Shown: one piece after another, positions 1 to 64,000 of the stretch
How the letters are laid out: every line of letters starts with the position of its first letter
How positions within the stretch are numbered: position 1 is the first letter of the stretch
NCBI RefSeq assembly: GCF_000374065.1
Contig: NZ_KB893268.1
Span: 2,273-66,272, forward strand
DNA: 64,000 nucleotides
Direction of reading: 5' to 3'
From: Spirosoma luteum DSM 19990
Lineage (GTDB): Bacteria; Bacteroidota; Bacteroidia; Cytophagales; Spirosomataceae
Program-made: the position numbers and the translations under genes
Notes under the pieces: generated by a model
Seen by the model: the letters and a program-made list of their open reading frames with translations, nothing else
Databases searched by the model: none
Told to the model about the DNA's origin: nothing

Positions 1-53
1 TAAGTTAGATCATCCTTAACTTAATGTCCAGTCAAATGTAGCAGCTCCAGTAA

Positions 54-179
54 AAACAAAAGCCCATCCGGGCACCCTATAATCAGCCCACGATAAGAGC
101 CTTAGTTGAGGATGAGCTTCTTGATTCAATGGGTGCATCTAAAAAAGCACTGCGCAACATCATTATTACAAAGCTCTAA
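54..179 (+). other. Short open stretch, possible gene remnant
   Basis: One plus-strand frame is open from the stop at 51-53 to a TAA at 177-179, giving about 41 residues that end in a charged stretch with SMGASKKALRNIIITKL. No start codon with a ribosome-binding site is visible and no family is recognised. It ends directly against the stop codon of the convergent histidine kinase. It may be the tail of a decayed gene or chance; nothing else is seen in 1-179. Confidence 0.15.
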
Positions 180-3056
180 TTACGCATTGAGCGACGCAGG
201 CAGGTAGACGGTAAAGGTGGCCCCTTGACCCGGTTGGCTGCTGGCCGTAATCGCCCCCCCATGGTTAGCCACCACCTTTTCACAGATTGCCAGGCCAATC
301 CCTGTACCGGCAAACTCCGCTTTGCCGTGCAGCCGTTGAAATACCTGGAAGATGCGGCCCAGATACTTTTCATCAAAGCCAATGCCATTATCCGCTACGT
401 CAATCCGATGATAGGCTATGGCTACCCGATTGAGCTTGAGGGGCTCAGGCAGCTCATCAGCTGCCTGCCAGCTAGACTCGATCAAAATGTGAGGCGCTAC
501 CGGTACTCCAGCCTGGTTCGTACGTCGAAACTTGAGCGCATTAGACAACAGGTTTTGAAACAGTTGATTTAGCTGCGAGGCATCACCCATGACCGTAGGT
601 AAAGGCCCGAGGCTTATCTGAGCCCCCGTTTCGGCAATAGGCAGCTCCAGCGTAGCCAAGACCTGGCTGACCACATTGTCGAGCGACACCGGACTATTGG
701 CTTCCCGCCGGGTAGAGATGCGCGAGAAGTTCAACAGGTCTTTGATCAGGGTGGACATCCGGCTGGCCGCTACCTGCATCCGTTCGATGTAGAGGAGCTC
801 TTCACCGACCGAGTCCGTGTAGCGTGTCTTCAACAGATCGCCAAACTGCTGAATCTTACGTAAAGGCTCCTGCAAGTCATGAGAGGCCACGAAGGCAAAC
901 TGCTGAAGATTTTCGTTGGAGCGCATCAGCAACCGATTGGCTTCTGCCAGTGCTTCATTATTAGACGATAACTCCTGATTGGTTTTGGCCAGCTCCTCGG
1001 TGCGTTCCACCACCTGCATTTCTAGCTCAGCGGCCAACGCGCGATAGTTTGCTTCACTGTGGCTAAGGTCCAGCTCTATCTGCTTACTGTACGTCACATC
1101 GGTAGCGTGGACAATGAGACCAATCACCTGGTTCTCTTCGTTTAGATGAGGGGTATACACAATGCTTAGCCACCGGTCGGCACGCATGCGAGAGGGAGAA
1201 AACAGCTCATACTGCACCGGCTGACCCGCATAGGCTTTCCGCAATTGAGGTTCTGTCAATTTATACGCTGTCTCGCCCAGAAACGCTCGAACCGTTTTAC
1301 CCAGCACCTCGTTCTCATCGACGCTGAACCATTCCATGAACACCTTATTGTAGGATTGGTAGCGCTGCTGGTTGTCCAGATAAAAGATCATAGCAGGCAC
1401 GGTGTTCTGTAAGAGCTCCAGGTGTTGCTCGCTTCGAGCCAGGGACTGCTGGGCGTCAATTTGGGCGGTTACATCGATAGCAATATCGAGAATGGCATAC
1501 ACCGCCCCATGCTCATTGCGCAAGGGCGTGTACGTGATGTTATAATACTTATGGATCATCACGCCCTGCTGGACAATGGATACCCGCGAACCAGGACTCT
1601 GAAACATCTGTCCAGAGGTATAGACCTCATCTAAGGTTTGCAGAAAGGGTTGATTTTCCGTCACCAGTTCGGGCATCACCTCCCGTAGCGGCTTGCCGGC
1701 AATGTCTGGTCCCTTACCGACAATATCAATAAAGGTCTGGTTAGGCAGCTCAACAATGAGATCCCTACCCACAAACAAGCCCATGACCGCCGGAGCCGTA
1801 GCGATGACTGAGCGCAGTCGGGCTTCACTGGCTTCAATCTGTTGACGGGCCAGGACCTGCTGGGTGACATCGATGGCTACCACCAGGATGCCTGCTACCG
1901 TGCCATCGGGATTCTTTCGGGGCTGATAGGTGAAGTCAACGTAGCTGGTGGTCAACTGGCCATCCCGCAGAATGTCCACGGCTACTTCCTGAGCGACAAA
2001 CGCAGTACCTGTCTGGATGACCTCGGTCAAAATAGCATCAAACCCCTGCCCTTTGATCTCCGGCAGGGCCTCCAGTAAGGGCTTACCGACAAGGGTCTGG
2101 GGCGGTCGAGCCACCAGTTGTCCGTAAAAGGCATTGACCCATTCAAACACCAGTTGATCATCGGCGCTGATGGTGGCCAAGCCCACTGGTGACTGCTCGA
2201 ACAGGGTCAGCAGTTCCTGCTGGCTTTGTTCGATACGTTGCTGGGCCAGCACCTGCTGGGTGACATCCTGAGCCGTTTCGAGAATGGCGTAGACCTCCCC
2301 TTCGGGGGTACGTAAGGGCTTAAAGTCATAATTAAAGTAAAAAGTTTGCAACTGGCCCTGGATCACTAAGTCTGCCCGGCCCCCTTTCGACTGGTAGGTT
2401 TTGCCGGTGGTGAACAACTCATCCAACGTGGTCAGAAAGTGTTGCTGTTTCAGTTCCGGTAGGGCTTCGGCCAGCGGCAAACCAATCACGTCCGGACCTT
2501 TGCCCCACACCTGGATCATGGCCTGGTTGGCCACCTCAATGACCATCTGCCGTCCTACAAACAAACAGGTGGCGACGGGGGCTTCCTGAATCAGGGTACG
2601 AAAGCGATCTTCACTATGCTGAAGAGCTGCCGCTTCCTGTTGCTGAGCCTCTACCTGTTGAGTGAGCTCCTGGGCTACCCCCGTCAGGCGAACCGGCTGC
2701 CCCCGCTGGTCGACATACCTTCGGCCCGTTGAGCGAATCCAGTGGGTGCGGCCATCCTGGCCAATGCTGCGGTAGGTCACCTGATAGCTGCCATCCGACT
2801 GGGGGTTCAGGGCCCACTGCACGGCCTGATTAACCTGCTCGACATCCTGGGGATGGATGTGTTGCAGCGTGTCAGGATAGGAGAGCTGGTTTTGGTCAAT
2901 GCCAAAGAGTTGACAGCACCGCCCATCCCAGAGGACTTGGTTGGTGAGCAGATTAACTTCCCAAACACCGAGCTCCGCTGCTTGCAGAGCCAAATGGATA
3001 TCCAGTCGCTCGGTGAGTTGTTTACTTATATCAAAGGACCGTTGATCGCCGATCAT
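180..3056 (-). CDS. Multi-PAS sensor histidine kinase
   Basis: This 958-residue protein is a cytoplasmic sensor kinase with no signal peptide or membrane segment. Five PAS domains run in tandem at roughly residues 20-140, 150-275, 280-400, 410-530 and 540-660, followed by a Glu/Asn-rich coiled coil. The HisKA helix carries the phospho-acceptor His726 in FVASHDLQEPL. The HATPase domain shows the N box (NLLSNALKF, near 838), G1 (DNGIGF, near 890) and G2 (GTGIGL, near 918). PAS2 and PAS4 are clearly related to each other (FVGR...NQ..I...GKGPDI.G.PL), indicating internal duplication. No receiver domain or response regulator gene is adjacent, so it is an orphan kinase of unknown input. The ATG at 3056 is followed at once by PAS1, so the start is reasonable. 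Confidence 0.92.
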   Translation of the reverse strand: MIGDQRSFDISKQLTERLDIHLALQAAELGVWEVNLLTNQVLWDGRCCQLFGIDQNQLSYPDTLQHIHPQDVEQVNQAVQWALNPQSDGSYQVTYRSIGQDGRTHWIRSTGRRYVDQRGQPVRLTGVAQELTQQVEAQQQEAAALQHSEDRFRTLIQEAPVATCLFVGRQMVIEVANQAMIQVWGKGPDVIGLPLAEALPELKQQHFLTTLDELFTTGKTYQSKGGRADLVIQGQLQTFYFNYDFKPLRTPEGEVYAILETAQDVTQQVLAQQRIEQSQQELLTLFEQSPVGLATISADDQLVFEWVNAFYGQLVARPPQTLVGKPLLEALPEIKGQGFDAILTEVIQTGTAFVAQEVAVDILRDGQLTTSYVDFTYQPRKNPDGTVAGILVVAIDVTQQVLARQQIEASEARLRSVIATAPAVMGLFVGRDLIVELPNQTFIDIVGKGPDIAGKPLREVMPELVTENQPFLQTLDEVYTSGQMFQSPGSRVSIVQQGVMIHKYYNITYTPLRNEHGAVYAILDIAIDVTAQIDAQQSLARSEQHLELLQNTVPAMIFYLDNQQRYQSYNKVFMEWFSVDENEVLGKTVRAFLGETAYKLTEPQLRKAYAGQPVQYELFSPSRMRADRWLSIVYTPHLNEENQVIGLIVHATDVTYSKQIELDLSHSEANYRALAAELEMQVVERTEELAKTNQELSSNNEALAEANRLLMRSNENLQQFAFVASHDLQEPLRKIQQFGDLLKTRYTDSVGEELLYIERMQVAASRMSTLIKDLLNFSRISTRREANSPVSLDNVVSQVLATLELPIAETGAQISLGPLPTVMGDASQLNQLFQNLLSNALKFRRTNQAGVPVAPHILIESSWQAADELPEPLKLNRVAIAYHRIDVADNGIGFDEKYLGRIFQVFQRLHGKAEFAGTGIGLAICEKVVANHGGAITASSQPGQGATFTVYLPASLNA

Positions 3057-3850
3057 AGCGAATCAAAGAAAATTGGGTACAAGTTAGCTAGAACTTGTAA
3101 TTCAGCTATCAAACTGTCGTTGCAGTCAACTTTTTTAGGAGGGTATATTACTGATTTATCATACTTTTAAGGCCCATTTTTCGGAGATGCTAACGTTGCT
3201 TTCAGCGCTATTGCCAACTTTGTCTAAATAGAGTCCATCCGGCGTCGCAGTGGTGCCCCACCCCGGTCAAATTGCCATTCGCAACGGCCCGCGATGGCGT
3301 ACCATGACCGTGTCGTTGCGGTACCGTTAACAGTGGCCGGTATGCCGGAGCGGCCCCACCCTAGTCACGAATCATTGTGGCAATCGCGCTGTCTCATTTT
3401 GACAGATGTAGATGAGTTTGCAAAACAGTGGGCAAGATTATTTATTAGGCAAATTTTCATTGGAAATTGTTTATGCGTTTAGGCAACTAAGCCGATTGCG
3501 TGTTTATGCGAATTATCCAATTAGACTCTACCCTAGAGGGTTCGAAATGATATTTTCATAATCAACAAAAAGTACAATTTTGCCTCTTGTAAGATACGTT
3601 CACTAAAATGCTCCCACTTGAAATGAAGAAATGTTTATGTATCTACTACTTGGGAAATCGGTCGTTCGGAGAAACGTACAACGCCACAATCGTACCAATC
3701 ATTGGCGACCAGTTATATTGATCCGTGAGTTAATTCATACAGTTTACTATTGTTCAATCAATTGATTGTCAAAGGATCAAAAGATAGAAAGTTTACAAAC
3801 TTATTCACACATCAATAAAGAGTTTGTATTTACTTTCCTTTCCTACTTAC
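3057..3850. other. Intergenic region with GC-rich degenerate repeats
   Basis: About 790 bases separate the kinase from the next gene without a convincing reading frame. Two blocks at about 3249-3300 and 3349-3385 share a GTGG/GCGG-type GCCCCACCCC core. A similar block occurs at about 6622-6669, suggesting an old dispersed repeat or mobile-element debris. The rest is AT-rich. The kinase promoter should lie just upstream of 3056. Confidence 0.4.
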
Positions 3851-4558
3851 CTAAGGCAGAGTAGCACAAAAGGCAAGACTATTTTTCAGATCCGTTTCCT
3901 GATTAAAATTGATAGAGTTTTCCTTTAAGTATTGTTTAACAACCTGTTTGTTCTTAGCAAATAAATTCAGAAAACCAGCTTGGTTTGCCGGATGAAACTT
4001 GCCATTATTATCCTGTAGCTTAAACTCAGTTTTTTTAGAAAATAACATGTCACCATGGGCGTCTAAGCGGGCTAAAGATCCATTCGTACCGGAATATGTG
4101 GTGGTAGTTCGTATGGCAGAAGCGCCCGTTGATTGTTTATAGCCCCCTTCTTTTTCCCGGTCAATCAAAACCATGGTTCGTTTAATCAGCAATTTTGCAG
4201 AACCGTAAGTAGACACCAGCAGCCAATAAGTCTTTGGATACTCGTAATAAAACGAGTCCGGGCCGATAGCCACGAGTTTAACGGTAGGATCGTTTTGCAG
4301 CGCCAGTGTATCGCCAGTAGCGTTAATAAAATGCATTTCATCCAAAAAAAGATTATAGTTGAATCTAGCCACTGACGACTTATTGGATACGTAAACAAGC
4401 TGTCCAATGGTAAATGCCGGGTATTGGTAGCGATCACTGAATAAAACAGAATTAGTTAGGTTCTCCCCCGCTTTTACTCGGACATATTGGTTGCTTTGAG
4501 CAGCAACGATAGCTTGTATACCAATAAACAGGAAACAAACGAACGACAGAAGTTTCAT
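3851..4558 (-). CDS. Secreted hypothetical protein
   Basis: No family is recognised. The frame is open further upstream, but the ATG at 4558 is preferred because it opens directly into a signal peptide (MKLLSFVCFLFIGIQAIVAA, cleavage near AAQS). That gives a mature protein of about 215 residues, probably periplasmic or surface exposed, with alternating beta-type sequence and no predicted membrane segment after the signal. Base composition is more AT-rich than the flanking housekeeping genes, and IS debris lies just upstream, so recent acquisition is possible. Function unknown. Confidence 0.7.
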   Translation of the reverse strand: MKLLSFVCFLFIGIQAIVAAQSNQYVRVKAGENLTNSVLFSDRYQYPAFTIGQLVYVSNKSSVARFNYNLFLDEMHFINATGDTLALQNDPTVKLVAIGPDSFYYEYPKTYWLLVSTYGSAKLLIKRTMVLIDREKEGGYKQSTGASAIRTTTTYSGTNGSLARLDAHGDMLFSKKTEFKLQDNNGKFHPANQAGFLNLFAKNKQVVKQYLKENSINFNQETDLKNSLAFCATLP

Positions 4559-4682
4559 ACCTGAGAGTTTTAAATTGTAGAACACTTTGGGACAACAGTC
4601 ATTTACAAGGGTTATGTCAGGGGTAATCAAGTCTATAAACTTTCCTATTAATCAACAGGTAGGGCCTTTGAGGTGCTCCGGT

Positions 4683-5441
4683 TTAGCGGCACACTGAACT
4701 GGCAAGTTTTGCGTAATATTCTTGCTCAAACTGTTCAGGGCTTCTGTAGTCCAGCGACGAATGCTTACGCAATCGATTGTAATACATTTCAATATATCCC
4801 TCAGGCGGCCATGTCGGAGATTTCAGTTCAAGCATCTTAATATACTTAAGAACGTTCCTCCTTCCAATAATTCCGCTTTCAATCGGCCGCTTCCGCGGCC
4901 CCGTCCAGAACGACTCGGCAAAGGCCGGTTCGCCGGTGCGATTGTCATAAGGATCGTAGGCTCGACTTATACTAGGCCTGATCTGCCACAAATTGATCAA
5001 CTCGTGCAGATCATTTGATATACATTGATCACGGCACAGGCCGCCCTACTCGATCTGAGTGGGTAATTAGGCCAGAGGAAGGCTGGCGAGATTGCAATGC
5101 GTTACGCAGTGATATGATAACCAGGTTATATTTCATCTTATCATCGACACGCCACCCTACAATTCGCCGGGAGAACAGTCGTGGTCGCGAACCACTCCAT
5201 CCAAGCACATAAATAAGCCCATTCTCCCTTCGGTAAAGGCAGATACGTTACTCACCCAAATCAAATTAGGTTCTTGTGGTAAGGACCGATCTAACAATAG
5301 GTTAGGCCACACGGGCGGCCCCGCAGTAACCTCTCCTATGGGTACTGGGTAGTTGTGCCGTAAAGTGCGGTTCGGGCCACCCCATGTAGAAATTCGCGCA
5401 TTCAGTTGGTTTTTTGGCCTTCTATACCTATCGCTACTCAC
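4683..5441 (-). pseudogene. Decayed IS3-family transposase (integrase core)
   Basis: Pieces of the DDE integrase domain of an IS3 orfB-type transposase are spread over different frames. Around 5240-5330 lies the start of the catalytic core (LLDRSLPQEPNLIWVSNVSA resembles the family pattern NLLxRxFxxxxPNxxWVxDIT). Around 4960-5000 is the block LINLWQIRPSISRAYDPYDN, which matches the family ending in SMSRKGxxYDNAxxESFF. Near 4683-4850 is the C-terminus YIEMYYNRLRKHSSLDYRSP, a standard IS3 ending. Stops and frameshifts separate the pieces, so it cannot be functional. No terminal inverted repeats or partner orfA were found. Confidence 0.8.
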
Positions 5442-5483
5442 TCATTTTACTAATTTGTCATCTTTGCCCTAAAGAGTTTACGG

Positions 5484-6560
5484 ATGAAATCAACAGCAAC
5501 GCTCGGAATACTATTCGCGTGGTTAATGGCCGGGCAAACAAGCGCACAGCAGGGGCTGAAGGGTGAGTATTATACCGGAACAAATTTCGAACGAAAGGTT
5601 TTCACCCGAATCGATCCGCAACTAAACTTCAATTGGCGGGACCGTAGCCCTGCTCCGGGTCTTGCTGAGTCATATTACTCCATTCGCTGGACGGGTAAAC
5701 TGCTGGCACCCGCTACGGGGCGGTATATATTCAATGCGAAAGTAGACGATGGTATTCGGGTATGGGTGGGTAACAAAAAAGTAATGGATTCCTGGCAGTT
5801 GAACGACTCTGAACATTTTAGGGGTAGCGTTTTGCTGGAAGCCGGAAAATTTTACGACTTGCGGGTCGATTATTTCAATGATATGCTGGAGGGCGAGATT
5901 CAATTATTCTGGCAACTCCCTAATGCGCCAGCACCTGTTTTCAATGGAATTAATCATCCTGGTGAACCAATAACGGCAAAGTACTTCTTTCAAAAGCCTG
6001 ACCCTAATCGACTTACTCTGATCAAAACACCCTTAAAAACTGTTGCTGCCCCGCCCGTAGCCGTGGTTTCCACTCCACCAAAAGTAGCGCCTAAAAAACA
6101 ATGGATAATTATAGAACCCAAACTGGTGCCTGCACCCTTACCCGCGAAAAAAAGAGTTATTCCTGATACCGTGACGGCAACGATTGTACCGGTTCGTCAG
6201 CCGGCAACTGACCTCAAACCCAGTAAAACAGTTATCCTGCACAGCGTTCAGTTTGAGCAAAGCAGTTATATCCTGCTGCCAGAATCATCCGCCGAACTGG
6301 ATCAGGTGGTGACGACCCTCAAAAAAAATCCGCTCTGGCACATCGACATAGCCGGTCACACCGACAATGTTGGCGACCCACGCCTGAACCTGGCCCTGTC
6401 GGAAAACCGCGCTAAAGTTGTTGCCAGTTATCTAACGCGCCGGGGCATTAGTGATGACCGCATAGCAACCAGCGGATACGGCAGCAGGCGGCCCGTTGCT
6501 GACAACGCCATCGAACATGAACGAAGTAAAAACCGGCGCGTGGAGATCACCATCCGGTGA
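5484..6560 (+). CDS. PA14 domain-OmpA family outer-envelope protein
   Basis: The protein has a signal peptide (cleavage near TSAQQG), then a PA14 domain at about residues 25-150 (GEYYTGTNF..., WTGKLLAPATGRYIF, DDGIRVWV, beta-rich carbohydrate-binding fold). A Pro/Lys-rich linker covers about 165-245. The OmpA C-terminal peptidoglycan-binding domain covers about 255-358 (IDIAGHTDNVGDPRLNLALS, ENRAKVVASYL, RRVEITIR). It is 358 residues long. The family role of the OmpA domain is non-covalent anchoring to peptidoglycan in the periplasm; PA14 domains often bind glycans. The inference is a wall-anchored sugar-binding protein. A -7-like element (CATCTTTG) lies 17 bases upstream of the ATG. It stands alone between IS remnants. 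Confidence 0.88.
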   Translation: MKSTATLGILFAWLMAGQTSAQQGLKGEYYTGTNFERKVFTRIDPQLNFNWRDRSPAPGLAESYYSIRWTGKLLAPATGRYIFNAKVDDGIRVWVGNKKVMDSWQLNDSEHFRGSVLLEAGKFYDLRVDYFNDMLEGEIQLFWQLPNAPAPVFNGINHPGEPITAKYFFQKPDPNRLTLIKTPLKTVAAPPVAVVSTPPKVAPKKQWIIIEPKLVPAPLPAKKRVIPDTVTATIVPVRQPATDLKPSKTVILHSVQFEQSSYILLPESSAELDQVVTTLKKNPLWHIDIAGHTDNVGDPRLNLALSENRAKVVASYLTRRGISDDRIATSGYGSRRPVADNAIEHERSKNRRVEITIR

Positions 6561-6883
6561 GTGTGCTGCGCACTTACAGCAGATTGCTCATGGGGATAGA
6601 TCTGCGAATCGTACGGCAAAGGCCTCGCCGTGGCGCCCCACCCCTGACGATTCGCCACGGCTCGCGTATTGAATCCCCAAAAAGGCATTTTTGATAACAC
6701 GATGGATCTGTGAGTTTGTTTTTAGAGAAAGCTACTTCCTTCTTCCAGAAAAAAAGTAATAAAGGCACATAATCGGCCTATTGATCCCTTATAAGAGATG
6801 AGGAGCGGCCCATGCTCCAAAGTCAGCAACTCTACTTTCCATTTTCGTCGTGTTTTCACTTGGTGAGGACTCCCTTTCCCCCT
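6561..6883. other. Intergenic region with GC-rich repeat copy
   Basis: No gene is seen. Positions 6622-6669 hold a GCCCCACCCC-centred block similar to those at 3249 and 3349. The remainder leads into the truncated IS701-like transposase. Confidence 0.3.
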
Positions 6884-7476
6884 CTAAACCGCACCGATAG
6901 GGCAACCTACCCATCGCTTGACTTGCAACAGTAGCTGGCGCGCCAGTCCGTTAGTTTCTTATGAGTGCGGGGCTTCTCAGCGTAGTAGCGTTCCGAGGGT
7001 GCCAAAGCTGTTAGGAAGGGTAAAGCCCATATCCGGTTGGCCCAATGCACTTTAGTTAATAGCATCACGCTGATCCACCGTAAGCCACTGCACTTAACAA
7101 AATGACTATTACTACTACGAACCGCATCGCGGTAGATACCACGGGCTTTGATTTTACTTCCCCAGCGTCGCTCCAGGGTCTCATCAATACCAACAACCAA
7201 GGGTTGCTGACCAATAAAAACAGATAAAAGCTGTTGTAGCATGAGCTGGCTAGCTGCCAGCGTTGACCATTGGGCCTGACTAAGTACCCGATGATACTTG
7301 TGAAATGCTTTTTCTTGGCTTTGCCCCATAATCCGCAACACCGATGTGATGGTTCGCTTACCTGGGGCCAACAATGCTCCAACTACCAGGAGTCGGGCAT
7401 GAACGAAAACGCGTTTGCAAAACAGACTGGCATAGGGTAGTATTACAGTCAGAAACTCGCTGGGTAGCGTAGGCAT
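6884..7476 (-). pseudogene. Truncated, frameshifted IS701-like DDE transposase
   Basis: The N-terminal half of a DDE_5/IS701-type transposase is intact from the start at 7476. It has the family opening MPTLPSEFL, the block HARLLVVGALLAPGKRT, the first catalytic Asp in VVGIDETLERRWG and the block LAPSERYYAEK. Near 6945 the frame breaks. Reading one base over restores ARQLLLQVKRW, the expected continuation after LTDW, so one base has been lost. The sequence then stops near 6884, and about half of the family's roughly 400 residues, including the remaining catalytic acids, are missing. The bases 7477-7510 upstream of the start are probably the element's end. Confidence 0.8.
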
Positions 7477-7512
7477 GTAGGTCTAAGTTTGGCAACCCAA
7501 ATCTACATACCA

Positions 7513-7528
7513 AAGCCCCAGTGGGCTT
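7513..7528 (-). terminator. Short hairpin downstream of mtaB
   Basis: AAGCCC and GGGCTT flank a short loop just past the mtaB stop codon. The hairpin sits where a transcription terminator is expected, but the stem is only 6 bp and there is no clean T tract. Confidence 0.3.
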
Positions 7529-7551
7529 CTTCTAAAAGGCTAAAGTCGAGC

Positions 7552-8895
7552 TTAGTGGATTGCCAGCACTGCTTCCGGTTCGCTCACCTCCATCAATCCA
7601 TCGCTATTGATTACTGACAAGTGGACGGGCAGCGTTTCATTAATCAATAGGGGGTCGTATTTGGCTACCACGCGAACGTAATTTTCGGTGAATCCCTGCA
7701 TGAAGCCGTCCGTAACATCTTCTTCGAACAGAACGGTAGCGTCCCGCCCAACCTGCGATTCATAGAAAGCCCGACGTTTTTTGTCGGACAATATGTGCAA
7801 CATCTTCGAGCGTTCGGCCCGGATATGGCCTGGCACAGTGGGTTTGATTGTCAGTGCGGATGTGTTAGGCCGTTCGGAGTAGGTAAACACGTGTAGATAC
7901 GAAACCGGCAGCTCAGTCAAAAACTGGTAGGTCTCTTTGAACTCCACCTCGGTTTCGCCGGGATGGCCCACAATGACGTCTACCCCGATACAGCCGTGGG
8001 GCATTAGTTGCTTTATTTTCTGTACACGGTCGGTGTAGAGTTCGCGTTTGTAGCGTCGGCGCATAAGGCCCAGTACACGATTGCTACCCGATTGCAGTGG
8101 TACGTGGAAATGGGGGACAAACCGCTTCGATTGCGCCACGAACCGAATAATATCGTCGGTGAGCAGGTTTGGTTCGATGCTCGAAATACGGAATCGCTCG
8201 ATGCCTGTTACTTCGTCCAGCGCCTGTATCAGGTCAAGGAACGTTTCGGGTTGCTGATGTAGCAGGCTGTTGCCGCTGCCCACACCAAAATCGCCGATGT
8301 TTACGCCGGTCAATACAATCTCTTTAACGTCACGGTCAGCGATCTCATGGGCGGCCCGAACTACGTTGGCAACGGTATCGGAACGGCTCTTTCCCCGGGC
8401 CAGCGGAATGGTACAGTAGGCGCAGGGATAATCGCAGCCATCCTGCACTTTCAGGAACGTACGCGTACGGTCGTTGAGGGAGTAGGCCGCATGGTAGTCG
8501 ATGGCGGTTTCGATGGGCGAGTTGAATACTTGTGCGGGCTGCCCATTCGGCACCTTCACAAATGTGGGCATCAATTCATGCAGCCGAAATTTCTCGGCAG
8601 CTCCCAGTACGGCATCCACTCCCGGAATTTCCGAAATTTCTTTCGGTTTCAACTGGGCGTAACAGCCCACAATGGCCACGTACCCATCAGGGTTTATTTT
8701 CTGCGCTTCGCGAACAATTTTCCGGCATTTTTTGTCGGCATTATCCGTCACGGAGCAGGTGTTAATGATGAAAATGTCGGGCTGCTGATTGAACTCTACC
8801 CGCTCGTAGCCCTGCTGCTCCATCAGGCGGGCGAGGGTCGATGTTTCGGAGAAGTTCAGTTTACAGCCAAGCGTATAAAAAGCAACTTTTTTCAC
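7552..8895 (-). CDS. mtaB: tRNA t6A37 methylthiotransferase MtaB
   Basis: This radical-SAM enzyme adds a methylthio group to t6A at tRNA position 37. The N-terminal UPF0004 domain has cluster cysteines in TLGCKLNFSE, INTCSVTDNAD and VGCYAQLKP. The radical-SAM triad is in DGCDYPCAYCTIPLARGKS (CxxxCxxC), followed by the TIM-barrel blocks ISSIEPNLL and HVPLQSGSNRVLGLMRR. A TRAM-like RNA-binding tail covers roughly the last 65 residues. The open frame reaches TTG at 8925, but GTG at 8895 is preferred because MtaB proteins begin directly with KKVAFYTLGCK. Length (about 447) fits MtaB rather than MiaB. A TTTG-containing -7-like element lies just upstream of the GTG. Confidence 0.93.
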   Translation of the reverse strand: MKKVAFYTLGCKLNFSETSTLARLMEQQGYERVEFNQQPDIFIINTCSVTDNADKKCRKIVREAQKINPDGYVAIVGCYAQLKPKEISEIPGVDAVLGAAEKFRLHELMPTFVKVPNGQPAQVFNSPIETAIDYHAAYSLNDRTRTFLKVQDGCDYPCAYCTIPLARGKSRSDTVANVVRAAHEIADRDVKEIVLTGVNIGDFGVGSGNSLLHQQPETFLDLIQALDEVTGIERFRISSIEPNLLTDDIIRFVAQSKRFVPHFHVPLQSGSNRVLGLMRRRYKRELYTDRVQKIKQLMPHGCIGVDVIVGHPGETEVEFKETYQFLTELPVSYLHVFTYSERPNTSALTIKPTVPGHIRAERSKMLHILSDKKRRAFYESQVGRDATVLFEEDVTDGFMQGFTENYVRVVAKYDPLLINETLPVHLSVINSDGLMEVSEPEAVLAIH

Positions 8896-9024
8896 AGCAA
8901 AGGATTGTATGCCGTAAAAGTACAAAAAAAAGTGCGGACGAGTTCCGATGGACGATAGGGTAGGGAGGAGGGTAAATAGAGTAAATCGGGCTTTGTAGTT
9001 ACTTTCCGGTCAAATTGCTTTCAC

Positions 9025-9408
9025 ATGGCCCGAAAACTGCTCCTGACCCTGCTCATCGTGGCATTACTAATTGAACTGGCGCTGACGGGCGGAGCGTTCT
9101 TTGCCCGCGCATTTACGCTGAAGCAGTTTGGCGTCAGTTTAACAGCCGACACCGCCTTTTTAGGGTATATTGTTGGCTGGACACTCCTTTTTGTATCCCT
9201 GGTATGTGGGCTGGCCACCTGGCAGGTCTGGCAGCGGAAACGCGGATTTCAGACCCTTTGCTACCTGCTTGGCTTTTGGTGGATTGGTATTGGCATCGGT
9301 ATTTATGTTGCCTTTGGTAAGCCCGACAACCTGCTCCTCGATTCCCTTAAGGGATTACTGCTGTTGATTTTGACGAACCGCACCCTGGCAGACCGCCGTA
9401 TGCTGTAA
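9025..9408 (+). CDS. Small integral membrane protein
   Basis: The 127-residue protein has four hydrophobic segments, at about 5-25, 45-65, 77-95 and 105-120, separated by short charged loops (WQRKRGF, FGKPDN, TNRTLADRR). This fits a small inner-membrane protein. No family motif is recognised. It is divergent from mtaB and precedes the esterase gene by 47 bases on the same strand. Confidence 0.65.
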   Translation: MARKLLLTLLIVALLIELALTGGAFFARAFTLKQFGVSLTADTAFLGYIVGWTLLFVSLVCGLATWQVWQRKRGFQTLCYLLGFWWIGIGIGIYVAFGKPDNLLLDSLKGLLLLILTNRTLADRRML

Positions 9409-9455
9409 CAGATGTTGTACAGACCAATAAGCCATAATCTCAACTAACGCTATCT

Positions 9456-10346
9456 ATGAAACGATACGTACTCATTTTGCTGGTTAGCAACGTCCTGTTA
9501 TTGGGTAACCCAATCGCCCGCGCTCAACAGAGTCCGGTCTCCGAAACGGTTACCTACGGGCCTGATTCGCAGCGGCAGGCGGGTGTTCCCAAAGGGGCGG
9601 TTACGAAGTTTGTCTGGACGAGTACCGTATTCCCGAATACCATCCGGGAGTATTACGTGTATGTTCCGGCGCAGTATGACGGAAAAATACCGGCTGCGCT
9701 GATGGTATTTCAGGATGGCCATACCTATGTAAAGGAGGATGGAGATTTTCGGGTGCCAATTGTGTTCGATAACCTGATTCATCAAAAAGCAATGCCCGTT
9801 ACCATTGGCCTGTTCATCAATCCCGGCCAGCATGGTGAGGAACCACCCAAAGACCCGTTTCGGGCCGATAATCGTAGTTTTGAGTACGATACACTAACCA
9901 ATCAATACGCCCGGTTCCTGCTGGAGGAATTGATTCCCGAAATCAGTAAAGCCTATAAACTGGCCGAATCGCCCACCATGCACGCTATCTGCGGTCTATC
10001 GTCCGGGGGAATCTGCGCCTTTACTGCTGCCTGGCAGCGGCCCGATTATTTCCATAAAGTACTGAGCCAGATTGGTAGTTTTACCAACATCAAAGGTGGG
10101 TACGTATACCCCTCCCTGATTCGAAAATCACCGAAGCGAAACATCAAAGTTTTCCTACAGGATGGCAGCAATGACCTTGACAATCAGCACGGTAACTGGT
10201 GGCTCAGCAATCAGCAGATGGATAAGGCATTGAAATTTAGTGGTTACGATTACAAATTTGTGGGAGGTACGGGGGGGCATACCGGCAAACACGGTGGCTC
10301 CATCTTACCCGAATCACTGCGCTGGTTATGGAGCGATGTGAAGTAA
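9456..10346 (+). CDS. Secreted alpha/beta-hydrolase, enterochelin-esterase-like
   Basis: A signal peptide (MKRYVLILLVSNVLLLGNPI, cleavage near ARAQQ) precedes an alpha/beta hydrolase of the putative esterase family that includes IroE/Fes and esterase D. The nucleophile elbow is GLSSGG near residue 180. The motif FQDGHTYV and a C-terminal GGHTGKHGG, likely carrying the catalytic His, fit the family. The length of 296 is typical of the single-domain secreted members. Substrate cannot be told from sequence; cleavage of a siderophore or an ester-linked sugar substituent are possibilities. No siderophore genes lie nearby. Confidence 0.8.
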   Translation: MKRYVLILLVSNVLLLGNPIARAQQSPVSETVTYGPDSQRQAGVPKGAVTKFVWTSTVFPNTIREYYVYVPAQYDGKIPAALMVFQDGHTYVKEDGDFRVPIVFDNLIHQKAMPVTIGLFINPGQHGEEPPKDPFRADNRSFEYDTLTNQYARFLLEELIPEISKAYKLAESPTMHAICGLSSGGICAFTAAWQRPDYFHKVLSQIGSFTNIKGGYVYPSLIRKSPKRNIKVFLQDGSNDLDNQHGNWWLSNQQMDKALKFSGYDYKFVGGTGGHTGKHGGSILPESLRWLWSDVK

Positions 10347-10407
10347 CTGGTGAACTCTTTTCTGTTATCAGACCAGCAGGCTGGCCCCATGACAGAAAAG
10401 TGGTGTG

Positions 10408-10415
10408 TATCTTTG
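10408..10415 (+). promoter_or_regulatory. TAnnTTTG -7 element next to rsmE start
   Basis: TATCTTTG matches the Bacteroidota -7 consensus exactly and ends only four bases before the rsmE ATG at 10420. If used, transcription would begin at or near the start codon, giving a leaderless message. No good -33 TTTG partner is seen. Confidence 0.35.
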
Positions 10416-10419
10416 CCCT

Positions 10420-11139
10420 ATGCACTTATTCTACCAGCCCGGTCGGCCCGCCGATGTGGATGCGCCGGGTCAGGATAATTTTCTGACCGAAGACGATTCA
10501 CGCCATGCCGTTAAAACATTGCGGCTTGGCATTGGCGGGGTTATTGCCGTAACAGATGGAAACGGAAACCGACATACTGCCGTTATTACACAGGCTGATA
10601 GCCGACGTTGCCAGTTTCGAATTACGAATACACAAACAACCCCCCTTCGGTCGTTCTCTATTCGTATCTGCGTGGCACCAACCAAGAATATGGACCGGAT
10701 CGAATGGTTTGTGGAGAAAGCCGTGGAAATTGGCATCGAACAAATCAGTTTCTTTTTCGGACAGCATTCCGAGCGTCGGGTGTTGAAGCTGGAACGTCTG
10801 GAGAAAATTGCCATAGCCGCCATGAAGCAGTCATTGCAATCGTTTCTACCCCGTTTAGATGAGGCCGTTTCATTCAGTGACCTCTTGAAAACAGTGGACG
10901 AACCGCAGCGTTTTCTGGCTCATCTGCCCGCCAGTGAACCACCTTCTCCACTGACGAACGTAGCTACTAAAAACGGGCAATACGCGGTGCTGATTGGTCC
11001 GGAAGGTGATTTTTCGGGTAAGGAACTACAACAGGCTGTAGATGCCGGTTTTGGGATGGTGACGCTGGGTAACAACCGGCTCCGCACCGAAACAGCAGCA
11101 CTAACAGCCTGCCAGTTATTGAATTTTATAAACCAGTAA
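10420..11139 (+). CDS. rsmE: 16S rRNA m3U1498 methyltransferase RsmE
   Basis: RsmE N3-methylates U1498 of 16S rRNA in the 30S subunit. The N-terminal PUA-like domain begins MHLFYQP, the usual RsmE opening. The C-terminal SPOUT domain with its trefoil knot shows KNMDRIEWFVEKAVEIGI, GQHSERRV, AMKQSLQSFLP, VLIGPEGDFSGKEL and LGNNRLRTETAA. These are the SAM-binding and dimer signatures. Length is 239 residues with the ATG at 10420, preferred over the in-frame GTG at 10405 because family members start at MHLFY. The DUF4159 gene follows after 18 bases and is probably co-transcribed. Confidence 0.95.
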   Translation: MHLFYQPGRPADVDAPGQDNFLTEDDSRHAVKTLRLGIGGVIAVTDGNGNRHTAVITQADSRRCQFRITNTQTTPLRSFSIRICVAPTKNMDRIEWFVEKAVEIGIEQISFFFGQHSERRVLKLERLEKIAIAAMKQSLQSFLPRLDEAVSFSDLLKTVDEPQRFLAHLPASEPPSPLTNVATKNGQYAVLIGPEGDFSGKELQQAVDAGFGMVTLGNNRLRTETAALTACQLLNFINQ

Positions 11140-11157
11140 TACCTGCTTCAACAAGCT

Positions 11158-11817
11158 ATGAAAAAGCTGCTCGTTCTATTCATCATTCTTCATTCTTCAT
11201 TCATCATTGCCCACGGTCAGTACGCCTATAAAATCGCCAAACTGAAATACAACGGCGGGGGTGACTGGTACGCCAACAAAACATCGTTGCCCAACCTTAT
11301 TAAGTTTGCCAACGCTAACCTGCGCATGAATATCTTCCCGGAAGAGGACATCGTAGAGCCGGGCAGTACCGATATTTTTGGTTACCCGTTTGTGCACATG
11401 ACCGGGCATGGCAACGTGACCTTTAGTGATGCCGACGTTAGCAACATGCGCCGGTACCTGATATCGGGTGGATTTCTGCACATCGACGATAATTACGGCC
11501 TGGATAAATTCATCCGTCGGGAGATGAAGAAGGTCTTCCCCGAACTCAGTTTTGTGGAATTACCCTTCAACCATCCGGTCTATCAGCAGAAGTTTCGATT
11601 TGCTACCGGCCTGCCCAAAATTCACGAACACGATGGTAAATCGCCCCAGGGTTTCGGGCTGATTTACCAGGGGCGACTGGTTTGTTTTTACAGTTTCGAG
11701 TGTGATTTAGGCAATGGCTGGGAAGACCAAAGCGTGTACAACGACCCCGAACCCGTTCGCCAACAGGCACTACGAATGGGCGCTAACCTGCTGGAATACG
11801 CGACAACCTCATATTAG
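11158..11817 (+). CDS. DUF4159 domain-containing secreted protein
   Basis: The 219-residue protein has a signal peptide with cleavage near AHG-Q and a DUF4159 domain over nearly all the mature part. It shows VHMTGHGNVTFSDADV, RRYLISGGFLHIDD, ELPFNHPVYQ, PKIHEHDG and NGWEDQSVYND. The domain is widespread in Bacteroidota with no settled function; its fold is related to ThuA/glutamine-amidotransferase-like proteins. The hydrophobic core of the signal peptide (FIILHSSFIIAHG) is encoded by heptamer repeats of the same type found in intergenic regions at 21.8 kb. It lies 18 bases behind rsmE. Confidence 0.85.
   Translation: MKKLLVLFIILHSSFIIAHGQYAYKIAKLKYNGGGDWYANKTSLPNLIKFANANLRMNIFPEEDIVEPGSTDIFGYPFVHMTGHGNVTFSDADVSNMRRYLISGGFLHIDDNYGLDKFIRREMKKVFPELSFVELPFNHPVYQQKFRFATGLPKIHEHDGKSPQGFGLIYQGRLVCFYSFECDLGNGWEDQSVYNDPEPVRQQALRMGANLLEYATTSY
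11184..11212 (+). repeat. ATTCTTC/ATTCATC heptamer repeat inside a CDS
   Basis: Four near-identical heptamers (ATTCTTC, ATTCTTC, ATTCATC and relatives) lie in codons about 10-18 of the DUF4159 gene. The reverse complement of this pattern occurs between genes at 21817-21907 and at 24.1 and 28.2 kb. Here it encodes the hydrophobic core of the signal peptide. Confidence 0.6.
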
Positions 11818-11864
11818 TTCAAGTATTATTCGGGGATTGAAACCCAAACGACTCAAAATTGCGT

Positions 11865-11872
11865 TAGTTTTG
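11865..11872 (+). promoter_or_regulatory. TAnnTTTG -7 element upstream of desaturase
   Basis: TAGTTTTG matches the -7 consensus and lies about 50 bases upstream of the desaturase start. A -33 TTTG at ideal spacing is not visible. Confidence 0.35.
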
Positions 11873-11921
11873 TAGTAATATTCCTAGCGAGTCTCTCATT
11901 CATCCTTTAATAATCACCATA

Positions 11922-12737
11922 GTGGTTTTTGTACTAGTTGCATTCCTGGGGCATTGGTATTTGTCGCTGTTCTGCCAAACGTTTTTTCTCCATCGGTATT
12001 CGGCACACAAGATGTTCTCGATGAGTAAATTCTGGGAACGGTTCTTTTATGCCCTCACCTACATATCGCAGGGGTCGTCGTATCTGAGCCCACGGGCGTA
12101 TGCTGTGCTGCACCGAATGCACCATGCTTTTAGTGATACCGAGAGAGACCCGCACTCTCCGCATCATACCAAGAATATTTTTACGATGATGTGGAAGACC
12201 AAAGACATTTATAACGCCGTATTGCACCGTAAGCAGACGGTTGAAAAGCAGTTCGACCGTAATTATCCCGAATGGAGTTTCATTGAGAAAGTAGGGGATT
12301 CCTGGTTTTCTCGGGCGGGTTGGGCCGTTATTTACAGTGCGTTTTATCTGCTGGCGTTTTTCTACCTGGATATGCACTGGGCGTTTTTCTTCCTGCTGCC
12401 TGTTCACTTTGTAATGGGACCCGTACACGGAGCCATCATCAACTGGAGTGGCCACAAGTATGGCTACTCGAATTTTGACAATCAGGACGAATCGAAAAAT
12501 TCGTTGATTCTGGATGTAGTGATGATGGGCGAGTTGTTCCAGAACAACCACCACAAGCGACCCAATTCGGCCAACTTCGGGGCTAAATGGTTCGAGTTCG
12601 ACCCTACGTTCCCCCTCATCGGCATCCTGCATAAGCTGCACGTCGTTCGGTTACGGCCATCGGCCGAAGCTAAGAAAGCCCAGTTTGAAGTAGGCCACGA
12701 CCGCCGGGTAGCGGTAGAAGATGAAGTAGAAGCGTAA
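11922..12737 (+). CDS. Membrane fatty-acid (acyl) desaturase
   Basis: This is a membrane di-iron desaturase, probably acting on acyl-CoA or acyl-lipid to set membrane fluidity. The three histidine boxes are present: HRYSAH near residue 24, HRMHH near 67 and NNHHKRP near 210. Hydrophobic spans lie at about 1-20, 35-55, 130-150 and 155-175. Length (271) matches the compact bacterial delta-9-type enzymes. No in-frame ATG precedes the first membrane span, so the GTG at 11922 is taken as start. A strong terminator follows at 12759. Confidence 0.9.
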   Translation: MVFVLVAFLGHWYLSLFCQTFFLHRYSAHKMFSMSKFWERFFYALTYISQGSSYLSPRAYAVLHRMHHAFSDTERDPHSPHHTKNIFTMMWKTKDIYNAVLHRKQTVEKQFDRNYPEWSFIEKVGDSWFSRAGWAVIYSAFYLLAFFYLDMHWAFFFLLPVHFVMGPVHGAIINWSGHKYGYSNFDNQDESKNSLILDVVMMGELFQNNHHKRPNSANFGAKWFEFDPTFPLIGILHKLHVVRLRPSAEAKKAQFEVGHDRRVAVEDEVEA

Positions 12738-12758
12738 ACATACAGTACGTTAGACATA

Positions 12759-12796
12759 GACAAAACCCCAAGCCATCGCTGGTTTGGGGTTTTGTC
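12759..12796 (+). terminator. Intrinsic terminator after desaturase
   Basis: GACAAAACCCCAA and TTGGGGTTTTGTC form a 13-bp stem, extended by two pairs after one mismatch, around a short loop. It lies 22 bases past the desaturase stop. Confidence 0.8.
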
Positions 12797-12958
12797 ATTT
12801 GGGGGTAGGGGCTGTGTGTTGAATTGTTTATATAGGAGTAATGATATTTTTACTTTCGTTCTCACTTATTCGCCCAACACCTCCATGTGCTGATGGCGAC
12901 CATAGGGAGCCTTTACACACATGGTCGGATGTACGCATGCTTTCTAACACGCTCATAA

Positions 12959-14331
12959 TCAACTCGCTGACAAGTTAGCAAAAAGACCCAAATCTGCGCC
13001 CGTTATTCCAAATTTGGCCAGCTTTTTCTTCATCTGACGGATCTGCTGCTGCTTCACCTGGGCCATATCCCGCATCAATTTCGTTGGCTCATAGGCTTCT
13101 CCCGTCGTGAGCATTTTGTAAACCACCACCGCCAACTTCCGCGCTGTGGCCGTGATGGCCTTAATTCGGCCAGCCCGGTACGCAATCCGCTGGAAAAACG
13201 CCGTCATCGGATTGGGCTTTTTCATGTTGCCCAACGAATTAGCTACCATCCGAAACGTGTTGGGCAACGTCGATTTGTTCTTCAACGTCTTTTTGGACAA
13301 CACTCTACCGCCCGATGCCTTGTTATTGGGTGTGAAGCCTAACCACTTGGCAAAGGCTTTGGCCGAGTTAAATTTGGCAATTGACTCACCGACTTCGGCC
13401 ATGAACGTTAGCAGCGCATCCCGGCCAAAACCGGGATGTTACTCAGGTCAACGCCCAACAGTTTATGAGCATATTGCTCAATGGGTAATTGGGGCGTGTT
13501 ACGGGATTGGCGCAACTTCTGACGACCTACCGTCGGGTCGGCCATTGTAGCAGGGTGCTCCAGCCCGTTGGTATGGTCGGTGAAGTGGCGGTCAAGTTCC
13601 TTATCCAACTCAGCGATTTCGGTTTGCAGATTCAGGTAGAGCCGGTAGTTGCTGCCCACCTCGAAGCGCATGGCTCCCGTCCAGTTGCCCCGAAGCAATT
13701 CGATGATTTCTGCGGGCTTCTTTTTACAATGGCTATCGACCAGGTCGGCCAGTTTAAGCGGGTCTTCCTGACCTTGGCAAATGGCGGCAATGATACGCAA
13801 ACCCGACACCGAGTTGGTATCGGTCAGCACAGTATCTAACCGTACATTGCCCGCCCGCAGGGCTTTCTGAATACGCCGGATGTAGTCGGCAGCATCTTCG
13901 ACCAAACTCTTCCGCAGCCGCACCAAAGGCCGGATCAGTGTTGAGAACTCGTCGGGCAGGAAGATGGGGGGCAGCAGACCCAGACTGTGCAGGGTACGAA
14001 TGTGAATCGCATCGGACGTATCGGACTTGAAGCGCCGGTAGTTTTTTGTGTTGGCCCCTGCCGTTACCAGCACCTCAAAGCCTGCTTCCTGTAAGACGTT
14101 GACCAGGGGCCGTTCGTAGCCGCCGGTAGCCTCCATCGCCACGTGCCTGACCTGATGGTCGGTCAGCCATTGGGCCAATCGGAATAGCTCTTTGGTGGAC
14201 ACGCCGAACTGTTGAACAGATTGCTTGGGGTCGTCGCCGATAGCCACGACGTGAAACTGAGAGCCAATGTCAACGCCCGCCACCTGTTGGTGGACGATGG
14301 GCATGGCCAAATAGTTATCCTGCTTTTTCAT
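12959..14331 (-). pseudogene. IS110-family transposase, frameshifted
   Basis: The gene is in two frames. The upstream part, from ATG at 14331, carries the RuvC-like DEDD domain: Asp21 in VAGVDIGSQFH, Glu in VAMEATGGYERP, and Asp residues in RRFKSDTSDAIHIRTL. The downstream part ends at 12959 and carries the Transposase_20 domain with the nucleophilic Ser in NKASGGRVLSKK. Between them, near 13425-13435, reading one base over restores GRDALLTFMAEVG, the expected junction, so one base is missing next to a G/C run. Together the halves make a full-length protein of about 455 residues. Either the copy is inactivated by a very recent deletion, or a -1 frameshift is used; the slip site is not a classical slippery heptamer. 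Confidence 0.85.
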
Positions 14332-14560
14332 GCTTGAAAAGGAGTAAGCAGTTGAAACAAAGGGCTATCAGCGGGCTATTTTAGATAAACGATTAGAAGG
14401 ATGTACGGAGTAAAAGGCAAGCCTTTTCTACCAGTTGGGTTCTCAAAGCATGGAATGATAACAACACGCCATGACGAATAGCCAAATCGGGCGGTTGGAC
14501 GGGTTGATAAGCACCAACGAACAAGGACGATCTTCCCACGAAGGGGCTACTGATAGCTAC
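14332..14560 (-). ncRNA. Candidate IS110 left-end non-coding region (bridge RNA?)
   Basis: IS110-type elements are known to carry a structured guide (bridge) RNA in the non-coding end upstream of the transposase. This region is that position. It contains a 7-bp hairpin (AAAAGGC/GCCTTTT, 14412-14427) and a repeated GGGCTAT at 14362 and 14373. Element boundaries cannot be fixed from one copy, so the RNA is only a positional prediction. Confidence 0.25.
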
Positions 14561-14606
14561 GTAAATATAAGAAAAGAGCCGTTTTTGGGTTCATGCGTTC
14601 TTGTGG

Positions 14607-14624
14607 GTTCGTTCGCGAGCGAAC
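14607..14624. repeat. Near-perfect 18-bp palindrome
   Basis: GTTCG and CGAAC flank a TCGCGA-like centre in the gap between IS110 and hicB. It could be a terminator stem for hicB, whose stop lies at 14700, or a protein-binding site. Confidence 0.3.
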
Positions 14625-14699
14625 ACGGTGGCGGTTGGGCTGAAAACATTGAATTTGGGCCGTACTGCCTGTCGACGGAGACCCACCCACGCAAAACTC

Positions 14700-15089
14700 C
14701 TAAGCGGCCACCAAATGTACCTGCCTCAGTTCGTTGGCAAGCTGGTGAATTGCTGTTTCAATCCGCTTCACCTGCTCAGCCGATGGAAACTTTGTTTGAG
14801 ATTTGTAATGCCGAAGTAGAGATGGGTTTAGCCCAGCATAATCAGCAATCTTGGAGATTTTCAAGTAAGCGTAGTGCTCAAAAAAGGCATACAGGTCATA
14901 TGCTAAATCAAACTCCACATTATCTACATCATGAAAATCTAGCAGAAGCTGTCTCATGTTCTGTTGTAAAGCTTCCACCGTATTGGCCTGATCGACAATT
15001 AGGTTGTCTTCATACGTCAAACGACCCCAGAAACCTGACTGACTGTCTTGTTGGGCACCCGCTTCAATAATAAGTTGAATCCGTTCCAT
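14700..15089 (-). CDS. hicB: HicB-family antitoxin
   Basis: The 129-residue protein follows hicA by 15 bases on the same strand. The N-terminal half is the HicB partial RNase-H-like fold (GFWGRLTYEDNLIVDQANTV, EALQQNMRQLL). The C-terminal third is a helix-turn-helix (YLKISKIADYAGLNPSLLRH). In this family the N-terminal part neutralises the HicA RNase and the DNA-binding part autorepresses the operon. The order toxin then antitoxin is the classical hicAB order. The pair sits next to an IS110 element, a usual setting for mobile toxin-antitoxin modules. Confidence 0.8.
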   Translation of the reverse strand: MERIQLIIEAGAQQDSQSGFWGRLTYEDNLIVDQANTVEALQQNMRQLLLDFHDVDNVEFDLAYDLYAFFEHYAYLKISKIADYAGLNPSLLRHYKSQTKFPSAEQVKRIETAIHQLANELRQVHLVAA

Positions 15090-15104
15090 ATTGTGAGTAA
15101 CTGC

Positions 15105-15293
15105 CTATTTCAGACCAGCTTGTTTAAGAATAGAGTTGAGCGTGCCAATGGGCATATCGCCTTTGTGGATAGCTACAGTAACTTTGCCGGATTTAGTAGG
15201 ATGCACCAGTTGTAGGTGGCTTCCTTTCTGGGTTTTGTCAACCCAACCATCCTCATAAAGCAACTTGAGTATCTCTTTCGCGGTCATGTTCAA
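15105..15293 (-). CDS. hicA: HicA-family mRNA interferase toxin
   Basis: The 62-residue protein has the complete HicA fold, a small double-stranded-RNA-binding-like domain. It opens with KEILKLLYEDGW, carries the catalytic His in KGSHLQLVHP, and ends with HKGDMPIGTLNSILKQAG. HicA toxins cleave mRNA and are held inactive by HicB, encoded immediately downstream. The start at 15293 (MNMTAKEI) could also be the second Met two codons later. All key residues are present, so the toxin appears functional. Confidence 0.9.
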   Translation of the reverse strand: MNMTAKEILKLLYEDGWVDKTQKGSHLQLVHPTKSGKVTVAIHKGDMPIGTLNSILKQAGLK

Positions 15294-15868
15294 TTATCAA
15301 AACCGCTAAAGTCGCATTTTTGTGCCATCTTTACAAATAAATTGGAGTTATAAATATTCTCCATTTGCCTTGTCGAACCCTACTGGCTTATTGAGCCAAT
15401 GCCTTACTGTTGGGGCACGCTTACCCTGTCGCACAGAGCCGGAAATGGATACCCAAAACCTGACCTCTGGGGCGTGCTATTTGTCGACCGAAAGCCGGAA
15501 ATGCAGACACTTTATAGACTATCAACCAATATGTTATTGTACGCAAAAATGACTAAGCCTTAACCGCTTGATAACCAAATAATTAATGTTTAGCGCTATC
15601 GTAAGTTTGACATTATGTGGTGTGTTGTAAAAGAAATAATTATATCACAAGGATAAAGGGTAGTATTGGTCTGGGCAAGGGAAACGTTGAAAATGCTTTG
15701 TTAGCCAGGAAGTTGCGTCATTTTGGCAACCGGATTGGCCGGGTTGCCTACGGATAAAGCATAAAGCCGCATCGCTTTACCGGGGGAGAAGGGGAAAACA
15801 TCTGGGCATAGGCTTACACGCAAAAAGCCCCGGACCTCAATCCGGGGCTTTTGTATCGTGGAAACTGT
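15294..15868. other. Intergenic region with imperfect tandem repeat
   Basis: No convincing gene is seen. Two imperfect copies of a TGGGGC...AGCCGGAAATG unit lie at about 15411-15447 and 15468-15503, sharing an identical 11-base end. A related stretch lies beside hicB at about 14645-14690. The last part holds the terminator of the minus-strand helicase gene. Confidence 0.35.
15822..15853 (-). terminator. Intrinsic terminator after DEAD-box helicase
   Basis: AAAAGCCCCGGA and TCCGGGGCTTTT form a perfect 12-bp stem around a 6-base loop. On the minus strand it is followed by a T tract, directly downstream of the helicase stop. Confidence 0.85.
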
Positions 15869-17347
15869 CTAGTAATTTTTATCGGGGCCTAAATTCGTGT
15901 ACCGGCTATTACCCGTGCCACGGCCCGGGCGTTCGCTTGTGCTGCCCGGTTTGTTTGAGCTGCTGCTATTCCCGTCACGACGGCCGGGTGCCGGTCTGTC
16001 CTGACTGGCGGGGCGGCTTTGCGAGGTTGCACGGGGTTGCTGCCGGTTGCCCGGCGTTTCGTTCCGGCGGTTGCTGTCATTGCTCTCCCTGCGGAACGAG
16101 CCCTGGTTTGATGAACCGTTCGACCGGCCGCCACCACCCTGCCTGCCTGCGTTGCGGCCTTGTCCCTGCCGTTGCGGGGGAGCGGGCGTTACTTTCGTCG
16201 TGTCAAAATCCGGTGGATACGGGTGGTTCTCAATGATGGGTACCCGTTTGCCAATCAGTTTATTAATGTCGCGCAGGTATTCCGTTTCTTCTTCATCGCA
16301 AAACGAGAGCGCAATACCATCGTGCCCCGCCCGACCTGTCCGGCCAATGCGGTGTACGTATGTTTCGGGAATGTTAGGCAGTTCGTAGTTGATTACGTGC
16401 GAAAGTTCATCCACATCGATACCACGAGCGGCAATATCCGTCGCTACAAGTACCCGCGTTTCGCGACTCTTGAAGTTCGAGAGCGCGCGCTGACGGGCAT
16501 TCTGTGATTTGTTGCCATGAATAGCTTCAGCACCGATACCCTCTTTCAACAGATCTTTAACCACTTTATCGGCTCCGTGCTTAGTTCGGGCGAAGACCAA
16601 GGCCGACTTGATTTTTTGATCGTTCAGGATATGAACCAGCAGTTTGCGCTTGTCGTCGCGACCCACAAAATACATGGCCTGCGTAATCGTATCGGCCGTT
16701 GATGAAGCCGGCGTCACTTCTACCTTGGCTGGGTTACGTAAAATGGTATCGGCCAGTTTTGCCACGTCGGGGGGCATTGTCGCCGAGAAAAACAACGACT
16801 GTCGGCGTTCGGGTAACTTAGCGATGACTTTTTTGACATCGTGAATGAAACCCATATCGAGCATCCGGTCGGCTTCGTCGAGCACAAAAAACTGCACATC
16901 CCGCAAGGATATAAATCCCTGGTTCATCAGGTCGAGCAGGCGACCGGGGGTAGCAATGAGTACATCGACACCCGCCTTTAGCGAATTGACCTGTGAATGT
17001 TGTGAAACACCACCGAAAATAACCGTATGCCGCATTTTGAGGTACCGGCCATAAGCCGCAAAACTTTCGGCAATCTGGATGGCTAATTCACGCGTTGGGG
17101 TCATTACCAGCGTTTTGATGCGCCGGGGAGCGTTAGGGTTTTTGCTGCGCTCTTCATCGAGCAGTTGTAGAATAGGAATAGCAAACGCGGCTGTTTTACC
17201 CGTGCCGGTCTGGGCGCACCCCAGCAAATCCCGGCGATTTAGTAACGTCGGTATGGCTTGTTCCTGGATGGGAGTGGGGGTGGTGTATCCTTCTTCGGCG
17301 AGGGCCTTCAGGATCGGATCAATTAATGATAAGTCGGAAAATTGCAT
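15869..17347 (-). CDS. DEAD-box RNA helicase, RhlE-like
   Basis: This is an ATP-dependent RNA helicase of the RhlE/CsdA group. All core motifs are present: Q motif (PTPIQEQAIP), I (AQTGTGKTAAF), Ia (PTRELAIQI), GG, Ib (TPGRLLDL), II (DEADRMLDMGF), III (SATMP), IV-V (VATDIAARGIDV) and VI (HRIGRTGRAGHDG). The core ends near residue 370. The remaining 120 residues are a low-complexity tail rich in Arg, Gly, Ser, Asn and Gln, typical of RNA-binding tails in RhlE. The likely role is ribosome assembly or RNA turnover, especially in the cold. It is a single-gene unit with a strong terminator. Confidence 0.93.
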   Translation of the reverse strand: MQFSDLSLIDPILKALAEEGYTTPTPIQEQAIPTLLNRRDLLGCAQTGTGKTAAFAIPILQLLDEERSKNPNAPRRIKTLVMTPTRELAIQIAESFAAYGRYLKMRHTVIFGGVSQHSQVNSLKAGVDVLIATPGRLLDLMNQGFISLRDVQFFVLDEADRMLDMGFIHDVKKVIAKLPERRQSLFFSATMPPDVAKLADTILRNPAKVEVTPASSTADTITQAMYFVGRDDKRKLLVHILNDQKIKSALVFARTKHGADKVVKDLLKEGIGAEAIHGNKSQNARQRALSNFKSRETRVLVATDIAARGIDVDELSHVINYELPNIPETYVHRIGRTGRAGHDGIALSFCDEEETEYLRDINKLIGKRVPIIENHPYPPDFDTTKVTPAPPQRQGQGRNAGRQGGGGRSNGSSNQGSFRRESNDSNRRNETPGNRQQPRATSQSRPASQDRPAPGRRDGNSSSSNKPGSTSERPGRGTGNSRYTNLGPDKNY

Positions 17348-17481
17348 ATGTTGGTTGGACGTCGGTAAGTAATGGAATAGGGGAAATGTTCAGTCCAGCA
17401 TCCAACGTCTTTGTAAAGTTATACGGTTATAACTGTCCTGTGGCAAATAAAGTGCCATTTATTGGTGAAGTACAATTCGTT

Positions 17482-17533
17482 GCAAGGGAACGGGGGTGAT
17501 TCTATTCACACAGAATCACCCCCGTTCCCTTGC
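17482..17533 (-). terminator. 22-bp perfect hairpin after SDR gene
   Basis: Arms 17482-17503 and 17512-17533 are exact reverse complements around an 8-base loop. The stem is GC-rich (five consecutive G/C pairs) and lies 12 bases past the SDR stop. It is the probable terminator although no T tract follows. Confidence 0.7.
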
Positions 17534-17545
17534 CTTATCTCGGTC

Positions 17546-18319
17546 TTATTCGTAAATACTCCCGGCGGCTTTCTCAACTAACCCCTTGGGTAATAGCCAC
17601 GCCATGAATTTGCCTGCTTTGTTGAGGAAGCCCGTTACCACTTCGGTTTTACCCGCCAGCGTTGATTCTACGGCTTGCCGGGCTACTGCTTCGGGCGTCA
17701 TATTTACTTTTTTTGCGGCATTGCGTCCTTTCTCCCCGATTTGCGCCCGGTCAACAAAATTGGTATCGGTAGAACCAGGGCATACGCAGGTAACGGATAC
17801 CGGCGAGCCTTTCAATTCCTGATGCAATCCCCGGCTAAACTGGAGAACAAATGACTTGGAGGCCGAATACAAACTGAGTAACGGGATGGCCTGATAAGCC
17901 GCTGAACTGCCAATATTGAGAATATATGCTTTTGACTGTTGCCGAAGCTGGGGAAGAAAGAGATACGTTAGTTCAATAAGAGCCGTCATGTTCACCCGCA
18001 TCATATCGGTATGTTCCGCAAGGGCGTGTTTCTCAAAGGAACCACTCAATCCATAACCCGCATTATTTACCAGCATCTGAACCGCATACTTTTTCTGCGT
18101 ACACCAGTCATATACCTGTTGGGCGGCTCCGGTTTCGGCCAGATCGAGAGCCAGAAAATCCGTCTGGATACCATGTTCCGTCGCCAGTTGGCGGGCGGTT
18201 TGCTCAAGCGCCGGGGCCGAGCGGGCTACCAGCAACAGGTTGAATTTTCGGCGGGCCAGTTCTTGGGCAATGGCCAGGCCAATACCCCGGCTGGCTCCCG
18301 TAATGAGGGCGTAGGTCAT
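17546..18319 (-). CDS. SDR-family oxidoreductase
   Basis: This is a classical short-chain dehydrogenase/reductase. Its NAD(P)-binding motif is TGASRGIG at residues 7-14, followed by the structural NNAG (LVNNAGYGL), the catalytic Ser in NIGSSAAY, and YSASK with the catalytic Tyr and Lys. The ATG at 18319 (MTYALITGASRGIG) is chosen over the longer frame from 18385. The 22 extra residues would be encoded by a palindromic repeat and SDRs normally start a few residues before the Rossmann glycines. That gives 257 residues, the standard length. Substrate unknown; family relatives include the DltE/YqjQ-type reductases. Confidence 0.88.
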   Translation of the reverse strand: MTYALITGASRGIGLAIAQELARRKFNLLLVARSAPALEQTARQLATEHGIQTDFLALDLAETGAAQQVYDWCTQKKYAVQMLVNNAGYGLSGSFEKHALAEHTDMMRVNMTALIELTYLFLPQLRQQSKAYILNIGSSAAYQAIPLLSLYSASKSFVLQFSRGLHQELKGSPVSVTCVCPGSTDTNFVDRAQIGEKGRNAAKKVNMTPEAVARQAVESTLAGKTEVVTGFLNKAGKFMAWLLPKGLVEKAAGSIYE

Positions 18320-18328
18320 AGAAAAAGG

Positions 18329-18417
18329 TTTATAGTTTACGGTTGGCTGACGCAAAGGAATTGTTAACGCGTCAGCCAACCGCACCGGCGGCTCGGCATA
18401 AACCGTAAACTATGAAC
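18329..18417. repeat. Modular palindromic repeat (outer GTTTACGG, inner GGCTGACGC)
   Basis: The outer arms 18329-18345 and 18401-18417 pair (GTTTATAGTTTACGGTT with AACCGTAAACTATGAAC). The inner arms 18341-18353 and 18369-18381 pair exactly (GGTTGGCTGACGC with GCGTCAGCCAACC). A GC-rich insert (GCACCGGCGGCTCGG) lies between the right arms. It fills the gap between the SDR and the PhyH gene. Related elements occur at 23.5, 53.4, 54.9 and 59.8 kb. Confidence 0.75.
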
Positions 18418-19233
18418 TTAAATATTTACTTTCGAGATGAAGCGGTGGTAGAACGGCGTTTTGCTATTCTCGCTTTTGGGCATGTATTTACCCGTTACGA
18501 CGGGTACGTACATCACGCGCCGACGGCTGGCCTCGCCAACGTGGGGCGACTGCTGCGCCCGGTGCCATAACCGACCGTCGTGTACCGACAAATCGCCGGC
18601 GTTGATATCGAAGCCAATTTCCTGTTTGTCGGGGTCATTATCTACGAAATACTTTTTGCGGAACAGCATTTTAATGATACCCTGCTTGTGCGTACCCGGA
18701 ATAACCCGCAACCCACCATTCTCGTAGGGGGTAGGATTGAGGTGAATCCCAACGTTGAGCATCGGCATGATGCGCTGGCCCAGGAAAATATCGCGGGGGC
18801 TGTCGGTGTGCCAGCCCATCTGGGAAAACTTACTGTTGGGCGTGCGAATGTAATGGTTGAGGATAAGGCCGTCTTTTTCGATTTCGGCGATACGACCCTC
18901 GTACGGCTGGAGCAGATCAACAACGGCCTGTAGGCGGGGGTCCTGCAAAAATTCGTGAAGGGCGGTGCTATGTTGAGACAGGAAGCACATGCGCTGAATC
19001 ATGGGGTTGCCAGACTCATCCTGACCAAACTTCAGCGGAATGCCATTTACTTTATCGCGCCCTTCGGCCAGCCACTCTTTTTCAATGCGTTCAACCTCGC
19101 TGATAAAAAGTTTCACCGTTTGAGGTTCGATGAAATTGCGGAACACGATAACGCCGTTTTTGTTGAAAAACTGGCGTTGTTCCGGGGTAATCGTTTCGCC
19201 CAGTTTAAAGGGCGGCAAGTCTAATTTGCTCAT
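18418..19233 (-). CDS. Phytanoyl-CoA dioxygenase (PhyH) family protein
   Basis: This is an Fe(II)/2-oxoglutarate-dependent oxygenase of the PhyH family. The iron ligands fit the HxD...H pattern: MGWHTDSPRD near residue 150 and VHDGRLWHRAQQ near 230. The N-terminus FFNKNGVIVFRNFIEP and GGLRVIPGTHKQG are further family blocks. The ATG at 19233 (MSKLDLPPF) is preferred over 19248. Length is 271. Bacterial PhyH enzymes hydroxylate small molecules of many kinds, and no pathway neighbour identifies the substrate. Confidence 0.85.
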   Translation of the reverse strand: MSKLDLPPFKLGETITPEQRQFFNKNGVIVFRNFIEPQTVKLFISEVERIEKEWLAEGRDKVNGIPLKFGQDESGNPMIQRMCFLSQHSTALHEFLQDPRLQAVVDLLQPYEGRIAEIEKDGLILNHYIRTPNSKFSQMGWHTDSPRDIFLGQRIMPMLNVGIHLNPTPYENGGLRVIPGTHKQGIIKMLFRKKYFVDNDPDKQEIGFDINAGDLSVHDGRLWHRAQQSPHVGEASRRRVMYVPVVTGKYMPKSENSKTPFYHRFISKVNI

Positions 19234-19248
19234 ATCGGTGATATACAA

Positions 19249-19867
19249 TGCGGAGGATCCGTAGTTGATGCCTACCGGCTATTGCGCTTTATTTATGGGG
19301 CGCAAGTTTGATCGGTTCAATAAAAGCCCAAATCTACGAAATTTACAATTTTAGGATTACTTTGCTGAAATATTATTAATGCGACTTTAAGTAACGGCTA
19401 TTCCAGTCACGGTTCCTTCTTTTCTTGATAAAAGGTCTTTTTTTCTGTTGATCAGCCAGTTAGCCGGTATACGCGGCACACTGCTGGTACAAATGGCCAG
19501 TGTTTCGTTATCATCTCAGACCGCACCACCAACATTCGTAAAACTCGAAATACGCTAATTTTACCCTTTATGACCCAACCAATCGAAACCGACTGGTCAA
19601 TAGGGGCAACCAGGTCGTTTGCGTTTCGCTTTAATCGCCAGGATACCATTACCCGGACCTTTAACACACAAGCACTGGCTTTGTACTCCCGGCGGAAATA
19701 ATTTATTACAGCCATCGACGGAAAGACCTACTCTCCCGGCGAACGATGCATCCTTAGTCATCAACTTCCTACCAGTTATTTTCCGGGTAAGTTCCGGGAT
19801 TGGGGTCTTGGCCAACTGGTAGTTCAGAGACGCTGTCCCTGTCCTGTTTCAGGCACTGAATTATAAT
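19249..19867. other. Intergenic region, one 43-codon open frame only
   Basis: About 620 bases without a supported gene. An ATG at 19570 opens 43 codons on the plus strand (MTQPIETDWSIGATRSFAFR...) ending at 19701. There is no ribosome-binding site and no family, so it is either a remnant or chance. The promoter of the PhyH gene should be within the first 100 bases, where the sequence is AT-rich. Confidence 0.3.
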
Positions 19868-20530
19868 TCAAGACTCTTTCACCGCGTTCCACCCACTCAG
19901 GGCCAGCCACTTTCCCAGCCGGTAGAGTGGGTACGTGAATACAAAAGCACCTAACACATCGATGGTATAATGCACATGCTGCACCAGCAACAGGCTACCA
20001 ACCAACAATGAACCAATGAACGCAAACAGCCGATCCCGCTGCTGGCGCAGGCATAAAAAAATTAGAAAGAGCGTAGAGGTGTGGCCCGAATAAAACAAGT
20101 CTTTCGTAATGTACACCTCTCCATAAAAGGCATTGGTGATCGGGTCGACCATCGGAAGCAGGCCAATGGGCGGATTGAGCGGGAATAAATTGATGCTCAA
20201 CATCCGCGAGAGACTGATAATGACGTAGCTGTAAACGAATATCATAAACATGGCTGGATTTCGTCGGGCACGGATGAGCAGGAGTAAAGCAGCCGCCCAG
20301 ATAATCCCGAAAATTAGTAGTGATACATCCGTAGGCGGGAGTTTGGCCAGGAGCCAGTCATTCAAAACGGGGCCGCTGTGTTGCTCAATGGTGTAAAAGA
20401 AATACGGGAACGTACCCAGCAACGCCAGCGCACTGACTACGCCAATGATTAACTTACGGCGAAAAACGGGTGATTGCCAGGCGGCCTGCCAGGCTAAGTC
20501 GCCGATGGGGTCAGGGATTAAAATGGACAT
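19868..20530 (-). CDS. PAP2-like membrane phosphatase (PAP2_C type)
   Basis: The 220-residue protein has about six hydrophobic helices. Near the C-terminus it carries the PAP2 C-terminal/sphingomyelin-synthase-like motifs: FYSGHTSTLFL (catalytic His) and HVHYTIDVLGAF (second His and Asp). These enzymes work on lipid phosphates at the membrane surface. The first Arg/Lys-rich PAP2 motif of classical family members is not evident, which fits the PAP2_C subgroup. It lies downstream of nuoH on the same strand, with a 204-base gap. Confidence 0.75.
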   Translation of the reverse strand: MSILIPDPIGDLAWQAAWQSPVFRRKLIIGVVSALALLGTFPYFFYTIEQHSGPVLNDWLLAKLPPTDVSLLIFGIIWAAALLLLIRARRNPAMFMIFVYSYVIISLSRMLSINLFPLNPPIGLLPMVDPITNAFYGEVYITKDLFYSGHTSTLFLIFLCLRQQRDRLFAFIGSLLVGSLLLVQHVHYTIDVLGAFVFTYPLYRLGKWLALSGWNAVKES

Positions 20531-20734
20531 GTAAAACGGTAAAAGGCCGCGAATTTACGACGCAGACAGGTATTGTAAATACGTTTATCCTAAACCAACA
20601 CATCTGAGGATGAATAGTTGATCGGCTTTTCGTTATTTTTTGGTCTGCCTCTCGTCACATTCCAGTCTGGATTTGCCTTTTGGCTGGTTTGCCCGGTACC
20701 TCTTTCTGGAAGCTTTTTGATTCATTAATACGCC

Positions 20735-21817
20735 TTATACCATGAGCAACCGCCAGATGCCCGAAATCAGGAGCAGAATCAGTCCGGCGGGGGTGAGCAC
20801 TTTCCAGCACAGGTGCATCATCTGATCCACCCGAATGCGGGGGAAGGTCCACCGTACCCACATTTGCAGTAACACCACAAAAAACACTTTGGAGAGGAGC
20901 CAGAATCCCCCGGTCAGGTGGCCCCATACCGTACCGGGTTCGCCACTCGTCCAGTCGGCGAGCCGGACGGGGCCGATATTGGGCAGGGGTGTGTTCCAGC
21001 TACCCAGAAACAGAACGGCACCCAGAAATGATACCAGCAGCATCATGGCGTATTCGGACAGATAAAGCAGCGCAAACCGCATCCCGGAATATTCCGTGTG
21101 GAAGCCCCCCACAATTTCCGATTCGCCTTCGGGCAAGTCAAAGGGGGCGCGGTTGCTTTCGGCCAGGGTGCAGATGAAGAAAATGACGTAGGCAACCAGC
21201 AGAAACGGATTCCGCAGGATATTCCAGGAGAAAATACCCCCCCAGCCCGTAACATCGATCCCCAGGGCTTTCAGCCCGAAGAGATAATTGGTTTCGTGGG
21301 TGTAAATGCCCTGCTGGAAACTAAGCGTTTGCAGGTTGAGAGTCTGGCAAATCATCACGACGCACAGAATCGTTAGGCCAAGGGGAATTTCGTAGGAAAT
21401 GATCTGCGCAACGGACCGCATAGCTCCAAACAGTGAGTATTTGTTGTTCGAGCCCCAGCCCGCCATTAGAATGCCGACTACATCGAAGGAGACGATGGCC
21501 AGCAGATAAAAAACCCCCACTGCCGCACCCGACCCCTGCAAGGTTGGGGTGAGGGGCATTACGGCAAAACCCGCAAACACCGACACGAAAATGAGGGTGG
21601 GAGCCAGCAGAAAAAGCGTGCGGTCGGCAGCGGTGGGAACAATATCTTCTTTCTGGAGCAGTTTCAGTAAATCGGCGAAGAGTTGCAGCAACCCCCATTT
21701 TCCCGTTTCCATCGGTCCCAGCCTGTCCTGCATAAACGCCGATACCTTGCGCTCGGTGTACACCCCGACCACCACGAAGCCGGAAGCCATTGCCAGGAAA
21801 ATGGGAACTGCTAGCAT
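20735..21817 (-). CDS. nuoH: NADH-quinone oxidoreductase subunit H
   Basis: NuoH is the membrane subunit of respiratory complex I that borders the quinone site. Family blocks visible are TERKVSAFMQDRLGP, LLQLFADLLKLLQKEDI, EIPLGLTILCVV, AESNRAPFDLPEGESEIVGG and WVRWTFPRIRVDQMM. About eight membrane helices are present. The ATG at 21817 (MLAVPIFLAM) is chosen. The 24 residues of the longer frame are the translation of an ATTCTTC-type repeat. Length is 360, as expected. No other nuo gene is in the window, so this subunit is separated from its usual operon. asnS lies upstream and the PAP2-like gene downstream. Confidence 0.93.
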   Translation of the reverse strand: MLAVPIFLAMASGFVVVGVYTERKVSAFMQDRLGPMETGKWGLLQLFADLLKLLQKEDIVPTAADRTLFLLAPTLIFVSVFAGFAVMPLTPTLQGSGAAVGVFYLLAIVSFDVVGILMAGWGSNNKYSLFGAMRSVAQIISYEIPLGLTILCVVMICQTLNLQTLSFQQGIYTHETNYLFGLKALGIDVTGWGGIFSWNILRNPFLLVAYVIFFICTLAESNRAPFDLPEGESEIVGGFHTEYSGMRFALLYLSEYAMMLLVSFLGAVLFLGSWNTPLPNIGPVRLADWTSGEPGTVWGHLTGGFWLLSKVFFVVLLQMWVRWTFPRIRVDQMMHLCWKVLTPAGLILLLISGIWRLLMV

Positions 21818-21907
21818 AATGAAGAATGAAGAATGAAGAATGAAGAATGATAAATGATGAATTGGCTGACGCGAAGCGCAATCATTCATAATTTATCATT
21901 CATCATT
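21817..21907. repeat. GAATGAA-type heptamer palindrome with GGCTGACGC centre
   Basis: Four or more GAATGAA/GAATGAT units run from 21817 to 21860. Then comes a GGCTGACGC...GCGCAA centre and a reversed arm of ATCATTC/ATTTATCATTCATCATT to 21907. The whole can fold into an imperfect hairpin. It fills the gap between asnS and nuoH, so any nuoH promoter or leader runs through it. Confidence 0.7.
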
Positions 21908-21910
21908 AGG

Positions 21911-23380
21911 TTAAAATTCTGCCTGCTTTGGTGCTCTGGGGAAGGGGATGACATCGCGGATGTTGCCCATGCCGGTTACGAACAGAACCAGCCGTTCGAA
22001 ACCAAGGCCGAAGCCCGCGTGCGGGGCCGACCCAAACCGGCGCGTATCCAGGTACCACCAGAGTGCTTCCGGTTCGATGCCTACTTCCTGCATCCGGGCC
22101 GTTAGTTTGTCCAGGTTATCTTCGCGCTGGGAGCCACCGATGATTTCGCCGATACCGGGAAACAGCACGTCCATTGCCCGCACGGTCTGGCCAAACGTTT
22201 CGCCCCGTTCGTTGGTGGCCGGTGCGTCGTCCTGCTTCATGTAGAACGCCTTGATGTCCCGGGGGTAGTTGGTCAGGATAACGGGTTTTTTGAAATGTTT
22301 CTCCACCAGATACCGCTCGTGCTCCGACTGCAAATCGACGCCCCAGCTTACCTCGTACTGAAACTGTTTTTTCTTCGCCGGTTTCGAGTTTGCCAGAATC
22401 TCAACGGCTTCGGTATAGGTGAGCCGGACAAACTCATTGCTGATGACGAACTGGAGCTTTTCGAGCAAACTCAATTCACTTTGCTCTTCTTTCTTTTTGC
22501 TCTTTTCTTCCTCTTTTAGACGGTTGTCCAAAAAAGTCAGGTCGTCTTCGCAGTGTTGCAGGGCGTAGCGGATAACGGTTTTAACGAAGTCCTCGGCCAG
22601 ATTCATGTTGTCTTCCAGCTCGTAAAAAGCCATTTCGGGCTCAATCATCCAGAACTCGGCCAGGTGGCGGGTGGTATTGGAATTTTCGGCCCGGAAGGTT
22701 GGGCCAAACGTGTAAACCTTTCCCAGGGCCAGTGCGCCCAGTTCGCCTTCCAATTGCCCGGACACCGTCAGGTTGGTTTCCCGGCCAAAGAAATCCTGGC
22801 TGTAATCGACCTTACCATCCTCCGTGAGCGGTGGTTTGGTGGCACTGAGCGTGGTGACCCGGAACATCTCACCCGCTCCTTCGGCATCGGATGCCGTGAT
22901 GATGGGCGTATGCAGGTAGAAAAATCCGTTGTCGTTGAAGTATTTATGCACGGCAAACGCCAGCGCGTGCCGGATGCGTAGAATAGCACTGAAGGTGTTG
23001 GTCCGCGGACGCAGGTGAGCTATCTCGCGCAGAAACTCCAGCGAGTGCCGTTTGGGTTGCAGCGGGTACTTATCCGGGTCGGCGGGGCCGTAGATATGAA
23101 CGCTTTCCAGTTTGACTTCCACGGACTGCCCCGCTCCCTGCGACTCAACCAGCTGACCCGTTATAGCCACGCAGGCACCCGTGGTAATGAGTTTCAGGGT
23201 TTCTTCAGGCAGTATACCTGTCTCCGCAACGGCCTGAATGGTATTGATGGTCGACCCATCATTTAAGGCAATAAAAGTAGCGTTCTTACTTTCACGCTTG
23301 GTACGGACCCAGCCCTTCACGGTTACGGTGGTACCCACCGGACTGGTTTTCAATAACTGCTGAATGGATTGATAACTCAT
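21911..23380 (-). CDS. asnS: Asparaginyl-tRNA synthetase
   Basis: This is a class IIb aminoacyl-tRNA synthetase charging tRNA-Asn. The N-terminal OB-fold anticodon domain covers about 15-110 ([15 protein letters not shown]). The catalytic domain holds motif 2 ([20 protein letters not shown]) and motif 3 ([14 protein letters not shown]). A Lys/Glu-rich insert ([14 protein letters not shown]) near residue 285 is typical of Bacteroidota AsnRS. Length 489. Asn rather than Asp specificity is supported by overall similarity and the insert. A TAnnTTTG element is at 23413-23420, 33 bases upstream. Confidence 0.95.
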
Positions 23381-23412
23381 ACTAAAACGACGGCCAGCGA
23401 ATGTTTACGGCG

Positions 23413-23420
23413 CAAAAGTA
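23413..23420 (-). promoter_or_regulatory. TAnnTTTG -7 element of asnS
   Basis: On the minus strand the sequence reads TACTTTTG, an exact -7 match, ending 32 bases before the asnS ATG. Confidence 0.45.
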
Positions 23421-23488
23421 CGGATTGTCGGTTGAAACGCCCGCAGACAATTTTAATCGGTAAAACCACGGCGTGCCAATTGTCGTTC

Positions 23489-23496
23489 TATTTTTG
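23489..23496 (+). promoter_or_regulatory. TAnnTTTG -7 element of sixA-like gene
   Basis: TATTTTTG matches the consensus and points toward the SixA-like gene. The predicted leader of about 100 bases contains the palindromic repeat at 23511-23587. Confidence 0.4.
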
Positions 23497-23510
23497 TGCC
23501 AACTAAAACA

Positions 23511-23587
23511 GGTTTACGGTTTTGGGTCTACGGTGTTTGCCATAATGAACCGTAAATCAAAAACTGTAAACCGAATACCATAAACCA
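23511..23587. repeat. GGTTTACGG-type palindromic repeat
   Basis: The left arm (GGTTTACGGTTTTGGGTCTA, continuing CGGT) pairs imperfectly with the right arm AACCGTAAATCAAAAACTGT (continuing AAACC) around a 14-base loop. A further copy of the right arm (CCATAAACCAAAAACG) follows. It is the same family as 53439 and 54903, without the GGCTGACGC centre. Confidence 0.65.
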
Positions 23588-23599
23588 AAAACGCTCCCT

Positions 23600-24103
23600 A
23601 TGCCCCTTACGTTATACATTGTTCGCCACGCCAAAGCCGAAGACCGGGGGACGTTTATGGTTGACCACGACCGGCAACTTACATCCGATGGCACCATGGC
23701 AGCCGCCCGTATGGGCCGTCACCTGCACCAGCAGGGCATCAACCCTGCTGTTATTATTAGCAGTACGGCACCCCGTGCCAAAGACACTGCCAGGATGATA
23801 GCCGAACAGATAGGGTTCGACCTGGAAAGGATTCAACTAGACGACCGACTGTTCGACGGCGGGCCAAAGGCGTATCTGGCGGCCATTAACGCACTTTCTG
23901 GTGAAACAGAAACGGCAATGGTGGTAGGGCACAACCCCGATGTGTCGTATCTGGCCGAGTACCTGACGCATCAGACTATTGGCTCCATGAGTAAAGGCGA
24001 GGTGGTTGCCGTAACGTTCGATAATCTCACCTGGGCTGAAGTATCGGGCCGGACCGGTAGCCTGGCGTTTCAGATAGGACCAAAACAACTGGTAAAAGAA
24101 TGA
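23600..24103 (+). CDS. sixA: SixA-like phosphohistidine phosphatase
   Basis: This member of the histidine phosphatase superfamily has the RHG-type catalytic motif at the extreme N-terminus (YIVRHAKAEDRG). The second phosphate-pocket block is ISSTAPRAKDTARMIAEQI and the C-terminal catalytic His is in VVGHNPDVSYLAEYL. Length 167 fits SixA. E. coli SixA dephosphorylates phosphohistidine on signalling proteins; the partner here is unknown. The stop codon lies inside the left arm of a GAATGAT repeat. Confidence 0.87.
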   Translation: MPLTLYIVRHAKAEDRGTFMVDHDRQLTSDGTMAAARMGRHLHQQGINPAVIISSTAPRAKDTARMIAEQIGFDLERIQLDDRLFDGGPKAYLAAINALSGETETAMVVGHNPDVSYLAEYLTHQTIGSMSKGEVVAVTFDNLTWAEVSGRTGSLAFQIGPKQLVKE

Positions 24104-24183
24104 TGAATGATACATTTTGGTATCGGCCATCTTCTGACATTAATCATTCATCATCGCACCGGCGACCCGGTCGTAATTCATCA
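24099..24183. repeat. GAATGAT palindrome with GCACCGGCGACCCGGTC centre
   Basis: GAATGATGAATGAT at 24099-24112 pairs with ATCATTCATCATC at 24143-24155, followed by a GC-rich module. The 25 bases at 24148-24172 recur exactly at 28227-28251. The GC-rich module itself is a small hairpin (ACCGG/CCGGT). The element starts inside the last codons of the sixA-like gene. Confidence 0.7.
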
Positions 24184-24191
24184 ATAAGAAC

Positions 24192-24386
24192 GTGAACCGT
24201 AACCGTCGAATTTTTATCATCGTCTTTATCGTTTTCACCATCATCGTCGCCCTGTTTGCTATCGACATGGCCAGCCGGACCACGGCACCCTGGAATAAAC
24301 ACCGTGAACTGGAACGGGCATTGCCTGTACAAAAAGATGGTACTGCCGTGGACACAATGGCTACAGATACCTTATTAATGCCTTAA
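24192..24386 (+). CDS. Small single-pass membrane protein
   Basis: The 64-residue protein has a basic N-terminus (MNRNRR), one hydrophobic helix at about 7-25 (IFIIVFIVFTIIVALFAI) and a polar tail. It starts at GTG 24192 and ends 5 bases before the VOC gene, so it is likely co-transcribed with it. No family is recognised; the tail is probably outside the membrane. Confidence 0.55.
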   Translation: MNRNRRIFIIVFIVFTIIVALFAIDMASRTTAPWNKHRELERALPVQKDGTAVDTMATDTLLMP

Positions 24387-24391
24387 TTACT

Positions 24392-24790
24392 ATGCTCCAA
24401 CTAACGGCCGTTCACCACATTGCCATCATCGTTTCGGACTACGAGATCTCCAAACGCTTCTACACCGAAACGCTGGGGTTTTCGGTACTGGGCGAACACT
24501 ACCGGGCCGAACGGAAGTCGTATAAGCTTGATCTGGCCCTGAATGGCCAGTACCTGATTGAGTTATTTTCCTTTCCGACTCCCCCCGTTCGCCCGTCGAG
24601 GCCCGAAGCAGTTGGACTGCGGCACCTCGCTTTCTCCGTTTCTGACCTTGATGCGGCCATCAATCACCTGAACCAACAGGGTATCCAGACCGAACCCGTC
24701 CGCACTGATGAACATACCGGACGACGTTTTACCTTCTTCGCCGACCCCGACGGACTACCCCTTGAGTTGTATGAAGGGGCGGTGGTCTGA
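24392..24790 (+). CDS. VOC-family glyoxalase-like protein
   Basis: This vicinal-oxygen-chelate fold protein of 132 residues has one betaalphabetabetabeta pair. Metal ligands fit His in VHHIAIIVSD (about residue 6-7), Glu in LIELFSFP, His in LRHLAFSVSD and Glu in PLELYEG. It resembles the YaeR/GloA2 group of small lactoylglutathione-lyase-like proteins, whose substrate is not settled. It follows the small membrane protein gene by 5 bases. Confidence 0.85.
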   Translation: MLQLTAVHHIAIIVSDYEISKRFYTETLGFSVLGEHYRAERKSYKLDLALNGQYLIELFSFPTPPVRPSRPEAVGLRHLAFSVSDLDAAINHLNQQGIQTEPVRTDEHTGRRFTFFADPDGLPLELYEGAVV

Positions 24791-24829
24791 TACCCCGTGG
24801 CTTAGGGTTAAAGTCAAATGCCCCATGCC

Positions 24830-26056
24830 CTACGCCTTCAGTTTCGCGCTTAACACCCGCACCAGCGCATCCACATCTTCGGGTACGTTGTACACGTGCG
24901 GGGCGATGCGCATGGCCTTTGATCGGACCGATACGGATACGTTTTCGGCCAGCAGGGCTTGTTGAACAGCCATTGGGTCAGCGTGGTCGGGGAGCCAAAG
25001 GCCAATCAGGTGATGACTACGGCCCCGGCTACCGTTTTCCGGTTCGAGCGAACAGCCTAGGTTTTCCAGGACCGGCCAAGCATCAGCCATCAGGGCTTTT
25101 GTGTAGTCCTGAATACGAACTGGCTGCCACTCGATAAGCTGCGTCAGGGCGGCTTCGAGCATGGGCATCTGCATAAAATGCGAATGTTCGCCCACGTTGT
25201 ACCGGTACGCTTTGGGCCGGTAGGCAGGCTGGTAATCCATCAGCCGGTGAAACTGATTACTGTCGAGCCGGTTCATCCAGCCCTCTTCCAACGGAATGCC
25301 ATCGTCGAAGGCCGGACCAAAGTAAGCCAGCCCCAGCGAGTACGGGCCCATCAGCCATTTGTAGCCCGCGCAAATAACGGCATCGGGCTGGATAGCATCC
25401 AGGTCGAACGGCAGAGCACCAATGGCCTGTGTTCCGTCGATGGCCAGCCACGCGCCCACCTCCCGCGCCCGCCGACCGATAGCTTCCAGGTCGAACCGGA
25501 TGCCGTACATCCAGTGAACGGGTGGTACCACCACCAATGCCGTGTCGGGACTGATAGCCTCCAGCAGGCGTTCGTTCCACAGGGGGCCTTTCGGAAATTC
25601 AGCGGGCATGGGAACGGTTACGATGCTTAGCCCCAGTTCGGTGCAGACCCGGTCCCAGGCGTACACATCACTCGGAAATTCATCTCCGACAAGTACTATC
25701 TTCTGCCCCGCCCGAAGGCCCGGCCTTGCTGGCAAGTTTCGTGCCACCACCGCCATGCCGTAGGATACAGATGGAATTATGGCAATACGTTCGGGGTTGG
25801 GTGATTGGTGTGTCGCACCGCCAGTGCTCCTGTCGTGGATAAGTTCCGAGAATAAGGAACGGACGTGAGTAGCGCCACGAAAAAAATCATCGGGGTGCAG
25901 GCCGAAGGGGTTAGTGTCCCGACGAACGGCATCATACCCGGCTTGCTCCGCTTTTTTACTCAGGGGCGAACGGGTGGCGCAGTTCAGGTAATGAACGCCT
26001 TCAGGCAACGTGAATTTGTCTTTTTGTGTACTTATTGGAGAATTTTTTGTATTCAT
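24830..26056 (-). CDS. Class V aminotransferase-fold PLP enzyme
   Basis: This PLP-dependent enzyme has the cysteine-desulfurase/kynureninase-type fold. The N-terminus has YLNCATRSPLS, the cofactor Asp/His region is WLAIDGTQAIGALPFD, and the PLP lysine is in VICAGYKWLMGPYSLGL (Lys near residue 232). Length is 408. It lacks the conserved Cys loop of IscS/SufS, so it is not a standard cysteine desulfurase. It is convergent with the VOC gene, with a 39-base gap. Reaction unknown. Confidence 0.82.
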   Translation of the reverse strand: MNTKNSPISTQKDKFTLPEGVHYLNCATRSPLSKKAEQAGYDAVRRDTNPFGLHPDDFFRGATHVRSLFSELIHDRSTGGATHQSPNPERIAIIPSVSYGMAVVARNLPARPGLRAGQKIVLVGDEFPSDVYAWDRVCTELGLSIVTVPMPAEFPKGPLWNERLLEAISPDTALVVVPPVHWMYGIRFDLEAIGRRAREVGAWLAIDGTQAIGALPFDLDAIQPDAVICAGYKWLMGPYSLGLAYFGPAFDDGIPLEEGWMNRLDSNQFHRLMDYQPAYRPKAYRYNVGEHSHFMQMPMLEAALTQLIEWQPVRIQDYTKALMADAWPVLENLGCSLEPENGSRGRSHHLIGLWLPDHADPMAVQQALLAENVSVSVRSKAMRIAPHVYNVPEDVDALVRVLSAKLKA

Positions 26057-26135
26057 GTGGGTCTATCGCTACTGCTTCGGTTATTCTGGCACGAGCTTTG
26101 CCTGTATTAATTCGTGAACGTAAATACGGTCTTTT

Positions 26136-26672
26136 ATGAATACCCTGTTGGGCATTGGGTCCCGAATCCGGCATGATGAGTTTGGCGATGGCGTTGTTAT
26201 CAACCTGAAAGGGAGTGGCTACACCATTACGTTTATCGAAACGGGGGTGAAGATACTAAAATTCGACGCACCCCTGACCATCCTCGAAGCCCTGGAACCC
26301 GATAGTGATCTGGTTAGCCTGTTCGATGTTGAACAGTCGCTGACCCGCATCCTTCAGCGGTGGGTTGACCAAACGGAACTGGTGCCGCTGGGCGATAAAT
26401 GGAAAGGCGGGAAATTGATACTCAAACCCGGCCGGGCCGATTTAGCGACGAAGGAAATGCCCATCGATGCGTTCTTTCATAAACTAGTGATGGTACGCGA
26501 CCGGTTGCCGGTTCTCGAACAGCGCGTAAACGCCAGCCTGCTCGACAATGAAGAGAAGGTCAATATTCAGCAATACATCACCCGGATTTACGGGAGCCTG
26601 ACCTCGTTCAACCTGCTGTTCAAAAACCAGCAGCAACAGTTTGTGGGCGACAAGACAACGGTGGATGCCTGA
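26136..26672 (+). CDS. Conserved hypothetical protein, Tudor-like N-terminus
   Basis: The first 50 residues (IGSRIRHDEFGDGVVINLKG...) resemble the small Tudor/SH3-like barrel seen at the end of UvrD/PcrA helicases and in CarD-like proteins, with the pattern H-x-x-FG-x-G-V. The remaining 125 residues are helical and charged, ending in Gln-rich LFKNQQQQFVG. No enzyme motif is seen. The barrel suggests contact with a nucleic-acid enzyme, but this is inference only. It has its own terminator at 26743. Confidence 0.7.
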   Translation: MNTLLGIGSRIRHDEFGDGVVINLKGSGYTITFIETGVKILKFDAPLTILEALEPDSDLVSLFDVEQSLTRILQRWVDQTELVPLGDKWKGGKLILKPGRADLATKEMPIDAFFHKLVMVRDRLPVLEQRVNASLLDNEEKVNIQQYITRIYGSLTSFNLLFKNQQQQFVGDKTTVDA

Positions 26673-26742
26673 CAGGCGATATAAATTTAAAGATAAGAGG
26701 AGTGCATTGTTTCATTTAGTTTTGGGTTAGTTAGATCGGGTC

Positions 26743-26778
26743 TCCCCGCCGTCGTTTCGACAGCGGGGACTTTTTTTG
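26743..26778 (+). terminator. Intrinsic terminator
   Basis: TCCCCGCCGTCG and CGACAGCGGGGA form a 12-bp stem with one mismatch around TTT. A run of seven T follows. It ends the unit of the gene at 26136-26672. Confidence 0.85.
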
Positions 26779-26871
26779 TCTGAACAGCATTGACGCCCCA
26801 GTGCAATTTTAAAAGGACCCGGATGATTTCCCTGCTTATCATTTCATCCGTATCGATATTCTGTAAATCAT

Positions 26872-27792
26872 TTAAATCGGCTTAAAATCACGGTTCAGGC
26901 TTCTCGGATGATACTCCCGCAGCGTTTGTTGCAGATAGTCGCGGTCGAGGTGGGTGTAGATTTCTGTTGTCGTAATGGACTCGTGGCCCAGCATCTGCTG
27001 GATGGCCCGCAAATCGGCACCACCCTCAATGAGGTGAGTAGCAAAGGAATGCCGGAAGGTGTGCGGGCTAATCGTTTTGGTAATGCCTACTTCTGCCGCC
27101 AGCTTTTTAATGGTGGTAAAAACTGAAATGCGGGAAAGTTGCTTGCCGCCCAGGTTGAGAAATATACTGTCTTCGTCCCCTTTCTGAATAGCCAGCTTAC
27201 TGCGAACGTGCTCAACGTAGATGCGGGTGTAGTGCATGGCATCCTCGCCAATGGGTACCAGCCGAACTTTGTCGCCCTTGCCCAGCACCCGGATAAATCC
27301 CTCAGTAAAAAAACAGTTGGTCAGGCGCAAATTCAATAGTTCTGACACGCGCAGCCCCGAACTGTACAGCACCTCCAGCATGGCCCGGTCCCGGGGGCCG
27401 CCGGGGGTAGAGAGGTCAATGGCCGCGAGGATGTCCTCAATTTCGGGAAAACTAAGCGTGTCGGGGAGCTTACGTCCCAGCTTGGGTGCTTCCAGCAGTT
27501 GCGTTGGGTCGTGCTGAATCAGGTTTTCGAGTAACAGATACTTGAAAAACGATTTCAGCCCCGATAGGATTCTGGCCTGACTGTGCGCTGAAAGACCCAA
27601 CTCGCCCAAGTACTTCAGAAAATTCATCAGTTCCTTCTCCGTCACCTGCATCGGGTTCAGGGCGGGGTCGGTTAGCAGGATGAACTGATACAATTTTTCA
27701 GCATCGTGCAGGTAAGCCTCCACTGAATTTTCGGCCAGTGATCGTTCCAGCTTGAGGTAGTTCTTGAAGGCGTTTATATAACTTTGCCACAT
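26872..27792 (-). CDS. xerD: Site-specific tyrosine recombinase XerD
   Basis: The recombinase resolves chromosome dimers at dif together with XerC and FtsK. The N-terminal SAM-like core-binding domain covers about 1-90 and the catalytic domain about 110-290. Catalytic residues are visible as Arg in SSGLRVSELL, Lys in GKGDKVRLVP, HxxR in HTFRHSFATHL, His in GHESITTTEIYTH and the Tyr nucleophile in EIYTHLDRDYL. Length 306 and overall pattern fit XerD. Its ATG is two bases from the divergent aroQ ATG. Confidence 0.93.
   Translation of the reverse strand: MWQSYINAFKNYLKLERSLAENSVEAYLHDAEKLYQFILLTDPALNPMQVTEKELMNFLKYLGELGLSAHSQARILSGLKSFFKYLLLENLIQHDPTQLLEAPKLGRKLPDTLSFPEIEDILAAIDLSTPGGPRDRAMLEVLYSSGLRVSELLNLRLTNCFFTEGFIRVLGKGDKVRLVPIGEDAMHYTRIYVEHVRSKLAIQKGDEDSIFLNLGGKQLSRISVFTTIKKLAAEVGITKTISPHTFRHSFATHLIEGGADLRAIQQMLGHESITTTEIYTHLDRDYLQQTLREYHPRSLNRDFKPI
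27779..27786 (+). promoter_or_regulatory. TAnnTTTG -7 element of aroQ inside xerD
   Basis: TAACTTTG is an exact -7 match, located within the first codons of xerD and ending eight bases before the aroQ ATG. Transcription would begin at or just before the start codon. Confidence 0.45.
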
Positions 27793-27794
27793 AT

Positions 27795-28220
27795 ATGAAA
27801 CAGATTCTCATCATCAACGGCCCGAACCTGAACCTGTTGGGTAAGCGCGAGCCGGGTATTTATGGTAACCGTTCGTTCGTCGACTACCTGAAAACGCTCG
27901 AAGAACAGTTCTCCGATGTGCAACTACGCTATTTTCAGTCGAACCACGAAGGCGAACTGCTGGATAAAATTCACGAACTGGGTTTTGAGGTGGATGGCAT
28001 CGTTATCAATGCGGGGGCTTACACTCATACCTCCATCGCCCTTGCCGATGCGCTTTCGGCCGTAACGGCCCCGGCAGTGGAAGTCCATATCTCCAACGTC
28101 CATGCCCGCGAGGAGTTTCGACACCATAGTTACCTCTCCGCCAAATGCAAAGGCGTTATTGTGGGCATGGGATTGATGGGCTACGAACTGGCAGTAAGGT
28201 ATTTAATGATGAATTCTTGA
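27795..28220 (+). CDS. aroQ: Type II 3-dehydroquinate dehydratase
   Basis: AroQ performs the third step of the shikimate pathway, 3-dehydroquinate to 3-dehydroshikimate. Signatures are NGPNLNLLGKREPGIYG with the catalytic Tyr, QSNHEGELLDKIHE, INAGAYTHTSIALADAL and EVHISNVHAREEFRHHSYLS. Length is 141, in the normal range. The last residues (MMNS) are encoded by the start of a GAATGAT-type repeat. It is divergent from xerD with a two-base gap. Confidence 0.95.
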   Translation: MKQILIINGPNLNLLGKREPGIYGNRSFVDYLKTLEEQFSDVQLRYFQSNHEGELLDKIHELGFEVDGIVINAGAYTHTSIALADALSAVTAPAVEVHISNVHAREEFRHHSYLSAKCKGVIVGMGLMGYELAVRYLMMNS

Positions 28221-28281
28221 TAGTACTCATCATCGCACCGGCGACCCGGTCATCATCCATCATTTATAATTCATTATTCAG
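28203..28281. repeat. GAATGAT-type repeat with GCACCGGCGACCCGGTC centre
   Basis: The repeat begins in the last aroQ codons (AATGATGAATTC), has the 25-base GC-rich module at 28227-28251 identical to 24148-24172, and ends with CATCATTTATAATTCATTATTC abutting the next ATG at 28282. Confidence 0.7.
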
Positions 28282-29310
28282 ATGATTACCTTCTACCCAG
28301 GACCGTCTAAAGTATATCCGCAGGTGGCGGAGTATGCCGCCGAAGCCGTGCGTGAAGGTATTGTGAGCCTGAATCATCGTAGTGCTGGGTTTATGACCAT
28401 TGTGCAGGAAACCGTTCGGCTGCTGCACGAGAAACTCGACATTCCGGCTGATTATCATGTTGCGCTGGTCTCTTCGGCCACCGAATGCTGGGAAATTGTG
28501 TCGCAGTCGCTCACGGCCCACGCCAGTTTGCACCCGCATAGCGGTGCTTTCGGTAAGAAATGGGCGGAGTATGCGTACCGCATCAAGCCCCCCACCAGCC
28601 TGAACGAAGCCGACGTGCTGTGCATCGTGCAGAATGAAACTTCCAACGGTACCCAAGTTAGCATGGATACGCTGGCCCAGTTTCGCCGGGATTTTTCGTC
28701 GCTCATCGCCGTCGATGCTGTTTCGTCGATGGCGGGTGTGGCGTTCGACTGGACGCTGGCCGACGTTTGGTTTGCGTCGGTGCAAAAGTGTTTTGGATTA
28801 CCGGCGGGGCTGGCCGTCCTGATTTATTCGCCAGCCGCCCTGAAACGAGCCGAAGAAATTGGGGAGCGTGACCATTATAACAGCCTGCTTTTTATCCACG
28901 AAAACTTCTCGAAATTTCAGACGCCGTGTACCCCCAATGGCCTGGGTATTTACCTGCTCATGCGCGTACTGCAACAGGTGCCGGGGATTGCAGAAGTGAG
29001 TGCCCGTACCAAACAGCGGGCAGCGGACTGGTACGCATTTTTCGACCACGAGATGAACCAGACCCCCTTTACACTACTCATTGACGACCCGGCTACCCGG
29101 TCCGATACGGTTATTGCCGTGTCTGGAGCCGAGCAGGCCATTAAAGCCGTAAAGGCAGCCGCCCAACAGGCGGGTATAACGCTGGGGAACGGCTACGGCG
29201 ACTGGAAAACAACGACATTCCGTATCGCTAACTTCCCGGCTATTGACGACGAAGAGATTGGAACCTTAACGGGGTTTTTTCGGTCGTATGCCAATCAACA
29301 GACACTGTAG
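28282..29310 (+). CDS. Class V aminotransferase (alanine-glyoxylate/SerC-like)
   Basis: This 342-residue PLP enzyme opens with FYPGPSKVYPQV, the substrate-binding loop of the serine-pyruvate/alanine-glyoxylate and phosphoserine aminotransferase groups. It contains AVDAVSSMAGVAFDW (PLP-contacting Asp) and the Schiff-base Lys in VQKCFGLPAGLAVL. Its length is close to SerC (about 360), and no other serine-pathway gene is nearby, so phosphoserine aminotransferase is possible but not proven. The start directly abuts a repeat and has no clear ribosome-binding site. marC follows after 5 bases. Confidence 0.8.
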   Translation: MITFYPGPSKVYPQVAEYAAEAVREGIVSLNHRSAGFMTIVQETVRLLHEKLDIPADYHVALVSSATECWEIVSQSLTAHASLHPHSGAFGKKWAEYAYRIKPPTSLNEADVLCIVQNETSNGTQVSMDTLAQFRRDFSSLIAVDAVSSMAGVAFDWTLADVWFASVQKCFGLPAGLAVLIYSPAALKRAEEIGERDHYNSLLFIHENFSKFQTPCTPNGLGIYLLMRVLQQVPGIAEVSARTKQRAADWYAFFDHEMNQTPFTLLIDDPATRSDTVIAVSGAEQAIKAVKAAAQQAGITLGNGYGDWKTTTFRIANFPAIDDEEIGTLTGFFRSYANQQTL

Positions 29311-29315
29311 CTTTC

Positions 29316-29891
29316 ATGTTTAGTTTTAGAGAAGCAGTTTCCGTCACCCTGATTTTGTTCTCAGTCATTGACGTGATTGGCTCGTTACCGGTCATCATCG
29401 ACCTTCGGAAAAAGACCGGCAAAATCGAATCGGAGCGGGCCACGTTTGCTTCAGGGGTACTGATGGTTTCGTTCCTGTTCGTTGGTGAGCGAATTCTCAA
29501 CCTCTTCGGGGTCGATGTTGCGTCGTTTGCGGTGGCGGGTGCCCTGGTTATTTTTCTCATTGGCCTGGAGATGATTCTGGGCCGTACTATTTTTAAACCA
29601 GAGATTGATTCGGGCGGGGCTACGCACATTGTACCCATTGCCTTTCCGCTGATAGCAGGTGCAGGTACCCTGACGACCATCATTTCGTTGCGGGCCGAGT
29701 ACCAGACGCTCAACATCATCATTGGTATCATCCTCAATCTGCTGCTGATTTATGGGGTCCTCAAATCGTCGGCATGGCTCGAAACCCGGCTGGGTGCCGG
29801 AGGGCTGGCGGTGCTGCGTAAAATCTTCGGGATTATTCTGCTGGCTATCGCCATAAAACTTCTGAAAACAAACCTTATTGCTGGCTTTTAG
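29316..29891 (+). CDS. MarC/YchE-family integral membrane protein
   Basis: The 191-residue protein has six hydrophobic helices and MarC-family blocks: FSVIDVIGSLPVIIDLR near the start, VAGALVIFLIGLEMILG, and the HIVPIAFPLIAGAGTLTTII pattern in the middle. The role of MarC proteins is not settled; early reports linking them to multidrug resistance were withdrawn. It follows the aminotransferase gene by 5 bases and is probably in one unit with it. Confidence 0.9.
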   Translation: MFSFREAVSVTLILFSVIDVIGSLPVIIDLRKKTGKIESERATFASGVLMVSFLFVGERILNLFGVDVASFAVAGALVIFLIGLEMILGRTIFKPEIDSGGATHIVPIAFPLIAGAGTLTTIISLRAEYQTLNIIIGIILNLLLIYGVLKSSAWLETRLGAGGLAVLRKIFGIILLAIAIKLLKTNLIAGF

Positions 29892-29983
29892 GCTAACTGA
29901 TTTATCTATGGTCAGTTAGTAGGAAAGCTGAAATCCTGAAAAAACCACATTTTTTCGTTAAAACGACTATAATGATAAGCTAA

Positions 29984-30009
29984 AAGAAGGCTATGAGGGC
30001 CTTTTTTTG
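29984..30009 (+). terminator. Weak intrinsic terminator after marC
   Basis: AAGGC and GCCTT pair around a short loop, followed by seven T. The stem is short, but the position and T tract fit. Confidence 0.4.
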
Positions 30010-30162
30010 TTTGGATAGCCAAAATGATGACGTGTTAAAAAATGGCAGTAAGTGCGGTCATTTACTGGATCAAACGAATTAAAATTATAATTTTTCTATA
30101 AAATCAGTACTAAATATGGCTGTATTGGCAAATGGCATTAATAAATTATTGTAAAGCCGTAT

Positions 30163-30170
30163 TATATTTG
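30163..30170 (+). promoter_or_regulatory. TAnnTTTG -7 element of glutamine synthetase
   Basis: TATATTTG matches the consensus and gives a leader of about 45 bases before the ATG at 30219. Confidence 0.5.
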
Positions 30171-30218
30171 CTGAACGTATGGTGACAAAACCCTATTCAA
30201 TTAATCCACTTGTACATT

Positions 30219-31253
30219 ATGGCAAAGGCGAAGTTAGAATACATTTGGCTTGATGGCTATAAGCCAACCCAGAGCTTACGGTCAAAAACAAAAATTGAAG
30301 ACGATTTCTCGGGTAATCTGGATGATTGTCCCATGTGGTCGTTTGACGGTTCTTCGACGGAGCAGGCAGAAGGCGGCTCATCGGACTGCTTGCTGAAACC
30401 TGTTTTTATCTGCCCTGACCCACAGCGCAAGAACGGTTATCTGGTTATGTGCGAAGTCCTGAACGCCGACGGTACCGCTCACGTATCCAATGGTCGGGCT
30501 ACGATTCAGGATGACGATAATGATTTCTGGTTTGGCTTCGAGCAGGAGTACTTCCTATGGGATATTAACACGGATAAGCCGGTTGGTTTCCCCGCCGAAG
30601 GTTTCCCAACCCGTCCGCAGGGGCCTTATTACTGTTCAGTAGGTGCCCAGAATGCCTATGGTCGTTACGTTGTTGAAGAACACCTGGATGCTTGCCTGGA
30701 AGCGGGTTTAAATGTAGAAGGTATCAACGCCGAAGTAGCTACTGGTCAGTGGGAATTCCAAATTTTTGCCAAAGGTGCAGCCGCAGCCGGCGACCAGATT
30801 TGGGTAGCCCGCTACCTGCTGGAGCGCATTGGTGAAAAATACAACATGTCTATCAACTGGCACTGCAAGCCATTGGGTGCTACCGACTGGAACGGTTCGG
30901 GTATGCATGCTAACTTCTCTAACACCGCGCTTCGTACGGCTGGTAACAAAGCCGTGTACGATACCATCTGTCAGGCTTTCTCACCATCCGATATTATCAA
31001 AGCGCACATTGCCGTGTATGGTGCCGACAACGAGCAACGCCTGACGGGTAAGCACGAAACTCAGTCCATCGACCAGTTCTCCTATGGAATTTCTGACCGG
31101 GGTGCTTCTATCCGTATCCCCATCGCTACGGTGGAGCGCGGCTGGAAAGGCTGGCTCGAAGATCGTCGTCCCAACTCGGCGGCCGACCCCTATAAAGTAG
31201 CGGCCGTTATCATCAAAACCGTTAAGTCGGCTAAAGTGATGGAAGCAGCTTAA
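30219..31253 (+). CDS. glnII: Glutamine synthetase, type II (beta-grasp)
   Basis: The enzyme makes glutamine from glutamate, ammonia and ATP. It is the short eukaryotic-like GSII form of about 345 residues, not GSI or GSIII. Signatures are MWSFDGSST in the beta-grasp domain, WFGFEQEYFLW (metal Glu pair), GINAEVATGQWEFQI, the ATP-loop region INWHCKPLGATDWNGSGMH, ISDRGASIRIP and the Arg in LEDRRPNSAADPY. The ATG at 30219 (MAKAKLEYIW) is preferred over 30210. A strong terminator follows, so it is a single-gene unit. No PII or ammonium transporter gene adjoins. Confidence 0.94.
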   Translation: MAKAKLEYIWLDGYKPTQSLRSKTKIEDDFSGNLDDCPMWSFDGSSTEQAEGGSSDCLLKPVFICPDPQRKNGYLVMCEVLNADGTAHVSNGRATIQDDDNDFWFGFEQEYFLWDINTDKPVGFPAEGFPTRPQGPYYCSVGAQNAYGRYVVEEHLDACLEAGLNVEGINAEVATGQWEFQIFAKGAAAAGDQIWVARYLLERIGEKYNMSINWHCKPLGATDWNGSGMHANFSNTALRTAGNKAVYDTICQAFSPSDIIKAHIAVYGADNEQRLTGKHETQSIDQFSYGISDRGASIRIPIATVERGWKGWLEDRRPNSAADPYKVAAVIIKTVKSAKVMEAA

Positions 31254-31275
31254 GGTCAAAAATACCCTGATAATG

Positions 31276-31309
31276 AAGCCCGGTTACGCTAGTAGCCGGG
31301 CTTTTTTTG
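31276..31309 (+). terminator. Intrinsic terminator of glnII
   Basis: AAGCCCGGTTAC and GTAGCCGGGCTT form a 12-bp stem with one G-T pair around GCTA, followed by seven T. Confidence 0.9.
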
Positions 31310-31648
31310 TGACCTGCCTGCATCGGCTACCGTTTGATAAATTGACTGAGTAACGGCTATGATGGTATCAAACGAAGTTGTTTCTTTAACTTTAAACGAT
31401 CAAAGTAGTGTCTGGTTGACAAGATGTAGCGGAACTGAAATAGGCTGATAATCAGGGCGAGTAGTTCCGCAGTTTTGTGTACAATACTATGTTGGGTAGG
31501 ATGCTCCACTACGCTACGCGAAGATACGTCTATTTGCCGCCCTGTTGTCAGCAATGGGCTTGTGAGTGTGCGGGGTTGGCCGCTTTTGTTTATATGCGGA
31601 GTAAATCCGGCAGGGGAGTTGTGGGGCAGGGTGTAAAAATGAAGCGAC
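31310..31648. other. Intergenic region without recognised features
   Basis: Beyond the glnII terminator no gene, repeat or clear promoter is recognised before the coiled-coil gene at 31649. Confidence 0.3.
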
Positions 31649-32152
31649 ATGGCAAAAAAGAAGTCTACAATAGAGCAACTTTCTGAATTAGGGAAAATGG
31701 ACTTTGGTTTATCACATTCTTTATACAAACCCATTGAGTTTACAACTCCAGATTCTTCAAAATTGAAGCCTATAGCGTTGTCAATTGTTGAAGCATTGGA
31801 ACCAATACAATCTGAATTAACACGCGTAACAGGGGAATTAACAAAGGCTAATGAGCGAACGGAGAAAGCAGAGGAAAGGGCAAAAGTTGCTGAGCATGAA
31901 GCAAGAAAAGCCAACAAAAAAACCTTATTTGTGTCCGTACTGGCAATCCTAATACCTTTCACTCAGGCATGGTACTATGATTCAAGAAACCAAGAAAGAG
32001 ATAAAGAACTAGCATTGCTATCATCCACCGTGAAGCAACTTCATCAACAGCTTGAAGTTTTAAAGAACGAATTTTCCAAATCCAGAATACCGCCACCCCC
32101 TGCAAAAGTCCCATTACGTAACATTGGAGTTCATCAGCAAAAAAGGCCATAA
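31649..32152 (+). CDS. Coiled-coil protein with one membrane segment
   Basis: The 167-residue protein is not recognised. Residues about 50-90 form a charged coiled coil rich in Glu, Lys and Ala (ELTKANERTEKAEERAKVAE), followed by one hydrophobic segment (TLFVSVLAILIPFTQAW), a second short coiled coil and a Pro-rich tail (IPPPPAKVP). The base composition is clearly more AT-rich than both neighbours, with Lys codons mostly AAA, which suggests horizontal transfer. A membrane-tethered scaffold or phage/defence-type accessory protein is possible, but there is no direct evidence. Confidence 0.65.
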   Translation: MAKKKSTIEQLSELGKMDFGLSHSLYKPIEFTTPDSSKLKPIALSIVEALEPIQSELTRVTGELTKANERTEKAEERAKVAEHEARKANKKTLFVSVLAILIPFTQAWYYDSRNQERDKELALLSSTVKQLHQQLEVLKNEFSKSRIPPPPAKVPLRNIGVHQQKRP

Positions 32153-32365
32153 GTGCGATATTTAGTTAAAACTAACACCCTAAATATCGAGCATTTTTGA
32201 ACAACTTCAAACATCAGTTAACAGATAGGTGAACTTTGCCTTGTGACTTAATTCTTGCTCTCTACATTGCTTTGCGCTTTGCTTCCTATAGGACAGTAAA
32301 AGTAGCTATTTGACTACTTTTTATTTTGTGGTGAGTATGTAGCGTAAAGCCTAATTAATCAACCG

Positions 32366-32402
32366 AAAAAAAGCCCATACCCATCAAGCAAGGGCTTTTT
32401 CA
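32366..32402 (-). terminator. Terminator of the small minus-strand gene
   Basis: AAAAAGCCC and GGGCTTTTT pair around a 15-base loop. On the minus strand the stem ends in a T-rich run, immediately past the small reading frame at 32406-32598. Confidence 0.7.
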
Positions 32403-32405
32403 TGC

Positions 32406-32598
32406 CTAACCTAAATCTTCCACTTCCTCCCACAAATCCCTTATCTGCTCAGAATCGGGCAGTCCTACTGTAAAGAAGCAACTCCACAAACGAGTTAAAC
32501 GCTATATTATCACAGAATATGTAGGATAGGGTGTTGTTACTCTCCTTATCCATGCTATAGGCGGGTAAGTTCGCAATGGGTACGTGAGGGTTATTCAT
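32406..32598 (-). pseudogene. Small frameshifted hypothetical gene
   Basis: An ATG at 32598 opens 49 well-composed codons (MNNPHVPIANLPAYSMDKES...IAFNSFVELLLYS) that stop at 32449. In another frame the sequence continues protein-like as GLPDSEQIRDLWEEVEDLG up to a stop at 32406, followed within a few bases by a terminator hairpin. This suggests one original protein of about 63 residues broken by a frameshift near 32465-32475. No family is recognised. A real short 49-residue protein is the alternative. Confidence 0.45.
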
Positions 32599-33165
32599 AG
32601 CTTATTGCTCAGTTAGCGAGTGAATCTTGCAGGGTAGTTGGTAAGTCGTACCAGCCTGCATATGCGTATAGAGTCTGGCAGGGCACCGGGAGAGTTTGCG
32701 CAGTAGGCACCCAACAGGGCGAGGACGAAAAGGGCGAAAGCTACCAATGTTCAGGGCAATCACTTACGGCCCATCGTCCGTCGCTGGCGTTGGGAGAATT
32801 ACAATAAGTAGATACGTAAATCGCTCAAAAACAATGCAAAGTCCAGATTGTCTGCTCTCAGCGCGTGTAGCTCGCAAGAGTAACTTCGGGTTTCCATTCC
32901 CGAAACAATTGCGATAAAATGCATGCCTGAATTGGGTAAACTATCAGGAAAGTAGGCTTTGGTGAATAGCTACGAAGTTGTTAAGGCGGTCACCATTTCA
33001 CCGTATCCAAAGAACACTATGACACTGGTATTCGAAGTCTTATTCGTTCTCGTGAACTACCTTCTCAGGAAAATAGCTAAAGAGACTACACATAAACCCG
33101 CTTTGTTTCGGTGGTAATTCGCCCATCCTGGTGACAGCCATACGCTTGTTTGAACCCTTACATCC
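32599..33165. other. Intergenic region without recognised features
   Basis: Roughly 570 bases upstream of the DJ-1/PfpI gene. Open frames here have poor composition and no starts with ribosome-binding sites. Nothing is recognised. Confidence 0.3.
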
Positions 33166-33738
33166 ATGAATCGAAAAATTTTGATTGTCACCGGTGATGG
33201 TGGCGAAAGTTATGAAACCCTTTATGCCGTTCACCGCTTTCAGGAAGAAGGGGATATGGCCGTGATTGCTGCTCCCAGCAAACGCCGACTCAATCTGGTG
33301 ATGCACGATTTCGAGCTCGGCTGGGATACGTACATCGAACGGCCCGGCTACTGTCTGGCGGCAGATATGACCATACAGGACGTGGTGGTAGATGAGTACG
33401 ACGCCATTCTGCTGCTGGGCGGACGTGCCCCCGAGTACCTGCGTAACCATGCTGCGTTGCTGGATGTAGTCCGCGAGTTCGACCGGCAGGGAAAGTGGGT
33501 TTTTGCCATTTGTCACGGTATTCAGATTCTGGTCACGGCGGGCCTGGCTAAGGGTCGAAACCTGACCGCCTACGAACACGTCCGCACCGAAATTGAAATG
33601 GGTGGTGGCACCTATTCAACTCAGGAAGCCATCCGAGACCGAAACATAGTAACGGGCCAAACCTGGCAATCGCACCCCGAATTTTACCGGGAAGTATTTG
33701 CCTGTCTCCGGGAAGCGGAACTGGTGGAGAGTCGGTAA
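33166..33738 (+). CDS. DJ-1/PfpI family protein
   Basis: The 190-residue protein has the class I amidotransferase-like fold of DJ-1/PfpI. The nucleophile elbow is WVFAICHGIQILVTAG (Cys near residue 111, followed by His). The first acidic residue lies in the N-terminal region after LIVTGDGGES, and DAILLLGGRAPEYLR is another family block. Family activities include deglycase, glyoxalase III and chaperone; the exact one cannot be assigned. The gene is convergent with the winged-helix regulator and separated by a shared perfect hairpin. Confidence 0.88.
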   Translation: MNRKILIVTGDGGESYETLYAVHRFQEEGDMAVIAAPSKRRLNLVMHDFELGWDTYIERPGYCLAADMTIQDVVVDEYDAILLLGGRAPEYLRNHAALLDVVREFDRQGKWVFAICHGIQILVTAGLAKGRNLTAYEHVRTEIEMGGGTYSTQEAIRDRNIVTGQTWQSHPEFYREVFACLREAELVESR

Positions 33739-33754
33739 AAAGAAGATAACTACC

Positions 33755-33810
33755 TGCGCTGGAGGAGTTTATCCGGGTCTTACATAGTCCGGATAAACTC
33801 CTCCAGCGCA
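33755..33810. terminator. 22-bp perfect inverted repeat between convergent genes
   Basis: Arms 33755-33776 and 33789-33810 are exact reverse complements around a 12-base loop. The right arm is the 3' coding end of the winged-helix gene (codons for NALEEFIRT), so the left arm is an inverted copy of coding sequence. It is placed to act as a bidirectional terminator, but neither side has a T tract. Confidence 0.6.
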
Positions 33811-34079
33811 TTCAGGTGGTCGGCGAAGGCTTGCTGACCCGGTTGAGTGGCTGAGTAAGTGGTATTGGGTTTCCGCCCGACGAACTGTTTCTGCACCGCT
33901 ACGTAGCCCGACTCTTCCAGTGCCCGCAGGTGCGTGGCCAGGTTGCCGTCGGTCAAACCAAGCAGTTCTTTCAGGGCGCTGAAACTCAGGGAGTCGTTGA
34001 CCATCAGAACCGACATGATGCTGAGCCGTGCCTTGCTTTCAAAGGCTTTATTGAACTGTGCCAGCAAATCGTTCTTCAT
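33780..34079 (-). CDS. Winged-helix transcriptional regulator (HTH_34 type)
   Basis: The 99-residue protein is one winged helix-turn-helix domain: FESKARLSIMSVLMVNDSLS, FSALKELLGLTDGNLATHLR (recognition helix), LEESGYVAVQKQFVGRKPNT (wing). This ArsR/PadR-like group in Bacteroidota is commonly paired with a membrane protein. Its ATG overlaps the stop of the upstream membrane protein gene by four bases (ATGA), showing translational coupling. No metal-binding cysteines are present. Confidence 0.88.
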   Translation of the reverse strand: MKNDLLAQFNKAFESKARLSIMSVLMVNDSLSFSALKELLGLTDGNLATHLRALEESGYVAVQKQFVGRKPNTTYSATQPGQQAFADHLNALEEFIRTM

Positions 34080-34723
34080 GCCGTAGTCCGTTCGTATTTG
34101 TAGTACATGGCTAACCCATACATGATGTGCAGTACCCCAAACCCAATAGCCCAGGTGAGCAGGTTATACCCCGGCCAGAACAGCGAAATTAATCCCAGCC
34201 CAATTTCGCAGTAGGCCAGCGACTCCACGTCGCGCAGGGTGTATTTGCTCCCGTTGAGCAGGGCCATTCCGTAAAAAATAAGCGTAGCCGGAAAGGCGAG
34301 CCAAATCAGGTTGTAATGCAGCAGTGCCAGGCAGAACACGCCCCCCGTGGCCAGCGGAACGGCCATGGCCCACAGGAGTCGTCTGGACGACTGGTTCCAA
34401 ACGCCAAGTCCCTGCCGCCGGGCTTTACGCACCGTGAAGTAGGTACCGGCCAGCAGGGCCAAAACGAGTATAATAACAGCTACAGTGACCAGAAACTGCT
34501 GTGTATCCTGCTGGTTTGTTCCAGTGTAAGTAGCTTCCGGGTCGGCATGGAGAATCGTAAACAACCCGGTTCGCAGTCGCGTGTACACAACGGTGGCTCC
34601 GCTCAGTGCAATCAGACCCGCCGATACACCGGAGAGGCCACTCAGTGACAGGAACTTGGAAGAGCGCTCCATCAGGCTGCGGATTTCCGTCAGCGTTTGC
34701 AGGTGTTCGCGGGATTCGTGCAT
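34076..34723 (-). CDS. Six-helix membrane protein coupled to regulator
   Basis: The 215-residue protein has a charged N-terminus (MHESREHLQTLTEIRSLMER) and about six hydrophobic helices (near 28-50, 75-97, 110-132, 138-155, 165-183, 187-207). No catalytic motif is seen. It lies one base downstream of dgkA and overlaps the regulator gene by four bases, so the three genes form one unit. The coupling suggests the membrane protein and regulator act together, perhaps as sensor and responder, but this is inference. Confidence 0.75.
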   Translation of the reverse strand: MHESREHLQTLTEIRSLMERSSKFLSLSGLSGVSAGLIALSGATVVYTRLRTGLFTILHADPEATYTGTNQQDTQQFLVTVAVIILVLALLAGTYFTVRKARRQGLGVWNQSSRRLLWAMAVPLATGGVFCLALLHYNLIWLAFPATLIFYGMALLNGSKYTLRDVESLAYCEIGLGLISLFWPGYNLLTWAIGFGVLHIMYGLAMYYKYERTTA

Positions 34724-34724
34724 G

Positions 34725-35144
34725 TTAAGTAGCGAAATAGTAAATCGGTTCGCCGAAGCGGAGCGAAAGAGTGAATAAGTGCGTGATAGTTAGTAGTCGT
34801 CCGCCGAAGATAATAAGGCCCACTATAACCGCAGCGATAGCCAGTATCAACACGGCCCCCGAGGCCATATCCTTGATGGCTTTAATTTGCGGGTGAATGC
34901 CCGGCGAAACATAATCACACAGTTTCTCAATGGCGGTGTTAAAAGCCTCAGCCGCCCAGACCAGCCCAACCTGCGTCAGGATGATGGCCCATTCCACCCG
35001 GCTAAGCTGTAAATAGAAACCGGCTACTGTTACCAGAACCGCTATCAGCAGATGCACTTTGGCGTTATTTTCGAAACGGAATAAATCCAGGATACCCTGC
35101 CCGGCAAATCGGAAACTACGCCCTACTTTTCGGAAATCAATCAT
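34725..35144 (-). CDS. dgkA: Diacylglycerol/undecaprenol kinase, DgkA family
   Basis: This small membrane kinase phosphorylates a lipid alcohol: diacylglycerol in Proteobacteria, often undecaprenol in Gram-positives. Three membrane helices are present with the family signature EAFNTAIEKLCDYV and the following basic KAIKDMASGAVL. The N-terminal amphipathic segment SFRFAGQGILDLFRFENNAKVH contains the conserved E-x-N-x-K/R-x-H. Length is 139. First gene of a three-gene unit. Confidence 0.9.
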   Translation of the reverse strand: MIDFRKVGRSFRFAGQGILDLFRFENNAKVHLLIAVLVTVAGFYLQLSRVEWAIILTQVGLVWAAEAFNTAIEKLCDYVSPGIHPQIKAIKDMASGAVLILAIAAVIVGLIIFGGRLLTITHLFTLSLRFGEPIYYFAT

Positions 35145-35275
35145 TTGGCAAACATACGATGGACCTGTTTAGGATCTGCTTTTTTGTGTTCCGGACCGTT
35201 CACGTTCGGATGAAACACTCGGTTTACACGCTCGGATGCGGACCGGTGCGCCGGAGAAGGAGACAGGAGCCTGAT

Positions 35276-35995
35276 TTATAGGGATGATTTTACATCAGGC
35301 GTACGTTCGTTTTCGACGTACCAGTAAAACGCCACGTACAGTACCAGCAGCACAAAGCCGTAGGCCAGTGTTAGTTTTATGCTCAGATGGTCGTGGTAAG
35401 TACGCGCAATGGCCGATGCCAGCGCGGAAGGACTGGTGATGATATCCCAACTGTTCCAGCGGCCCATGCGCCCCAGATAAATACCAAACCCTGACAAAAA
35501 CTGACTGACAATCAGCAAACCCCAGGTACGCCACTGACCAAGCAATGGCCGAAGCATCCGGTGCACGATCAGGATAGAATACAGACCGGTTAGCAGCCCC
35601 GTCAGCGCAAACAGGAATATGGTCATGGTATCGAACCACAGCAAGGGGCTGTCCACGTGTTTGATGTGGTACAAATCGGTGATGATATAAGGGGCATTAG
35701 GTAGAAATACGAGCCAGAGCGCTAAACCAGCAATGAGCAACCATCGGTTTCGAAACCCGGCCGGGGCATCGCTGGCCGCCCGTAAATCGCGGAGTACCAA
35801 CACAACACCCAGTGGAAACCACGCGAGCGTCAGGTTCCAGGTCAGCATAATGAAAAACCACCAGTTTCCCGTTAGCAGCCCTCGGGTAGTCACTAACGTT
35901 AATCCGGCAATGGTCAACAGGATCAGCGCGTGTAGCCCCCGGCCGGACTGACCACCCCGGGGCAATGTATAGGCAGACTTTATGAATAATTCCAT
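35276..35995 (-). CDS. DUF1361 integral membrane protein
   Basis: The 239-residue protein has about seven membrane helices and the DUF1361 core blocks NLTLAWFPLGVVLVLR, LWLVFLPNAPYIITDLYHI, LLWFDTMTIFLFALTGLL and FGIYLGRMGRWNSWDI. The conserved acidic and aromatic residues in the loops are intact. The function of DUF1361 proteins is unknown. It is a single-gene unit upstream of dgkA with a 131-base gap. Confidence 0.88.
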   Translation of the reverse strand: MELFIKSAYTLPRGGQSGRGLHALILLTIAGLTLVTTRGLLTGNWWFFIMLTWNLTLAWFPLGVVLVLRDLRAASDAPAGFRNRWLLIAGLALWLVFLPNAPYIITDLYHIKHVDSPLLWFDTMTIFLFALTGLLTGLYSILIVHRMLRPLLGQWRTWGLLIVSQFLSGFGIYLGRMGRWNSWDIITSPSALASAIARTYHDHLSIKLTLAYGFVLLVLYVAFYWYVENERTPDVKSSL

Positions 35996-36102
35996 AATAA
36001 AAGTACTTTGACTTGCAAAGTAAGCACATCAAAAGTCAATCCATCAATAGACAGGCAAAACTATTTTTCTTCTGACTTGGGTAGTAATCGGTTAGCCGGG
36101 TG

Positions 36103-36945
36103 TCAGTTCAGCACAAGTTTTGTCATTACTGGCTGATGGTCAGAGGGGTACCGCTGGTCTTTGGCGTCGGTCAGTACGCCGTATTTCAGTACGTCGAACT
36201 GTTTGCTGACAAAGATATAGTCGATGCGTTTATCCATGGGAGCATCGAATTTGAAGGCGTTAAATGTGCCTTCCGGGCCGTAGGGGGGAGTTTTAGTGAC
36301 GGCGTGGGCATCGTTCAGGAGCGTTTGTATCGTCTGGATTTGCTCCGTTTCGGGCGTGGAGTTAAAATCACCGGTGAGAATGACCGGCGCATTTTTGGCA
36401 ATTTCCTTAATCTTTGCCGCCATCAGTTTTCCTGATTGCCGACGGGCTTCTACGCCCTGATGATCGAAGTGAACGCTGAAAAAGAAAAACTCTTTTTTGG
36501 TTGTCATGTCGCTGAACTTAGCCCACGAACAGATGCGGTTGCAACAGGTAGCATCCCAGCCTTTACCAGGTTTGTCGGGCGTTTCACTCAGCCAGAAATT
36601 ACCGGAGTCAAGCACCTTGAACCGATCTTTTTTGTAGAAAATGGCCGAATGCTCCCCGGCTTCTTTGCCATCATCCCGACCAGCGCCCAGAAAGGCGAAT
36701 TCCTTTAATTCGTCGACATCGTTTAACTGGTCGCGCAGTGCTTCCTGGGTGCCAAACAGGTCAAATTCGTGAAACTGGATCAGGGCTTTTACCTGGTCTT
36801 TCCTATTGGGCCAGGCATTGATTCCATCGCCCTTATTATTATAGCGAAGATTGTAGGTCGCAACAACCATAGGGGCGGCAGTTTGGGCAATGCTGGTATG
36901 GATTATGAGCATGTTACCCAGCAAAAGAAGTACTAGTAAGCGCAT
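36103..36945 (-). CDS. Secreted endonuclease/exonuclease/phosphatase family protein
   Basis: A signal peptide (cleavage near SIAQT) precedes an EEP (DNase I-like) domain. Visible motifs are ATYNLRYNN (metal Asn), FDLFGTQEALRDQL (metal Glu), FFSVHFDHQGVEARRQS (His), ILTGDFNSTPET (Asp-x-Asn) and RIDYIFVSKQFDV then SDHQPVMTKL (catalytic Asp-His). Length is 280. Secreted members act on nucleic acids, sphingolipids or phosphoinositides. A phosphodiesterase is sure; the substrate is not. Confidence 0.88.
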   Translation of the reverse strand: MRLLVLLLLGNMLIIHTSIAQTAAPMVVATYNLRYNNKGDGINAWPNRKDQVKALIQFHEFDLFGTQEALRDQLNDVDELKEFAFLGAGRDDGKEAGEHSAIFYKKDRFKVLDSGNFWLSETPDKPGKGWDATCCNRICSWAKFSDMTTKKEFFFFSVHFDHQGVEARRQSGKLMAAKIKEIAKNAPVILTGDFNSTPETEQIQTIQTLLNDAHAVTKTPPYGPEGTFNAFKFDAPMDKRIDYIFVSKQFDVLKYGVLTDAKDQRYPSDHQPVMTKLVLN

Positions 36946-37399
36946 AGGAGTAGGGGGTATAAGGTCAGGATACGTTCATCTTGACGAAACAGACGATGGC
37001 AAAATCTCCGGGCACTCGCCCTGTTTTGGCAATAGCCCAGAATATTTTTCGTGCGCCACAAATATAATGAATGCAATAAAATAGATAATTCATCGAACTT
37101 GATAAAGTTCAAAAACTGTCTACGCATACTTATTTTACTATAGAAAAATTATAAAATTGCCATAAAAATAGTACTTTTTATATAAAACGCTTGCATGATT
37201 AGTTGAACTTTACTTAGTTTAGTTATATTTTGATAAAATTCTCAAACTAAATGTAGGCTTCACCCGTTTTCTCATCAATCAGTCAACAACCGGCAACGGA
37301 ATCAACCGATAGGGCGTAGTTGGCAGAAACTGTTTCAGCATTAGCCTACTCCTGTTGAAGGAAGACGCTGAAGCACGGATAACAAACAACCTGAAAGTA
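36946..37399. other. AT-rich intergenic region
   Basis: About 450 bases between divergent genes, AT-rich from 37080 to 37260. It must hold both promoters; TATATTTTG at about 37226-37234 resembles a -7 element with one extra base. No gene or repeat is recognised. Confidence 0.35.
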
Positions 37400-37771
37400 A
37401 TGGAACGTACAAGCACTTATATAAATCAATTCACTTCATCGAATAAGCGGACCTCGCTCCGCGAGCGGGTTTCTTCCTTTATCGAACAACATGCCGGAGT
37501 ATTTGAGGCCCTCACCCGTCAGGGAATGCCTTATGGCAGCAACTGGATGCCTACCGCTCAGCCGGACTCGCTCCAGCCACTGGAACTAACCGCCGAAACG
37601 ATGATTGAGGTCGAACGGGAACTAGATGAAATTATCCTGCGACTCGCTCAGCTAAGCAACAGCCTTGGCCAGTCTGCTGGCTCAACGCAACGTCAGGCCG
37701 GTAAGCGGTCGGTTGGGCGGGCGGACGAAATCGGCATTGAGCGGTTTCGTTCACTACAGTTCGAGGTCTAA
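37400..37771 (+). CDS. Hypothetical protein
   Basis: No family is recognised. The ATG at 37400 gives 123 residues; a TTG at 37355 in the same frame is possible. The sequence is soluble, with an Arg-rich early part (SNKRTSLRERVSSFIEQHAG), a helical middle (MIEVERELDEIILRLAQLSN) and a basic Gln/Arg-rich end. It precedes another unknown gene on the same strand by 110 bases. Confidence 0.5.
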   Translation: MERTSTYINQFTSSNKRTSLRERVSSFIEQHAGVFEALTRQGMPYGSNWMPTAQPDSLQPLELTAETMIEVERELDEIILRLAQLSNSLGQSAGSTQRQAGKRSVGRADEIGIERFRSLQFEV

Positions 37772-37881
37772 CGCTTCCCTTAACGTACATCAACACAAAC
37801 CTGCTTTTGCCAGGACGAACGCTTTGTTCCGCTGGTTTCACCTACCCGAAAAAAGAAAGCACGGTCATACCCATTATCATC

Positions 37882-38202
37882 ATGAATCGTTTTTCAGTTT
37901 TATACCTGCTCAAAGAGCGGCATCAGCACATTATTTGTCAGACCATTTCAGAAGCCCGGTCTGTTTTACAAACTATTTCAACCAGTAAAGGGCGGATTCC
38001 CATTGGCATTTATGATGCCAAAACGGAGTTGTTTGAGTGGGAGCCCGGCCAGCAGCACCACCATTACACGGAAGCTGGCATCAATGAGCAGGGTAATGTC
38101 GATGAGCAGATCATTACCATTTCCCAGGCTCTTCGTCGGCGGGATGCCAGTTGGCAGGTAAAGGGAAGTCTGCAACGGCCCAGCATTTTTTGCTTAACGT
38201 AA
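37882..38202 (+). CDS. Hypothetical protein
   Basis: No family is recognised. The ATG at 37882 is taken, giving 106 residues; the longer frame from 37807 runs through poor sequence. The protein reads as a compact alpha/beta domain (FSVLYLLKERHQHIICQTIS, RIPIGIYDAKTELFEWEP). A His-rich HHHYTE stretch follows. It is a candidate for a pair with the gene at 37400, and a terminator-like hairpin lies 120 bases downstream. Confidence 0.5.
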   Translation: MNRFSVLYLLKERHQHIICQTISEARSVLQTISTSKGRIPIGIYDAKTELFEWEPGQQHHHYTEAGINEQGNVDEQIITISQALRRRDASWQVKGSLQRPSIFCLT

Positions 38203-38634
38203 GTCCCTGATTATCCGTTTTATGTTTGTTCTGTCATTTCGACCAAGCTAGAAATAACAGAAATTGACGGACGTACACTGGAGTAGGGCATTTTCCTGGC
38301 TTGAATTGTGGTTTTTGACACGGTAGCCAACCAACAGGGTAGAGTGCTGCTTTACCCTGTTAGTTGGCTATTTGATTTTTAGTGATTTACCCGCTGAGAT
38401 TCCAATTGCTGGCTATCAACTCTACTGACTTGTAACCCATAAATTCACCGTCTCAGGGACTAAACTCCCCGATTTTTTCGACAGTTTTCCAGGGTCGCTA
38501 GAAAAGATACTCTTTTATAAGCGTATGATTTGTACTCATTATAAGGGGTGAGTGACTGGCCTGAGCGCGAGCGCAGTAGGGTAAAAGCCGGTAGTTCTGT
38601 CATTTCTTTACGTCGTAACTCATCTGCGGCAGAC
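38203..38634. other. Intergenic region with terminator-like hairpin
   Basis: The region holds the 18-bp inverted repeat at 38324-38370 and no recognised gene. The in-frame extension of the 2Fe-2S gene back to 38548 is treated as leader. Confidence 0.35.
38324..38380 (+). terminator. 18-bp hairpin terminator
   Basis: Arms 38324-38341 and 38353-38370 pair at 17 of 18 positions around an 11-base loop, followed by TTTGATTTTT. Terminates the unit of the two hypothetical genes upstream. Confidence 0.65.
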
Positions 38635-38889
38635 ATGAATTCAATCCTTTTTACGCTGGTCTACAAAAACGAAGAAGTACAGGTGCAGACCTCCAAAAAC
38701 CGCTATTACTCCCTGATGGGCCTGATTTCGGATTACCTGGGAATTTCCGGTTTCGGGTTGTGCAGCGGCATGGGTAGTTGCGGCACGTGCCTGGTAACGA
38801 TTGATGGAGTAAGAGAGTTGGCCTGTGCAATTTCCATCGATGATGAATTGGCCAATACGCGTATTGTCGTTCAGGAAATAGTCCGATGA
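38635..38889 (+). CDS. Small 2Fe-2S ferredoxin-like protein
   Basis: With the ATG at 38635 the protein is 84 residues, one beta-grasp 2Fe-2S domain (about residues 5-80). Cluster cysteines are in GLCSGMGSCGTCLV and a fourth in LACAISID. The first two cysteines are separated by five residues, not four as in plant-type ferredoxins and the xanthine dehydrogenase small subunit; this seems to be a variant used in Bacteroidota. No molybdoenzyme subunit or reductase adjoins, so it is likely a free electron carrier. Confidence 0.8.
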   Translation: MNSILFTLVYKNEEVQVQTSKNRYYSLMGLISDYLGISGFGLCSGMGSCGTCLVTIDGVRELACAISIDDELANTRIVVQEIVR

Positions 38890-39527
38890 ACGACAAAATC
38901 GATACGACAATATAAGGGTGCATTTTTCTGTATACTAAATAATTAGCTGGTCAAAGCGCTCCCTATAGCAGTTAGTGGAGCTCCTGCCAAAACGACCGGA
39001 CGAAACTCCGCACTTTCGGATATATACCCTCATGCGCCCCGGCCACCCGAAGCCGAATAGTACCAAACCGCTTCTTTGTTTGCCTGGTGAGTTTACCCGC
39101 GTGTCGGTCACTTGACACAGGTTAATGTTCCTACTTCAGGAATATTCCGATAAGTAGACTGTCGCACGAGAACGAGCAAATTACCGTTGAATCGAAAATC
39201 ACCGCCCAGTGGTAATTTTCAGCGGGGTAGGTAAGTAGTGACAAGCGGCTCATTCCTGTGGCCCGTTAACTCCTGCCATCTAACGCAAGCCAACCGGTGG
39301 TAACCTTCCCCGTACTTTTTAAATGGTAGATGTAGAGAAATCGGGGAACCCAGCTAGTCTAAATTTCGATGCGGCACAATTAGTGCCGCATCGAAATTTG
39401 GTGAAATAAGGGTAACGGTAGGTTAACTATTTTTACAACCTGCTGTGTCCCTATAGCTCTCTTTTAGTCTAGAGTAATAACTTTACACAGTGCCGTCGAT
39501 TGATAATCATCGACACAATCCAGGAAA
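38890..39527. other. Long intergenic region with a perfect palindrome
   Basis: About 640 bases without a supported reading frame. The most striking item is the 17-bp perfect inverted repeat at 39361-39399. The last 100 bases contain the Wzi-like gene's promoter and an AGGAAAG ribosome-binding site at 39522-39528. Confidence 0.4.
39361..39399. repeat. 17-bp perfect inverted repeat
   Basis: AAATTTCGATGCGGCAC and GTGCCGCATCGAAATTT are exact reverse complements around AATTA. There is no gene end within 470 bases upstream and no T tract. It could be a terminator, an operator, or the stem of a leader RNA for the gene starting at 39537. Confidence 0.6.
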
Positions 39528-39536
39528 GTGACCTTT

Positions 39537-41084
39537 ATGACAAAAATTTACCGACTAAACGAAAACAGAAAAACCAAGTTGATTAATCCTTTTGCACTGT
39601 TTTCAGTGCTTTGGTTGATGCTATTCTTTTCGGTAACCGGACAGGCTCAGACTACGGTTCGATCCGGCAAGCCTGAAAATGTATATATAGAAGCCGGAGG
39701 CTTCGTTGTGAGCGGACCAATGCCATTTTGGTTGCGGGCCAATCAGTCGGGAATTGTCCCGTTAGCGGGTTCAACGGGGACGGTCCGGATAGGCTTTTCC
39801 GGCGCCTACCGACAGGTAAATCCAACAGACAGTTTGGCTAAGCCCAAAAAAGTGGACTGGGGATACGGCCTGGAGCTGGTTGGGAATGCAGGTCAACAGA
39901 GTCAATTTCTAGTTCCCGAAGCCTATTTAAAGGCAAGATGGGGGCGATTTGAACTTTATGCCGGCCGTCGGCGCGATCAAATCGGTCTGGTCGATACAAT
40001 GCTTACATCGGGTTCCTTTTCCTGGTCCGGGAACGCGCTGCCTATCCCTAAAGTGCAGCTCGGCACGCTCGGCTACGTCCCGGTGCCCTTTACGAAAGGG
40101 CTTATTTCGTTCAACGCCCTGTACAATCATGGCTGGTTCGAAAATGTCAATAAACGGGTTATCGACACCCGTTTACACCAGGCCGCGCTGTATGTACAAC
40201 TCGGTAAGCCCAAATGGCCCGTAAAATTGTATGGTGGACTCAATCATTCGGTTGTATGGGGTGGCTATTCGTCGGCATTAGATAATGGGGTTTCAAACAA
40301 CGGGTTATTACCTTCTTCGTTGATGGCCTATTTTTATGCGGTTACGGCCCGCACCGCTTCCTCTCTGGAAACAGACCCGAACGTTTCGTTCTTTGACGGG
40401 ACCAATCGCATCGGTAATCACCTGGGTACGATAGATATTGGCGCTTCGATTAAGTTGCCAATAGGCAAGTTCATGTTATATCGTCAGAATCCTTATGAAA
40501 CGGGTGCGTTGTTTTATCTGACAACCCTGGCTGATGGACTCAACGGGCTTAGTTTTCGGCGGAATCAGCCTGGTAAGGGGTGGTTTACCGTAGACGGTGC
40601 CGTTCTGGAATGGCTTTATACAAAAAATCAGGGCGGGTCGGGGTTTATTGAAAATGATCCTTTTGGCCGTGGGAAAGTCAATTATTTTAATAACGAGCAG
40701 TTCATTGATGGCTGGCAATATTACGGCCGGGTCATTGGCACTCCTTTTCTGACTCCCCAGGCTGAAGTGAACCCTAATTTGCCAGTTGGCTATCCTATTG
40801 CTAACACGAGGGTGTCGCTGTGGCATGTTGGCTTATCGGGTCGGATTGCCAGGCAGGTACAATGGCTAACCAAAGTATCCTATAGTCAGAATTTCGGCAC
40901 CTATGAAACTCCCTATCCCGCCGAAACCAATCAGTTTTCAGCCTTGCTGCAAATGATGACTCCAGTAAAGTTACCCGCTCTGGGCCAGGTCCAGCTCCAA
41001 ACGTCCCTGGCACTGGATACGGGTGAATTACTTAACAAATCATCGGGCGGCTATTTCAGCATCCGTAAAACCCTATCTTACTGA
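39537..41084 (+). CDS. Wzi-like capsule-assembly outer-membrane barrel
   Basis: The ATG at 39537 is chosen because of AGGAAAG nine bases upstream. A signal peptide (cleavage near TGQAQT) leads into a beta barrel of about 490 residues resembling the Wzi capsule-assembly family. Visible blocks are MPFWLRANQSGIVP, PEAYLKARWGRFELYAGRRR and SGSFSWSGNALPIPKVQLG, and the C-terminus ends SIRKTLSY with an aromatic residue, typical of barrels. In E. coli Wzi is a lectin that fixes group 1 capsule on the surface. No capsule polymer genes adjoin here. Confidence 0.82.
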   Translation: MTKIYRLNENRKTKLINPFALFSVLWLMLFFSVTGQAQTTVRSGKPENVYIEAGGFVVSGPMPFWLRANQSGIVPLAGSTGTVRIGFSGAYRQVNPTDSLAKPKKVDWGYGLELVGNAGQQSQFLVPEAYLKARWGRFELYAGRRRDQIGLVDTMLTSGSFSWSGNALPIPKVQLGTLGYVPVPFTKGLISFNALYNHGWFENVNKRVIDTRLHQAALYVQLGKPKWPVKLYGGLNHSVVWGGYSSALDNGVSNNGLLPSSLMAYFYAVTARTASSLETDPNVSFFDGTNRIGNHLGTIDIGASIKLPIGKFMLYRQNPYETGALFYLTTLADGLNGLSFRRNQPGKGWFTVDGAVLEWLYTKNQGGSGFIENDPFGRGKVNYFNNEQFIDGWQYYGRVIGTPFLTPQAEVNPNLPVGYPIANTRVSLWHVGLSGRIARQVQWLTKVSYSQNFGTYETPYPAETNQFSALLQMMTPVKLPALGQVQLQTSLALDTGELLNKSSGGYFSIRKTLSY

Positions 41085-41245
41085 CACAGTCTGATGGAGT
41101 AAGGCTGTCCGGACTTCCGTGGCCATCAAAAGTACATCCGCCCTGTTATGCTACCGTTTCTGCCGGGCACTGCCATCTCTTTAGCGTGATAACGGCTATC
41201 AATTTACCCGGGCAGGGCAGACTTGCTACCTAGTATACACCCCGG

Positions 41246-42544
41246 TTAAGTAGCCACTGGCCGATCCCGGCGCGTCAGGCTGTGAATGAGTAGCCAGGCC
41301 GTCAGGTAGGTACAGCCGCAAACGGTGAACAGCACGTTGTAGCCACCAGTCAGATTACCGACAGCCTTGTAGTTGTCGAGTAAGGTGCCAACCAGCAGGG
41401 GAAAGAAAATACCGCCAACAGAGCCAGCCATGCCGGCAATGCCTACGACCGAACTCACCGTTTGCCGGGGAAACAAGTCGGAGGCCAGCGTGAAAATATT
41501 CGTGGCCCACGCCTGGTGCAGGGCTACGGCCAGGCTAATCAGGCCCACGGCCACCCATACGTCCGTAACAAATTGAATGCTTATCACCGAAATTTCCAGC
41601 AGGGCAATGCCCAGTAATACCGTTTTGCGGGCTCGCAGCACCCGCCAGCCCCGCCGGATTAATTGCGAGGAGACATACCCCCCACCAATGCTGCCCACGG
41701 TGGTAGCCAGATAAATCAGCATCAGTTCCAGACTCGGCTTTTTCAGGTCAAGGTTAAAGGTCGACGCAAAATACGAGGGCAACCAGAATAGGAAAAACCA
41801 GTAGATGGGGTCGATAAGGCCCTTGCCCACGATTAAAGCCCACGTTTGGGGGTATCGAAAGAGCTGGGTCCAGCGAACAGTGGTGGCCGATTCAACCGGA
41901 TCACGACCAGCAGTAATGTACGTGAGTTCGGCGGCACCAAGCCGCTTTTGGCGGGCCGGAACATCGTAAAAGATGATCCAGAAAATAAGCCACACGAAGC
42001 CCAGCGCCCCCGTAATCCAAAACACTTCCTGCCACCCGTACTGGCTCAAAATCCAGGGTACGATGAGCAGGGCGACCACCACCCCCACGCTGGTACCAGC
42101 GTTGAATAGTCCCGTAGCCAGCGCCCGCTCTTTCTGCGGAAACCATTCGGCCACGGTTTTTACCGCGGCCGGGTAGTTACCGGCTTCGCCCAAACCAAGC
42201 CCCACGCGGGCCACGCCAAACCCAAAAGCTGAGCGGGCCAGGGCGTGCAGCATACCCGCCACACTCCACCAGACAATCGTAACGGCGTACCCAATTTTGG
42301 TGCCTACTTTATCCACAAACCAGCCCATCACCAGCAAGCCCACTGCATAAGCCGCCGTAAAGGCAATGACAATCCGGGCAAAGTCGCTTTCGGTCCAGCT
42401 AAACTCAATTTCCAGCAGGGGCTTGAGCAGGCCAATAATCTGCCGGTCGAGGTAGTTGATGGTCGTGGCCGTAAATAATAGCACCACAATACCCCAGCGG
42501 TAGATGCCGGTGGTGGTAGTTTTAGGGGCCTGTGAGGTGGTCAT
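41246..42544 (-). CDS. MFS transporter, hexuronate/aldonate (ACS) type
   Basis: The 432-residue protein has twelve predicted helices and belongs to the anion:cation symporter family with ExuT/DgoT-type members. Blocks include TINYLDRQIIGLLKPLLE at helix 1, GLGLGEAGNYPAAVKTVAEW, FNAGTSVGVVVALL and the GFVWLIFWIIFYDVP loop. It is the last gene of the sugar-acid operon, 87 bases after the aldolase. It would import an aldonate, hexuronate or 2-keto-3-deoxy acid. Given the Tat-exported dehydratases upstream, a keto-deoxy acid is the inferred substrate. Confidence 0.87.
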   Translation of the reverse strand: MTTSQAPKTTTTGIYRWGIVVLLFTATTINYLDRQIIGLLKPLLEIEFSWTESDFARIVIAFTAAYAVGLLVMGWFVDKVGTKIGYAVTIVWWSVAGMLHALARSAFGFGVARVGLGLGEAGNYPAAVKTVAEWFPQKERALATGLFNAGTSVGVVVALLIVPWILSQYGWQEVFWITGALGFVWLIFWIIFYDVPARQKRLGAAELTYITAGRDPVESATTVRWTQLFRYPQTWALIVGKGLIDPIYWFFLFWLPSYFASTFNLDLKKPSLELMLIYLATTVGSIGGGYVSSQLIRRGWRVLRARKTVLLGIALLEISVISIQFVTDVWVAVGLISLAVALHQAWATNIFTLASDLFPRQTVSSVVGIAGMAGSVGGIFFPLLVGTLLDNYKAVGNLTGGYNVLFTVCGCTYLTAWLLIHSLTRRDRPVAT

Positions 42545-42590
42545 GCTAGCTAAGGTTTAGGGGCTTCTATTTGGGTTTTCATCATTCCGC

Positions 42591-42662
42591 TTTTGTCCTT
42601 CCGGGAAAGAAAGAATCGCCAGCCTGTTAACTCAAGATTCATCGTTCCCCGGAAGGACAAAA
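42591..42662 (-). terminator. Hairpin with one arm inside the aldolase gene
   Basis: TTTTGTCCTTCCGGG (42591-42605) and CCCGGAAGGACAAAA (42648-42662) are exact reverse complements 42 bases apart. The right arm encodes the last codons of the aldolase (FVLPG) and the left arm lies past its stop. It could attenuate read-through into the transporter gene or protect the 3' end of the message. Confidence 0.5.
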
Positions 42663-43297
42663 ACCTGAAATTTTTCTATGAATCCTACGAAATGATTTTT
42701 CAGCCCATCCCAGTTTTTTTCGTCAATTAACTGCTTGTCAAAAAGATGACTGCCAATGCCGAAACCATCGGCACCGGCGGTCAGAAAATCGCCCATGTTT
42801 TGTCGCGTAATACCACCCGTTGGCAGTAGTTTAATCTGATTCAGGGGCGCTTTTATATCCCGAATATAGCCGGGGCCGAGCTGGGTAGTTGGAAATACTT
42901 TTACCATACTTGCCCCCAGCGACCAGGCTTTATAAATTTCGGAAGGGGTAAAGGCACCGGGGAAAATAGGGATGTCTTTTTTTACGCAGGTTTTCAGTAC
43001 TTTTTTATTAATAACCGGCGTAACGATAAACTGAGCCCCAGCCGCTAAGGCCAGGTTCAAATCGGCTTCGGAGCAGACGGTGCCTGCGCCAACATTCAGC
43101 GTGTTGGGGTATTGCTGGCGGGCCGCCCGAATCATGCTTTCGGCACCGGGGGTGTTCATGGTTATCTCTATGGTAGTTAACCCCGCTGCCTGATAAACGG
43201 GTAGTATCTGGCTGACATCTGCGGCCGAAACATGCCGGATTATGCCCACAATAGGCATTTTATAAAATAAAGGCCACGAGAAGGCAGAATCACTCAT
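42632..43297 (-). CDS. eda: KDPG/KDPGal aldolase (Eda/DgoA family)
   Basis: This class I aldolase splits 2-keto-3-deoxy-6-phospho-gluconate or -galactonate into pyruvate and glyceraldehyde-3-phosphate. Signatures are GIIRHVSAADV, TTIEITMNTPGAESMI (catalytic Glu), VGAGTVCSEADL, FIVTPVINKKVL, and the Schiff-base Lys in ASMVKVFPTTQLGPGYIRDI followed by LLPTGGI. Length is 221. Its ATG overlaps the dgoK stop by four bases. Pairing with dgoK points to the galactonate version of the reaction, but these enzymes often act on both epimers. Confidence 0.93.
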   Translation of the reverse strand: MSDSAFSWPLFYKMPIVGIIRHVSAADVSQILPVYQAAGLTTIEITMNTPGAESMIRAARQQYPNTLNVGAGTVCSEADLNLALAAGAQFIVTPVINKKVLKTCVKKDIPIFPGAFTPSEIYKAWSLGASMVKVFPTTQLGPGYIRDIKAPLNQIKLLPTGGITRQNMGDFLTAGADGFGIGSHLFDKQLIDEKNWDGLKNHFVGFIEKFQVFVLPGNDES

Positions 43298-44325
43298 TCG
43301 GTTGGTTGTTTGATAAGCTGTTGCTGAAACAGGAGTAGTTGCCCCATGCTGGCCGCCCGATCAACCAGATCGGCGGGGGCGGTGTGGGTACGGTGGGTAA
43401 GGTGGAGTTCGCTGATGGCGAGTTCGTACAGGGCTGACAAGTTGCTGCCCCCGCACAAAATGAGCGGGCATTCGTTTGTCGATTGAAGCTGGTTTAATTC
43501 GGTACCAATCAGCAGGCCACTCAGGTAAAAGGCATTTTCTTCCTTACTGATTTTGTCAAATAACTGATTGGTTCTGACGCTGAATAATGTATTCAGAATA
43601 TTCGATGAGGCTGTTTGACGAACGCCTTCTTGAAAGGCTTTAACAGCGGTATCCGGTAAGTCGGAATAAGGAAAATAGTCAACCGAGTCTTTTAAAATAC
43701 TGTGTCGGCGCATCACATCAAAAATCTCACCAGTCATGTAGGTCTTAAAATGTACTAACTTCTCATGCTGAATGTACAAATGTTTGGAATGGGTACCCGG
43801 AAAAATGCAGCGTGCATCCTGCACAGTATGGCCCGATAAGGCAAGCAATTTTATCAGGCCGATAAGCTGCGTTTCCTCGCCCCGCATAACATCCTGGTCA
43901 CTGCGAACGCCCGAAATTAGAAACAAATCGTGCCGGAAACCGGGGCGGCTTTCGAACCGTTGCATACTGGCCTGACAGCCATCCGTGGGGAAGGGCAGGG
44001 TGGCATACGGTACTTCGGCCATGCCAATGGACGACGACGCCATACCCGATACCATCACCGGCACATCCGTCAGAGTAGTCGATAGCTGCGTTTCCAGGCG
44101 GCTGATGTGCTTTTGCAGCACCTGCATGAAAAAACCGTCCCGGGAAATACCCTGCTGTTTGGCAGCGGTTTTCCAATCATCAAATATCGCCGATATACCC
44201 ATATCTGACCGGACTTCACCCATGCAGACGTGCGTGGTCAGGTCCATAAGCTGCAACCGGAACGATGACGTTCCCCAGTCGCAGCACAGCAGGTGGTTTG
44301 TTATCCGGTTTTCGGGGTATTGCAT
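43294..44325 (-). CDS. dgoK: 2-dehydro-3-deoxygalactonokinase
   Basis: DgoK phosphorylates 2-keto-3-deoxygalactonate at C6. The 343-residue protein has the family's actin/hexokinase-like fold with CCDWGTSSFRLQLMD (phosphate loop 1), MVSGMASSSIGMAEVPY, FISGVRSDQDVMRGEETQLIG (given here as LISGVRSDQDVMRGEE) and IFPGTHSKH, and the adenosine loop LILCGGSNLSALYELA. Overlaps the aldolase gene by four bases and lies 11 bases after the PQQ dehydrogenase gene. Works with the aldolase as the cytoplasmic end of the pathway. Confidence 0.93.
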   Translation of the reverse strand: MQYPENRITNHLLCCDWGTSSFRLQLMDLTTHVCMGEVRSDMGISAIFDDWKTAAKQQGISRDGFFMQVLQKHISRLETQLSTTLTDVPVMVSGMASSSIGMAEVPYATLPFPTDGCQASMQRFESRPGFRHDLFLISGVRSDQDVMRGEETQLIGLIKLLALSGHTVQDARCIFPGTHSKHLYIQHEKLVHFKTYMTGEIFDVMRRHSILKDSVDYFPYSDLPDTAVKAFQEGVRQTASSNILNTLFSVRTNQLFDKISKEENAFYLSGLLIGTELNQLQSTNECPLILCGGSNLSALYELAISELHLTHRTHTAPADLVDRAASMGQLLLFQQQLIKQPTE

Positions 44326-44336
44326 TGTTTTTACTG

Positions 44337-46562
44337 TCAGTTGATGGATGATGAAGGAAGCGCAAAAGATACATACGACCCACCGGATTTTAGCCCGTAT
44401 CGGGTGCCTCCGCAGGCAATAGCCACGTACTGTTTTCCAGCTACGCTGTACGTAATGGGCGTAGCAAACCCACCGGCGGGTAGTTTCTGTTCCCAGATTA
44501 TTTTACCCGTTTTCCGGTCAAACGCACGCAGTTTCTGGTCGTAGGTGGCAGCAATGAAAAGTAACCCGCCCGCCGTAACGAGCGGTCCGCCATGATTCTC
44601 GGTACCGGTATTCATCAGACCTTTCTGGACTAACTCCGGGTATTCGCCCAGGGATACTTGCCAGCGGTATTCGCCCGTGTTGAGGTCGATGGCGTTGAGC
44701 GTGCCCCAGGGTGGTTTTATGGCCGGGTAACCGTCCTGATCCCTAAACTGGATGTTGCCGTTGTTGAGATAGGGCGAAACATACGGAAAATCGGCGTTTG
44801 GCGCCGTGTCAAGGGTATTGGTTGCCTGGTGCATATCGGCAGGCACTGGGCGGGCAGGCTCAGTATGCAACAGGAAGTTAACGATGGCTTCGCGGTCATC
44901 CTTAGGAAGATGGCTGAAGGACGGCATCCGGCCCCGACCCGTTGTCAGCAGGGCGTTAATCTGGCTTCGGTCTAAGCGGTTGCCCACGTTGGCGAGGTTA
45001 GGATACGCCTGACTGGTGCTGGCAACGGCCTTGTTCTCTTTGCTGATGGCATGACATGCGGCACAGTTGGTGTTGAACAAACTGGCTCCCCGCGTGAGCG
45101 CGACACCGTCAGACGGTGTCTGTGTGTTTCGCATTTTGAGCCACCACAGCATGTTGTTGCCGTTGACGTAAAAAACGCCTTCCGGGTCGGCAGCGGTGCC
45201 ACCCCATTCGGCTCCGCCCCCTACGCCAAAAATAAGGGAGCCTTCTTCACTGGGGGGCAGCCATTTATTGCCCTGTCGGCTGTTTTTGAACCGGTCCAGC
45301 ACATACGCCCGTGCTTCGGGTGTGCGGCTGGTAATGGTTCTTTCATCGAGGTGCTGAAAGGCAAACGGGGCTGGTTTGGCGGGTACGGGTTGCGTGGGCC
45401 AGGGTTTTTCGCCGGGCAGGGCGGGGGAGGTGGGTGCCGCCATTTCGCGAATGGGAAACAGCGGTTTGCCCGTCTCACGCTCGAACACGAACACATAGCC
45501 ATCTTTGGTAGCCTGGGCTACGGCATCAACTTTCTTTCCATTGTGGCTTACGGTGAGCAGGTTGGGGGGGCAGGGAATATCCCGGTCCCAGAGGTCGTGG
45601 TGAACAGTCTGGAAATGCCAGATGCGTTTGCCCGTTTTGGCATCGAGGGCCAGCAGGCAGTTGGCAAACAGGTTTTTACCCGCCCGGTCTCCGCCATAAA
45701 AATCGACCGAAGGCGAGCCGGTCCCGGCAAAGACGATACCCCGTTTTTCGTCGACCACCATACCGGCCCAGCAGTTGGCTCCGCCAATTTTTTTGTAAGA
45801 GTCTTTCATCCAGGTTTCGTAGCCATACTCGCCCGGCAGCGGAATGGTGTGGAACGTCCAGGCTAGCTTGCCCGTACGAACGTTAAAGGCCCGGATGTTG
45901 CCCGGTGGCGCGTCGCCCCCTTCGTTCATGCTGGAACCGACGATAATCAGGTCCTGATAAATCACACCCGGCGACGTATTGCGAATGGATAGGTTACTCA
46001 CATCATGGCCGAGCGTTTCTTTATTGCCCAGCCCTTCGTGCAAATCCACTTCACCGTTTTGGCCAAAACTGTTGATTAATTCACCCGTCTGGGCATTCAC
46101 GGCATAAAGCGAAGCTCCGGACGAATACAGAATACGTTTATCCGCACCACCATTCCAGTACGTTACGCCCCGCAGTGGGTGAAAACGGGGTTGTTTGTCA
46201 GGGTTGGAAAACGGGTCAAATTGCCAGATTCGCCTGCCCGTAGCCGCATCAACGGCAAAGAGTTTATGGCGGGGCGTAGTGCCGTAAAGGACACCATCGA
46301 CCACAATGGGCTGGCACTGAATATCCATACCCCGTTTGGTCGAATCGTTGTTTTCGCCCGTGTCAAACGTCCAGGCCAGTTGCAGGTTTTTAACGGTTTG
46401 GGTATTAATCTGGGTCAGGGGTGAATACCGGTTTCCGGCAGCGTTACCGCCGTACGTTGGCCAGTCCTCCCGGGCGGGGGCTGGCCCATAGCTGGAAACC
46501 AGTCCCAACGCCCCAATCAGCAGGATAACAGCAAAGCAGCGTTGATAAACTGTTCGGTTCAT
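44337..46562 (-). CDS. PQQ-dependent aldose dehydrogenase with cytochrome c domain
   Basis: A signal peptide (cleavage near APAREDWP) directs this 741-residue quinoprotein to the periplasm. The eight-bladed propeller has the typical blocks WPTYGGNAAGNRYSPL, AWTFDTGENN, ATGRRIWQFDP, VNAQTGELI and ETGKPLFPI. A cytochrome c domain is inserted near residues 480-575, with heme motif NCAACH near 498-503 and the distal Met in RGRMPSFSHL; the last propeller blade follows (AFDRKTGKIIWEQKLPAGG). The architecture matches membrane-independent sugar dehydrogenases of the Gcd/pyrroloquinoline type. It probably oxidises an aldose to its lactone and passes electrons to the respiratory chain. Its ATG overlaps the preceding gene's stop. 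Confidence 0.9.
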   Translation of the reverse strand: MNRTVYQRCFAVILLIGALGLVSSYGPAPAREDWPTYGGNAAGNRYSPLTQINTQTVKNLQLAWTFDTGENNDSTKRGMDIQCQPIVVDGVLYGTTPRHKLFAVDAATGRRIWQFDPFSNPDKQPRFHPLRGVTYWNGGADKRILYSSGASLYAVNAQTGELINSFGQNGEVDLHEGLGNKETLGHDVSNLSIRNTSPGVIYQDLIIVGSSMNEGGDAPPGNIRAFNVRTGKLAWTFHTIPLPGEYGYETWMKDSYKKIGGANCWAGMVVDEKRGIVFAGTGSPSVDFYGGDRAGKNLFANCLLALDAKTGKRIWHFQTVHHDLWDRDIPCPPNLLTVSHNGKKVDAVAQATKDGYVFVFERETGKPLFPIREMAAPTSPALPGEKPWPTQPVPAKPAPFAFQHLDERTITSRTPEARAYVLDRFKNSRQGNKWLPPSEEGSLIFGVGGGAEWGGTAADPEGVFYVNGNNMLWWLKMRNTQTPSDGVALTRGASLFNTNCAACHAISKENKAVASTSQAYPNLANVGNRLDRSQINALLTTGRGRMPSFSHLPKDDREAIVNFLLHTEPARPVPADMHQATNTLDTAPNADFPYVSPYLNNGNIQFRDQDGYPAIKPPWGTLNAIDLNTGEYRWQVSLGEYPELVQKGLMNTGTENHGGPLVTAGGLLFIAATYDQKLRAFDRKTGKIIWEQKLPAGGFATPITYSVAGKQYVAIACGGTRYGLKSGGSYVSFALPSSSIN

Positions 46563-47551
46563 GGAGCAGTAGTCTGATAAAATTCGTATTTGATTGTCCA
46601 GGTCACTTCCTCACCGGGCTTGGCTTTCAGGTGAATGTACGGCTCCGGGCAGGAGGTAGTAGCGCAGGCCCAATACACTAATTTCTCCAGGGGACGATCC
46701 CCGGTGGTGTGTATCCCGGCTCCGGTTTTCAGGTTTTCGATGCGTAAGTCATACGAGTCGACTGTTGGACCGAAGCCCTGTAACCCCGCGCTGTACACCT
46801 GCTCCCGTTCATTCAGGTTGCGGGTATAGGTCAGGGCTTTATTCTGGGCAACAATGGTCGTGCCAAATCCTTTACCCTCGCCCGTTACCGCAAACGGAAA
46901 CCGGATGGCTACGGTTGGCCCGGTGGGTTGCTGGTCGATTATCCAGAAATTGTGATTATAAACACTGGTTTCGATAGGCTTCTGCCCCGTGTTTTTCAGC
47001 CGGTGTTCCAATACCAGTTCGGGTTTGCCCTTCACCAATCTCACAGTTTTGCTGTATTGGTACCCGTAGCCGCTGGCGTCGGTCAACGCATGCGTAAAGG
47101 TTACCGCGTCGGTGAACTGGGCATGCTTCTGCGTTTTCACTGTCCGTTTCCCATAGTTGGCCACGGTATGCACGGTAGCAAAAGCATACGGCTTCTCGTT
47201 GGCTCTCCGCAGAGCACCCACGCCGATTTTTACGAACGTATCACCGGGTCTAGCTTCGGCAAAGCCCAGGGGGGTGAACTCTTCGGCGGGGCCGTTGATG
47301 GCATCGTGGAAAAAAGGATCATAGTGTTGAAACCACTGCTCAATGTAGCTATGCCCGTTATAGTCAAGGTTTTTAAACGCCCCTGCCCAGTCGAAGCGCG
47401 TACCCCGGTAATACCCCTGCGCGGTATCGGGCAGGTACAGCGTAGTGGTAATCAGCCCGTTGGAGAGCGTGATTTGGGGTGGTTCGGCGGTGGGGCGTAT
47501 TAGACCACACAACCCAAAACCGAGGAGTATTGCCGGAAGTGCCTTTTTCAA
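46559..47551 (-). CDS. Secreted galactose-mutarotase-like protein
   Basis: The 330-residue protein has a signal peptide (MKKALPAILLGFGLCGLI) and a beta-sandwich of the galactose-mutarotase-like type: LITTTLYLPDTAQGYYRGTR near the start, LEHRLKNTGQKPIETSVYNHNFW in the middle. The C-terminal third is TonB-independent beta-structure with EKLVYWACATTSCPEPYIHL. The exact family is not recognised. Its stop overlaps the PQQ dehydrogenase start (ATGA), so the two are translated together. A role in supplying the correct anomer to the dehydrogenase, or in binding sugar, is inferred from this coupling. Confidence 0.6.
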   Translation of the reverse strand: MKKALPAILLGFGLCGLIRPTAEPPQITLSNGLITTTLYLPDTAQGYYRGTRFDWAGAFKNLDYNGHSYIEQWFQHYDPFFHDAINGPAEEFTPLGFAEARPGDTFVKIGVGALRRANEKPYAFATVHTVANYGKRTVKTQKHAQFTDAVTFTHALTDASGYGYQYSKTVRLVKGKPELVLEHRLKNTGQKPIETSVYNHNFWIIDQQPTGPTVAIRFPFAVTGEGKGFGTTIVAQNKALTYTRNLNEREQVYSAGLQGFGPTVDSYDLRIENLKTGAGIHTTGDRPLEKLVYWACATTSCPEPYIHLKAKPGEEVTWTIKYEFYQTTAP

Positions 47552-47571
47552 CGGTGTAAAGGGAGTTTAAT

Positions 47572-47604
47572 AGACCTATAAGGTTTCTCAAACCTTATAG
47601 GTCT
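47572..47604 (-). terminator. 15-bp perfect hairpin after first susD
   Basis: AGACCTATAAGGTTT and AAACCTTATAGGTCT pair exactly around CTC, 12 bases past the susD stop and upstream of the mutarotase-like gene. It may end or attenuate the susCD message, giving higher expression of the uptake genes than of the distal genes. Confidence 0.65.
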
Positions 47605-47616
47605 GATTTCGCTAAT

Positions 47617-49089
47617 TCAGAGATTCGGGTTAATCGACGTGTCCGTGTACGGCAGCGGAAACCAGTAATCTGCCTTTGTGATGGGCTTGATTGGTTGTAA
47701 ATCGTCGGGGCTTTTGGCGGCATTGGCGGCTTCGACGCGCTCCAGCCGGATCAAATCGAACCAGCGGGTGCGCTCGCAGGCAAACTCCCAGGCCCGTTCC
47801 TGCACCACGGCATCGGCAAACTGGGTAGCCGACAGGCCGTCAGCAGGGGAGAGAGCCTTCGTTCCGGCGGGCAAACCCCGCAGCCGAACCTGGTTCAGTG
47901 CGTCATAAGCAGCCTGGTCGGGGCCGCCCGTTCCCCTCGCTTTGGCTTCGGCATAAATGGTCAGCACGTGGGGGTAGCGCATCATTACTGATGGCAGCGA
48001 ACTGCTGGAAGTTACCACGTTTCCTTTGATGTACCATTTCTTGTAGTACGGGTGCCGGGTCAGGCTTTGCTGCCAGGGGATTTTGGTGGCTCCCAGCCCA
48101 AACTCCGTGCGGAATGTCGCGTCTTTACGGGGACCTTCGGGAAAGTTTTTAAAGAAATTAAGTTCCGAAAACATATCGTCCCAGCCACCTTCTTCGCCGG
48201 GCATGGTTGTATTGCCGTAGGTGGCATTGGCCGTGCCGCTGCCGCCCGCAAACCCACTAATCTGAAAAACGGCTTCGGGCGTACCCAACACGGCTGGGTC
48301 ATTTTCAAAGACAGCCGCAAAGGTGGGTAACAACTGAAACCCGTATTGGGCACTGTTATCAATAACTTCTTTGGCTTTGGCCGCAGCCAGGTCATACTTG
48401 TCGGTTTGCTTGAGGGGCCAGCCCGCCATCGTCAGATAAACATCCGCCAGAAACGCTTTGGCTGCTCCGGCATTGGGCCGACCCGGATCGCGCTTGGCAT
48501 TGGGCAGCATGGTTTCGGCCTTTTTCAAGTCAGACACTATCAGGTTATAGACCTGTTGGGGCGACGATTTTTTGATGGTCAGCAAACTGTCCGAATACTC
48601 ACCCGACAGCACCAGCGGAATATTGCCGTAAAAACGGGTCAGCCAGTAGTACGAAAAGCCCCGGATAAAGTACGCTTCGCCCGCAATGATGTCGATGGTA
48701 GCTTTGGTGCCAACGGTTTTTGCGTAATTATTAATCACGTTATTGGCCCCCTGAATGGCCTTGTAGCAGCCATTATACACCGCCCCCGACCGCTGGTTGG
48801 TGGTCGATACGTTGAACTGGTCGAACTCGCGCCAGTCGGCTTTGTTACTGGCTGGGTGCGTGGTTACGTCATCGGCACCCAGCACAGCGGCATTGGCCGA
48901 GGGGTGAATGAATCCCATCGACCACTGCGAGGCAAGCCCTTTGTAGGAACCCGTCAGGGCGGATTCCAGTCCGGCCTGTGTGGACAGAACGTTGGGGCCG
49001 TACAGCAGCCCGGTGGTATCTTCTTCGAGGTATCCTTTGCAGCTCGCTACCAGCATAACGGCCAGGAAAATTATCGCTATCTTTTTCAT
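47617..49089 (-). CDS. SusD/RagB-family outer-membrane lipoprotein
   Basis: This is the lipid-anchored glycan- or nutrient-binding partner of the SusC transporter encoded 19 bases upstream. The lipobox is LVASCKGY with Cys17. The helical TPR-like SusD core shows GSYKGL, YKAIQGANNVINNY, IIAGEAYFIRGFSYYWLTRFYGNIPLV and the C-terminal WEFACERTRWFDLIRLERVE. It ends YTDTSINPNL. Length is 490. This is a canonical SusD (PF14322/PF07980 type). It sits on the cell surface and would cap the SusC barrel. Confidence 0.93.
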   Translation of the reverse strand: MKKIAIIFLAVMLVASCKGYLEEDTTGLLYGPNVLSTQAGLESALTGSYKGLASQWSMGFIHPSANAAVLGADDVTTHPASNKADWREFDQFNVSTTNQRSGAVYNGCYKAIQGANNVINNYAKTVGTKATIDIIAGEAYFIRGFSYYWLTRFYGNIPLVLSGEYSDSLLTIKKSSPQQVYNLIVSDLKKAETMLPNAKRDPGRPNAGAAKAFLADVYLTMAGWPLKQTDKYDLAAAKAKEVIDNSAQYGFQLLPTFAAVFENDPAVLGTPEAVFQISGFAGGSGTANATYGNTTMPGEEGGWDDMFSELNFFKNFPEGPRKDATFRTEFGLGATKIPWQQSLTRHPYYKKWYIKGNVVTSSSSLPSVMMRYPHVLTIYAEAKARGTGGPDQAAYDALNQVRLRGLPAGTKALSPADGLSATQFADAVVQERAWEFACERTRWFDLIRLERVEAANAAKSPDDLQPIKPITKADYWFPLPYTDTSINPNL

Positions 49090-49108
49090 GTTTTTGGCGT
49101 TTTGGGAG

Positions 49109-52099
49109 TTAGAAGCCTAAGTTCAGGCCAAGGGTGTAGTTTTTGGCGTTCGGATAGGAGCCGTAGTCGATACCAATGGCCGTATCCAGGTTTGACCCAA
49201 CGTTGCTCGACTCCGGGTCGGGGCCTTTGTATCGGGTAAACGTGAGCAGGTTAGTCGCGCTGAAAAACACCCGGATGGTTCCTTTATTGTTGATAAACGC
49301 CGTCGGGAGATTATACGACAGGCTCACGTTTTTCAACCGGACAAAACTACCGTCTTCAATGAAGCGGCTGGACTGGGTGAAGGGCTGGTAGGTTCTGGTA
49401 AACGCGGGTATATCCGACGCTTCGTTGCCGGGCCGGTAATAATCCCGGATTTCGGACAGGATAAACTGCCGCGCATCGCCCGAACCCGACAGGGCTGCCG
49501 CCCGCGTGTAGTTTAACTTGTCGACCCCAAATACGGCGTTGAAGAACACGTTCAGCGTCAGCCCTTTGTAGGTAAACGTGTTGTTCCAGCCCCCGGTCAG
49601 TTTGGGGAACGACCGGCCAATAATCTTGAAATCGTCGGTCGTAATCGAGTTGTCGCCGTTGAGGTCTTCGTAGTGCGGGTCGCCCCGCACGCGGCCAAAT
49701 CTGGCGGCCAGGTCGGCCTCACCGGGTTTGAACGTACCCAGGTAGTTCAGCCCCCAGTACGAGCCGAGAGGTTCGCCGGGCATGAGCATAAACTCGTTGG
49801 TGGTCGACATACCCGCCCCCACGCCCGTACCCGTACCCAGCCGGGCCAGACCGCCCAAACTGATGACCTTGTTTTTCAGCGTGGAGAGGTTCAGGTTGGT
49901 TTCCCACTGGAAATCAGTGCTCCGAACCGGCGTGCCGCCCAGCGTAAACTCGAACCCTTTGTTTTCAACCTCGCCGATGTTCCGGGTTTGGGTGCCACCA
50001 CCGGCATAACTCGGCAGGGCCGCATTGAGCAGCAAGTCGGTGGTGTTTTTGTTGAAATAGTCGGCTTCGATGTGAATTCGTCCGTTCATGAATTCCATTT
50101 CTACCCCTACGTCCGTTTGGCGGGTGGTTTCCCACTTCAGGTTTTGGTTGCCCTGATTGCCCTGATTCACACCGGCCACAGCCGCCGTGTTGTTGTAGGC
50201 TACGAACACCGTGTTATAGGGCGACAGCGTGGCATACGGGTTGATAGCCTGGCTACCCGTCATGCCCCAGCTACCCCGAAGCTTGAGGTTGCTGAATACG
50301 TTGAGGTCTTTGATGAACGGCTCTTCCGAAAGCCGCCAGCCGAGGGCCACCGACGGGAACACGCTGTACTTATTATCCGGCCCGAATTTAGACGACCCAT
50401 CCCGCCGAACGGCAGCCGTAACCAGGTACCTGTCTTTGTAGGCGTAGTTGACCCGGCCCAGCAGCGAGAGCAGCGTCCATTTCTGATAACCCGATGCGAC
50501 CGAAGCCGCCGAGTTACCGCCGATGTTGTCGAAACCTAACTGCGGAAACCGCAGGCCGGTGGCCGTAGCGGTAAAATTGCGGTTGGTGAATTGCTGCGTT
50601 TCCAGCACGCCCACCGCCGTAATGGAGTGGTTGCCAACGGTCAGGTTGTAGGTCAGGTTGTTGGTGTTTTGCAGCGTTACCAAATCGGCCGAATAACGGC
50701 TGGCGTTGGGGTTATTGTTCGAGAGTCGCTGGCCGGTAAAGCTCAGGTTCTGGGCGTTCAGGTAATTTACGGCATACTGCACATCGAAAGACAGTCCTTT
50801 TATGGGCAGCTTGTAATTCAGGCCACCAATCACGTTAAACGTAGCCCGGTCGGCATTGATAGACTGGTCGTAGAGGAAATCCAGCGGATTCCGGTATACC
50901 GAACCGGTAGGGTCCGTAAAGGTGGGCTGTCCATCAGACCCGTAAGCGGGGGTAGTAGGGGCCCAGGCTAGTACCTGAATCAGCGCACCGCCCCCGTTAG
51001 TGTTATGATTCTGGGTTTTTGTCCCCGACAGATTTAGTCGCAGGCTTAGTTTGTCGTTGAGTTGTGTTGTCAGGTTGGTACGGAGAATGTACCGTTTGAA
51101 GTCGCTGTTTTCAACGATGCCCTTCTGCCCCACGTAGTTTCCCGAAATCAGGAACGTCGATTTATCGCTGCCGCCCGACACCGTTACCTGATGCTGCTGG
51201 CCACTGCCTTTTCGATAGACCAAATCCTGCCAGTCGGTGCCGCCGTTTTGTCTGTAGTCGGTTATCTGGGCTGCCGTAAAGGGCGGAGTTGAGCCAGTAG
51301 CTGTGGCGCGGGCATTCACAATCTCCGCGAACTCTCCGGCGGGTAGTACATCGTATCGTTTGATAACGTTCGATACACTCGCCTGTCCTTCGTACATCAC
51401 TTTAATGCCTTTCGCCCCGCGTTTGGTGGTGATAATGACCACGCCATTGGCACCCCGGCTACCGTAAATAGACGTTGAAGCCGCATCTTTCAGTACCTGA
51501 ATCGTGGCAATGTCGTTGGGGTTTATGAAGTTGAAATCGGCGCCCACGTAGCCATCAATCACGTAAAGCGGGTTGTTGTCGCCCAAAACGGAGTTGGCTC
51601 CCCGCACCCGGATGCGGGCATCGCCCCCCGGTGCGCCGTTGGCCTGCGTTACCTGTACACCGGCCGCCCGACCCTGTAATACCTGGTCCAGGCGCGTAAT
51701 GGGCTGCTGGGCAAATTCTTTTGTAGAAATAGCCGTCAGTGCGCCCGTAACGTCGGTTTTTCTTTGGGTTCCGTAACCGACCACAACTACCTCGCTGAGC
51801 GTTTTCAAGTCCTCTGCCAACTGCACATTCACAACCGTTCGCCCATTGACCGGCACCGTTTGACTGGTATACCCAATATTGGAGAAGATGAGCGAAGCCG
51901 TACCCGGAGCATTCAGTACGAAGTTTCCGGCGGCATCGGTAGCGGTTCCGGTAGTGGTGCCTTCCACCTGCACGTTTACGCCGGGTAGCCCCTCATTGTC
52001 GGGGCCGGTTACCTTTCCGGTAATGCGACTGGTTTGTGCAAAAGCGAAGTTCTGGCCCAGTAGCAGCAGCAGAACAACGAGTTTTACAGGGTTTTTCAT
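49109..52099 (-). CDS. SusC/RagA-family TonB-linked outer-membrane transporter
   Basis: The 996-residue protein begins with a signal peptide (cleavage near AFAQT). A CarboxypepD_reg-like domain follows (RITGKVTGPDNEGLPGVNV), then the TonB box and plug (EVVVVGYGTQRKTDVTGALT, GRAAGVQVTQANGAPGGDA, IRVRGANSVLGDNNPLYVID, GSRGANGVVIITTK). A 22-strand barrel ends in NYTLGLNLGF. It imports ligand across the outer membrane with TonB energy. It pairs with the SusD gene immediately downstream. Confidence 0.95.
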   Translation of the reverse strand: MKNPVKLVVLLLLLGQNFAFAQTSRITGKVTGPDNEGLPGVNVQVEGTTTGTATDAAGNFVLNAPGTASLIFSNIGYTSQTVPVNGRTVVNVQLAEDLKTLSEVVVVGYGTQRKTDVTGALTAISTKEFAQQPITRLDQVLQGRAAGVQVTQANGAPGGDARIRVRGANSVLGDNNPLYVIDGYVGADFNFINPNDIATIQVLKDAASTSIYGSRGANGVVIITTKRGAKGIKVMYEGQASVSNVIKRYDVLPAGEFAEIVNARATATGSTPPFTAAQITDYRQNGGTDWQDLVYRKGSGQQHQVTVSGGSDKSTFLISGNYVGQKGIVENSDFKRYILRTNLTTQLNDKLSLRLNLSGTKTQNHNTNGGGALIQVLAWAPTTPAYGSDGQPTFTDPTGSVYRNPLDFLYDQSINADRATFNVIGGLNYKLPIKGLSFDVQYAVNYLNAQNLSFTGQRLSNNNPNASRYSADLVTLQNTNNLTYNLTVGNHSITAVGVLETQQFTNRNFTATATGLRFPQLGFDNIGGNSAASVASGYQKWTLLSLLGRVNYAYKDRYLVTAAVRRDGSSKFGPDNKYSVFPSVALGWRLSEEPFIKDLNVFSNLKLRGSWGMTGSQAINPYATLSPYNTVFVAYNNTAAVAGVNQGNQGNQNLKWETTRQTDVGVEMEFMNGRIHIEADYFNKNTTDLLLNAALPSYAGGGTQTRNIGEVENKGFEFTLGGTPVRSTDFQWETNLNLSTLKNKVISLGGLARLGTGTGVGAGMSTTNEFMLMPGEPLGSYWGLNYLGTFKPGEADLAARFGRVRGDPHYEDLNGDNSITTDDFKIIGRSFPKLTGGWNNTFTYKGLTLNVFFNAVFGVDKLNYTRAAALSGSGDARQFILSEIRDYYRPGNEASDIPAFTRTYQPFTQSSRFIEDGSFVRLKNVSLSYNLPTAFINNKGTIRVFFSATNLLTFTRYKGPDPESSNVGSNLDTAIGIDYGSYPNAKNYTLGLNLGF

Positions 52100-52187
52100 G
52101 ATTATCAGGAGTATTTTGGTTTGGTAAGGAATTGACAGGAGTGTGCATTATCGGGTGTTAATCATAGGCAGTTGGGTTGACGTTCGT

Positions 52188-53420
52188 TTACCAATCCACT
52201 ACCGAGCCATCCAGTGCATTGTACGACTCAGGGTTTTTCCAGTCGTGGCCGATTTTATCTTTCATCAGGGCTTCGTCCAGTTCGACGCCGAGGCCCGGTC
52301 CTTTGGGAATGAGAACTGTACCGTCTGGTTGTAGCTTAAACGGATTCTTGAGGTAACCTTCGCCCAAGGAGACCTGCTCCTGAACCAGAAAATTGGGTAC
52401 GCTGGCTGCCAGGTTAAGCCCGACGGCCAGCGAGATGGGCCCCATGGGATTGTGGGGCGCAATGGGTACGTAATAGGCTTCGGCCATGCCCGCAATGATG
52501 CGACCCTCCGTAATACCACCCGCGTGGCACAGATCGGGTTGAACGATGCTGGCGGCACCTTTCTCCAGTATTTCGCGGAAGCCCCATTTCGTAAAAATGC
52601 GTTCGCCGGTGGCAATAGGCAGGTGGGTACCCTTCGCAATGTCGACCATGGTATCCACATTCTGCGCCTGGCAGGGCTCTTCCACGAACATGGGTTGATA
52701 GGGTTCCAACTGCTTAATGAGCACCTTCGCGGTCTGGGGCGAAATATTGCCGTGAAAATCAATGGCAATGTCCATATCGGGGCCGCCGGCTTCCCGCAGC
52801 GACGCAAAATTGTCGATGGCGTACTTAATGAATTGGGGGTTTTCGACAATATTGGCCGGGTTCTTATGCGCGACGCCCGTTTTGATAACGGTGAATCCCA
52901 GCGCCTTTTGCTGCTTGATTTGTTCGGCGTTGCTGGCGCGCCCGTACACCCGAACGCGGTCGCGGGTGGGGCCGCCCAGCAGTTCATAGACGGGTACATT
53001 GAGGAGTTTACCCTTGATGTCCCACAGCGCGTGGTCAATGCCGCTGAGCGCCGAGGTCAGGATGGGGCCACCCCGATAAAAGGCGTGTCGGTAAATGGCC
53101 TGCCAGTGGTGTACTACCGCTCGCGGGTCTTTGCCAATCAGGTAGGGCTCCACTTCCTTTATGGCTGTCTGGATGGTGAGTGCCCGCCCTTCGAGCAGGG
53201 GTTCGCCCAGGCCGTACACACCCACATCGGTGTGGATTTTCAGGAAGATCCAGCGCGGTTTGACCAGGAAGGTTTCCAGCTTGGTGATTTTTACTTTGCT
53301 GTAATCCCGAAACGGGGCGGGGTTGGCGGCATAGGATGATTCGGGCAGGAGCAGACCCGTACCGGCCATCCCCAGTACGGATTGGATGGCGGAACGCCGG
53401 GAAAGTTTGGGCGATTTCAT
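52188..53420 (-). CDS. dgoD: Galactonate dehydratase-like enolase, Tat-exported
   Basis: This enolase-superfamily (mandelate racemase) enzyme of 410 residues matches D-galactonate dehydratase. Metal and catalytic residues are visible: the Asp221-x-His223 pair in AIDFHGN, VEEPCQAQ, GERIFTKWG, PDLCHAGGITE, and the catalytic His in APHNPMGPI, then LVQEQ. The N-terminus MKSPKLSRRSAIQSVLGMAG is a twin-arginine signal ending near SYAANP, so the enzyme is exported folded to the periplasm. The classical DgoD is cytoplasmic. It dehydrates an aldonate to the 2-keto-3-deoxy acid, the substrate of DgoK. Confidence 0.85.
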   Translation of the reverse strand: MKSPKLSRRSAIQSVLGMAGTGLLLPESSYAANPAPFRDYSKVKITKLETFLVKPRWIFLKIHTDVGVYGLGEPLLEGRALTIQTAIKEVEPYLIGKDPRAVVHHWQAIYRHAFYRGGPILTSALSGIDHALWDIKGKLLNVPVYELLGGPTRDRVRVYGRASNAEQIKQQKALGFTVIKTGVAHKNPANIVENPQFIKYAIDNFASLREAGGPDMDIAIDFHGNISPQTAKVLIKQLEPYQPMFVEEPCQAQNVDTMVDIAKGTHLPIATGERIFTKWGFREILEKGAASIVQPDLCHAGGITEGRIIAGMAEAYYVPIAPHNPMGPISLAVGLNLAASVPNFLVQEQVSLGEGYLKNPFKLQPDGTVLIPKGPGLGVELDEALMKDKIGHDWKNPESYNALDGSVVDW

Positions 53421-53438
53421 ATAGGGTTCAGGGTTTAT

Positions 53439-53526
53439 AGGTTACGGTTTTTGGTTTACGGTTTGTAGTCGGCTAACGCACTAGTAGACTCGCGTCAGCT
53501 AACTAAAAACCGTAAACCAAAAACCG
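53439..53526. repeat. GGTTTACGG palindrome with GGCTAACGC centre
   Basis: Arms 53445-53464 and 53507-53526 are exact 20-bp reverse complements (CGGTTTTTGGTTTACGGTTT). A second, imperfect inner pair (GGCTAACGC/GCGTCAGCT) lies inside. It occupies the whole gap between the two dehydratase genes and could modulate read-through. Confidence 0.8.
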
Positions 53527-53528
53527 AA

Positions 53529-54884
53529 TTAAGGTCTGATCAGCGTGCCGTCCATTTTCCGCACCTGCCAGTTGGATTTGGTGCCGATGGGGTACTTGGC
53601 GGCTTCTTTTTCATTGATATCTACGCCCAGGCCCGGTACTTCATTTACCGACATATAGCCCTTGTTCATGGTGGGGCAACCGCTGAAAACTTCCTGCATT
53701 TTGTCGGAGAAGCTGACGGCCTCCTGAATGCCAAAGTTCCACACAACCAGGTCGATGTGAGCGTGGGCCGCGTGCCCCACCGGCGATACGTCGCCGGGGC
53801 CGTGCCAGGCGGTGCGGACGTTGAAGAACTCGCCCAGTCGGGCTATCTTCATGGCGGGCGTAATGCCGCCAATCTGCGAGACGTGGCAGCGCACAAAATC
53901 GAACAGCCGGTTCACCATCGGCTCTTTAAACTCGTTAATGTTGTTGAACAACTCACCCATGGCAATGGGCACCGTGGTCGACTGGCGCAGTTGCCGGAAC
54001 CACTCCATGTTCTCGGGCGAGAAGGGGTCTTCGACGAAGAAAGGCCGGTAGTCTTCCAGTTTCTTGATCATGTTGATGGCTTCCATCGGCTGCACCCGCT
54101 CGTGGATGTCGTGGAGCAGTTCAACTTCGTCGCCACACGCTTTCCGGACCACCTCGAACATCTTCGGTACCGATTTTAGGTAGAGCGGTACGTTCATGTA
54201 GTTGTCGGTTTCGCCCCCAAAGTTGGCCGCTTTGAAGTCGGGTTTGTCGGCGGTGGCTCCCACAGCTCCGTAGCCCCCCTGTTGAATGCGGATGTGCCGG
54301 AAACCGCGCTCCATAATCTTCTTCACATCCTCGGCAACGGCTTCGGGTGTGTTGCCGTTGGCATGGGTGTAGCACGGAATGGCAAAGCGGGATTTGCCCC
54401 CCAGCAACTGATAAACGGGCATGTTGGCGCGTTTGCCTTTGATGTCCCATAAGGCCTGGTCCAGTCCGCTGAGGGCGTTGTTGAGCACGGGACCATTGCG
54501 CCAGTAGGAGCTGACATACGCCCCATTCCACATATCCTCGATGTTGTCCACGTCCTTCCCGGCGCAGAAATCATTGAGGTACGAGTTGATAGCGGTAACA
54601 ACGGCCATTGCCCGCTGTGTAAACGTGGCGCAGCCTAAGCCGTACAGGCCCGGCTCGGTGGTTTCTACTTTCACCACAATAAGGTTGGAGCCCTGCGGAG
54701 CGGTGGCAATGGCTTTCACGCTTTTAATTTTGACCGGAGCCAGTCCTTTGGCGTATTGGGGTGTGCCCTGCTGTTCACGCGCTTCGGCGGTAGAGAGGCC
54801 GCCAAACAGGTTCAGTGCCCCGGCCGATGCGCCCAGACCCAGCATTTTTAACGAGTCACGGCGGTTGAAATCAGGTTTATTCAT
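53529..54884 (-). CDS. ManD/RspA-type acid-sugar dehydratase, Tat-exported
   Basis: This 451-residue enolase-superfamily protein resembles the D-mannonate/D-gluconate dehydratase (ManD) family. Blocks include YGLGCATFTQRAMAVVTAI, LWDIKGKRANMPVYQLLGG, the metal pair Asp259-x-His261 (LLHDIHERV), FVEDPFSPEN, MGELFNNINE and AWHGPGDVSPVGHAAHAH, then NFGIQEA. A twin-arginine signal is at the N-terminus (NRRDSLKMLGLGASAGAL, cleavage near AEARE). ManD members accept mannonate or gluconate, or have other roles (RspA). The periplasmic location is unusual. Confidence 0.85.
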   Translation of the reverse strand: MNKPDFNRRDSLKMLGLGASAGALNLFGGLSTAEAREQQGTPQYAKGLAPVKIKSVKAIATAPQGSNLIVVKVETTEPGLYGLGCATFTQRAMAVVTAINSYLNDFCAGKDVDNIEDMWNGAYVSSYWRNGPVLNNALSGLDQALWDIKGKRANMPVYQLLGGKSRFAIPCYTHANGNTPEAVAEDVKKIMERGFRHIRIQQGGYGAVGATADKPDFKAANFGGETDNYMNVPLYLKSVPKMFEVVRKACGDEVELLHDIHERVQPMEAINMIKKLEDYRPFFVEDPFSPENMEWFRQLRQSTTVPIAMGELFNNINEFKEPMVNRLFDFVRCHVSQIGGITPAMKIARLGEFFNVRTAWHGPGDVSPVGHAAHAHIDLVVWNFGIQEAVSFSDKMQEVFSGCPTMNKGYMSVNEVPGLGVDINEKEAAKYPIGTKSNWQVRKMDGTLIRP

Positions 54885-54902
54885 GTGTATAAATTGGTTT
54901 AA

Positions 54903-55026
54903 GGTTTATGGTTTACGGTTTTTGGTTTACGGTGGCTAACGCATGAATAGCTGAAGCACGAGACAGATTTACGTCAGTGATATTCGTGTCAACCACCGTA
55001 AATCGTAAACCAAAAACCGTAAACCA
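54903..55026. repeat. GGTTTACGG palindrome, longest copy
   Basis: The left arm 54909-54935 pairs with 54993-55026, which carries a 7-base duplication (TCGTAAA). The inner part has GGCTAACGC and ACGTCAG remnants. It fills the gap between the second susD gene and the ManD-like gene. Confidence 0.75.
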
Positions 55027-55031
55027 TTTTA

Positions 55032-56564
55032 CTATTTATCCCACCAAACGCGGGTATCCAGGTCATTGGGTCCCTGCCGCTTGACGGCCTCGTTTAGCTG
55101 GGCCGAATTGACCACAATCTCACTATCGGGGTAGGGCAGCCGGCGGATGAAGTCGCCTTTGATTTCGGAGCCGGGGTAGGGGTTTTTCTTCAGAGCGGGG
55201 AAGCCACTACGCCGGAAGTTAGCCCAGGCTTCGGAGCCATCTAAAAAGGACGCTACCCAATACTGCGTGTTGATTTGTTCCAGTGCTTTGCCCATATCCA
55301 GCGGATGGGCATCCAGGTAGGCTTTTATGGCGGCTTCCGGAATCGGACTTCTGTACGATGCCATCTGCTCCATATTGGCCCGAATGCCCTTTGCAAAATA
55401 GTCAGCTGCCGTACCGGCCACCCAGCCGCGCACGGCTGCTTCGGCCAGCAGAAGCTGCACCTGCGCGTAGGTAATATGGAATTCGGGTGCGTCCAGGGCC
55501 AGCACCGTTGTCAGGTTCACCTGCGAATAATCCCACAAACTTGCCACGCCATTTGCCGCGAAGGTGGACGTTATCGTTACGTCGTTATAGCCCACGGGCA
55601 TGCCTATCTGCACCGCCGGGTCCGATGAAGCGCGTGCCGGTACCTGTTCCGGTCCACCCTTGGCCCCCACATAACGCACCGCAAACACGGCCAGCCGGGG
55701 GTCGTTGTTGTCTTTCAGGTAATTCACAAACGGAGCCGCGAGGTAGAAATTGGTTTTTTCGCGGGCCGCTAAGTGGTTGGCAATGTAGTTGTTGTAAATG
55801 GCCGTGTGCCGGATAGTAGAGTTGTCTGCGTTGGACTGAAATACCCCACCCGCCACGGCCTTCTTGACGTAAGCCTGCGCCGTTGTGCCATCCACTTTGG
55901 TCAGGCGCATGGCGGCCCGGAGCATAAACGAATAGCCGAGTTTTTTCCAGTTGGCCACATTACCTCCGTACAGAATATCCGTAACAACCGCAGGCTGCTT
56001 GGGGTCGAGTGCTGCCGATGCTTCCTCCAGTTCCTTCAGGATATCTTTATAAATATCCTGCTGCGGGTCGTATTTGGGCGTGATAATCTCGGTTGTGTAC
56101 CCCTGACCGGCTTCAACGTATGGAATATCACCGTAGGTATCGGTCAGAATCATGAAGGCGTAGGCTTTCCAGATACGGGCTGCGTTATAGGTGTTTACCT
56201 GGAGTGGGTCGCCTTTGGTCTGGTCCAGTACGGCAATCAACTGCTTCACTACGTTGCGGTAGAAATTAGTCCAGACCAGGGGCGTGTTACCGTTATTGTT
56301 CTGGTTGTAATTCCCGCCCGACAATGAACTGCCGTAGGGCGTAATGATTTGCTGCACAATCGGAAACGTGTAGGTCAGCATGCCCAGCGTAGACCCCCCA
56401 TCAAGGTAGGTTGTACTGACAATCGCTTTATTCAGCACCAGCGACGGAGCCAGCGATGTTGGGTCTACTTTGTTGATATTGACTTCATCGAAGCCCTTGT
56501 CGCAACCCGTCAGCAGGCTCAGTGAGAGCAGTAGGATGAGGGTATAATTTAGTTTCGTTTTCAT
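55032..56564 (-). CDS. SusD-like_2 outer-membrane lipoprotein
   Basis: This is the surface lipoprotein partner of the second SusC. The lipobox is SLLTGCDKGFDEVN with Cys21. It has the SusD-like_2 pattern rather than the canonical SusD: VDPTSLAPSLVLNKAI, QQIITPYGSSLSGGNYN, RIWKAYAFMILTDTYGDIPYVEA, ILKELEEASAALDP, GWVAGTAADYFAKGIRANME. Length is 510. This subfamily is called the nutrient-binding RagB group and is not tied to glycans alone. It lies 18 bases after its susC gene. Confidence 0.92.
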   Translation of the reverse strand: MKTKLNYTLILLLSLSLLTGCDKGFDEVNINKVDPTSLAPSLVLNKAIVSTTYLDGGSTLGMLTYTFPIVQQIITPYGSSLSGGNYNQNNNGNTPLVWTNFYRNVVKQLIAVLDQTKGDPLQVNTYNAARIWKAYAFMILTDTYGDIPYVEAGQGYTTEIITPKYDPQQDIYKDILKELEEASAALDPKQPAVVTDILYGGNVANWKKLGYSFMLRAAMRLTKVDGTTAQAYVKKAVAGGVFQSNADNSTIRHTAIYNNYIANHLAAREKTNFYLAAPFVNYLKDNNDPRLAVFAVRYVGAKGGPEQVPARASSDPAVQIGMPVGYNDVTITSTFAANGVASLWDYSQVNLTTVLALDAPEFHITYAQVQLLLAEAAVRGWVAGTAADYFAKGIRANMEQMASYRSPIPEAAIKAYLDAHPLDMGKALEQINTQYWVASFLDGSEAWANFRRSGFPALKKNPYPGSEIKGDFIRRLPYPDSEIVVNSAQLNEAVKRQGPNDLDTRVWWDK

Positions 56565-56582
56565 GATTTTAAGGTAGGGTGT

Positions 56583-59500
56583 CTAAAATTTCACATTCAA
56601 ATTGAACCCGACACTCCGCGTAGGCGGTAGACCCGGCCAGAAGTCCAGGCCGACGCCGTTGTCTGATGATACCAGGGCTTCTTCGGGGTCCATGTTCTCG
56701 GTCCACTTCTTGATAATCAGTACGTTGTTGGCTACGGCGTTCAGACGTATTCCCTTTATGAAAAAGCCGCTGGGCAGTAGTTTGGTGAAATCGTAGCCGA
56801 GCGAAATCTGACGTAGTTTCCAGAAACCGGCACTGGTCACAAAATCTTCATTGATACCCAACGGATTGATGGATTCGTAGAATGGCTGCACCGCCGTCTG
56901 GGTTTTGTTGACTTCGCCGTTTGGGTTCACCCCATCGCCAATCACATAGCCCACATCGCGGCCTGGCAGCGTTCGTTTCGAAAGACCGTGCCGCACGTAG
57001 TTGATGTTCCGTCCGGCAATCATGTTAAAGCCCAGTTTGAAGTCAATCAGGACCGACAGGGCAATTCCCCGATAGGTGAACGTGTTGGTAATGCCGCCAA
57101 AATATTTAGGCAGGGCATTCCCCACGTTTTGCAGCGTGTTGTTCCGAAGCGGCAACCCGCTTTTGGCGTCAAAAACCTGCCGCCCCTGGGCATCGCGCAG
57201 GTAGGTGAAGGTGTATAGCTGCCCAATGGGCTTGCCAACCACCTGCGCCAGATTGCGCCCCCCACCGCTGCTGACGGTGATGATGGTGTCATTGGGCGAC
57301 AGGCCCAGCTTGAGCACTTTAGAGGTGTTGTAGGATGCGTTGGCACTCACATCCCACCGGAAGTCGGTACTCGAAACCGGTGAGAACGTCAACAGCATCT
57401 CCAGACCCTGATTCGCGCTCCGGCCCACGTTGATGAGCTTGCTGGTGTAGGACGAGGCATCGGAGATTTGGGCCGCCAGAATCTGGTCGTCGGTGGTTTT
57501 GTGGTAATACGTTAAATCGAACCCAACCCGGTTCTGGAACAATTTCAGTTCCATACCCACCTCGGCTTCCTGAATGCGGAGTGGGCGCAGGTTTTTGTTG
57601 GGTACTACGCTGGCATTGATACCCCCCAGCGGTACAAGTTGCCCCGCCGGGTTAGGAAACGAGTTGTTGTCGACGGAGTAATATAACGCGTTGGAATACG
57701 GAGCCACATTGTCTGAACCCACCTGGGCGTAGGCCGCCCGTAACTTGCCGAACGACAGCCAGGAAGGCAGGTTATCGAAGGCCTGCGAGAAAACAAAACT
57801 GCCCGTTACGGATGGATACAGGATGCTGCGATTTTGGGGAGCGAGCGTCGAAAACCAGTCGTTCCGGGCCGTGGCGCTCAGGTACAGAAACTCTTTGTAG
57901 GAGATCGTAGCCGCCCCGTAGAGGGAGTTAATGTTTTTTTCGGCCAACTGGTAGATGGGGTTTTTAATCCGCCCATTGGCCACCGTATATAGCCCCGGCT
58001 GCACAAAATCCTGCACCGTTACGCTGTTATAATCGTTGCGGGCGTAGCGGGCGTTACCGCCAAGGTTAACATCCACGCCAATCTTGCCGAACGTTTTGTT
58101 AACAGTCAGCAGGAAGTCGATGTTGCGCTCCAGGTTCTGGCGCACGTCCTGCGTATAGGAGCCATTTACGTAGCCAACGGGTGCCTGCGGAATGGGCGCG
58201 TAACCATTGGGAATGTTATAATCCTGGTTGCGGACGTACGAATCCTGGGCAATCCGGCCCTGCAACGACAGCCAGTCGGTAAACTGGTATCGGAGGGCGA
58301 TGTTGCCGAAGAGCCGATCACGATTGATGTTCTCGAAGTGACGACTCATGGAGTAGTACGGGTTGTTGCGCACCAGAAACCGTGAAAACACGAACTCATC
58401 GCCGTTGGGCTTGGTCTGATTGTCGCGCAGGGCGTCGAACGGCATGGAGTTGGCCAGCGTAAAGATGACGGTCGAAACCGAGAAATCCTGGGTGTTCAAC
58501 TGGGGCGGGTTGATGTTATTTTCCTTCGAGTAGTTGATATTTCCCGACGCCGTCAGCCGATTGGTAATGTTTTGGGTAAAGCCGAGGTTAATCACCTTCC
58601 GGTTGAAGGTATTATTCTCCATGATTCCCTTGTTGTCGGTGTTGCCGAACGATAGGCTGAACCCACCTTTTTCCGTGTTATTGGCTACCGTAACCGTATT
58701 GGTGAAGTTCGTACCCACGCGGTAAAACTGTTTTACCCGATTGTAGACCGGCTCATACGGGTACGTCTTATTGTCGAACAGCACCTGCGTCATGCCCGGC
58801 TGAAACTTCTCACCAAAGCTCCACACACCCGATGTCGGGTTAGGGGTAGTAGGTCGTTTGCCGCCTTCGCCCTGCCCGTATTCGTACTGAAAATCAGTGT
58901 AGTCCAACGGCGTGTCGGTGGTGAAGTTGGCGTTGTAGGTCACACCGAAGCCTTTGCCGCTCCCCCGGTTTTTGGTCGTAATCATCACCACGCCGTCCTT
59001 GGCCCGTGAGCCATACAGAGCGGCAGCGGTGGCCCCTTTCAGCACGGTCATGGTTTCAATATCGTCAGGGTTGATGCTGCTCAGGCCATCGCCCCCGTCG
59101 GAGCTGTTGGCCGCCCGCGTGCCAAAATCCCCGCCCAGAGCGTAGTTTGAGTTGTCAATCGGTACGCCGTTTACCACAATCAGCGGGGAGTTGTTGCCAC
59201 TAAACGACGACTGCCCCCGAATGCGGATTTTAGCCGTTCCGGCGGGGCCGGTTCCCATCGTAGTGATGTTTACCCCCGCCATTTTACCCTGCAACCCGCT
59301 CACAAAATTAGGCGTGCGGTTCACGTTAATCTGCTCGGCGTTGACCGTAGCCGTGGCGTAGCCCAGCGTTTTGGATTCGCGCTTAATACCCAGTGCTGTA
59401 ACGATTACCTCGTCGATAGCTTTGGCATCTTCTACTAATGTTACATCGATGATGGAGCGGTTGTTGACCGGCACCGTCTGACTGAGGTAGCTGATATACG

Positions 59501-59714
59501 AAAAAACCAGCGACGCATTGTTGGGCGCGTTGATGGCGTATTTCCCATCGGCATCGGTAGTGGTTCCGGTAGAGGTACCTCCCACCAGCACGTTTACGCC
59601 CGGTAACCCCTGGTTATCGGCTCCGGTAACAGTACCGGTAACACGGTTTGTCTGGGCGTATCCAAAGCCCACACATAACAGCAACAAGACAAGTAATCCA
59701 GTAAACTTTTTCAT
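56583..59714 (-). CDS. SusC/RagA-family TonB-linked transporter (second)
   Basis: The 1043-residue protein has a signal peptide (cleavage near GYAQT), a CarboxypepD_reg-like domain (RVTGTVTGADNQGLPGVNVL), a TonB box and plug (DEVIVTALGIKRESKTLGYA, MAGVNITTMGTGPAGTAKIR, GSRAKDGVVMITTK) and a barrel ending VGFNLNVKF. The TALGIKRESKTLGYA plug signature is typical of SusC proteins paired with SusD-like_2 lipoproteins. It imports ligand with TonB energy. The gap upstream holds a repeat and a possible weak LacI half site. Confidence 0.95.
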   Translation of the reverse strand: MKKFTGLLVLLLLCVGFGYAQTNRVTGTVTGADNQGLPGVNVLVGGTSTGTTTDADGKYAINAPNNASLVFSYISYLSQTVPVNNRSIIDVTLVEDAKAIDEVIVTALGIKRESKTLGYATATVNAEQINVNRTPNFVSGLQGKMAGVNITTMGTGPAGTAKIRIRGQSSFSGNNSPLIVVNGVPIDNSNYALGGDFGTRAANSSDGGDGLSSINPDDIETMTVLKGATAAALYGSRAKDGVVMITTKNRGSGKGFGVTYNANFTTDTPLDYTDFQYEYGQGEGGKRPTTPNPTSGVWSFGEKFQPGMTQVLFDNKTYPYEPVYNRVKQFYRVGTNFTNTVTVANNTEKGGFSLSFGNTDNKGIMENNTFNRKVINLGFTQNITNRLTASGNINYSKENNINPPQLNTQDFSVSTVIFTLANSMPFDALRDNQTKPNGDEFVFSRFLVRNNPYYSMSRHFENINRDRLFGNIALRYQFTDWLSLQGRIAQDSYVRNQDYNIPNGYAPIPQAPVGYVNGSYTQDVRQNLERNIDFLLTVNKTFGKIGVDVNLGGNARYARNDYNSVTVQDFVQPGLYTVANGRIKNPIYQLAEKNINSLYGAATISYKEFLYLSATARNDWFSTLAPQNRSILYPSVTGSFVFSQAFDNLPSWLSFGKLRAAYAQVGSDNVAPYSNALYYSVDNNSFPNPAGQLVPLGGINASVVPNKNLRPLRIQEAEVGMELKLFQNRVGFDLTYYHKTTDDQILAAQISDASSYTSKLINVGRSANQGLEMLLTFSPVSSTDFRWDVSANASYNTSKVLKLGLSPNDTIITVSSGGGRNLAQVVGKPIGQLYTFTYLRDAQGRQVFDAKSGLPLRNNTLQNVGNALPKYFGGITNTFTYRGIALSVLIDFKLGFNMIAGRNINYVRHGLSKRTLPGRDVGYVIGDGVNPNGEVNKTQTAVQPFYESINPLGINEDFVTSAGFWKLRQISLGYDFTKLLPSGFFIKGIRLNAVANNVLIIKKWTENMDPEEALVSSDNGVGLDFWPGLPPTRSVGFNLNVKF

Positions 59715-59730
59715 GGGTAAAGGGGATTTT

Positions 59731-59746
59731 GGGTTAGCGATTAAGC
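59731..59746 (-). promoter_or_regulatory. Weak LacI-type half-operator upstream of susC2
   Basis: CGATTAAGC at 59738-59746 equals the right half of the palindromes at 61110 and 62206; the other half is degenerate (TTAG). It lies 17 bases upstream of the susC2 ATG. Probably a weak or decayed site. Confidence 0.3.
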
Positions 59747-59761
59747 GTTTGCAGTTTATCC

Positions 59762-59833
59762 GTTTGGGTTTATGGTGGCGAGGAGCGGTCAGTATGAGTG
59801 CCTTCAGACTGCTCTTTACCGTAAACCCAATAC
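59762..59833. repeat. Diverged GGTTTACGG palindrome
   Basis: GTTTGGGTTTATGGT at 59762 pairs imperfectly with ACCGTAAACCCAATAC near 59818-59833, with an inner imperfect pair (GAGCGGTCAG/CAGACTGCTC). It fills the gap between enolase 3 and susC2. Confidence 0.55.
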
Positions 59834-59843
59834 CGGAAGCTGT

Positions 59844-61085
59844 TTACCAGTTATGAATTGCTCCGTCGGGGCTTTTCAGAACGGGATGCGGAAACTTCGT
59901 GTTTTCGGTTACTTCCAGCACGAGCGTGGCTTTCTTCGGGTCGAATTTTACACCTAAGCCCGGTTCGGGATTGAGGTAAAGTTTGCCGTTTTTGAAATTG
60001 ATAAAATCGTCATTGAAGTAGGCCGGGCGTTCGGGTTCGCCCCCGCCCAGTTCCATCAGGCACCGCATGGGGCTACTGGAACCTAGCGTATGCACCAGGG
60101 CGGCTGTTGACAGCGGGCCGGTAAAGTGCGGAATCATGCCTACATAGTGCGTCTCGCACATGGAAGCCAGTTTCTTGAACTCCGAGATGCCGCCCGTGTT
60201 GGGCAGCGTGAAGCGGGTGTAATCAATGAGCCGGTTCTCGATTAACTCGTTCGAGTCCCAGCGGTCACCGAATTGCTCGCCGACGGCAATGGGTACGGTG
60301 GTCATGCTTCGTACGGTTTGGTAAACCGCCGGGTTTTCTGACCGGATGATGTCTTCTACGAAATAAGGCTCTAAGTTTTCGAGGGCGCGGCATATTTTCA
60401 CTCCCTCGGTGGTATCGAAGCGGGTGTGGAGGTCGATGGCCCAGTTGCCATTGCCACCCACGGCCGCGTCGATGCGCTTGCAGAGGTCGATGGTCTTTTT
60501 GGCGTTCTCGTAGAAATCGAAGGGTTGATCGCCGTTGCCGCCAGTGGGACCAATGCGGTAAGCCCGCAGTCCGGCTTTAATGCAATCCTGCGCCCGGCCT
60601 TCTTCGGTGGTTGCTTTGGAGGCCCGGAACCCGGTGGCGTAACACTCAATATAATCCCGCGTGGCTCCACCGAGGAGTTCATACACCGGCACGCCGAGGG
60701 CTTTTCCTTTCAAATCCCACAGGGCCATGTCGATAGCCCCCTGAGCGTGGATTTTCTCGCGGCCCGGCGGGTAAAACATACCCCGGTAAAGCCGCTGCCA
60801 GATGTCTTCGATGCGAAATGGATTCTCGCCAATAATCATCTGCGCCAGTTGCTCCACCATGTCTTTGGAGCCGCCCTCGCCAATGCCTACAATGCCCCCA
60901 TCGGTCTGAATCTCGACGATGCCCCTCGCCTGGTTGAACAGAGGCTTGGTATAACCGGGGGCCGCATAATACCGGATTTTGGTGATCTTCAGTTTGGGTG
61001 CTGTCGCAGCCGACAGGAGCGGAAGACCGGCCAGAGCCGCCGTTGAGCCGAGCAGGGCTGATTGTAAAAAACGTCTGCGTTGCAT
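59844..61085 (-). CDS. Enolase-superfamily acid-sugar dehydratase, Tat-exported
   Basis: This third mandelate-racemase-family protein of 413 residues opens with a twin-arginine signal (MQRRRFLQSALLGSTAALAG, cleavage near SAATAP). Enolase blocks are MALWDLKGKALGVPVYELLGG, the metal pair Asp218-x-His220 (WAIDLHTRFDT), YFVEDIIRSEN, AVGEQFGDRW and MIPHFTGPLST. It lacks the specific DgoD and ManD signatures. A gluconate-, galactonate- or galactarate-type dehydratase is likely, but the substrate is not assigned. It is the first gene of the operon, directly behind the operator at 61110. Confidence 0.85.
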   Translation of the reverse strand: MQRRRFLQSALLGSTAALAGLPLLSAATAPKLKITKIRYYAAPGYTKPLFNQARGIVEIQTDGGIVGIGEGGSKDMVEQLAQMIIGENPFRIEDIWQRLYRGMFYPPGREKIHAQGAIDMALWDLKGKALGVPVYELLGGATRDYIECYATGFRASKATTEEGRAQDCIKAGLRAYRIGPTGGNGDQPFDFYENAKKTIDLCKRIDAAVGGNGNWAIDLHTRFDTTEGVKICRALENLEPYFVEDIIRSENPAVYQTVRSMTTVPIAVGEQFGDRWDSNELIENRLIDYTRFTLPNTGGISEFKKLASMCETHYVGMIPHFTGPLSTAALVHTLGSSSPMRCLMELGGGEPERPAYFNDDFINFKNGKLYLNPEPGLGVKFDPKKATLVLEVTENTKFPHPVLKSPDGAIHNW

Positions 61086-61109
61086 AGATGTTAAGGTAAG
61101 GAATAGTCA

Positions 61110-61125
61110 GCTTAATCGTTTAAGC
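61110..61125 (-). promoter_or_regulatory. LacI-type operator before the sugar-acid operon
   Basis: GCTTAATCGTTTAAGC is a near-perfect palindrome with the central CG usual for LacI-family operators. It starts 24 bases upstream of the enolase 3 ATG and directly abuts a -7-like CTTCTTTG on the minus strand (61125-61132), a repression geometry. A sister site is at 62206. Confidence 0.6.
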
Positions 61126-61138
61126 AAAGAAGTGAAAC

Positions 61139-62179
61139 TCAGTGTTGATGGATTCGTTTTGGTTTCGACGAGTTTCGGGCCACTAGTTCGGCATTCATGA
61201 GTATCTGAGCGGGTTCATCGGGAGACTCTTTCAGCTTTTTTACCAGCAGGCTAACGGACGTTTGGCCCAATAGGTCAATGGGTTGTTTCAGGTAAGTAAT
61301 GGGGCAGTAATAAAGGTCAAATGCTTCGGCCTGCCCAAAACTGACGATGGCTACATCATCCGGTACGTTCAACTTTTGTTCGTTCAGGTAAATCAGTCCA
61401 TTTATTGCCAATCCGTAGGTGGCAAAAATCAGCGCATCAACGGGTTTATCGGTCTTTGTCAGTTCATCAATAGCCACCTTCGCTTCCTGTTCGATGTGGG
61501 TGAATCTGATTTTTTTCAGATATCCTTTCTGAAAGGGCAACCCGCCATCTTTCAGCGCGTCCTGATACCCCCGTATCCGCTCCTGCATATGGAACATAGC
61601 CGATTTGTAGGCAATCATACCAATGCGTCTGTAGCCGTTGGTAATCAGGTGACTGGCCCCGTCGTAAGCAGCCCGGTAATGGTCGGTCGACACAAAATCC
61701 GTTTGCATATCCGGAAAATACCGATCCAGCAGTACAAACGGGATATTCTTTTCTTTCAGCAACTGTACCTGTTGGGCCGAGTCTTCGGCCGACACGATAA
61801 TAAACCCATCTACCTGCCTGTTAATCAATACATTCAGCAAATCCCGCGACTTGTCGGCGTTCTCATCCGAGCTGCCGATAATGACCGTATAACCATTACG
61901 TTTGGCTTCGTCTTCAACAATCCGGGCAATATTGGCGAAAAAGGGGTTCGATATATCGGCGATAATCAGGCCAATAGTCTGTGTTTTTCCGCTTCGTAAA
62001 CTCTTCGCAACGTGATTGGGCTGGTAATTCAGGGCGATGGCTATTGCCCTGATTTTGGTGGCAATTTCCGGCCCTACCCGACTCTCTTTCTCTTTGCCGT
62101 TCAGTACATACGATACCAAAGCCGTAGAAACGCCCGCTTCCTGAGCTATGTCCTTTAACGACGTTCTTTTTGCACTCAT
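61139..62179 (-). CDS. LacI-family transcriptional regulator
   Basis: The 346-residue protein has the LacI helix-turn-helix at residues 6-55 (SLKDIAQEAGVSTALVSYVL, then NYQPNHVAKSLRSGKTQTIG hinge) and a periplasmic-binding-like sensor domain (GLIIADISNPFFANIARIVE, SSDENADKSRDLLNVLINRQ, VDGFIIVSAE). It is a local repressor, or possibly activator, of the downstream sugar-acid genes. Its effector is probably a pathway sugar acid. It likely regulates itself through the operator at 62206-62221. Confidence 0.92.
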   Translation of the reverse strand: MSAKRTSLKDIAQEAGVSTALVSYVLNGKEKESRVGPEIATKIRAIAIALNYQPNHVAKSLRSGKTQTIGLIIADISNPFFANIARIVEDEAKRNGYTVIIGSSDENADKSRDLLNVLINRQVDGFIIVSAEDSAQQVQLLKEKNIPFVLLDRYFPDMQTDFVSTDHYRAAYDGASHLITNGYRRIGMIAYKSAMFHMQERIRGYQDALKDGGLPFQKGYLKKIRFTHIEQEAKVAIDELTKTDKPVDALIFATYGLAINGLIYLNEQKLNVPDDVAIVSFGQAEAFDLYYCPITYLKQPIDLLGQTSVSLLVKKLKESPDEPAQILMNAELVARNSSKPKRIHQH

Positions 62180-62205
62180 CGGATAATAATTATGGACAAA
62201 CTTAT

Positions 62206-62221
62206 GCTTAATCGGTTAATC
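62206..62221 (-). promoter_or_regulatory. LacI-type operator upstream of lacI
   Basis: GCTTAATCGGTTAATC differs from the 61110 site at three positions and keeps the TTAAnCGnTTAA core. It too follows a TTTTTTG -7-like element on the minus strand. Located 26 bases upstream of the lacI ATG, fitting autoregulation. Confidence 0.55.
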
Positions 62222-62418
62222 AAAAAAGTTTTTTACTTTTTTTTGTATTTTTTTACAAGACTGGAGGTTCGCCTATCAGTAAGCTGTCCTACAGCCTTAT
62301 ACAACCAATTCAATGGCGAATGCGCAGAAGAAGCACCAGAACAGGAGTAGAGGGTCTCCCTGAGTCAGAAGTTGTAGATGATCCATTCATATGTCTGAGC
62401 AAAAAGCAACTCATCGGT

Positions 62419-62461
62419 AAATCAGAAAGCCGTCCTGATGCGCAGGACGGCTTTCTGATTT
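62419..62461 (-). terminator. 19-bp perfect hairpin after amidase
   Basis: Arms 62419-62437 and 62443-62461 are exact reverse complements around ATGCG, 20 bases past the amidase stop. Strong stem; no long T tract. Confidence 0.75.
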
Positions 62462-62480
62462 AATGTATTACAGACTTGCC

Positions 62481-63989
62481 TTATTTATAAGCTTCCGGAA
62501 GTTTACGGGCTTTGGTGGCCTGCTCGTAGGCGTGGCCCAGTTTCAGGAGTTTGTCCTCTTCATACGGCCGGGCAATAAATGTAATACCAACGGGTTCGCC
62601 GTTGGGCCGGTAACCCATGGGCACCGTAAGACAGGGGTAGTTGGCCGCTGCGGCAAGGCCCGCGCTTCGGTTATTGATGGACAGGATTACATCCAGTTGA
62701 TGCTGCTGCATGGGCTTTTCGAAATAACTGACCCCGTTTTTGCGGATACTGGTTCGCAACTGGGCCATTTCGTCCGCACTGATGTTGGTCTTGAGTACGC
62801 CCCCAAAACGGCCCTGTCCGTAGGGCATTCGGTTGGCCGAGTCCAGCTTGTTATAGGCTACAATATCGGCCACCGACTGGTAGGGAAGCGAACCCGAGCC
62901 GTAGTTCTTCATGTAGTTCGGAAGGTCTGCGGTCATGTCGGCATTCAGCAGCGTACTGAAGCCTTCGTTCGTGGCCTGCTCCAGCTCGATGTCGATGACC
63001 GTGCCGCCCAGCGAACGGATTTTCTCGACTGTCGCTTTGTACAGCGAGTCTTTCAGGAAGGGTGTATAAGCACCAAAGCGAACCCCTTTCAGGCTGCCCG
63101 ATTGTAGATCCTGCCAGTAGGTTTTGTTTTTGGGGTTGCCTTTTGTAGCCGGATCGGTGGGGTCTTCGCCCGTCATGGCGGAGAGTAGAATGGCGGCATC
63201 CGTAACCGTGCGGGTCATGGGGCCGGGCGTATCAAACGTACTCGAAATGGGCACAATACCACCCCGGCTCAATAAACCTGTTGTGGGTTTGAGCCCCACC
63301 AGCGAGTTGGCACTCGCCGGCGATAGAATAGAACCCGACGTTTCGGAGCCTACCGCCCCGGCGGCATAGTTGGCCGCTACGGTTGAGCCACTGCCCGAAC
63401 TCGACCCGCCCGTGTCGAACTGTTTCCGTCCGTAGGGGTTCAGCGTCTGGCCACCCATAGCACTGTAGCCATTAGGACAGTCCAGACACATAAAATTGGC
63501 CCACTCGCTCAGGTTGGCCTTCGCCAGAATAATAGCGCCTTTCTCCTGTAGCCGATCCACAATGAAGGCATCTTTGGCCGAATTGTTTTTGAACGCCTGC
63601 GCCCCGGCAGTAGTGGGTAATCCCTCAAAATTGATGTTATCCTTCAGGATAATGGGCATCCCGAACAGGGGGTGGGTAGCCTTTGCTTTGTTTTTATCCC
63701 GTTGGCGGGCTTCAGCTACAGCCTTCGGATTGATAGAAATCAGGTTGTTCAGGGCTTTGTTCCGGTCGTTTTCGTAAGTAAGAATTCGGTAGAGATACCA
63801 CTGCGTTAATTTTTCGTAGGTCAGTTTGCCGGATTTGATGTTAGCCTGCAACGTGGGGATATCCTGCTCCAGAATGAGCGGTTTGAGGGCCTGGTAGTCT
63901 TGCTGCGAGAAACGGCCCAACTGACCCGCCATGCTCTTCCAGAGGTCGTTTTTATCCAGGTTTTTAGACTGAATAAGTTTATAGCGCAT
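62481..63989 (-). CDS. Amidase signature family enzyme, possibly partial
   Basis: This Ser-cisSer-Lys amidase has Lys in GMPIILKDNIN, the Gly/Ser-rich loop TGGSSSGSGSTVAA with the cis-Ser and the nucleophile in GSETSGSILSPAS. Other blocks are LAKANLSEWANF and FDTPGPMTRTVTDAAILL. Length from 63989 is 502. The frame stays open to the window edge (64000) without a stop, so the real start may lie outside; secreted relatives have a signal peptide just before this point. GatA is unlikely since no gatB/gatC adjoins and the N-terminus has an extension. Substrate unknown. Confidence 0.85.
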   Translation of the reverse strand: MRYKLIQSKNLDKNDLWKSMAGQLGRFSQQDYQALKPLILEQDIPTLQANIKSGKLTYEKLTQWYLYRILTYENDRNKALNNLISINPKAVAEARQRDKNKAKATHPLFGMPIILKDNINFEGLPTTAGAQAFKNNSAKDAFIVDRLQEKGAIILAKANLSEWANFMCLDCPNGYSAMGGQTLNPYGRKQFDTGGSSSGSGSTVAANYAAGAVGSETSGSILSPASANSLVGLKPTTGLLSRGGIVPISSTFDTPGPMTRTVTDAAILLSAMTGEDPTDPATKGNPKNKTYWQDLQSGSLKGVRFGAYTPFLKDSLYKATVEKIRSLGGTVIDIELEQATNEGFSTLLNADMTADLPNYMKNYGSGSLPYQSVADIVAYNKLDSANRMPYGQGRFGGVLKTNISADEMAQLRTSIRKNGVSYFEKPMQQHQLDVILSINNRSAGLAAAANYPCLTVPMGYRPNGEPVGITFIARPYEEDKLLKLGHAYEQATKARKLPEAYK

Positions 63990-64000
63990 GCGCTGGGATT

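Follow-up and report, generated by a model that had tools for sequence, protein, structure and literature searches.

A Spirosoma locus with predicted exported sugar-acid dehydratases, a probable periplasmic variant of the De Ley-Doudoroff pathway

We analyzed a window of 64,000 nt from Spirosoma luteum DSM 19990 (GCF_000374065.1, contig NZ_KB893268.1, positions 2,273 to 66,272 of the forward strand). As the original prediction had it, twelve consecutive minus-strand genes and a LacI regulator stand together there: all thirteen genes lie on the minus strand, and the largest gap between them is 147 bp. The features, in window positions, are as follows.

62208 to 62219, no strand: operator-like palindrome TTAATCGGTTAA, exact match, 28 bp before lacI
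61139 to 62179, minus strand: LacI-family regulator (PF00356, PF13377), which opens the cluster, 53 bp before D1
61112 to 61123, no strand: operator-like palindrome TTAATCGTTTAA, exact match, 26 bp before D1
59844 to 61085, minus strand: D1, enolase-superfamily dehydratase (MR_MLE), predicted Tat-exported, signal at about 60999 to 61085
56583 to 59714, minus strand: SusC1, TonB-dependent outer-membrane transporter (Plug, CarbopepD_reg_2)
55032 to 56564, minus strand: SusD1, outer-membrane lipoprotein (PF12771, PF12741)
53529 to 54884, minus strand: D2, dehydratase close to the mannonate/gluconate dehydratase subgroup, predicted Tat-exported, signal at about 54780 to 54884
52188 to 53420, minus strand: D3, predicted Tat-exported galactonate dehydratase of the DgoD type (NF010624), signal at about 53328 to 53420
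49109 to 52099, minus strand: SusC2, TonB-dependent outer-membrane transporter (PF00593, PF07715)
47617 to 49089, minus strand: SusD2, outer-membrane lipoprotein (PF14322, PF07980)
46559 to 47551, minus strand: galactose-mutarotase-like protein, periplasmic, with a Sec-type signal (AlphaFold model and fold comparison; N-terminus by eye)
44337 to 46562, minus strand: Gcd-type quinoprotein aldose dehydrogenase with an inserted cytochrome c and a Sec-type signal (PF01011, cytochrome c)
43294 to 44325, minus strand: 2-keto-3-deoxygalactonate kinase of the DgoK type, cytoplasmic (PF05035, 209.8 bits)
42632 to 43297, minus strand: KDPG/KDPGal aldolase, cytoplasmic (TIGR01182, over its cut-off)
41246 to 42544, minus strand: MFS carrier with a binding site of hexuronate type, not DgoT type (nearest PDB entry, DgoT 6E9N)

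Both domains of the regulator agree with the LacI assignment made earlier, and the window contains exactly two copies of the palindrome TTAAnCGnTTAA, one preceding lacI and the other D1; this operator pattern was picked after the site before lacI had been seen. In relatives, where up to one mismatch was allowed and sites were compared with mononucleotide shuffles, an operator-like site was found before D1 (16/27), D3 (8/44), lacI (2/20), D2 (2/23), susC2 (1/38) and the PQQ gene (1/49), and before none of the susC1 (8), mutarotase-like (23) and carrier (37) genes. It is thus missing before 18 of 20 lacI genes and before most other locus genes. The CcpA/GalR-type operator TGNAANCGNTTNCA was discarded as a candidate, having a single one-mismatch match in the window, at 10835, outside the locus.

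The locus encodes a galactonate dehydratase, a KDGal kinase and a KDPGal aldolase, as expected of the DgoDKA pathway. D3 scored 442 bits against NF010624 (cut-off, 311) and keeps all seven DgoD positions compared (D183, H185, E209, E235, D258, H285 and E310), among them the metal ligands and the two catalytic His residues. These residues and the family score alike suggest galactonate as the D3 substrate, with a role on gluconate possible. D1 keeps the DgoD metal ligands and both His residues and lacks D258 and E310. The nearest PDB structures to D2 are 4IHC, 3T6C and 3TW9, presumably gluconate-type enzymes, and its score against the NCBIfam ManD equivalog was below the cut-off (405.5 versus 550 bits); its substrate would be of the gluconate or mannonate type. 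The genome also has two PF00920 matches. Domain and family profiles recognized no lactonase, uronate isomerase or uronate dehydrogenase among the locus proteins.

In the quinoprotein, W404, D466 and K493 of Gcd and a CxxCH motif were present in 50 of 50 sequences. We take D466 to be the catalytic Asp and K493 and W404 to contact PQQ, so that all three hallmarks of a Gcd-type enzyme are in place. Because H262, N355 and H775 of Gcd are not kept, the oxidized sugar may differ. Neither PqqE nor PqqC scored over its cut-off in the S. luteum genome, and the same was true of the control-panel genomes; PQQ may well be scavenged from neighbors outside the cell. E. coli, too, is not known to make PQQ. 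The original prediction had called the pathway complete: its gene list was confirmed, and completeness is the one point to be qualified, no PQQ-synthesis gene having scored over cut-off here or in the control panel. The mutarotase-like protein, as modeled by AlphaFold, shares the galactose mutarotase (MUT) fold, and its gene is present in 19 of 38 named loci.

We then considered export of the dehydratases. Counting complete unique ORFs (39 D1, 51 D2 and 102 D3 ORFs gave 31, 25 and 82), Tat signals were found in 31/31 D1, 24/24 D2 and 42/43 D3 homologues above 55% identity. By contrast, DgoD relatives below 55% (about 48%) had a Tat extension in 1 of 39, and the one D2 match below 55% had no Tat signal. 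None of 48 kinase or 37 aldolase ORFs, again complete and unique, carried one. The specificity of the test is imperfect, as it was also passed by DgoT of E. coli and by the mutarotase-like protein of L128; a laxer version was passed by 11 of 160 flanking ORFs. All three families conserve the twin arginines, an uncharged hydrophobic segment and a cleavage-like site, and TatC is encoded in 21/21 genomes of the genus, S. luteum included; each dehydratase thus has the features of a predicted Tat substrate. The exported D3 proteins form one clade (99/92 in a tree of 42 rows, 98/93 in one of 44), in trees whose columns include the signal peptide and in which WIN_D1, WIN_D2 and L021 are long branches. 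Spurious Tat signals were rejected as an explanation, given this conservation and a control clade in which the extension is nearly absent. The claim that dehydration takes place outside the cytoplasmic membrane is thereby supported at the level of predicted signals, and the cytoplasmic dehydratase of the DgoDKA pathway does not seem to apply here.

The carrier bears on the same question. Relative to the DgoT substrate contacts given in PMC6532931, Q164, Q264, S370 and N393 are replaced by T, K, T and G in 35 of 35 carrier orthologues, all of which keep Y44, D46, R47, Y79 and E133. The locus carrier therefore retains the carboxylate and proton residues of DgoT, with the galactonate-hydroxyl contacts altered. 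All DgoT contacts are kept in four carriers adjoining cytosolic DgoD, two of which (L022 and L081) lie outside the score limit of the 35-orthologue comparison. We accordingly rejected a DgoT-like aldonate carrier, another element of the DgoDKA pathway.

These results weigh against an ordinary De Ley-Doudoroff pathway, with aldonate import by the MFS carrier, cytoplasmic dehydration and N-terminal extensions that do not export. In E. coli the same enzyme families do make up a cytosolic operon, they co-occur in 9 of 20 control regions centered on signal-less DgoD relatives, and Zobellia, according to PMC5613140, imports gluconate and has a DgoD annotated as cytoplasmic. However, the Tat features are conserved in all three dehydratase families, alignments to the nearest solved structures begin only near residues 57, 48 and 43, and the locus carrier lacks the aldonate contacts. 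We consider this explanation unlikely.

Alternatively, the dehydratases could be exported and the carrier, being of hexuronate type, could simply carry hexuronates or another acid, with the 2-keto-3-deoxy acid entering otherwise or being released. Of eight regions with carrier paralogues (45-65% identity), five have genes for UxuA, UxaC or altronate dehydratase next to the paralogue, and the other three (L169, L171 and L173) are no hexuronate loci. The binding sites of the paralogues and of the locus carrier diverge chiefly at positions 164 and 370. One paralogue, L159 (60% identity), has the locus pattern TKTFG, which is therefore not exclusive to the locus. Against a hexuronate role, the carrier is present in 35 of 38 named loci, no uronate gene was recognized among the few unlabelled ORFs within them, and in one genome (G004) the carrier gene lies about 170 bp from D1. 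This alternative also appears improbable to us, and the sequence data fit, short of proof, a carrier that imports the 2-keto-3-deoxy acid.

A gene-order search in Cytophagales, proposed with the original prediction, revealed the same layout in Spirosoma, Fibrisoma and Dyadobacter. Of 18 genomes of the order with exported-type D3, 17 have a quinoprotein gene no more than 15 kb away, as compared with at least 1 of 35 other matches, a lower bound because at most three quinoprotein candidates were scored per genome and the weakest matches fell outside the listing. For 20 of these 35, the 20-kb surroundings were inspected: a quinoprotein homologue is present in one (L115) and a distant SusC homologue in six. 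A divergent D3 (47%; G275) has a Tat-like start and no quinoprotein match within 15 kb, and the D3 of G180 likewise has no such match; adding the G275 D3 to the exported type makes the linkage 17/19. D1 occurs in 12 of 241 genomes of the order, with the quinoprotein gene within 16.1 kb in 11; in the twelfth, G004, the pathway parts are scattered over the genome. Of 395 genomes of the phylum, 18 had a D3 match. Three of these are of the exported type; the remaining 15 show 43-50% identity, with a Tat-like N-terminus, judged by eye, in 0 of 14 (L087 not included).

Two loci without D3, L046 and L070, retain the kinase, and in L070 D1 is the sole recognized dehydratase; galactonate therefore cannot be the whole story. 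Three genomes (L049, L059/L121 and L120) have neither D3 nor kinase, and coupled loss of the two was not used as evidence since L046 and L070 lose D3 only. Transfer to Flavobacterium was likewise set aside: the locus of 'Flavobacterium sp. SUN052' (L037) falls among the Spirosoma and Rudanella sequences in the D3 tree, and a misnamed record is as likely as transfer.

The exported enzymes might instead act on non-hexonates, such as aldobionic acids or glycan acid ends taken up via SusCD, since SusCD pairs usually take up oligosaccharides, one locus (L129) contains an apiosidase-like hydrolase and an exported DgoD relative (63% identical; L126) lies beside three sulfatase genes, but this is unlikely given that D3 keeps the compared DgoD positions and passes the family cut-off and that the thirteen locus proteins, two SusCD pairs among them, include no recognized glycoside hydrolase or lyase family and thus lack the glycan-cleaving enzymes of a polysaccharide utilisation locus.

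From the gene set, conserved Tat signals, catalytic residues, linkage and carrier site, we infer the likely substrates, transported species, order of flux and induction. Uptake of a small sugar or sugar acid across the outer membrane would fall to the SusCD pairs. In the periplasm, the quinoprotein-cytochrome c would oxidize an aldose of the galactose and/or glucose type to lactone and acid and pass electrons to the respiratory chain, and the mutarotase-like protein may provide the right anomer. The three dehydratases would then convert several aldonic acids, including galactonate (D3) and a gluconate- or mannonate-type acid (D2), to 2-keto-3-deoxy acids, which the MFS carrier would bring into the cell for the DgoK-type kinase and the aldolase to yield pyruvate and glyceraldehyde 3-phosphate. 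We regard a De Ley-Doudoroff-type pathway with both oxidation and dehydration in the periplasm as probable. The predicted Tat signals, the non-galactonate carrier site and the recurring gene order all favor the modified De Ley-Doudoroff/DgoDKA route first proposed, and the locus is best filed as a variant with exported dehydration. A further reading, to which we give even chances, is an exported upper half resembling the Entner-Doudoroff pathway, in which a quinoprotein with scavenged PQQ and three Tat-exported dehydratases would convert several aldoses, including C2 epimers with a common product, to one or two periplasmic 2-keto-3-deoxy acids. Only that product would be imported, by a carrier of hexuronate-family origin. 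A shared sugar would then become a compound that few neighbors can import.

If the proposed periplasmic pathway is correct, a sugar acid is dehydrated before entry, and a 2-keto-3-deoxy acid carrier is predicted within the hexuronate carrier family. Spirosoma, Dyadobacter and Fibrisoma genomes would gain a sugar-oxidation pathway dependent on the PQQ of other bacteria, and a whole-cell route to 2-keto-3-deoxy acids needing no sugar uptake is suggested. Sugar-acid dehydratases of the enolase superfamily are generally regarded as cytosolic enzymes, and no exported galactonate or gluconate dehydratase was described among the open-licence full-text matches listed. The main text of the Dyadobacter HH091 transcriptome paper mentions neither PQQ nor gluconate nor galactonate.

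De Ley-Doudoroff/DgoDKA systems (the E. coli dgo operon and signal-less DgoD-DgoK-DgoA loci of Bacteroidota) share the enzyme families and presumably the chemistry of this locus. Their dehydratase has no signal and the adjoining carriers have a DgoT site, whereas here the dehydratases appear to be exported and the site is altered. Hexuronate loci, in which an ExuT-like carrier accompanies UxaC, altronate dehydratase or UxuA, resemble it through the carrier paralogues and differ in the uronate isomerase or dehydrogenase not recognized here. In pseudomonads, Gcd oxidizes sugar in the periplasm before transport. Sugar acids can also be taken up by binding-protein transporters, as described in PMC12076931. 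Bacteroidota alginate loci, as described in PMC12472053, have SusCD uptake, a periplasmic monomer, MFS import and a cytoplasmic kinase and KDPG aldolase, a plan much like the present one; there, a polysaccharide lyase yields an unsaturated monomer, whereas here a simple sugar would be oxidized and dehydrated. Zobellia, another member of the Bacteroidota, also makes lactone and acid outside and applies a DgoD-type dehydratase to the acid; as described in PMC5613140, a periplasmic gluconolactonase acts and gluconate itself is imported by GntT. With dehydratases that are exported rather than cytoplasmic, the border between outside and inside, placed at the aldonate in such schemes, would shift by one step. 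Like other periplasmic sugar oxidation systems, the locus would oxidize an aldose outside and then import the product, but here dehydration, shared by three dehydratases, apparently takes place outside as well.

The locus occupies positions 41246 to 62179 and consists of thirteen minus-strand genes, in the order (from 62179) lacI, D1, susC1, susD1, D2, D3, susC2, susD2, the mutarotase-like gene, and the genes for the quinoprotein, kinase, aldolase and MFS carrier. The intergenic gaps are 147 bp at most, and genes overlap by 4 bp at two junctions. The three dehydratase genes are as follows.
59844..61085, minus strand: D1, enolase-superfamily dehydratase
53529..54884, minus strand: D2, enolase-superfamily dehydratase
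52188..53420, minus strand: D3, enolase-superfamily dehydratase of the DgoD type
The gene set of the original prediction, twelve minus-strand genes and a LacI regulator, was recovered, and Pfam and NCBIfam searches backed all protein families except that of the mutarotase-like protein, for which the Pfam search gave no match; a structure predicted for it can be superposed on galactose mutarotases. The gene is probably dispensable, being recognised in 19 of the 38 named loci and seldom in those of Dyadobacter. The genome is Spirosoma-like (6.6 Mb), and the quinoprotein is 90% identical to the closest named record, from Spirosoma spitsbergense.

The N-termini of D1, D2 and D3 combine twin arginines with a hydrophobic stretch and a cleavage-like site. 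Among homologues of more than 55% identity (complete unique ORFs, with the window's own D2 and D3 counted in), this Tat feature was present in 31/31 D1, 24/24 D2 and 42/43 D3 proteins. The sole exception, from Spirosoma telluris (L069), has an altered N-terminus; its locus, with a short D2 and repeated pieces of susC2, quinoprotein and carrier, looks degraded or duplicated. The closest solved structures start aligning only at residue ~57 of D1, 48–50 of D2 and 43 of D3, indicating that the signals extend the catalytic fold rather than forming part of it. As a control, DgoD relatives of other Bacteroidota (~48% identity) start directly at the mature protein, with a Tat-like start in one of 39 complete unique sequences (L021, genome G275). 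In a maximum-likelihood tree, whose alignment included the signal-peptide columns, the exported D3 proteins formed a single clade (support 99/92 with 42 rows; 98/93 with 44 rows, two of them divergent members). No Tat signal was found in kinase (48), aldolase (37) or quinoprotein (52) ORFs or in 35 carrier orthologues; the test was also passed by E. coli DgoT and by a single mutarotase-like protein, and a laxer version by 11 of 160 flanking ORFs. The quinoprotein and mutarotase-like protein have Sec-type N-termini by eye, and TatC is present in the own genome and in 21/21 genus genomes searched. Localisation of the dehydratases outside the cytoplasmic membrane, as originally proposed, is thus well supported at the level of sequence by Tat signals conserved on all three dehydratases and nearly absent from the ~48% relatives. 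In G180, an exported DgoD relative (63%; L126, G180:C69:44000-63900, 9546-10796) adjoins three sulfatase genes without a quinoprotein, indicating that export of enolase-superfamily enzymes is not confined to loci of the present kind.

D3 of at least 66% identity was found in 18 of 291 order genomes, with a twin-arginine start in all 18 and a quinoprotein match within 15 kb in 17 (exception, G180). Among the matches listed, at least one of 35 other DgoD-type matches (G257) had a quinoprotein match within 15 kb; these 35 take in the divergent Tat-bearing D3 of G275, which, if moved over, makes the linkage 17/19. Twenty of the 35 were inspected with their surroundings. Kinase and aldolase adjoin DgoD in nine of these; distant SusC homologues occur in six and a quinoprotein homologue in a single one. 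The mutarotase-like gene and the locus carrier were found in none of the twenty. The proposed search of Cytophagales for the same gene order found D3-PQQ-kinase-aldolase-carrier in 29 of the 38 named loci, in all of which the genes recognised at more than 45% identity share one strand. Of the 12 genomes having D1, 11 carry it no more than 16.1 kb from a quinoprotein match; the twelfth (G004) has a divided gene set, with ~170 bp between D1 and the carrier. One locus (L129:14738-16195, G177) has an apiosidase-like hydrolase gene between susD2 and the mutarotase-like gene. The record labelled Flavobacterium sp. SUN052 (L037) may be misnamed, because its D3 falls among those of Spirosoma and Rudanella in the tree.

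D3 retains all of the seven DgoD positions compared with the E. coli enzyme, and exceeds the NCBI galactonate dehydratase cut-off. However, a DgoD-annotated enzyme of Zobellia is thought to act on gluconate, according to the available text of PMC5613140, so the DgoD name alone does not settle the substrate of D3. D1 (12/241 order genomes; 3/296 phylum genomes, all inside the order) keeps the metal ligands and both histidines and lacks two other DgoD positions. D2 lacks one of the seven, falls below the NCBIfam ManD cut-off, and is closest to structures 4IHC, 3T6C and 3TW9, regarded as gluconate-type enzymes within the mannonate dehydratase subgroup. W404, D466 and K493 of E. coli Gcd and the CxxCH haem motif are kept in 50/50 quinoproteins, whereas H262, N355 and H775 are not, and therefore the sugar oxidized cannot be named. 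No lactonase was recognised in the locus; lactones can open without an enzyme. No PqqE exceeded the cut-off in 21 genus genomes, nor PqqC in 148 order genomes (weaker matches in two), with no genome of the control panel above these cut-offs either, so that the test lacks a positive; PQQ is likely taken up from outside. Many genomes of the order encode such quinoproteins (93/291 at E 1e-100, often in more than one copy), yet no PqqC exceeded its cut-off in the 148 genomes, so these bacteria seem to depend on an outside supply of PQQ.

In the available text on the DgoT structure (PMC6532931), Y44, Y79 and R47 contact the carboxylate, D46 and E133 couple protons, and Q164, Q264, S370 and N393 contact hydroxyls. 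The carboxylate and proton residues are kept in 35/35 locus carriers; the hydroxyl contacts are replaced by T, K, T and G in all 35. Four carriers adjoining DgoD relatives without a signal (L022, L081, L082 and L084) keep every contact. Paralogues of the locus carrier have a nearly identical binding site, and in five of the eight paralogue regions examined (L166, L167, L168, L170 and L172) they adjoin hexuronate genes (UxuA, UxaC or altronate dehydratase). The site residues and these neighbourhoods thus place the locus carrier in the branch to which hexuronate carriers belong, not in that of galactonate. Hexuronates and 2-keto-3-deoxy acids are ring-forming acids, and aldonates are open chains; a 2-keto-3-deoxy acid is therefore a plausible substrate. 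In the remaining three regions, the paralogues adjoin a GH3 hydrolase and an FGGY kinase (L173) or DUF7133-cytochrome c proteins (L169 and L171). The latter two pairs, each of a same-branch carrier with site TKAFG and its DUF7133 neighbour (L169:7782-9080 and 5416-7737; L171:7195-8496 and 4811-7282), may be a further case of an oxidase outside the cell that works with a carrier. The own genome's hexuronate loci (L166 and L167; G000:C1 and C15) encode paralogous carriers, UxuA, GH67, UxaC and a PfkB kinase, for which 2-keto-3-deoxygluconate is a possible substrate.

The operator-like palindrome TTAAnCGnTTAA has two exact matches in the window of 64 kb: one precedes lacI by 28 bp, the other D1 by 26 bp. 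Allowing one mismatch gives five hits versus 2.8 expected. At this stringency, sites precede D1 in 16/27 and D3 in 8/44 relatives (shuffle means, 0.4), lacI in only 2/20, and other genes rarely or never. These sites suggest that the LacI protein controls the dehydratase genes; they do not demonstrate a single regulon.

Conversion of sugars into acids ahead of transport is already known (excerpt of PMC12076931), and alginate loci of Bacteroidota, as partly described in PMC12472053, combine SusCD uptake, monomer formation in the periplasm and MFS import. Zobellia opens the lactone outside but imports gluconate as such (PMC5613140, available text). Among the matches listed from open-licence papers, we found none that describes export of an aldonate dehydratase. 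The locus shares its enzymes and chemistry with the De Ley-Doudoroff route but differs from it in compartment and carrier. Thus, with substrates and transport steps that we infer, the locus represents a variant of that route, new in its compartment and carrier.
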